Below are positions 1 through 64,000 of a DNA stretch of 64,000 bases, piece after piece (the stretch's first letter is position 1; every line of letters starts with the position of its first letter). This DNA is from Crambe crambe (lineage: Eukaryota; Porifera; Demospongiae; Poecilosclerida; Crambeidae), in assembly GCA_963924555.1 (NCBI GenBank), contig OZ004593.1:2972480-3036479 (forward strand), written 5' to 3'. A program made the position numbers and the translations under genes. The notes under the pieces are model-generated. The model was not told the DNA's origin. It searched no databases and saw only the letters and a list, made by a program, of their open reading frames with translations.

Positions 1-161
1 GTTTTTTCTTGTTTTAGTCCTTTTTGTATAAATAGGAGCTTAGTTGAACTGGATAGTTAGTTGAGAATTTGTGCTCTAGTCAGTGTCGTTTGTTATTCTA
101 TCAATTAAAATTTAATATACTTGCAAACTCCCGCTCCGGGTCCTCTACACCCATAATGACA
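1..161 (+). mobile_element. possible 3' part of an LTR (solo or truncated retroelement)
   Basis: The sequence has a TATAAATA box near 28-35, an AT-rich stretch and then a CG-containing end finishing in ...TGACA. From 162 onward it switches abruptly to the repeat flank also seen at about 9411-9440 and, inverted, after R3 (about 14955-14985). Those flanks lack bases 1-161, so this looks like an insertion whose 3' end is at about 161. TATA box plus a CA end is typical of an LTR, but the 5' end and any internal region lie outside the window, so the class cannot be fixed. Confidence 0.35.
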
Positions 162-243
162 CTGTTAGTTTAACTCAAGCATTCAAGTATAGCTATACTC
201 ACTACATGTATCTGTAATGAAGTCACTGACACAATATGTGCTC

Positions 244-760
244 ATTTACTGGAGTTCTTCCATCTAGAGGAGGTGTGACTTGAGAGGTACTGGAGGAGCA
301 CTAGGTTATTAACTACTGAGTACACGTCCCCTGATTCTTGTAGAGGCATCTTCTCTGCAGTCTTCTCATTATATGCTCGAGTTGATGAGAAGAGAAAGAA
401 GATGATGATGATGATGATGAAGAAAGAGGAAGACACTCCACCCCATGAGTCAGACCAGCTGTATGCACAAGTGGACAAGAAAAAGAACAAAGCAGAAGAC
501 AGTCCACCCCCTGAGCTAGACCAGCTGTATGCTCAAGTGGACAAGAAGAAGAGGAAGAACAGAAGCAGATGCCTCTTCTTGTTGATCAGTAGCAAATAAT
601 AATCATGTTCTTTTTTGGTTTCTTTACATTCTCATCGACTTGAGCATACAAGAGTGGATCTTCCATACCCTCTATACCAGCTTCCTTGGAGGCTTGAGAT
701 AGGGTATGCTCCCACCTCTCCCTTGTTTTGGTCCACACTAGCCACCCGGATGGAAAAACT
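244..760 (-). pseudogene. relic 1 of a type-B receptor tail, with internal inversion
   Basis: Read on the minus strand, about 760-561 matches the middle of the R3/R6 cytoplasmic tail (an EGMEDPLLYAQVDE-like stretch, then ATDQQEEASAS). About 366-244 matches its C-terminal end (ESGDVYSVV, like ESGDMYSVI of R3). The piece between them (about 367-560), which encodes the LYARV and two LYAQV motifs, is flipped and reads on the plus strand. The frame is also broken after YSVV and within the 561-760 part. There is no ectodomain or TM part here. It is a dead fragment of the family, in the opposite orientation to the functional genes. Confidence 0.7.
367..560 (+). other. 194-bp inverted segment inside relic 1
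   Basis: This stretch encodes, on the plus strand, an ALYARVDE start, a run of ATG codons from an (ATG)n tract and two DQLYAQVDKKK motifs. The sequences on both sides encode adjoining parts of the same tail on the minus strand. Breakpoints lie in purine/pyrimidine-rich GAAGA/TCTTC tracts near 366 and 560, which are inverted repeats of one another and could have mediated a local flip. Confidence 0.6.
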
Positions 761-770
761 TCCTTTTCCT

Positions 771-1600
771 TCTTGTTTGTTTATCATGTACTCCACCCAC
801 TTGAACATATAACTAATGGAAAGGAGAAGCTTCTTCTTCTTAATATTTTTATGCTATGCATGACACATCTGTATTGCACTGTACTTTGGGTTATAATTTC
901 AAGGTCACATACTGCATACTAACCGTTACTGTTCCTACGCCAGTGTCATAGGCATAGGAAGCTCTTTTAAAGTGGGACAGCCATTACATGGAGAGGGGAA
1001 CACTTTATCTCTTCAACATGTATAAAAGGCATGCTCTGAAGAAACAAGTTTATTGAAGTGATGACCACTACCAACTATTGCACATTGTTTTCCATGCATA
1101 CAGCTTCACTTCTGGTACCTCAATTAACAAGATTATCTCAATAATAACCTGGACCACTGAATTATACTTAGAACATTGGTATAGGAAGCGGTTTGAGGTC
1201 TACTTCCCATTAATAGCACCCTGCAAGTGAATTTCATTGGCTGATCTTAGGTACATAGCTTAAGCTTCAGTTTAAGTTCCAGTACCTTTTTCTACATATC
1301 TATGGATTAATTCTATTGAAAAATGTTGGCTCATAATAGAGGAACAATGGCTAACCACTTTTTTCACTCTGAATTTTAAATACAAGGTATGACCACATAG
1401 CTACACTGTAGCCAAGAATGTTCTAGCTTTTAATAGTTGTTTGTTTGTTTATTTGTTTGTTTTTGTTCTGGTTACTTAGGCTATATATACAACATGATTG
1501 ATATTTTTACTTAATCTCAATGAACTTTAAAAAAAAAACAACAAGCAACTTGATCCTCCCTAGCTATAGTTATTCTTATACCTTCATTATACTGTTGAAA
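771..1600. other. spacer with rearranged array flank
   Basis: No coding region is supported. About 820-930 matches 4805-4945 and 10535-10680 in the same orientation. About 960-1140 is the reverse complement of sequence near 5205-5360 and 19285-19420, so an inversion boundary lies between. About 1190-1270 matches 5995-6065 and 11715-11785. This is a mosaic of array-specific repeats. Confidence 0.5.
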
Positions 1601-1609
1601 GTATCAGCC

Positions 1610-1921
1610 ATGGAGATGAAATCCTATTGAAGCTGGATGACACACAACACCATGGACACATGAAGGTGACTGCATGAGCATGATGGCTGGAATTAAACTC
1701 ATGAAAGGAACCACTGCACCTGTTATTTTCCAAAACAAGCAATCATAATTATGACATGTTTACAATCATAACATTTCATGTAACTATACAGTTTTATATT
1801 GACAGCAGAGTCTAATAAAAGTCATGCCCATTCTATCAGCCAGTCAGATTAATGAGCAGTATAGTATCAGTTTCCTGAAGTCTGATTAGAAGTTAAACTC
1901 TATACAGTGTGAAACTACGCA
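1610..1921 (+). promoter_or_regulatory. conserved 5' flank (likely promoter region) of R1, representative of all six genes
   Basis: A block beginning GGAGATGAAATCC and containing TGACTGCATGAGCATGATGG recurs upstream of every receptor gene (starts near 1610, 6247, 11967, 15731, 21290 and 26864). It is also found, inverted, above relics 2 and 3. A TTTATAT motif at about 1793-1799 (also near 6433, 12153 and 15898) lies some 100-130 bp before the ATG and is a candidate TATA element. Short antisense reading frames here are not conserved as proteins. Conservation may simply reflect recent duplication. Confidence 0.4.
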
Positions 1922-3415
1922 ATGCTAAAGGTAAGAGACTAGCTAATACTTAACTATTGCAAGTCACCCCTTAGCTACTCAGTAATGGCTATTGTAGACT
2001 CTTTCTCAAATAAGCTAAAAGATACCTTTGTTTTGCTGTGTGTGCACATTTTGGAGAAAAAATATAACCACAGCATCATCAGCTGCACCTAAGTCATTAT
2101 CACTGTCTTTAATTATTAGGAGCACAAGTTCAAAACACTACTTTTGAGCATCTTCCTTCCTCTTGTCTTATCCCAAGGTATGCCATCTAACTCTACTGGT
2201 ATAGAGAGACAGTCATGTACGTATAAGGTGCAGTGATTTTAGCATGATGGTAGGAATAATGAAGTTGACTCCCAATCATGCAAACATGCTGTATGTATAT
2301 TTCTCTTCTTGTCCCATGCATGCATTTACATGCAGTTTCAGTAATCTTTCCAGAATCCTATACATTTTATAATGGTAATTCACTGACAATAAATGGATCA
2401 TCTCCTACTGGAAACTGTTCCAACAGTAGCATATCTTACCATGAGGGAAACAGACTAATAACCTGTCTGCAACCAAATTCCAGTGTTCTGTTTGATTGGG
2501 ATGTCCCCACACTTGCTGGACTAGACGGTGACATGTGGGCAAGTCAATTACTCACAATACAATCAATAAACAAACGTGTTGATATCAGATCAACTTTTTC
2601 ATTTAATGTAACAGTTGAAAGGATTGAGGTGTTGATATTCAACTGTTCAACGATATTGAGTCGAAATATCACCCTCGAACTCTTTGGAGGACCTAATGCT
2701 ACGAGGTATATAACTACAAAGCATTTGGGATCTGTTACTTCCTGTGACTCCCTTGTGAGAGTGTGCATATCAGTCAATACTTCAGATTTACAAGAGATTT
2801 TAATGAGATTTACCTCTAACAATGACTACTGGCTGTACCTTGCTGAGGTGATCTTCTACAGTCATAATTCTACCTGTTCACCAGACGCCATCATTAATTC
2901 GACTACACTACTACCACCAGACACAACAAGTCCACCAGATACTACTGCACACCTACAACAAGATACGAGTTCGCCAGATACCACGTCACCAGTTGAACCA
3001 TCAGTGAATGGAACTACAAGTACATGTCCCTCAAGTAACCATTGGTAGTAGTAAGTAGCTACATATAGTTTATTAGTCTCTGAACAATAATGATACACTG
3101 ATGCACTGCATGTTATTGATAACTGCAGGTGTAACATTCCAAACTGCCATTTTCTTATCTGTCATCATCACCGCCCTTGTCACAGCTCTACTGGCCACAG
3201 TCATCTTTGTGGTGGTGCTGGTTGTCATATGCAAGTGCCACCCAAAGTTCAGACCTGGAGGGACTGAAACGGGAGCCTCTGAAGTGATGGGTGGGGATGT
3301 GGGAGGTGTGGTTGTGAGAGGTGGCAATGATCCCACGTACATGGAGGTTGGTGGAGAAGAGAAAGGCCACACCTTTGAACTGAAGGAGAATGATGCATAT
3401 GGCACTCTCTCCTAA
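1922..3415 (+). CDS. R1: type-A paired-type receptor (unassigned ectodomain, TM, short Tyr tail)
   Basis: Four exons: 1922-1930 (MLK), 2120-2177 (EHKFK plus a Leu/Ile-rich signal core ending LSQ), 2336-about 3034, and 3129-3415. The last donor is the uncertain point. The donor position used by R4/R5 (GTAAGT at 3051) is preceded by an in-frame TAG at 3046-3048, whereas GTAACC at 3035 restores phase 1 and gives about 350 aa. The ectodomain has six Cys, about ten N-x-S/T sites and a Thr/Pro-rich stalk. The TM helix follows TFQTAIF, then KCHPKF and a tail with TYMEV and C-terminal AYGTLS, whose tyrosines are 20 residues apart. A frame starting at ATG 2278 is misleading because it lies in intron 2. 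The fold is unassigned. The EVIFYS strand before the last Cys recalls galactose-binding-like domains, but that is a guess. Confidence 0.75.
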
Positions 3416-3573
3416 AATTAATATTTACAGTCAAATGCAAACTCAATTCAATTAGCTACACAAACAGAATGTGTCCATAGTTTTATAGTTTATAAAAACT
3501 TACACATGCACATGCACTTGCTAATACCAATGCAATGTTCATAAATAAATAGTTTAATGGTAATGTGTTCTTT

Positions 3574-3579
3574 AATAAA
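3574..3579 (+). promoter_or_regulatory. polyadenylation signal of R1
   Basis: AATAAA about 160 bp after the stop, with another at 3544-3549. The pair is conserved after R2, R4 and R5 (for example 17496-17501), which supports a shared 3' end for the type-A genes. Confidence 0.5.
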
Positions 3580-3951
3580 CAACATGTGCAGATTGTGTCT
3601 GAGCGATCTGTGTTTTAACAGTTGTCATTGTCATGGTGGTATGTTTACTTGGTGATTAGAAGATGGCTTACAGGTACAGCTGTGTAATTACACTACATGG
3701 GGTAGCTACAGGCTGTGCATTTCATGTTGCCCACACACTGTAGTAGAACCATGATAGAACAATGGTGTGGATATATATATGATTGGTTGATCTTATTACA
3801 CCATTTCCATTAGTGTAAAGTGCATCTTCATTTTTATTTAAGAACGGGATCTTTCAGGACTAAAAACCGAGATCACTTAGCTAAGTATTCCAATGTGTAC
3901 TACTTCACATTTATCACAACTTGACTTTAATGCACACACAATTACTCCCTT

Positions 3952-4500
3952 GTGCATAGTTACAGCTGGTCTGGCTCAGGAGGAGTGTCTTCCTTTTTCT
4001 TACCCACTTGCAAATATAGCTGGTCTGGCTCAAGCAGTGAACTGTCTTTATTCTTCTTCACTTGTGTATACAGCTGGTCTGGCTTGTGGGGTTGAGTGTC
4101 TTCCTCTTTTTTCATCATCAACATAATTCTTCTTTTTCTCTTCTTGTCCACTTGAGCATATAATGCAGAAGCAGAAACCTCTTCTCGTTGGTCAGTAGCA
4201 AAGATGTCTCCACTTTCCTTTTATGGTTTCTTTACATCCTCATCGACTTGAGCATACAAGAGTGGGTCTTTCATACCTTCTACACCAACTTCCTTGGAGA
4301 CTTGAGGTTGATGTAGGACACAGTCCCACCTCTGCCTCATTTTGTTCCACAGTAGCCCCTTGGGAAGACTTGGTCCCTCCCCTCACTAGACCTGTGTCTC
4401 GTTCAAGGCGGTTGTAGAGTTGATCTGCTGGGACGTCTTCTCCTTGAATGTCAAGTATTGAGGAGTAGAATGCGTGTCCTGTACTGCTCTTAAATCTGAC
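3952..4500 (-). pseudogene. relic 2 of a type-B receptor tail
   Basis: On the minus strand from about 4497 the sequence encodes FYSSILDIQGED, DQLYNRLERDTG, GGTKSS and EAEVG of the B tail. It then loses about 30 bases and the frame, and recovers through DPLLYAQVDE and ALYAQVDKK to DQLYTQV and DQLYLQV, ending in a stop where DQLY is expected (about 3957). Directly above it (about 4500-4760) lies the receptor 5' flank, so the signal exons, ectodomain and TM helix are missing by a clean internal deletion. It is convergent with R1 and unlikely to be expressed as a receptor. Confidence 0.7.
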
Positions 4501-6240
4501 TGGCTGGTAGAATAGGCATATGGCTTTTATTTGACTCTGCATATAAAACTTATTGTTCTTCATACCATACACATGATAATACTTATATGACAACCATACA
4601 GTTGTATAGTTTATCATGGAATGTTATGATGGTAAGTATAATTGCTTCCAGTTTCCATCATGGCTATAATAACAGGTGCAGTAGTTCATTACATGAGTTC
4701 AATTCCAGCCATTATGCTCATGCAGTCACCTTCTTCATGTGTGTACTTAGAGGTGACACTAGCTAGCTAAATATCTTTGAATACAGGTGGTCTTGTTCTC
4801 ACTCACTTGGAAAAAGGAGAAGCTTCTTCTTCTTAAGACAAATTTACCTTTCTTCTTTATAGCTATATACTATAATGCATGATATATCTTTATTGCACTG
4901 TACTTTGGCTTATAATTTCAAGGTCAGACACTGCATACTAATTGTTAGCTATTTACTTTAGTAACAATCACATCTGTGTGTCACTTGTCTTTAAACGTGT
5001 CTCTGGGAGATTGAGTGTATAATGTAATGCAGCACACAATTTTGGAGGGCCAATTCGCTAGATTCCAGTTATGTACTACGTACTAACTTCAGTGAACCTC
5101 TAGCTCAAAATGTGCTAAATTGTGATTTGTTGGGATGTATAACACGGCCACTCCTCTGTTCCTACACCAGTGTCAGGCATAGGAATTTGATGTACCAAAA
5201 GTGAAGTTGTATATGCATGGAAAACAGTTCATTCTCAATATGCAATAGTTGATAGTGGTCATCAAACTTAGTTGTTTCTTTAGATCATGCCTTTTATACA
5301 TGCTGAAGAGATAAAGCATTCCCCTCTCCATGCCAATGGCTGCCCCAGTTTATTTAAAAAAAGAGCTAGCTAGATATCTCAATAATAACCTGGACCACTG
5401 AATCATATCTAAAACGAATTGTAGGCGTAGGAAGCAGGGTGGCAGGGACACCACTTATTTCTGCACACTAGCTAGGTATTTACGATATTCTTGATTCTTT
5501 ATGTCGTAGGTACATGGGATATACATATAGCTAATCTTAAAGAAATAGCAACTCTCTCTGGTAGATATAGCAGCTTTATCTGCATATGCAGAACTTTTCA
5601 ATGAATGTGACTAGAAAAGGTGTCCTATTTAGAGAGGTGTCCTGATTAGAGAGGTGTCCTGATTAGAGACTACACTACATGTAGATATGGAAAATGAATT
5701 GATGAACATGTGCTCAGATCTTGGCTAGACATGAAGGCAGTGTGACTTGTGTCCTATCATCCAGTGGGAGGGTGTTTTTTGGAGCTATATGGACAGCATG
5801 ATCAAGGTTCATAGTGATATGTACCATCATAATAATCATAGCTACTGCTTCCCCTTTCAGGTTTTGCAATAGAGGGTGTGATCTACTCAGACTAATAGTA
5901 ATTCTCTACAACTTATTCCAGAGTCCAATCATAATTATTTTTGTTTTACATAAAGGTATTGATTATTGTACAGCTACTGTATAGACTATAGAAGCTTTGA
6001 GGTCTACTTCCCATTAATAGCACCCTGCAAATGAATTTCATTGGCTGATCTTAGGTACATAGCTTAAGCTTCAGTTTAAGTTCCAGTACCTCTTTCTGCA
6101 TATCTATGGATTAATCCTGATAGGATTTTAAAACCACTTTTTCACTCTGAATTTTAAATTCTCAATGAACTTTTTAAAAAAAACAACTTGATCCTCCCTA
6201 GCTATAGTTATTCTTATACCTTCATTATACTGTTGAAAGT
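4501..6240. other. spacer: truncated 5' flank of relic 2 and array repeats
   Basis: No coding region is supported. About 4500-4760 is the inverted receptor 5' flank. About 4760-6240 is nearly the same as 10490-11960, so the R2 and R3 upstream regions are duplicates. Short copies of a GTGTCCTGATTAGAGAG repeat occur at about 5620-5670. The stretch near 5205-5360 recurs in the R4/R5 spacers. Confidence 0.5.
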
Positions 6241-6560
6241 ATCAGCCATGGAGATGAAATCCTATTGAAGCTGGATGACACACAACACCATGGACACATG
6301 AATGTGACTGCATGAGCATGATGGCTGGAATTAAACTCATGAAAGGAACTACTGCACCTGTTATTTGCCAAAACAAGCAATCATAATTGTGACATGTTTA
6401 CCAATCATAACATTTCATGTAACTATACAGTTTTATATTGACAGCAGAGTCTAATAAAAGTCATGCCCGTTCTATCAGCCAGTCAGATTAATGAGCAGTA
6501 TAGTATCAGTTTCCTGAAGTCTGACTAGAAGTTAAACTCTATACAGTGTGAAACTACACA

Positions 6561-8456
6561 ATGCTAAAGGTAAGACTGGCTAATACTTTAACTATTGCAA
6601 GTCACCCCTTAGCTAGTCAGCAAAGGCTATGTAGACTCTTTCTCTAATAAGCTAAAAGATACCTTTGTTTTGCTGTGTGTGCATATTTTGGGGGAAAAAT
6701 ATAACCACAGCATCATCAGCTGCACCTAAGTCATTATCACTGTCTTTAATTATTAGGAGCACAAGTTCAAAACACTTCTTTTGAGCATCTTCCTTCCTCT
6801 TGTCTTATCCCAAGGTATGCCATCAAACTCTACTGGTATAGAGAGACAGTCATGTACGTATAAGGTGCAGTGATTTTAGCATGATGGTAGGAATAATGAA
6901 GTAGACTCCCACATAGTTGCCAACCGTCCCGATTTGGCCGGGACACTCACGATATTATACCTCTTGTCCCGGTCCCGCCCGACATAGTGCTTTAACAATG
7001 ACTTGTCCCGACAGATAGAGCTACAAGGTAGTCTCGCCGGCCAAGGAAAGAATCGAGTCTGCCCCGCGGACTAGTCATTATATTATAAATGCACGCTCAG
7101 CACACATCATGTGATCTGAAGTTATAAACAAATGACATCATGAAATCCAGCGTGGCTTATTTTTCAGTGTGAATACCCATTATAACTTAGATCTACTTAC
7201 TTAGATTAATACGTTTAATCAAAATGGGCGTGTTTAATAAAAAAGTAGGCGTGGTCTAGAAAATGTTCGCGCGCGCCTATCTGTCCCTATATTCCATTTC
7301 CAAAAGTTGGCAACTATGCTCCCAATCATGCAAACATGCTGTATGTATATTTCTCTTCTTGTCCCATGCATGCATTTACATGCAGTTTCAGTAATCTTTC
7401 CAGAATCCTATACATTTTACAATGGTAATTCAATGACAATAAATGGATCATCTCCTACTGGAAACTGTTCCAACAGCAACTTACCTGACAGTGATGGACT
7501 AATAATAACCTGTCAGCAACCAAATTCCAGTGTTCTGTTTGATTGGCGTGTCCCCACACTTGCTGGACTAGACGGTGACATGTGGGCAAGTCAACTACTC
7601 CTGATACGATCAATAGTTGGACGTGTTCAAATCAGATCAGCTTTTGCATATAATGTAATGATCGAAAGGGTTGAGGTGTTGATGTTTACCTGTTCAATAG
7701 TGAGTCGAAATATCACCCTCGAACTCTTTGGAGGACCTATGACTACAAGGTATATAACTACAAAGCATTTGGGATCTGTTACTTCCTGTGACTCCCTTGT
7801 GAGAGTGTGCATATCAGTCAATACTTCAGATTTACAAGAGATTATAATGAGATTTACCTCTAACAATAACTTTTGGCTGTACCTTGCTGAGGTGATCTTC
7901 TACAGTCGTAATTCTACCTGTTCACCAGACGCCATCATTAATTCGACTACACTACTACTACCAGACACAACAAGTCCACCAGATACTACTGCACACCTAC
8001 AACAAGATACGAGTTCGCCAGATACCACGTCACCAGTTGAACCATCAGTGAATGGAATTACAAGTACATGTCCCTCAAATAACCATTGGTAGTAGTAAGT
8101 AGCTATGTATAGTTTATTAGTCTCTGAACAATAATGATACAATGATGCACTGTATGTTATTGATAACTGCAGGTGTAACATTCCAAACTGCCATTTTCTT
8201 ATCTGTCATCATCACCGCCCTTGTCACAGCTCTACTGGCCACAGTCATCTTTGTGGTGGTGGTTGTCATATGCAAGTGCCACCCAAAGTTCAGACCTGGA
8301 GGGACTGAAACGGGAGCCTCTGAAGTGATGGGTGGGGATGTGGGAGGTGTGGTTGTGAGAGGTGGCAATGATCCCACGTACATGGAGGTTGGTGGAGAAG
8401 AAAAAGGCCACACCTTTGAACTGAAGGAGAATGATGCATATGGCACTCTCTCCTAA
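6561..8456 (+). CDS. R2: type-A receptor, membrane exon possibly uncoupled
   Basis: Exons 6561-6569 (MLK), 6757-6814 (signal core), 7386-about 8094 and 8173-8456. Intron 2 carries a 407-bp inserted element. The ectodomain differs from R1 mainly in the loop after GNCS (NLPDSDGLI) and in IVGRVQIRSAFAYN. As in R1, a TAG (8090-8092) lies two bases before the usual GTAAGT donor, but here the rescuing GTAACC donor is lost (ATAACC). Reading through gives a secreted product of about 257 aa. A weak GTACAT donor at 8064 would keep phase 1 and join the TM/tail exon (TYMEV, AYGTLS). The TM exon is intact, one codon shorter than in R1. The gene could encode a soluble form, a membrane form through the weak donor, or be decaying. 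Confidence 0.6.
6912..7318. mobile_element. 407-bp MITE-like element in intron 2 of R2
   Basis: It is absent from the matching place in R1 and R3. It begins CATAGTTGCCAAC and ends GTTGGCAACTATG, a perfect 13-bp terminal inverted repeat. It is flanked by a CTCCCA duplication (6906-6911 and 7319-7324) that occurs once in the uninterrupted copies. The inside is CG-richer than its surroundings and has no convincing coding frame, so it is a non-autonomous DNA transposon. It ends a few bases before an ATG that is only intronic. Confidence 0.85.
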
Positions 8457-9478
8457 ATATTTACAGTCAAATGCAAACTCAGTTCAATTACACAAACAGA
8501 ATGTGTCCATAGTTTTATAGTTTATAAAAACTTACACATGTATACATGCACTTGCTAACACCAATGCAATGTTGATAAAATGAACGGTTTAATGGTAATG
8601 TGTTCTTTAATAAACAACATGTGCAGATTGTGTCTGAGTGATCTGTGTTTTAACAGTTGTCATTGTCATGGTGGTATGTCTACTTGGTGATTAGAAGATG
8701 GCTTACAGGTACAGCTGTGTAATTACACTACATGGGGTAGCTACAGGCTGTGCATTTCATCACAGAACCATGATAGAACAATGGTGTAGATATATATATA
8801 TTGGTTGATCTTATTACATCATTTCCATTAGTGTAAAGTGCATCTTCATTTTCATTTAAGAACGGGATCTTTCAGGACTAAAAACCGAGATCACTTAGCT
8901 AAGTATTCCACTTCACATTTATCACAACTTGACTTTAATGCACACACACTTACTCAGTGGAATTGAATGGAATGGTGAGATGAAAACAGCAACCATACTA
9001 TGGAATCTCATCTTTAAAATATTTTAGCAATTATTGTACTGGAGAGAGGGTGTATATTATCAGTCATAGTGGGAAAAATTTCTTGCCATATGTACATAAT
9101 ATATTCCACCTAGTACATTCTTGTGAATAGCACATCTGAACAGATCGTTTCAAAACTGAGCATTACTGCCAGTATGCAATCAGTGCTGCCTGGTGGTCTT
9201 GAATAGTAGCTACCACAATCATCATTTCCACCATAGTGTTAAGTGCAAACAGTCAACTGGATGTTATTGATCACATTATCCACATGTGTACATGCATTAA
9301 AACCTACACAATTTCTCTTTCAACATGGCTTTCATATAAAACTAAACTCTGTATATGAAGGGAAAATGTTTGTATATTGTGCATATTATAGTCCTGACCA
9401 CTGTTTAATAGTTTAACTCAAGCATTCAAGTAAGTATCTATACTACATAGCTATAGCTACTCACTGCATGTATCTGTA
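8457..9478. other. spacer between R2 and relic 3
   Basis: About 8457-8870 is the R1-type 3' flank with AATAAA signals. About 8870-9478 is the 3' flank of the opposing B-tail relic; the same sequence appears in reverse complement after R3 (14904-15470). No gene is seen. Confidence 0.5.
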
Positions 9479-10225
9479 ATGGAGTTATTGACACACTATG
9501 TGCTCATTTGTGAGAGTTCTTCCATGAGGAGGTGTGACTTGAGAGGTAGTGGAGGAGCTCTAGGTTTATTAACTACAACCCTGACTCCTGTGGAGACATC
9601 TCCTCAGTCTTCTCTTTCTCTTCTCCATACAGCTGGTCTATGTAGCTCAGGGGGTGGACTGTCCCTTTTCTTCTTCTTTTCCCTTGTGCATAGTTACTGG
9701 TCTGGCTCAGGAGGAGTGTCTTCCTTTTTCTTACCCACTTGCAAATATAGCTGGTCAGTGAACTGTCTTTATTCTTCTTCACTTGTGCATACAGCTGGTC
9801 TGGCTTGTGGGGTTGAGTGTCTTCCTCTTTTTTCATCATCAACATATTCTTCTTTTTCTCTTCTTGTCCACTTGAGCATATAATGCAGAAGCAGAAACCT
9901 CTTCTCGTTGGTCAGTAGCAAAGATGTCTCCACTTTCCTTTTATGGTTTCTTTACATCCTCATCAACTTGAGCATACAAGAGTGGGTCTTTCATACCTTC
10001 TGCACCAACTTCCTTGGAGACTTGAGGTTGATGTAGGACACAGTCTCACCTCTGCCTCATTTTGTTCCACAGTAGCCCCCTGGGAAGACTTGGTCCCTCC
10101 CCTCACCCTGGACCTGTGTCTCGTTCAAGGCGGTTGTAGACTTGATCTGCTGGGACGTCTTCTCCTTGAATGTCAAGTATTGAGGAGTAGAATGTGTGTC
10201 CTGTACTGCTCTTAAATCTGACTGG
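9479..10225 (-). pseudogene. relic 3 of a type-B receptor tail
   Basis: On the minus strand it matches the R3 tail from the DIQGED/VYN(R)LERDTG region to the very C-terminus (SHLLMEEL), with LYAQV-type motifs between. It has frame breaks in the EAEVG region, a stop replacing a tyrosine in one DQLY repeat and a damaged YSV motif. As in relic 2, the receptor 5' flank follows directly on the upstream side, with no signal exons, ectodomain or TM helix. About 98% of it aligns by eye with relic 2 where both exist, so one is a duplicate of the other. Confidence 0.7.
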
Positions 10226-12281
10226 CTGGTAGAATAGGCATGGCTTTTATTTGACTCTGCATATAAAACTTATTGTTCTTCAGACCATACACATGATAAT
10301 ACTTGTACTTATACATACAGTTGTATAGTATATCATGGAATGTTATGATGGTAAGTATAATTGCTTCCAGTTTCCATCATGGCTATAATAACAGGTGACA
10401 GTAGTTCATTACATGAGTTCAATTCCAGCCATTATGCTCATGCAGTCACCTTCTTCATGTGTGTACTTAGTTAGAGGTGACACTAGCTAGCTAAATATCT
10501 TTGAATACAGGTGGTCTTGTTCTCACTCACTTGGAAAAAGGGGAAGCTTCTTCTTCTTAAGACAAATTTACCTTTCTTCTTTATAGCTATGCTATAATGC
10601 ATGATATATCTTTATTGCACTGTACTTTGGCTTGTAATTTCAAGGTCAGACACTACATACTAATTGTTAGCTATTTACTTTAGTAACAATCACATCTGTG
10701 TGTCACTTGTCTTTAAACGTGTCTCTGGGAGATTGAGTGTATAATGTAATGCAGCACACAATTTTGGAGGGCCAACTCGCTAGATTCCAGTTATGTACTA
10801 CGTACTAACTTCAGTGAACCTCTAGCTCAAAATGTGCTAAATTGTGATTTGTTGGGATGTATAACACGGCCACTCCTCTGTTCCTACACCAGTGTCAGGC
10901 ATAGGAATTTGATGTACCAAAAGTGAAGTTGTATATGCATGGAAAACAGTTCATTCTCAATATGCAATAGTTGATAGTGGTCATCAAACTTAGTTGTTTC
11001 TTTAGATCATGCCTTTTATACATGCTGAAGAGATAAAGCATTCCCCTCTCCATGCCAATAGCTGCCCCAGTTTATTAAAAAAAAGAGCTAGCTAGATATC
11101 TCAATAATAACCTGGACCACTGAATCATATCTAAAACGAATTGTAGGCATAGGAAGCAGGGTGGCAGGGACACCACTTATTTCTGCACACTAGCTAGGTA
11201 TTTACGATATTCTTGATTCTTTATGTCGTAGGTACGTACATGGGATATACATATAGCTAATCTTAAAGAAATAGCAACTTTCTCTGGTAGATATAGCAGC
11301 TTTATCTGCATATGCAGAACTTTTCAATGAATGTGACTAGAAAAGGTGTCCTATTTAGAGAGGTGTCCTGATTAGAGAGGTGTCCTGATTAGAGACTACA
11401 CTACATGTAGATATGGAAAATGAATTGATGAACATGTGCTCAGATCTTGGCTAGACATGAAGGCAGTGTGACTTGTGTCCTATCATCCAGTGGGAGGGTG
11501 TTTTTCGGAGCTATGGACAGCATGATCAAGGTTCATAGTGATACGTACCATCATAATAATCATAGCTACTGCTTCCCCTTTCAGGTTTTGCAATAGAGGG
11601 TGTGATCTACTCAGACTAATAGTAATTCTCTACAACTTATTCCAGAGTCCAATCATAATTATTTTTGATTTACATAAAGGTATTGATTATTGTACAGCTA
11701 CTGTATAGACTATAGAAGCTTTGAGGTCTACTTCCCATTAATAGCACCCTGCAAATGAATTTCATTGGCTGATCTTAGGTACATAGCTTAAGCTTCAGTT
11801 TAAGTTCCAGTACCTCTTTCTGCATATGGATTAATCCTGATAGGATATTAAAACCACTTTTTTCACTCTGAATTTTAAATTCTCAATGAACTTTTAAAAA
11901 AAAACAACTTGATCCTCCCTAGCTATAGTTATTCTTATACCTTCATTATACTGTTGAAAGTATCAGCCATGGAGATGAAATCCTATTGAAGCTGGATGAC
12001 ACACAACACCATGGACACATGAATGTGACTGCATGAGCATGATGGTTGGAATTAAACTCATGAAAGGAACCACTGCACCTGTTATTTGCCAAAACAAGCA
12101 ATCATAATTGTGACATGTTTACCAATCATAACATTTCATGTAACTATACAGTTTTATATTGACAGCAGAGTCTAATAAAAGTCATGCCCGTTCTATCAGC
12201 CAGTCAGATTAATGAGCAGTATAGTATCAGTTTCCTGAAGTCTGACTAGAAGTTAAACTCTATACAGTGTGAAACTACACA
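10226..12281. other. spacer upstream of R3
   Basis: Nearly identical to 4500-6560 with small indels, including the inverted 5' flank near relic 3, the GTGTCCTGATTAGAGAG repeats (about 11345-11395) and the receptor promoter block (about 11967-12160). No separate gene is seen. Confidence 0.5.
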
Positions 12282-14903
12282 ATGCTAAAGGTAGGACTAG
12301 CTAATACTTTAACTATTGCAAGTCACCCCTTAGCTAGTCAGCAAAGGCTATGTAGACTCTTTCTCTAATAAGCTAAAAGATACCTTTGTTTTGCTGTGTG
12401 TGCATATTTTGGGGAAAAAATATAACCACAGCATCATCAGCTGCACCTAAGTCATTATCACTGTCTTTAATTATTAGGAGCACAAGTTCAAAACACTTCT
12501 TTTGAGCATCTTCCTTCCTCTTGTCTTATCCCAAGGTATGCCATCAAACTCAACTGGTATAGAGAGACAGTCATGTACGTATAAGGTGCAGTGATTTTAG
12601 CATGATGGTAGGAATAATGAAGTTGACTCCCAATCATGCAAACATGCTGTATGTATATTTCTCTTCTTGTCCCATGCATGCATTTACATGCAGTTTCAGT
12701 AATCTTTCCAGAATCCTATACATTTTACAATGGTAATTCAATGACAATAAATGGATCATCTCCTACTGGAAACTGTTCCAACAGTAGCATATCTTACCAT
12801 GAGGGAAACAGACTAATAACCTGTCTGCAACCAAATTCCAGTGTTCTGTTTGATTGGGATGTCCCCACACTTGCTGGACTAGATGGTGACATGTGGGCAA
12901 GTCAATTACTCACAATACAATCAATAAACAAACGTGTTGATATCAGATCAATTTTTTCATTTAATGTAACAGTTGAAAGGATTGAGGTGTTGTTATTTAA
13001 CTGTTCAATGATATTGAGTCGAAATATCACCCTCGAACTCTTTGGAGGACCTAACACTACGAGGTATATAACTACAAAGCATTTGGGATCTGTTACTTCC
13101 TGTGGCTCCCTTGTGAGAGTGTGCATATCAGTCAATACTTCAGATTTACGAGAGATTTTAATGAGATTTACCTCTAACAGAGACTACTGGCTGTACCTTG
13201 CTGAGGTGATCTTCTACAGTCGTAATTCTACCTGTTCACCAGATGCCATCTTTAATTCAACTACACTACTACCACCAGATACAAGTTCACCAGATACCAC
13301 GTCACCAGTTGAACCATCAGTGAATGCAACACCAGTTACAACAAGTTCACCAGATACCATGTCACGAGTCGAACCATCAGTGAATGCAACACCAGTTACA
13401 ACAAGTTCACCAGATACCACGTCACCAGTGGAACCATCAGTGAATGCAACACCAGTTACAACAAGTTCACCAGATACCACGTCACCAGTGGAACCATCAG
13501 TGAATGCAACACCAGTTACAACAAGTTCACCAGATACCACGTCACCAGTGGAACCATCAATGAATGCAACACAAGCAGCTACAACACCACCAACCTCTGG
13601 CAATGTCATCATAGCAGTAGTGGTCCCTCTCTCTATTGTCCTCATTATTGTTATGATTGTAGTTGTCCTGATCCTCTGCATAGTCTGTACCACTAAACAC
13701 AAGCACCAACTCAGAGCCAAGGAAAACCACACAACCACTCACACACAAATACACAGCCATCAACCTCCACAAGACAAAGGACACCTCAACCTGTTCGAGG
13801 AGACAGGACAAGCATGCTACTCCTCACTACACGACATTCAAGGAGAAGACATCCCAGCGAATCAAGTCTACAACCACCTTGAACGAGACACAGGCCCAGT
13901 GAGAGGAGGGACCAAGTCTTCATGGGAGGACCAAAATGAGGCAGAGGTGGGAGCATACTCTACTGTATCCTACAGCAAACAACCTCAAGCCTCCAAGGAA
14001 GTTGGTGTGAAGGGTATGGATGATCCACTCTTGTATGCTCTAGTTGATGAGAGTGTGAAAAAGAAAAGTGAAGACATCTTTGCTACTGACCAACAAGAAG
14101 AGGCTTCTGCATTATATGCTCAAGTGAATGAGGAGAAGAAGAGGAAGAAAAAGAAGAAGAAAAAGATGAAAAAAGAGGAACCACATGAGCCAGACCAGCT
14201 GTATACACAAGTGGAAAAGAAGACGAAAAAGGACAGTCCACCCCCTGAGCAAGATCAGCTGTATGCACAAGTGGAAAAGAAGAAGAAAAAGAAAAGGGAC
14301 AGTCCACCCCCTGAGCCAGACCAGCTGTATGCACAAGTGGAAAAGAAGAAAAAGGACAGTGCACCCCCTGAGCAAGACCAGCTGTATGCGCATGTTGAAA
14401 AGAAGAAGAAAAAGGACAGTGCACCCCCTGAGCAAGACCAGCTGTATGCGCATGTTGAAAAGAAGAAGAAAAAGGACAGTCCACCCCCTGAGCAAGACCA
14501 GCTGTATGCGCATGTTGAAAAGAAGAAGAAAAAGGACAGTGCACCCCCTGAGCAAGACCAGCTGTATGCGCATGTTGAAAAGAAGAAGAAAAAGGACAGT
14601 CCACCCCCTGAGCAAGACCAGCTGTATGCGCATGTTGAAAAGAAGAAGAAAAAGGACAGTGCACCCCCTGAGCAAGACCAGCTGTATGCGCATGTTGAAA
14701 AGAAGAAGAAAAAGGACAGTCCACCCCCTGAGCCAGACCAGCTGTATGCGCAAGTGGACAAGAAGAAGAGGAAGAAGAGAGAGAAAGAAGAGACTGAGGA
14801 GGTACCTCCACGGGAGTCAGGGGACATGTACTCTGTAATTAATAAACGTAATGCTCCTCCAGTACCTCTCAAGTCACACCTCCTCATGAAAGAACTCCAG
14901 TGA
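12282..14903 (+). CDS. R3: type-B receptor with 16 Yxx(L/V/I) tail motifs
   Basis: Three exons: 12282-12290 (MLK, donor GTAGGA), 12478-12535 (signal core) and 12694-14903, giving about 758 aa. The ectodomain is almost the same as in R1 (six Cys, many N-glycosylation sites). A Ser/Thr/Pro stalk follows, built of 20-residue repeats (SPDTTSPVEPSVNATPVTTS), then a TM helix after SGNVIIAVVV. The tail of about 390 residues holds YSSL, VYNHL, AYSTV and LYALV, then LYAQV-type motifs, six of them LYAHV, each in a Lys-rich, PPPE-containing 20-residue unit, and ends with MYSVI. Such YxxV/L sites resemble SH2-docking ITIM-like motifs, but the residue at -2 is Q rather than the usual I/V/L/S, so true ITIM function is inference. 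Large antisense frames over the repeats are artefacts of the 60-bp period. Confidence 0.8.
13270..13566 (+). repeat. 60-bp coding minisatellite in the R3 stalk
   Basis: Four nearly perfect 60-bp units (13321-13560) plus a partial first one encode the Thr/Ser/Pro-rich stalk. Each brings an N-A-T glycosylation site and Ser/Thr for O-glycans. R6 retains only one unit at this place, so stalk length varies between paralogues. Confidence 0.9.
14187..14790 (+). repeat. 60-bp coding minisatellite of tyrosine motifs in the R3 tail
   Basis: Seven units of exactly 60 bp at 14341-14760, preceded by diverged units of 60-75 bp. Each encodes one DQLY(A/T)(Q/H)V motif, a lysine run and D-S-(A/P)-P-P-E. The A/P position mostly alternates from unit to unit (A,A,P,A,P,A,P), which suggests growth by 120-bp dimers. 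R6 has only a few units, so docking-site number is evolving through repeat copy number. Confidence 0.9.
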
Positions 14904-15985
14904 ATGAGCACATAACTCCACTACATAGATACATGTAGTGAGTAAAACATAGATACTTGAATTCTTGAGTTAAACTAACAGTCAGGACCATGCACTTTTT
15001 CCCCATACAGAGTTTATTTTTTTGTTTAAGCCATGTTGAAAGAATAATTGTGTACGTTCTAAAAAGGTTGTACAAGATATAAGTAATCTCATAAATGAAT
15101 AACAACCAGTTGTTTGGAGTAACACTATGCTATAATATTCAAGACCACCACCAGGTATCTGTACTATTGATATTCATAACTAGGTGGAATATAATGTATG
15201 TAACATACGTAATATGACCAGAAATATTTCCCATGCACTGTAAACTCACTCCACCTGATAATACCCTCTCTCCAGTACAACTGCTAATAAAAAATACAGT
15301 GCCATCTCACCATTCACATTCAATCCCATTGAGTAGCTAATTGTGTGCGCAAGTTGTGATAACTGTGAAATTGTACACATTGGAGTATTAGCTAAGTGAT
15401 TTCGGTTTTTACATAGTCCTGAAGGATCCAGTTAGCACTTCACACTAATGGAAATGATGTGATAAGATCACCAATCAGATTGAAGCTTGTACCCTACATG
15501 TACAGATTTCAGTAGAATACACACTCTGATGTTGAACAACTGTATGACTAGTAATCTTAAAAAACTTGGAAGGATAGGAATTTTAGCATACCTAATACAC
15601 ACATGTATAGTGTTTATAAGTAACTGACAGAATTGATTTTAAAAACCACAACTGTTGAACGATTACATTTTTCTGATTCACCTATAGCTACCATAATATT
15701 ATTAAAGGAAAAACCAAAACACTGAAGAATAGGAGATGAAATCCACCATGGACACATGGAGAAGGTGACTGCATGAGCATGATGGCTGGAATTAAACTCA
15801 TGAAAGGAACCACTGCACCTGTTATTAGCCAAAACGGAAACTGGGAGCAAACATAACTACTTACCAATCATAACATTCCATGATTAACTATACAGTTTTA
15901 TATAGACAGCAGAATCTAATAGCTAAAGATAAGGTTTTCTGAAGTCTGACTAGCAGTAAAACTCTATACAGTGTGAAACTACACA
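14904..15985. other. spacer R3 to R4
   Basis: About 14904-15470 is the reverse complement of the flank at 8870-9478. The block at about 15340-15720 recurs at about 31040-31385, beyond the array. From 15731 the sequence is the receptor 5' flank of R4. No gene is seen. Confidence 0.5.
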
Positions 15986-18900
15986 ATGTTAAAGGTAAGA
16001 TTGGCTAATACTTTAACTATTGCAAGTCACTCACCCTGTAGCTAATAAATAAAGGCTATGTATAGACTCTTTTCAAATAAGCTGAAAAGCCATCATCAGC
16101 TGCACCTAAATCATTATCACTGTCTTTAATTATTAGGAGCACAATTTCAAAACACTCCTTTTGAGCATCTTCCTTCCTCTTATCTCATCTCAAGGTATGC
16201 CATCAAACTCTACTGGTAACATGTATAAGGTCCAGCGATTCTAGCATGATGGTAAGAATAATGAAGTTGATTCCCAATCATGCAAACATGATGTGTGTAG
16301 CTATAATGTTTCTCTTCTTGTCCTATGCATACATTTATAGCTCCAGTAATCTTTCCAGAATACTATACATTTAGCAATAATAATTCAATGACAGTGAATG
16401 GATCATCTCCTACTGGAAACTGTTCCGACAGTCACTTACATGGCACACTAGTAACCTGTGTGCAACCAAATTCCAGTGTTCTGTTTGATTGGAGTGTCCC
16501 CACATTAACTGGACTAGATGGTGACAAGTGGGCAAGTCAACTACTCACAATACAATCAATAGATGGACGCATTGACATCAGATCAACTTTTGCATTTAAT
16601 GTAACAATTGAAAGGGTTGAGTTGTTGATATTTAACTGTTCAAAAATATCGAGTCAAAATATCACCCTCGAACTCTTTGGAGGACCTATGACTACAAGGT
16701 ATATAACTACAAAGCATTTGGGATCTGTTACTTCCTGTGACTCCCTTGTGAGAGTGTGCATATCAGTCAATACTTCAGATTTACGAGAGATTTTAATGAG
16801 ATTTACCTCTAACAAAGACTACTGGCTGTACCTTGCTGAGGTGATCTTCTACAGTCATAGTTCTACCTGTTTACCAGACGCCATCTTTCTACTATCACTA
16901 AATACAAGTTCACCAGATACCACTGCACCAGTTGAACCATCAGTGAATGCAACTAGAAGTACAAGTCCCTCTGAATCATCACCAATAACCATTGGTTGTA
17001 GTAAGTAGTTATGTAGGCATATAGTTTATCAGTCTCTGAATAATAATGATACAATGATGCACTGTATGTTATTGATAACTGCAGGTGTAACATTCCAAAC
17101 TGCCATCTTGTTATCTGTCATCATCACTGCCCTCGTCACAGCTCTACTGGCTACAGTCATCTTTGTGGTAGTGCAGGTTATCATATGCAAGTGCCACCCA
17201 AAGTTCAGATCTAGAGGAACTGAGACGGGAGCCTCAGCAGGAGGGGAAGGGCAGGAATATGAAGTGATGGGTGGGGATGAGGGAGGTGTGGTTGCGAGAT
17301 GTGGCAATGATTCCACATACATGGAGGTTGGTGGAGAAGAAAAAGGCCACACCTTTGAACTGAAGGAGAATGATGCATATGGCACTCTCTCCTAAATATT
17401 TATGCAAACTCAGTTCAATCATGTAAACAGAGTGTGTCCATAGTTTTACTATAGTACTTACACATGCACTTCCTAACACCAATGCAATGTTCATAAATAA
17501 ACAGTTTAATGGTAATGTGTTCTTTAATAAACGATATGTGCAGATTGTGTCTGAGTGATCTGTGTTTTAACAGTTGTCATTGTCATGGTGGTATTAAATG
17601 GAGTATTAGTGACCCGATTTTCTCCGCTGTTTTGGTTAATGGCTAATTGACGTAGACCTTAGTCTGGTATGTCTACTTGGTGATTAGAAGATATCTTAGA
17701 GGTACAGCTGTGTAATTACGCTACATGGGGTAGCTATACAGGCTGTGCATTTCATGTCGCCCACACACTGTAGTAGAACCATGCATGGTAGAACAATGGT
17801 GTGGGTATATAAAGCTTCTATATGATTGGTTGATCTTATCACACCATTTCCATTAGTGTAAAGTGCATCTTCATTTTCAAGATCTTTCAGGACTAAAAAC
17901 CAAGATCACTTAGCTAAGTATTCCAATGTGTACTACTTCACAGTTATCACAACTTGTCTTTAATGCACAACACAATTAGCTACTCAGTGTAATTGAATGG
18001 AATGGTGAGATGAAACTTGGTCACACGCTGCATACTTATCTATGATAATTTTAGCTAGCCTCATACTATCGATAGCGCTGATTTTGTATAGTACAAGCTT
18101 AATTAGTTGGAACAAATAGCAAAAGGCACGCCTGGAAGTAGTGCTAGAGCAGATCGCAACAATTTTAATGTCATAGCTGCAGCCAGTAAGTCAGTACGCT
18201 GATCTTATTATGAACAAACTAGTCAATTTTAGACATCGTTTGTTAGCAAATGAATTTTAGATTTTTGAACATTCTTCTCTCTACTGTGTAGATGTAATGA
18301 TTCACTGTAGCCTTCTGAGAACCTATAGAGTAAGGGTAGAAGAGAAAGAAGAGTTTTTAGTTTTGTAGGGATCCAGGGGGTCCAGACCCCCCTTTTTAAA
18401 TTTTGAAGTTGCATTTGTTGACAAGTTGTTAGCTAATAGGTTTATAATGCAGCACAAAAGGCGATTATTCATTATTTACTATTAATATTCATTTTGTGTT
18501 GTTCTATAAAGGGATTCAATTTTTTGCTTCCACAGGAGGGGTATGTTGGACCCCTCCCTTTCAAAATTGCTGAATCTGCCCCTGCATAGCATAATGGTGT
18601 GTTATTTATGTAGCTGGCTAACCATTCAAATTGCATGCCTTCTAGTTGTGCTCATCAGTGACTGCACGGCTAGCTACACAGACATTCTTCTTCATAAGTG
18701 TTCTTTTAAAGTGACCAATCAATGAAATTCACTTGCAGGTGCTACTATTAATTAAAAACGTTCTTCTTCTCTGCAGACTGTATCTGCTAGTCTGTGCTCA
18801 TGTGAGACGCACAGTGGCCCCGCTTCCTGTTAACCTTACTTAAACTAGAGCATGTTGATCATGCTGTCCACAGCTCCAGAAAACACCCTCCCACTGGATG

Positions 18901-21290
18901 CTAGGACACAAGTCATACTGCCTTCATGTCTAGCCAAGATCTGAGCACAGTTCATCAATTCCATGTTCCATATCTGCATAATCGTAGCAATAAATTTTTT
19001 ATATAACTACGTAGTGTAGTCTCTAATCAGGAGCACTTTTTCTAGTCACATTTATTGAGGAGTTTTTCTGCATGTAGATAAAGCTCAGAACTTACGTATC
19101 AGAGAGAGTTGCAATTCCTTTGAGATTATGTATATCCCATACCTACGACATGAAAAATCAAACCTAGTGTGCTATACTATAGCCATGCACACATTATAGG
19201 AGGTATACAGGAAAGAGTAGGGGCCATGGCCATCCCTGCCACCCCACTTCATATGCAGTGGTCCTTGAGATTTCTAGCTAATTGAGATACCAGAAGTGAA
19301 GCTGTATGCATGGAAAACAGTGCAATAGTTGGTAGTGGTCATCACTTCAATAAACTTGTTTCTTTAGAGCATGCCTTTTATACATGCTGAAGAGATGAAG
19401 CCCATGCAATAGCTAGCTGCCCTTAGGTAGCTTAATTGCAAAGGATGGATGTAAGTGCCCCCCCCCCCCTAGTGGTTCACTTACTATCTGCAGCCACCCT
19501 TCATCCTTCATCCCTACCCTTGTTTCCTTAGCTACATTCTTGAGCAATGGTCATCCCTACATCTATTTTCATTTCACGGAAATATTATTTCCCTCTGGAA
19601 TATACATTAACTAAGTGATCTCATAGTAGCTACTGAAGACTTCTAGTTATATTAATATTATACCAGTTCTGTTTCACACTTCTAACATCAATCATATCAT
19701 ATTAGTACCCTGTATCATACTTTCACTCAAGTATATACAGTTGGAGGGCTTTGCATACATGTATATATAAATCGAGCATGTATAAAGTTTTCAAGACTGA
19801 GCTGAATAAAGGAATACAGTAGTTAACATCATTGATCCCTTGACCCTGCTAATTGTTTTCCCTTCATAACATTCCATAGCTAATTGGAATGATCCTCATT
19901 ATGCTCAAATTTTTGCTCATGATTCTACTCCAGAAGAGGTACAATATGTAGTTTGTCACTATGACAGTGACTGTTCAAATGGAGTGGCCATTCCTTACCA
20001 CACTGCAGAAACAGAAACGTTATTTTGATAAACATACCTTGTATAGGTAGCTAAGACTAATCATCATTAAAATAATCCAACAGTTTGTTATATTCACCAA
20101 AAATAATTATAGTGTCATTTTGGCAGATTTCAATGATTAACCTAACTAGCTAGCTAGCTTGCTAAACAATTTCATTTTGCAGTTCCAGTGCACAAGTGCT
20201 TCTTCTTGTAAGGCTAACAAGCTATAGCTATAACCATCACAGCTGCAATAATTATTTCAGCTGTGTCATTTTTCTGCTAGCTGCATTTTTTCCTGCTAGC
20301 TGTGGCTATTATAAAGTTCTGAATGTCATAATAATAATTATGCTACGTATTTTGGGTACTTTACAGCAGAATCAATGAGACAACAAGAAACAAAAAAGAA
20401 AGGTGTGGCTAGTTCTGTACAAGCAAACTCAAAGCTACATGAAGTCATAGCGACACAGTACCCTTGTCATACCTCCTTTGATTCTATTCTCAGACTCTCA
20501 CTCAAGTCCCTATTATTCTTTTCAACTATATTCATACACAATCTGTCATTATACACACAGCTTTATATTAAGTAAATACAATAGTTGTTTCACTGATCCA
20601 AAGTACAAAGTTTATTTTGAATCCAATTGGCATGTGTATTCTATCATTATTTAAAGTATGATTAGAAAAGGTTGATAGCACATTGTATGGAGCATGAGGT
20701 GTGTAGAAGCTAGTTACATTTTTTTTTTGAAGAAAACTAGAGAAAAGTCTACAGTGACTTCATTAACCAACTTGTGTGATTCTTCAAAGTTTATGCACAT
20801 CTGCTGATATTCCATCAGCAATGTTAATCTTTCCTTAATTAAGATTCTGCCTAAGTATATTATTGAAACTGATTATCTGCCTGATCTGACCTCTCAAAAT
20901 TTATAAGTAACTATGTAATTATCTGGCCTGACCAAATAGAATTTTTTTTCTGACGAATCAACTAGTTATATACAGGACATTACACCCTTGCATGAACAGT
21001 AATGTTTTGTCAGTTACTGAGCTTGCTTTTTTGCGAATAAAGCTATTCTTAAGAGGTTCCTTTTTATGTTAGCTGAACATATACCAATCTACGTAGCTAT
21101 CTGAGTATAGTATGTGATAAGCAGTTCAATATTATATGGACCAATCAGAGTACTCTGGTTAATGGCACAGTTAGCTATAGCTATATTATGTGCACCCCGG
21201 AGATCCAGGCTATAATATGCTACATGGATAAATCAAGAATTTGAGTGTTACTATCATACTCACATACCTTAATTTTTTTACAGATCAGTA
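15731..21290 (+). repeat. 5.56-kb tandem unit 1 (contains R4)
   Basis: It runs from the GGAGATGAAATCC block to the same block of the next copy. Unit 2 (21291-26864) follows head to tail and is nearly identical along its whole length, non-coding spacer included, with only scattered substitutions and small indels (for example the C-tract near 19460, altered in unit 2). This marks a recent duplication. Confidence 0.85.
15986..17395 (+). CDS. R4: type-A paired-type receptor
   Basis: Exons 15986-15994 (MLK), 16137-16194 (EHNFK plus signal core ending SSQ), 16341-17000 and 17085-17395; about 345 aa. Every junction is GT-AG and phase 1, and the frame is continuous, so this is the clearest type-A model. 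The ectodomain belongs to a second sequence clade (EYYTFSNNNSMTVNGSS, short loop SHLHGTLVT). The TM exon starts VTFQTAI, and the tail has a longer Gly/Glu-rich linker (SAGGEGQEYEVMGG) that adds an EYEV motif before TYMEV and AYGTLS. Tandem AG acceptors six bases apart (CTCCAG) before VIFP make the exact mature start ambiguous by two residues. Confidence 0.85.
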
Positions 21291-21547
21291 ATGGAGACGA
21301 AATCCACCATGGACACATGGAAAAGGTGACTGCATGAGCATGATGGCTGGAATTAAACTCATGAAAGGAACCACTGCACCTGTTATTAGCCAAAACGGAA
21401 ACTGGAAGCAAACATAACTACTTACCAATCATAACATTCCATGATTAACTATACAGTTTTATATAGACAGCAGAATCTAATAGCTAAAAGACTTGGTTTT
21501 CTGAAGTCTGACTAACAGTAAAATTCTATACAGTGTGAAACTACACA
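17396..21547. other. 4.1-kb spacer R4 to R5
   Basis: No coding region is supported; short frames near 18229-18414, 18543-18725 and 20196-20575 show no domain or splice logic. It holds the A-type 3' flank (AATAAA 17496-17501), a segment near 18360-18590 with opposed GGGGGTCCAGACCCCC-like and GGACCCCTCC ends that may be a degraded MITE, and an inverted copy of the 5580-5810 repeat at about 18840-19060. R5's 5' flank starts at 21291. Confidence 0.45.
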
Positions 21548-24500
21548 ATGCTAATGGTAAGACTGGCTAATACTTTAACTATACTGCAAATCACTCACCC
21601 TGTAGCTAATAAGTAAAGGCTATGTAGACTCTTTTCAAATAAGCTGAAAAGCCATCATCAGCTGCACCTAAATCATTATCACTGTCTAATTATTAGGAGC
21701 ACAATTTCAAAACACTCCTTTTGAGCATCTTCCTTCCTCTTATCTCATCTCAAGGTATGCCATCAAACTCTACTGGTAACATGTATAAGGTCCAGTGATT
21801 CTAGCATGATGATAGGAATAATGAAGTTGACTCCCAATCATGCAAACATGATGTGTGTAGCTATAATGTTTCTCTTCTTGTCCCATGCATGCATTTACAG
21901 CTCCAGTAATCTTTCCAGAATACTATACATTTAGCAATAATAATTCAATGACAGTGAATGGATCATCTCCTACTGGAAACTGTTCCGACAGTCACTTACA
22001 TGGCACACTAGTAACCTGTGTGCAACCAAATTCCAGTGTTCTGTTTGATTGGAGTGTCCCCACATTAACTGGACTAGATGGTGACATGTGGGCAAGTCAA
22101 CTACTCACAATACAATCAATAGATGGACGCATTGACATCAGATCAACTTTTGCATTTAATGTAATAATTGAAAGGATTGAGTTGTTGATATTTAACTGTT
22201 CAAAAATATCGAGTCAAAATATCACCCTCGAACTCTTTGGAGGACCTGCAACTAAAAGGTATATAACTACAAAGCATTTGGGATCTGTTACTTCCTGTGA
22301 CTCCCTTGTGAGAGTGTGCATATCAGTCAATACTTCAGATTTACGAGAGATTTTAATGAGATTTACCTCTAACAAAGACTACTGGCTGTACCTTGCTGAG
22401 GTGATCTTCTACAGTCGTAATTCTACCTGTTTACCAGACGCCATCATTATTTTGACTACACTACTACCACCAGTTACAAGTTCACCAGATACCATTGCAC
22501 CACTACCACCAGATACAAGTTCACCAGATACCACTGCACCAGTTGAACCACCAATAATCATTGGTAGTAGTAAGTAGTTATGTAGGCATATAGTTTATCA
22601 GTCTCTGAACAATAATGATACGCTGATGCACTGTACAGGTGTAACATTCCAAACTGCCATCTTGTTATCTGTCATCATCACTGCCCTCGTCACAGCTCTA
22701 CTGGCTACAGTCATCTTTGTGGTAGTGCAGGTTATCATATGCAAGTGCCACCTAAAGTTCAGATCTAGAGGAACTGAGACGGGAGCCTCAGCAGGAGGGG
22801 AAGGGCAGGAATATGAAGTGATGGGTGGGGATGAGGGAGGTGTGGTTGCGAGATGTGGCAATGATTCCACATACATGGAGGTTGGTGGAGAAGAAAAAGG
22901 CCACACCTTTGAACTGAAGGAGAATGATGCATATGGCACTCTCTCCTAAATATTTACGCAAACTCAGTTCAATCACGTAAACAGAGTGTGTCCATAGTTT
23001 TACTATAGTACTTACACATGCACATGCACTTCCTAACACCAATGCAATGTTCATAAATAAACAGTTTAATGGTAATGTGTTCTTTAATAAACAATATGTG
23101 CAGATTGTGTCTGAGTGATCTGTGTTTTAACAGTTGTCATTGTCATGGTGGTATTAAATGGAGTATTAGTGACCCGATTTTCTCCGCTGTTTTGGTTAAT
23201 GGCTAATTGACGTAGACCTTAGTCTGGTATGTCTACTTGGTGATTAGAAGATATCTTAGAGGTACAGCTGTGTAATTACGCTACATGGGGTAGCTATACA
23301 GGCTGTGCATTTCATGTCGCCCACACACTGTAGTAGAACCATGCATGGTAGAACAATGGTGTGGGTATATAAAGCTTCTATATGATTGGTTGATCTTATC
23401 ACACCATTTCCATTAGTGTAAAGTGCATCTTCATTTTCAAGATCTTTCAGGACTAAAAACCAAGATCACTTAGCTAAGTATTCCAATGTGTACTACTTCA
23501 CAGTTATCACAACTTGTCTTTAATGCACACACAATTAGCTACTCAGTGTAATTGAATGGAATGGTGAGATGAAACTTGGTCACACGCTGCATACTTATCT
23601 ATGATAATTTTAGCTAGCCTCATACTATCGATAGCGCTGATTTTGTATAGTACAAGCTTAATTAGTTGGAACAAAAAGCAAAAGGCACGCCTGGAAGTAG
23701 TGCTAGAGCAGATCACAACAATTTCAATGTCATAGCTGCAGCCAGTAAGTCAGTACGCTGATCTTATTATGAACAAACTAGTCAATTTTAGACATCGTTT
23801 GTTAGCAAATGAATTTTAGATTTTTGAACATTCTTCTCTCTACTGTGTAGATGTAATGATTCACTGTAGCCTTCTGAGAACCTATAGAGTAAGGGTAAAA
23901 GAGAAAGAAGAGTTTTTAGTTTTGTAGGGATCCAGGGGGTCCAGACCCCCCTTTTTAAATTTTGAAGTTGCATTTGTTGACAAGTTGTTAGCTAATAGGT
24001 TTATAATGCAGCACAAAAGGCGATTATTCATTATTTACTATTAATATTCATTTTGTGTTGTTCTATAAAGGGATTCAATTTTTTGCTTCCACAGGAGGGG
24101 TATGTTGGACCCCTCCCTTTCAAAATTGCTGAATCTGCCCCTGCATAGCATAATGGTGTGTTATTTATGTAGCTGGCTAACCATTCAAATTGCATGCCTT
24201 CTAGTTGTGCTCATCAGTGACTGCACGGCTAGCTACACAGACATTCTTCTTCATAAGTGTTCTTTTAAAGTGACCAACCAATGAAATTCACTTGCAGGTG
24301 CTACTATTAATTAAAAACGTTCTTCTTCTCTGCAGACTGTATCTGCTAGTCTGTGCTCATGTGAGACGCACAGTGGCCCCGCTTCCTGTTAACCTCACTT
24401 AAACTAGAGCATGTTGATCATGCTGTCCACAGCTCCAGAAAACACCCTCCCACTGGATGCTAGGACACAAGTCATACTGCCTTCATGTCTAGCCAAGATC

Positions 24501-26864
24501 TGAGCACAGTTCATCAATTCCATGTTCCATATCTGCATAATCGTAACAATAAATTTTTTATATAGCTACGTAGTGTAGTCTCTAATCAGGAGCACTTTTT
24601 CTAGTCACATTTATTGAGGAGTTTTTCTGCATGTAGATAAAGCTCAGAACTTACGTATCAGAGAGAGTTGCAATTCCTTTGAGATTATGTATATCCCATA
24701 CCTACGACATGAAAAATCAAACCTAGTGTGCTATACTATAGCCATGCACACATTATAGGAGGTATACAGGAAAGAGTAGGGGCCATGGCCATCCCTGCCA
24801 CCCCACTTCATATGCAGTGGTCCTTGAGATTTCTAGCTAATTGAGATACCAGAAGTGAAGCTGTATGCATGGAAAACAGTGCAATAGTTGGTAGTGGTCA
24901 TCACTTCAATAAACTTGTTTCTTTAGAGCATGCCTTTTATACATGCTGAAGAGATGAAGCCCATGCAATAGCTAGCTGCCCTTAGGTAGCTTAATCACAA
25001 AGGATGGAACTGAAAGAATGTACGTACGATAATAGTGCCCTCCCTAGTGGCTCACTTACTATGTGCAGCCACCCTTCATCCTTCATCCCTACCCTTGTTT
25101 CCTTAGCTACATTCTTGAGCAATGGTCATCCCTACATCTATTTTCATTTCACGGAAATATTATTTCCCTCTGGAATATACATTAACTAAGTGATCTCATA
25201 GTAGCTACTGAAGACTTCTAGTTATATTAATATTATACCAGTTCTGTTTCACACTTCTAACATCAATCATATCATATTAGTACCCTGTATCATACTTTCA
25301 CTCAAGTATATACAGTTGGAGGGCTTTGCATACATGTATATATAAATCGAGCATGTATAAAGTTTTCAAGACTGAGCTGAATAAAGGAATACAGTAGTTA
25401 ACATCATTGATCCCTTGACCCTGCTAATTGTTTTCCCTTCATAACATTCCATAGCTAATTGGAATGGTCCTCATTATGCTCAAATTTTTGCTCATGATTC
25501 TACTCCAGAAGAGGTACAATATGTAGTTAGTCACTATGACAGTGACTGTTCAAATGGAGTGGCCATTCCTTACCACACTGCAGAAACAGAAACGTTATTT
25601 TGATAAACATACCTTGTATAGGTAGCTAAGACTAATCATCATTAAAATAATCCAACAGTTTGTTATATTCACCAAAAATAATTATAGTGTCATTTTGGCA
25701 GATTTCAATGATTAACCTAACTAGCTAGCTAGCTTGCTAAACAATTTCATTTTGCAGTTCCAGTGCACAAGTGCTTCTTCTTGTAAGGCTAACAAGCTAT
25801 AGCTATAACCATCACAGCTGCAATAATTATTTCAGCTGTGTCATTTTTCTGCTAGCTGCATTTTTTCCTGCTAGCTGTGGCTATTATAAAGTTCTGAATG
25901 TCATAATAATAATTATGCTACGTATTTTGGGTACTTTACAGCAGAATCAATGAGACAACAAGAAACAAAAAAGAAAGGTGTGGCTAGTTCTGTACAAGCA
26001 AACTCAAAGCTACATGAAGTCATAGCGACACAGTACCCTTGTCATACCTCCTTTGATTCTATTCTCAGACTCTCACTCAAGTCCCTATTATTCTTTTCAA
26101 CTATATTCATACACAATCTGTCATTATACACACAGCTTTATATTAAGTAAATACAATAGTTGTTTCACTGATCCAAAGTACAAAGTTTATTTTGAATCCA
26201 ATTGGCATGTGTATTCTATCATTATTTAAAGTATGATTAGAAAAGGTTGATAGCACATTGTATAGAGCATGAGGTGTGTAGAAGCTAGTTACATTTTTTT
26301 TTGAAGAAAACTAGAGAAAAGTCTACAGTGACTTCATTAACCAACTTGTGTGATTCTTTCAAAGTTTATGCACATCTGCTGATATTCCATCAGCAATGTT
26401 AATCTTTCCTTAATTAAGATTCTGCCTAAGTATATTATTGAAACTGATTATCTGCCTGATCTGACCTCTCAAAATTTATAAGTAACTATGTAATTATCTG
26501 GCCTGACCAAATAGAATTTTTTTTCTGACGAATCAACTAGTTATACAGGACATTACACCCTTGCATGAACAGTAATTTTTTGTCAGTTACTGAGCTTGCT
26601 TTTTTGCGAATAAAGCTATTCTTAAGAGGTTCCTTTTTATGTTAGCTGAACATATACCAATCTACGTAGCTATCTGAGTATAGTATGTGATAAGCAGTCC
26701 AATATTATATGGACCAATCAGAGTACTCTGGTTAATGGCACAGTTAGCTATAGCTATATTATGAGCACCCCGGAGATCCAGGCTATAATATGCTACATGG
26801 ATAAATCAAGAATTTGAGTGTTACTATCATACTCACATACCTTAATTTTTTTACAGATCAGTAA
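21291..26864 (+). repeat. 5.57-kb tandem unit 2 (contains R5)
   Basis: Head-to-tail copy of 15731-21290 at an offset of about 5560-5575. R6 begins in the start of a third unit that diverges after the ectodomain. Confidence 0.85.
21548..22949 (+). CDS. R5: type-A paired-type receptor
   Basis: Exons 21548-21556 (MLM), 21697-21754, 21901-22569 and 22639-22949; about 348 aa with continuous phase-1 joins. It is a close copy of R4. Differences include GGPATKRY for GGPMTTRY and an expanded stalk (PVTSSPDTIAPLPPDTSSPDTTAPVEPP). Intron 3 is shortened to 69 bp through loss of the TTATTGATAACTGC stretch, leaving ACAG as acceptor. The tail again carries EYEV, TYMEV and AYGTLS. Confidence 0.85.
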
Positions 26865-27120
26865 TGGAGATGAAATCCACCATGGACACATGGAAAAGGT
26901 GACTGCATGAGCATGATGGCTGGAATTAAACTCATGAAAGGAACCACTGCACCTGTTATTAGCCAAAACGGAAACTGGAAGCAAACATAACTACTTACCA
27001 ATCATAACATTCCATGATTAACTATACAGTTTTATATAGACAGCAGAATCTAATAGCTAAAAGACTTGGTTTTCTGAAGTCTGACTAGCAGTAAAACTCT
27101 ATACAGTGTGAAACTACACA
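22950..27120. other. 4.2-kb spacer R5 to R6
   Basis: Near-identical duplicate of 17396-21547, with the same 3' flank, repeat segments and promoter block (from about 26864). No gene is seen. Confidence 0.45.
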
Positions 27121-28764
27121 ATGCTAAAGGTAAGACTGGCTAATACTTTAACTATACTGCAAATCACTCACCCTGTAGCTAATAAGTAAAGGCTATGTAG
27201 ACTCTTTTCAAATAAGCTGAAAAGCCATCATCAGCTGCACCTAAATCATTATCACTGTCTAATTATTAGGAGCACAATTTCAAAACACTCCTTTTGAGCA
27301 TCTTCCTTCCTCTTATCTCATCTCAAGGTATGCCATCAAACTCTACTGGTAACATGTATAAGGTCCAGTGATTCTAGCATGATGGTAGGAATAATGAAGT
27401 TGACTCCCAATCATGCAAACATGATGTGTGTATAATGTTTCTCTTCTTGTCCCATGCATGCATTTACAGATCCAGTAATCTTTCCAGAATACTATACATT
27501 TAGCAATAATAATTCAATGACAGTGAATGGATCATCTCCTACTGGAAACTGTTCCAACAGTCACTTACATGGCACACTAGTAACCTGTGTGCAACCAAAT
27601 TCCAGTGTTCTGTTTGATCGGAGTGTCCCCACATTAACTGGACTAGATGGTGACATGTGGGCAAGTCAACTACTCACAATACAATCAATAGATGGACGCA
27701 TTGACATCAGATCAACTTTTGCATTTAATGTAACAATTGAAAGGGTTGAGTTGTTGATATTTAACTGTTCAAAAATATCGAGTCGCAATATCACCCTCGA
27801 ACTCTTTGGAGGACCTATGACTACAAGGTACATAACTACAAAGCATTTGGGATCTGTTACTACCTGTGACTCCCTTGTGAGAGTGTGCATATCAGTCAAT
27901 ACTTCAGATTTACGAGAGATTTTAATGAGATTTACCTCTAACAAAGACTACTGGTTGTACCTTGCTGAGGTGATCTTCTACAGTCGTAATTCTACCTGTT
28001 CACCAGACACCATCTTTAATTCAACTACACTACTACCACCAGTTACAACAAGTTCACCAAATACCACGTCACCAGTGGAACCATCAATGAATGCAACACA
28101 AGCAGCTACAACACCACCAACCTCTAGCAATGTCATCATAGCAGTAGTGATTCCTCTCTCTATTGTCCTCATTATTGTTATGATTATAGTTGTCCTGGTC
28201 CTCTGCATAGTCTGTACCATTACATATAAGCATCAACTCAGAGACAAGGAGGACCACACAACCACCCACAGACATGCACACAACCATCAACCACAACAAG
28301 AAAGAGGACACATCAACCTGTGTGAGGAGACAGGACGTGCAGTCTACTCTTCAATACACGACATTCAAGGAGAAGATGCCCCAACAGATCAAATCTACAA
28401 CCGCCTTCAACAAGACACAGGTCCAGTGAAAGGAGGGACCAAGTCTTCCTGGGGGGCTACTGTGGACCAAAATGGGGCAGAGGTTGGAGCATACTCTACT
28501 GTGTCCTACAGCAAACAACCTCAAGCCTCCAAGGAAGCTGGTGTAGAGGGCATGGAAGATCCACTCTTACATTTGTATGCTCAAGTGGATGAAGATGTAA
28601 AGAAATCAATAAAGAAAAGTGAAGACATCTTTGCTACTGACCAACAAGAAGAGGCTTCTGCTTCTGCATTATATGCTCAAGTGGATAAGAAGAGAAAGAA
28701 GAAGAAGAAAGAGGAAGACACTCCACTTCATGAGCCAGACCAGCTGTATGCACAAGTGGACTAA
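27121..28764 (+). CDS. R6: type-B receptor with clade-2 ectodomain and 6 Tyr motifs
   Basis: Exons 27121-27129 (MLK), 27270-27327 and 27470-28764; about 453 aa. The ectodomain is of the R4/R5 clade, but after the Cys of STCSPD the exon continues without a donor into a short stalk (one SPNTTSPVEPSMNAT unit), the B-type TM helix (NVIIAVVIPLSIVLII) and a B tail with VYSSI, IYNRL, AYSTV, LYAQV, LYAQV and LYAQV, ending just after DQLYAQVD. Compared with R3 it lacks the expanded repeats and the C-terminal MYSVI region. It is therefore a hybrid of the R4/R5 front half and an R3-like back half. Confidence 0.85.
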
Positions 28765-29169
28765 GAACCTTCTCGTAGAAGAACTTCAGTAACGTAAACC
28801 AGTATACATGTATGTTGTCAATTAGCTACACTGTGTGCTTCATGTCCACTTTTAACATGGCTGCACATTATTTATACTTTATTTGTGTTTTTGTTTTTTT
28901 AACTAATTCATATTGACTTTAAGTCTAAATGTTTTTAAGTATGATAATTATGATTTTGACATACATGCATACATAATAATACATCTGTATAATAATTATC
29001 GGATGATAAAATGTGGCTAGTAATTAGTACAGCAAGAAGGTCTAAGTTCTTTGGCCTAGCTAGCTACCGTTTCATGCACTTAGCTTTGGTTAGATCCACA
29101 GTATATGGTTGAACTTTAACCTGGTAATCCAAGCAATAGAAATGCAAATGTTTTTGAAGCTGTGCATGT
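28765..29169. other. 3' flank of R6
   Basis: AT-rich spacer unlike the other receptor 3' flanks, which fits R6's divergent end. No feature is seen beyond the start of the inverted-repeat element at 29170. Confidence 0.4.
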
Positions 29170-30921
29170 CGTCCCCAGGCGATTCCACGCGCATGTGGAA
29201 GATATGCGACCACACCGGAAGTGACGTCACCAAACGTGGATGTTTTGCCAATAATTAATTAATTATGGCCATGCCATGCGCATATGCCACTAGCTATAAG
29301 GTCGCATCACCTTGACGTCATTCTGGAACGCCCACGCTCTACAGCCACGTGGAACAGAACAGCTTGCTAGCCGGCTGGTGTGTTGCAGTTCAGTTGTTTG
29401 GCGACTTAGCTTAATAGGGATGAAGTTCTCACGGAATATAGCAGCAGAGATTCGCTCCTGCCTGTTCAGTGAGTGAGTGATACAAAAAATGATAAGAAAT
29501 TAATGTATAGCTGTGCGATATATGCTTGTATAGTTACTTCAGTTAGATATTACAGTTAGCCTTTCTTTGCCAAAAAGTGTTACTGTAGTATGCATGCGTT
29601 GGTTATGGCGGTAAAATTAAAGCATTCTCCTCTAACCCCCTCCTCTCTTTTCTTTAAATCTCTCTTTCTCCCTCTCTTCTCCTTGCCTTCATATCTTCTC
29701 TCCCTCTCCCCCTTCCCTACACTTACCCACTCGTTCATGATGAACTTTGAGAGATTGTCATATGCATATCAGTGTCCAGGTACCTAGACTCTACTGTTAA
29801 GTACTTCCATGCTGTTGCGTATGAAACACACACACCAGCATGGTTAAGCACTGTCATGACCTGTGTATGTGTGATATTTAGTATTTATATACTTGTTTAT
29901 TTGTAGCCCGAGCAATGAGAGGAAAAGTGGTAGCCCAAGGACCTTCACTGAACAGCATTTGAGGAGGGTAGAAAGAGCTGTGATGGATTTCAGTGTGGCA
30001 GCATGTGAGTGTTCATCATCTTCGTCACCTTCATGTCTGCTGCAGTTTCCAAATTGATGTATTAATTCAACCACATCTGGAGTATTAGCAGAGAACTCGG
30101 CACTGATTGCGTCCAAAGAGAAACTTTTGAGGTGCTCTATTGTGTCTGGACCATGGTAACTGCAAATTTGGACCAAGTAATGCTTGCATTTGGTCATCCA
30201 ACTCAGGTGATTTGTGCTCCAACTCCACTATCCTTTGCCGTAATTCATCATTTTCTCTACTGTAGTTCATCATTCCTCCTGAGTGTTATCTCCAGAGAAG
30301 ATTGATCAAAAGAACTTACTGTGTTTTTTTCTAGGCCATAAATGTAAGTTTATCTTTTCTCCCCAACCTTTTTACTCACTGAATTGGGAATCCTTCTCTA
30401 ATAGCATGAGAAAGAGCACAGTTACTAATTCTGGATGGCAGAAATTTGGTGGTAGCTTCATCCAAAAGGTCTGACTCGTTTGCTTACAGTCTTACTGGAG
30501 CATCCTTGTAATATTGCTTCAGCCAATCTTTCATTCGGTCTCCATAGAAATTCGAATTTCTAGCTACATGTATTTTCTTATTATATGAAGTATTTTTATT
30601 TATAATAAAACATAACACTATATTTCAACATGAAACAAGTATAATAAACATGAAAACAAAATAACTTCATGTTTCTAGTTCTAGTTGGTCAATTCAAGTA
30701 GCTGGCGGGATGTGGCATTCTTGCTCAGGTAGGCCTGGCTGGCTCGAGGCTCTGTCTGCAGCTGCGCGCAGTGATTAAAAAGCGTAGGCAGAGTTACTGG
30801 AATTTAATGCACTGCCCACGCCCAATTAAGTCGGTTCTAGGTCGATTACAAGCTCACGTGTGGTCGCGTACCAGGCCTTCCACAAGCTAATTATTATTGC
30901 GCGTGGAATCGCCTGGGGACG
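29170..30921. mobile_element. 1.75-kb element with 24-bp terminal inverted repeats
   Basis: The left end 29170-29193 begins CGTCCCCAGGCGATTC, and the right end 30898-30921 is its exact reverse complement over 24 bases. Further inside, GTGGAAG and GCGACCACAC also pair, spaced differently. No clear target duplication is visible. Inside lie a pyrimidine-rich tract (about 29630-29730) and a dead gene on the minus strand. The CG-rich ends contrast with the surroundings. Most likely a DNA transposon or a composite carrying captured sequence. Confidence 0.6.
29900..30545 (-). pseudogene. frameshifted remnant of an uncharacterised invertebrate gene family
   Basis: Minus-strand pieces in different frames line up: MKDWLKQYYKDAP then a stop (about 30530); SDLLDEATTKFLPSR...AIREGFPI (about 30475-30385); a charged helix NDELRQRIVELEHKSPELDDQ (about 30255-30190); after a frame change DTIEHLKSFSLDAISAEF...VVELIHQFG; TLLKCCSVKVLGLPL; after another shift LIARATNKQVYK. 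The order LKSF / LL...C / LGL / ARATNKQ recalls long uncharacterised sponge and cnidarian proteins with a DUF6589-type C-terminus. That link is from memory and uncertain. It cannot encode an intact protein. Confidence 0.4.
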
Positions 30922-32752
30922 AGGCTACATGCTCATATCTGTCCACATATGTGTGGACTCACTCCACCTGACCAATAATAATATAACTGCTATAGGAGAT
31001 CCGAAATACCACATTTACAATCGTGCAGAATTTGGTTGCTATGCATTAAAAGTCCATTAAAGTTGTGATAACTCTGAAATTGAAATACTTAGCTAAGTGA
31101 TTTCTGTTGTTGTTTTTTTATTGTTATTGTTGTTGTTGTTTTTATTAGTCCTGCACTTTAAGCTAATGGAATGCTATGACAAAATAACCAATCAGATTGA
31201 AGCTTCCATATTTTATACAGGTACACACTCTGACATTGAACAACTGAATGAACATACATTCTAACAGTTACTGATTAAAAACCACACCTGTTGAACAGCT
31301 ATAGCTAGCCAATGTGAAATTTGTACCATAATATTAAAGGTAAAACCATTATACTATAAACACTGAAGAATAACACCAGGTGTTATTTTTGATAATAGGG
31401 TGCTTAATGTATACAAAATGTGATGTGCATGGCAATACTTAGAGCATTTATCCATGTTGTAGGTATGGGATATCTATAATCACAACTCTCTCTGAACACA
31501 GCTAGCTATATCTGCACATGCATCACTGCAAAAATGAAAATGCTATTTTAACAAACTTGCTCAATTGAAATCTGTAAAAAGAATTTTAATTAGAACTTGT
31601 GATTTCTGTTTGGCAGTTTGCCAAGTTAGACTATTGTTGTGGAGCTATATTTGAGAGGTAAGTCTTCTGCCATTGCAATAGAGTGTAAAAAGTGTGGTTT
31701 TTCAAAAAAATTTGCATGTACATATATATCGACACCAAATGGACCACGACTGCATACCGATTGCAAAATTTCATTCCAAAATTCCAAAATTTCATTGTAA
31801 AGCCCGCAAGGGATACATACAGAGAGAAAATAATGCGAGGCTCATGATGTGACATGATACAATAATAACTTGCTAAGGAGTTATGTGCAATATTGCTCTG
31901 AGTGATATAGTGCCTTTACACCTTGCTGCGCATGCGCATGCAGGGTAATGACACTAGTATTTATTTCTACAATGATTAGTCTAATCTAACAAGTAACTAT
32001 GTTTAAGAACTTGACTAATGTGTCCTGATTAGCAGAAAGGTGGCCTGAGTGTCATGATTATAGAGAGGTGTCCTATTAGAGAGATATCCTGACTAGAGAA
32101 ATGTCCTTATTATAGAGAAGTGTCCTGTGTCCTTATTAGAAAGTGACCTGATTAGGAAGGTAGAAAGTGTCCTGATTAGAAAGGTGTCCTCATTTCAAAG
32201 GTGACCATGTTGAAGGGTTAGGGGTTCCACTGTATATATATATATTGTATCATCGAGGGGTTTGGATTCCACCATGTCCACAATGCTGTACTTAGTGGAA
32301 CCCCTCTATGCATGCATTATTGAGAGGTTCACATTGTCCACTAACTCCCTAACTTCAAGGTGGAAACCTCAATCCATTTGAAGGTGGAGTAAGAAAGTTC
32401 CCCTAGCCCTATCTTTGAGCGCAGTGATTTATAATTAGCCAGAGTAAGGGAGAGATGGTGGATAATGGGAAAGGTTTATCAAACTGCTGGAAATGAAAAG
32501 ACAATTGAGGTATATAGTAGCTATAGCTAGCTGTGCAGTAGTAGTTGGACTGTGCTGCATAATAGATGGCCACTTTCTCATACCCTTCATACACTTACAA
32601 CTTGAAGCAGTGAACTAACTCTGTTGCAGCATAAAATTAATAATAAAAGGGCGTGGTTAATTCAGGGTAACTCACTACAGTAAGATAAATAGTGAAGTTG
32701 CTACTATAGTTATAGTTATTATTATTGTTATAATTAAGAATACATCACTGAT
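30922..32752. other. spacer between the array and the giant receptor gene
   Basis: About 31040-31385 is a direct copy of the R4 upstream spacer (15340-15725) that stops at the same boundary where the 5.56-kb units begin. About 31990-32220 is a degenerate short tandem repeat. There is no supported gene; small antisense frames near 31631-31855 and 32409-32594 lack conservation. The two flanking genes converge here, so their 3' ends should lie in this stretch. Confidence 0.45.
31990..32220. repeat. degenerate tandem repeat, unit like GTGTCCTGATTAGAGAG
   Basis: About twelve imperfect copies of a 17-20 bp unit. The same unit occurs two or three times near 5620-5670 and 11345-11395, and related text ends in GGTTCCACTGTA here and near 63430. 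It is probably a dispersed element with an internal minisatellite. Confidence 0.6.
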
Positions 32753-63666
<30,914 letters not shown>

Positions 63667-64000
63667 CTAAGGCAATGTATAAATTGTATTGGAGTAGAAT
63701 AATAATCATTCATGTTTAAAATATCATTCTTACAGCTTGTAAACACCTTTTTGTAATATTTGTTGTTCAATTATTATTTCGACCAAAAATAATTTAACCA
63801 CCAATTTATGGTATTGGGTTTTGCAACATTTTTGCACATTACACCCCAAGAGCACCACGCGCATGCTCACAAATTGTCTTAGTTATCCCCAGCCCCTGAC
63901 CTGACATCGACAGTGCATGCTTATTATGCTTATTATAGTGCTAGAGTAACTCTTCAAGTACTTCCTACTCCAGGCCAAGTTCAAGTAAGTATAGATAGCT
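63667..64000 (-). other. intron or 5' part of the giant receptor gene
   Basis: It begins with the acceptor of the first visible exon (AG at 63667-63668). I see no further YWTD or other domain exon up to the window edge, so the next upstream exon lies outside. Confidence 0.5.

Follow-up and report, generated by a model that had tools for sequence, protein, structure and literature searches.

KIR, LILR and SIRP are paired receptors of vertebrates, and to our knowledge it is still an open question which receptors sponges use for self/non-self and for microbes. Gene conversion has been reported for Siglec-11/16, and CEACAM proteins are also described as paired receptors, as far as the accounts drawn on here extend. 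The consulted portions of two reports on the fester co-receptors (FcoR) of Botryllus and on Hydractinia Alr assign ITIM, hemITAM or core YxxI/L/V motifs to the FcoR tails (PMC12065747, PMC11999971). For the DDR family of receptor kinases, the part of PMC8662651 used here places the emergence in Bilateria.

The locus examined here lies in a window of 64,000 nucleotides, the whole stretch of Crambe crambe DNA that was analysed, and contains six genes (R1-R6) that an earlier note had described as paired-type receptors of an early-branching animal; a silicatein-like exon in the genome, as in a demosponge, agrees with that placement. We give a probability of roughly one half to the reading that these genes belong to a family of type I receptors in which one variable ectodomain is carried on exchangeable tails, in the manner of paired receptors, with outputs that include receptor tyrosine kinases.

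Six genes with two tail modules

The six ectodomain exons lie on the forward strand (starts 2336, 7386, 12694, 16341, 21901 and 27470), each with an exon 1 ATG and an exon 2 signal (MLKEHKFKTLLLSIFLPLVLSQ-type, judged by eye). Tail A lies behind R1, R2, R4 and R5, and tail B behind R3 and R6. The features, in window coordinates, are as follows.

1922..1930, + strand: R1 exon 1, signal peptide start (ATGCTAAAG/gtaaga)
2120..2177, + strand: R1 exon 2, signal peptide (EHKFKTLLLSIFLPLVLSQ), phase 1 end
2336..3048, + strand: R1 exon 3, six-Cys ectodomain and Thr/Pro stalk; TAG closes the frame before a GTAAGT donor
3129..3415, + strand: R1 tail A exon, with TM helix, CKCHPKF and tyrosines YMEV and YGTL
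4074..4488 (C16:2976553-2976967), - strand: detached, inverted tail-B fragments 3' of R1
6561..6814, + strand: R2 exons 1 (6561-6569) and 2 (6757-6814)
7386..8092, + strand: R2 exon 3, ectodomain and stalk; frame closed ahead of the donor, like R1
8173..8456, + strand: R2 tail A exon
9827..10210 (C16:2982306-2982689), - strand: detached, inverted tail-B fragment with stops, 3' of R2
12282..12535, + strand: R3 exons 1 (12282-12290) and 2 (12478-12535)
12694..14903, + strand: R3 exon 3, one open frame with ectodomain, repeated stalk, TM and long tail B
15986..16194, + strand: R4 exons 1 (15986-15994) and 2 (16137-16194)
16341..17000, + strand: R4 exon 3, ectodomain and stalk; donor TGTA/GTAAGT, phase 1
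17085..17395, + strand: R4 tail A exon; three tyrosines, YEVM, YMEV and YGTL
21548..21754, + strand: R5 exons 1 (21548-21556) and 2 (21697-21754)
21901..22569, + strand: R5 exon 3, ectodomain and stalk; donor AGTA/GTAAGT
22639..22949, + strand: R5 tail A exon
27121..27327, + strand: R6 exons 1 (27121-27129) and 2 (27270-27327)
27470..28764, + strand: R6 exon 3, one open frame with ectodomain, stalk, TM and truncated tail B

The proposed six-copy array with common signal exons and a six-Cys ectodomain was thus borne out, all six copies having exons 1 and 2. A genome search with R1 as query gave 151 matches; the other five copies are among them, all with an E no higher than 4.6e-95, so their likeness is far above chance.

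The joining of ectodomain to membrane module, also part of the earlier description, holds for the B-type genes R3 and R6, in which ectodomain, TM and tail lie within a single open frame, and is possible by a clean splice to tail A in R4 and R5, but R1 and R2 lack a strong donor for an in-frame join. In these two genes there is a frameshift at the exon end, and the GTAAGT donor of the R4/R5 type is positioned 3' of an in-frame stop; their products may be secreted rather than membrane receptors, or R1 may use another, weak donor. A strong donor and a join that stays in frame occur in 29 of the 45 A-type genes examined, and in 28 of these the join is in phase 1; when the intervening DNA was shuffled, the corresponding means were 2.7 (maximum 6) and 1.1 (maximum 4).

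The claim that the two modules are unrelated was confirmed, as the R4 tail matches part of the R3 tail only at a BLASTP E of 1.7. Tail A is short, with CKCHPKF adjoining the membrane, and its description as a two-motif tail fits R1 and R2, which have two tyrosines, but not most relatives, in which three are conserved. It is found on many further contigs with its tyrosines retained, many of these relatives being about 50-60% identical. Tail B contains many YxxV sites followed by a C-terminal YSVVN...PxxPxK block. The long multi-tyrosine form described for it is seen in R3 (16 YxxV/L/I sites, with YSVIN and PPVPLK at the C-terminus) but not in R6, whose tail is truncated after LYAQVD and lacks the C-terminal block. 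At least 19 B-type relatives (P0001-P0019) were found in a scoring that covered the 8000 candidates with most words in common; YSV[VI]N is kept in 16 of the 19, and of the four relatives whose contigs are not attributed to Crambe crambe, three retain it. In a hybrid, P0101, tail B continues into the end of a tail A; a complete copy was not found in the Crambe crambe assembly, where the best match is 89% over residues 1-329, and it may represent another haplotype or an assembly error.

None of the six window tails carries a canonical ITAM, and the same scan gave one ITIM-type match each in R3, R4 and R5. Because of this, opposing outputs of the two tails are a guess, and an opposite ITAM/ITIM polarity finds no support in the sequence.

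Exchange of tails between close ectodomains is visible at the DNA level. R5 (A) and R6 (B) are nearly identical over 1.7 kb of upstream DNA and ectodomain and then unrelated, as are R1 (A) and R3 (B) after 1.4 kb, with breakpoints in the stalk region; ectodomain DNA identity reaches 97.3% for R1/R3 and 97.8% for R4/R6, each pair on tails A and B. Among 80 labelled ectodomains, 34 have a nearest neighbour with a different tail (41.7 when labels are shuffled), and the ectodomain tree contains 22 tail-label changes, its starred branches requiring a minimum of 8 for A and 5 for B. A paired-type architecture, in which close ectodomains bear different tails, is supported by the predicted gene structures.

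A genome-wide family on one ectodomain

With R1 as the query, the genome contains at least 150 ectodomain matches, of which 112 are near-full-length: 53 are followed by tail A, 31 by tail B and 28 by neither. Behind nine of these 28 lies a tyrosine kinase. The nine pairs are located at 5.73-6.05 Mb of contig C16, their linkage resting on proximity and strand (within 1.0-1.64 kb, same strand). The kinase motifs VAVK, HRD and DFG are present, and the Pfam model PK_Tyr_Ser-Thr matches at E 5.4e-15 (L048) and 1.7e-6 (L049). The kinase of L059, the sole one searched against PDB, gave DDR1 as its best match (270 bits), followed by DDR2 (266) and TrkB (235). A strong in-frame donor occurs at two of the seven kinase loci tested (L049 and L050) and at L043, which carries a further tail (tail C) that is neither A, B nor kinase. 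Since the nine kinases and L043 come in addition to A and B, there are at least three tail types and probably four. The proposed two-module system consequently stands as one ectodomain family on exchangeable modules, but a simple A/B system is unsupported, because the same ectodomain also precedes DDR-like kinases and L043.

The cysteines are strongly conserved: in 102 near-full-length ectodomains, cysteine occupies three columns in 102/102, one in 101/102, one in 84/102 and a sixth in 81 of the 90 rows that are filled there. No Pfam model was found for the ectodomain. No Ig model appears among the Pfam matches of 87 members or those of 10 further proteins, which is compatible with the claim that the domain is not Ig, and no match to the F5/8 type C (discoidin) models PF00754 and PF22633 is listed for the ectodomains, such domains being rare in this genome (2 matches per search). 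By eye, the ectodomain segment WVHLAEVTFY has what we take to be a resemblance to discoidin ends. An ectodomain profile against PDB returned four distinct arginase sequences (best E 1.2), which are not credible, and a second profile gave two chains (best E 0.28), again nothing credible. Sub-cut-off Pfam matches to TMEM154, ECSCR and Endomucin fall on the stalk/TM/tail stretch and were rejected. NCBIfam and PADLOC yielded nothing useful, none of 63 pattern matches on prokaryote contigs was confirmed, and a match to an ordinary secreted family was looked for by sequence and not found. Titles and abstract beginnings among the literature matches listed do not describe this ectodomain family. R1-R6 are best read as members of a large demosponge family of likely type I receptors at the cell surface, apparently one that has not been described before.

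Selection, possible signalling and competing explanations

In the main clusters, the ectodomains change fast while the tails are conserved. For the same 21 A genes, pN/pS is 0.88 in the ectodomain and 0.30 in the tail (tail bootstrap 0.18-0.48), and for the same 17 B genes 0.88 and 0.46 (tail bootstrap 0.34-0.62). The contrast is weaker in the window B genes (0.79 vs 0.63), on C21 (0.77 vs 0.61) and in the far part of C16 (0.59 vs 0.52). In the three larger sets the ectodomain pN/pS averages less than 1 and the codon-bootstrap ranges extend across 1, so the fast change may reflect relaxed constraint. Synonymous divergence (pS) of tail and ectodomain is 0.134 vs 0.131 in the 21 A genes and 0.138 vs 0.163 in the 17 B genes.

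These patterns suggest a recognition system in which one kind of signal is read in several ways. The ectodomain would bind a varied ligand, either self/non-self surface molecules or microbes; clustering would allow kinase-bearing relatives or Src-type kinases to phosphorylate both tails, A and B; the phosphorylated tails would then be read by SH2 proteins, such as the SHP2-like product of this genome or the tandem-SH2 proteins; and for one kind of binding the output would depend on the tail. The genome encodes an SH2-SH2-phosphatase (SHP2-like), whose SH2 part matches PTPN11 best and whose phosphatase segment scores higher against PTPRS (149 bits) and LAR (148 bits), each with two phosphatase domains summed, than against PTPN11 (122). 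If true, the family would illustrate how receptors with the same ectodomain can switch between outputs with and without a kinase. A bolder version, which we offer tentatively, is a sponge self/non-self complex derived from receptor tyrosine kinases instead of Ig receptors, in which a rapidly diversifying non-Ig ectodomain moves among kinase, docking-tail and short-tail outputs, with gene content varying between haplotypes and a paired logic that arose independently in sponges.

A possible though doubtful alternative is that tails A and B belong to co-receptors, scaffolds or decoys of DDR-like kinase paralogues that sense matrix or growth signals and recognise neither self nor microbes. The nine tyrosine kinases share the ectodomain and the locus, the one tested is closest to DDR, nearest-neighbour ectodomains are up to 92.7% (A-K) and 93.9% (B-K) identical in DNA, and sponges have DDR orthologues according to the portion of PMC6485061 consulted. 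However, more than 100 copies with an ectodomain pN/pS of about 0.9 in the main clusters exceed what a fixed matrix ligand would need, and the ectodomain has no recognisable discoidin domain.

It is unlikely that the array is an allorecognition complex whose haplotypes are hyperpolymorphic and vary in their set of genes, an idea with which the fast-changing ectodomains and conserved tails of the main clusters would agree. Contig 270639 has two genes 98.5-99.5% identical to two neighbouring assembly genes, and the ectodomains of the other eleven genes are 74-91% identical to the nearest here, the contigs being taken as the same species; the divergent contigs may be a second haplotype but could also come from a sister species, and because the comparison covered 105 of the 112 near-full-length ectodomains, some true partners may have escaped it.

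Less likely again is a birth-and-death family under relaxed constraint, with decaying copies, neutral ectodomains and recently homogenised tails: pseudogene fragments, inverted pieces and stops are present, R1, R2 and R6 show damage towards their 3' ends and the ectodomain bootstraps include 1, but 102 of 105 near-full-length ectodomains are stop-free, 73 of the 76 tails tested behind stop-free ectodomains are open, the three tail A tyrosines persist in most relatives, many of which are about 50-60% identical, and homogenisation would also have lowered tail pS, which is close to that of the ectodomain.

For the preferred reading, exchangeable tails on one variable ectodomain, the loci for testing are C16 at 2.93-3.00 and 5.38-6.07 Mb, C20 and C21.

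Comparison with described receptor systems

The Eph receptors of sponges (PMC6485061) are likewise a sponge-expanded kinase family that gained its ligand-binding domain by shuffling; the present ectodomain has no Eph ligand-binding match, and the consulted part of that paper describes no kinase-less tail arrays. DDR1 and DDR2 resemble L059, the one kinase domain tested, but the sponge ectodomain matches no F5/8 type C domain or DDR structure by sequence and, unlike in DDR1/DDR2, most family members were found without a kinase, including R1-R6. The DDR label is further weakened by the bilaterian emergence given in PMC8662651, as far as its consulted text goes.

Botryllus FcoR and Hydractinia Alr are, in the passages available to us (PMC12065747, PMC11999971), also large invertebrate families with variable ectodomains; theirs are Ig domains (FcoR also Sushi) in a chordate and a cnidarian, whereas the sponge family has a six-Cys domain common to kinases. 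The vertebrate paired receptors (KIR, LILR, SIRP, Siglec and CEACAM) likewise place near-identical ectodomains on different tyrosine-based tails and show gene-conversion-like mosaics. In contrast to them, the sponge family, judged from its predicted proteins, combines an ectodomain without an Ig match and tails without a canonical ITAM with an active-looking tyrosine kinase tail.

Gene structure of the window array

The genome searched comprised 143.1 Mb in 119 contigs, with the window at C16:2972480-3036479; it also contains a silicatein-like exon (best PDB match silicatein alpha, E 1.9e-14), which points to a demosponge. The window holds the following features:

1922-28764, plus strand: six receptor genes, R1 to R6
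279-599, plus strand: detached tail-B-like fragment beside an A-type gene
4074-4488 and 9827-10210, minus strand: two further such fragments, both inverted
33231-62895, minus strand: exons that, judged by eye from translations, resemble parts of at least one giant Ig/fibronectin-III receptor gene
towards 58-63 kb, minus strand: nidogen-like, SRCR-like and YWTD-like stretches, likewise by eye from translations
60768-60927: perfect simple repeat, (TC)80

The array of six genes sharing signal exons and a six-cysteine ectodomain, as described in an earlier note, was confirmed on the plus strand. Each gene begins with two short signal exons, one of 9 bases and one of 58 bases ending in phase 1, followed by a third exon that encodes the ectodomain and then a Thr/Pro stalk; signal peptides and transmembrane (TM) helices were called by eye. 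The accompanying claim that the ectodomain is joined to a membrane and tail module is partly supported. In R3, the third exon continues through the TM helix into the long, multi-tyrosine tail B (758 codons open from the upstream stop), while R4 and R5 have a consensus donor, GTA|GTAAGT, that can make a phase 1 join to an exon with a different TM helix and the short tail A, across introns of 84 and 69 bases, respectively. The claim is doubtful for R1 and R2, where a small length change places a stop before the GTA|GTAAGT-type donor, so that their products would be either secreted or spliced by weak donors. The tail of R6 is shortened.

Splicing to tail A was assessed in the 45 A-type genes whose ectodomain is open and whose tail lies no more than 1.3 kb away. 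In 29, a donor of the form GTAAG or GTGAG could be joined in frame to an AG that precedes the TM or coincides with its start, and 28 of these joins were in phase 1; 60 rounds of shuffling the intervening DNA gave means of 2.7 joins and 1.1 in phase 1 (maxima 6 and 4). The remaining 16 genes, including R1 and R2, lacked a strong in-frame donor.

The ectodomain family, its tails and its kinase relatives

A 184-residue ectodomain query returned at least 151 genome matches, a lower bound with 150 of 185 candidates scored, clustered on C16 (2.93-3.00 and 5.38-6.07 Mb), C21, C13 and C20, with a few on C1, C12 and C18. Tails A and B gave 91 and 45 matches. When each ectodomain was paired with the next tail on the same strand within 2.5 kb, 64 of 150 were assigned tail A, 40 tail B and 46 neither; for the 112 ectodomains longer than 480 bases, the figures were 53, 31 and 28. 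One of these 31, C16:5383775, has ten internal stops, and its B label is uncertain, since fragments of the two tails overlap there.

Of the 28 without either tail, nine have a tyrosine kinase 1.0-1.64 kb away on the same strand. Another, at C16:5716600-5718700 (L043), carries an additional kind of tail; its end, GPPPVPQKSDLLLEDL / PPVPQKSDLLLEDL, resembles the tail B C-terminus. Seven, on C21, each have another ectodomain 0.4-1.4 kb downstream and may be parts of multi-domain genes. At C21:881790-951190, tandem ectodomains 0.4-1.4 kb apart precede a single tail A, a possible arrangement for two- or three-ectodomain receptors. Tail A exons also occur at C12:1394400-1396650, C9:6963980-6966000 and C21:1809550-1811800 (L055-L057), where no six-Cys family ectodomain was found within about 2 kb; cysteine-rich open frames upstream of the C9 exon (L056) suggest that tail A may serve other kinds of ectodomain.

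Among the kinase loci, two open frames (L048, L049) include the beginning of a kinase domain (PF07714, E 5.4e-15 and 1.7e-6), and a third (L059), of 305 residues, contains VAVK, HRD and DFG and best matches DDR1 (270 bits), DDR2 (266) and then TrkB (235). A passage in one paper describes DDR orthologues in sponges (PMC6485061) and one in another dates the family to Bilateria (PMC8662651); given this disagreement, "DDR-like" here denotes the nearest solved kinase, not an orthologue. A strong in-frame donor was present in two of seven kinase loci tested. Identity between the window ectodomain and those ahead of kinases at 5.73-5.76 Mb is 48-53%. The window receptors have no kinase themselves but would share a family with receptor kinases, the kinases being linked to their ectodomains by proximity; this is the main point beyond the earlier note.

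Tail A as sole query retrieved 76 proteins, 54 of them on contigs outside those assigned to the same species, a status taken from identity alone. Of these, 52 are 70 residues or longer and carry a CKCHPKF-like motif; among them, tyrosines 1, 2 and 3 are kept in 49, 47 and 43, respectively, with 17 residues the commonest spacing between the first two. Fifteen of the 54 (11 of 48 contigs) lie on a contig equal in length to, and putatively the same as, that of one of the best 120 of 438 ectodomain matches, so that the pairing of ectodomain with tail A seems to exist beyond this genome; one of the 11, a length of 1,517 bases shared by different sources, is probably a coincidence. In tail B proteins, YSV[VI]N near the C-terminus is kept in 16 of 19 and PxxPxK in 17 of 19.

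By our judgement, 53 proteins lie on same-species contigs, and 52 could be compared with 105 ectodomains: 16 were identical, 10 were 97-99.9% identical, 8 were 90-97% and 18 were below 90%. On contig 270639, two genes match adjacent genes here at 98.5-99.5% in both ectodomain and tail; the remaining eleven have ectodomains at 74-91%, with tails at 86-98% in ten and 64% in the hybrid P0101. This pattern fits haplotypes with differing gene content, although a sister species, or genes outside the 105 compared, may account for the divergent ectodomains.

Module exchange and selection

R5 (A) and R6 (B) are 96-100% identical in 100-base windows starting at 20700-22394 (three at 92-94%), with background identity beyond. 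Between R1 (A) and R3 (B), identity is 95-100% across the windows at about 1500-2890, and divergence begins in the stalk. The two A genes R1 and R2 share 94-100% where aligned outside the ectodomain and 80-92% at 2385-2735. A tree was computed for the 102 ectodomains free of stops, of which 47 carry tail A, 30 tail B and 9 a kinase and 16 are unlabelled; three with stops among the 105, and seven further near-full-length ectodomains, were left out. The tail labels need 22 changes on it, where shuffling gives 32.7 and the lowest possible number is 2. The tree was built by a quick method, with 20 of 99 inner branches strong and 39 weak; the strong branches force at least 8 changes for A and at least 5 for B. 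Nearest-neighbour ectodomains differ in label in 34 of 80 doubly labelled cases (41.7 in label shuffles). Together, the two comparisons suggest that tail and ectodomain are only weakly associated. P0101 is an open frame in which an ectodomain, a TM helix and the beginning of tail B are fused to a tail A C-terminus; its nearest gene in the assembly is 89% identical across residues 1-329.

Nei-Gojobori pN/pS, ectodomain and tail from the same genes (pairs non-independent; gene conversion left in)
Set; ectodomain; tail
Main cluster, 21 A genes; 0.88; 0.30
17 B genes; 0.88; 0.46
Window, 9 ectodomains; 0.94; -
Window, four A genes (6 pairs); 1.30; 0.32
Window, five B genes (10 pairs); 0.79; 0.63
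C21 (weak contrast); 0.77; 0.61
Far C16 cluster (contrast almost nil); 0.59; 0.52

Codon bootstraps spanned 0.65-1.37 (9 window), 0.68-1.14 (25 A-cluster) and 0.72-1.09 (17 B) for the ectodomain, and 0.18-0.48 (A), 0.34-0.62 (B) and 0.13-0.83 (4 window A) for the tail. Stretches with pN/pS above 1 lie mainly at residues 1-50 in the window set. In the A cluster they fall at about 16-35 and 121-155, and in the B cluster at about 16-35 and 106-155.

Proposed signalling and candidate SH2 readers

Tail B of R3 contains 16 YxxV-type sites, against 2.8 in shuffles, and tail A has two or three tyrosines. Kinase paralogues or Src-type kinases would phosphorylate both tails, which SH2 proteins would then read. 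None of the six window tails contains a canonical ITAM, so an activating or inhibitory role is not assignable. No published description of this six-Cys receptor family was found among the papers listed by literature searches that cover few subscription journals.

An array of small tandem SH2 proteins lies at C5:1468041-1522148 (L123) and C5:2058002-2059380 (L126), the two domains often about 420 bp apart and some proteins starting SNVYAKG; these are possible readers of the YxxV tails. On C18, a gene at 6539084-6540942 (within L124, C18:6538700-6541500) encodes a phosphatase domain preceded by two SH2 matches. It resembles SHP2 in its SH2 part, the second SH2 region best matching PTPN11 (197 bits over two stretches). 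For its phosphatase segment, the two-domain receptor phosphatases PTPRS (149 bits) and LAR (148 bits), with both of their domains added together in each score, rank above PTPN11 (122 bits).
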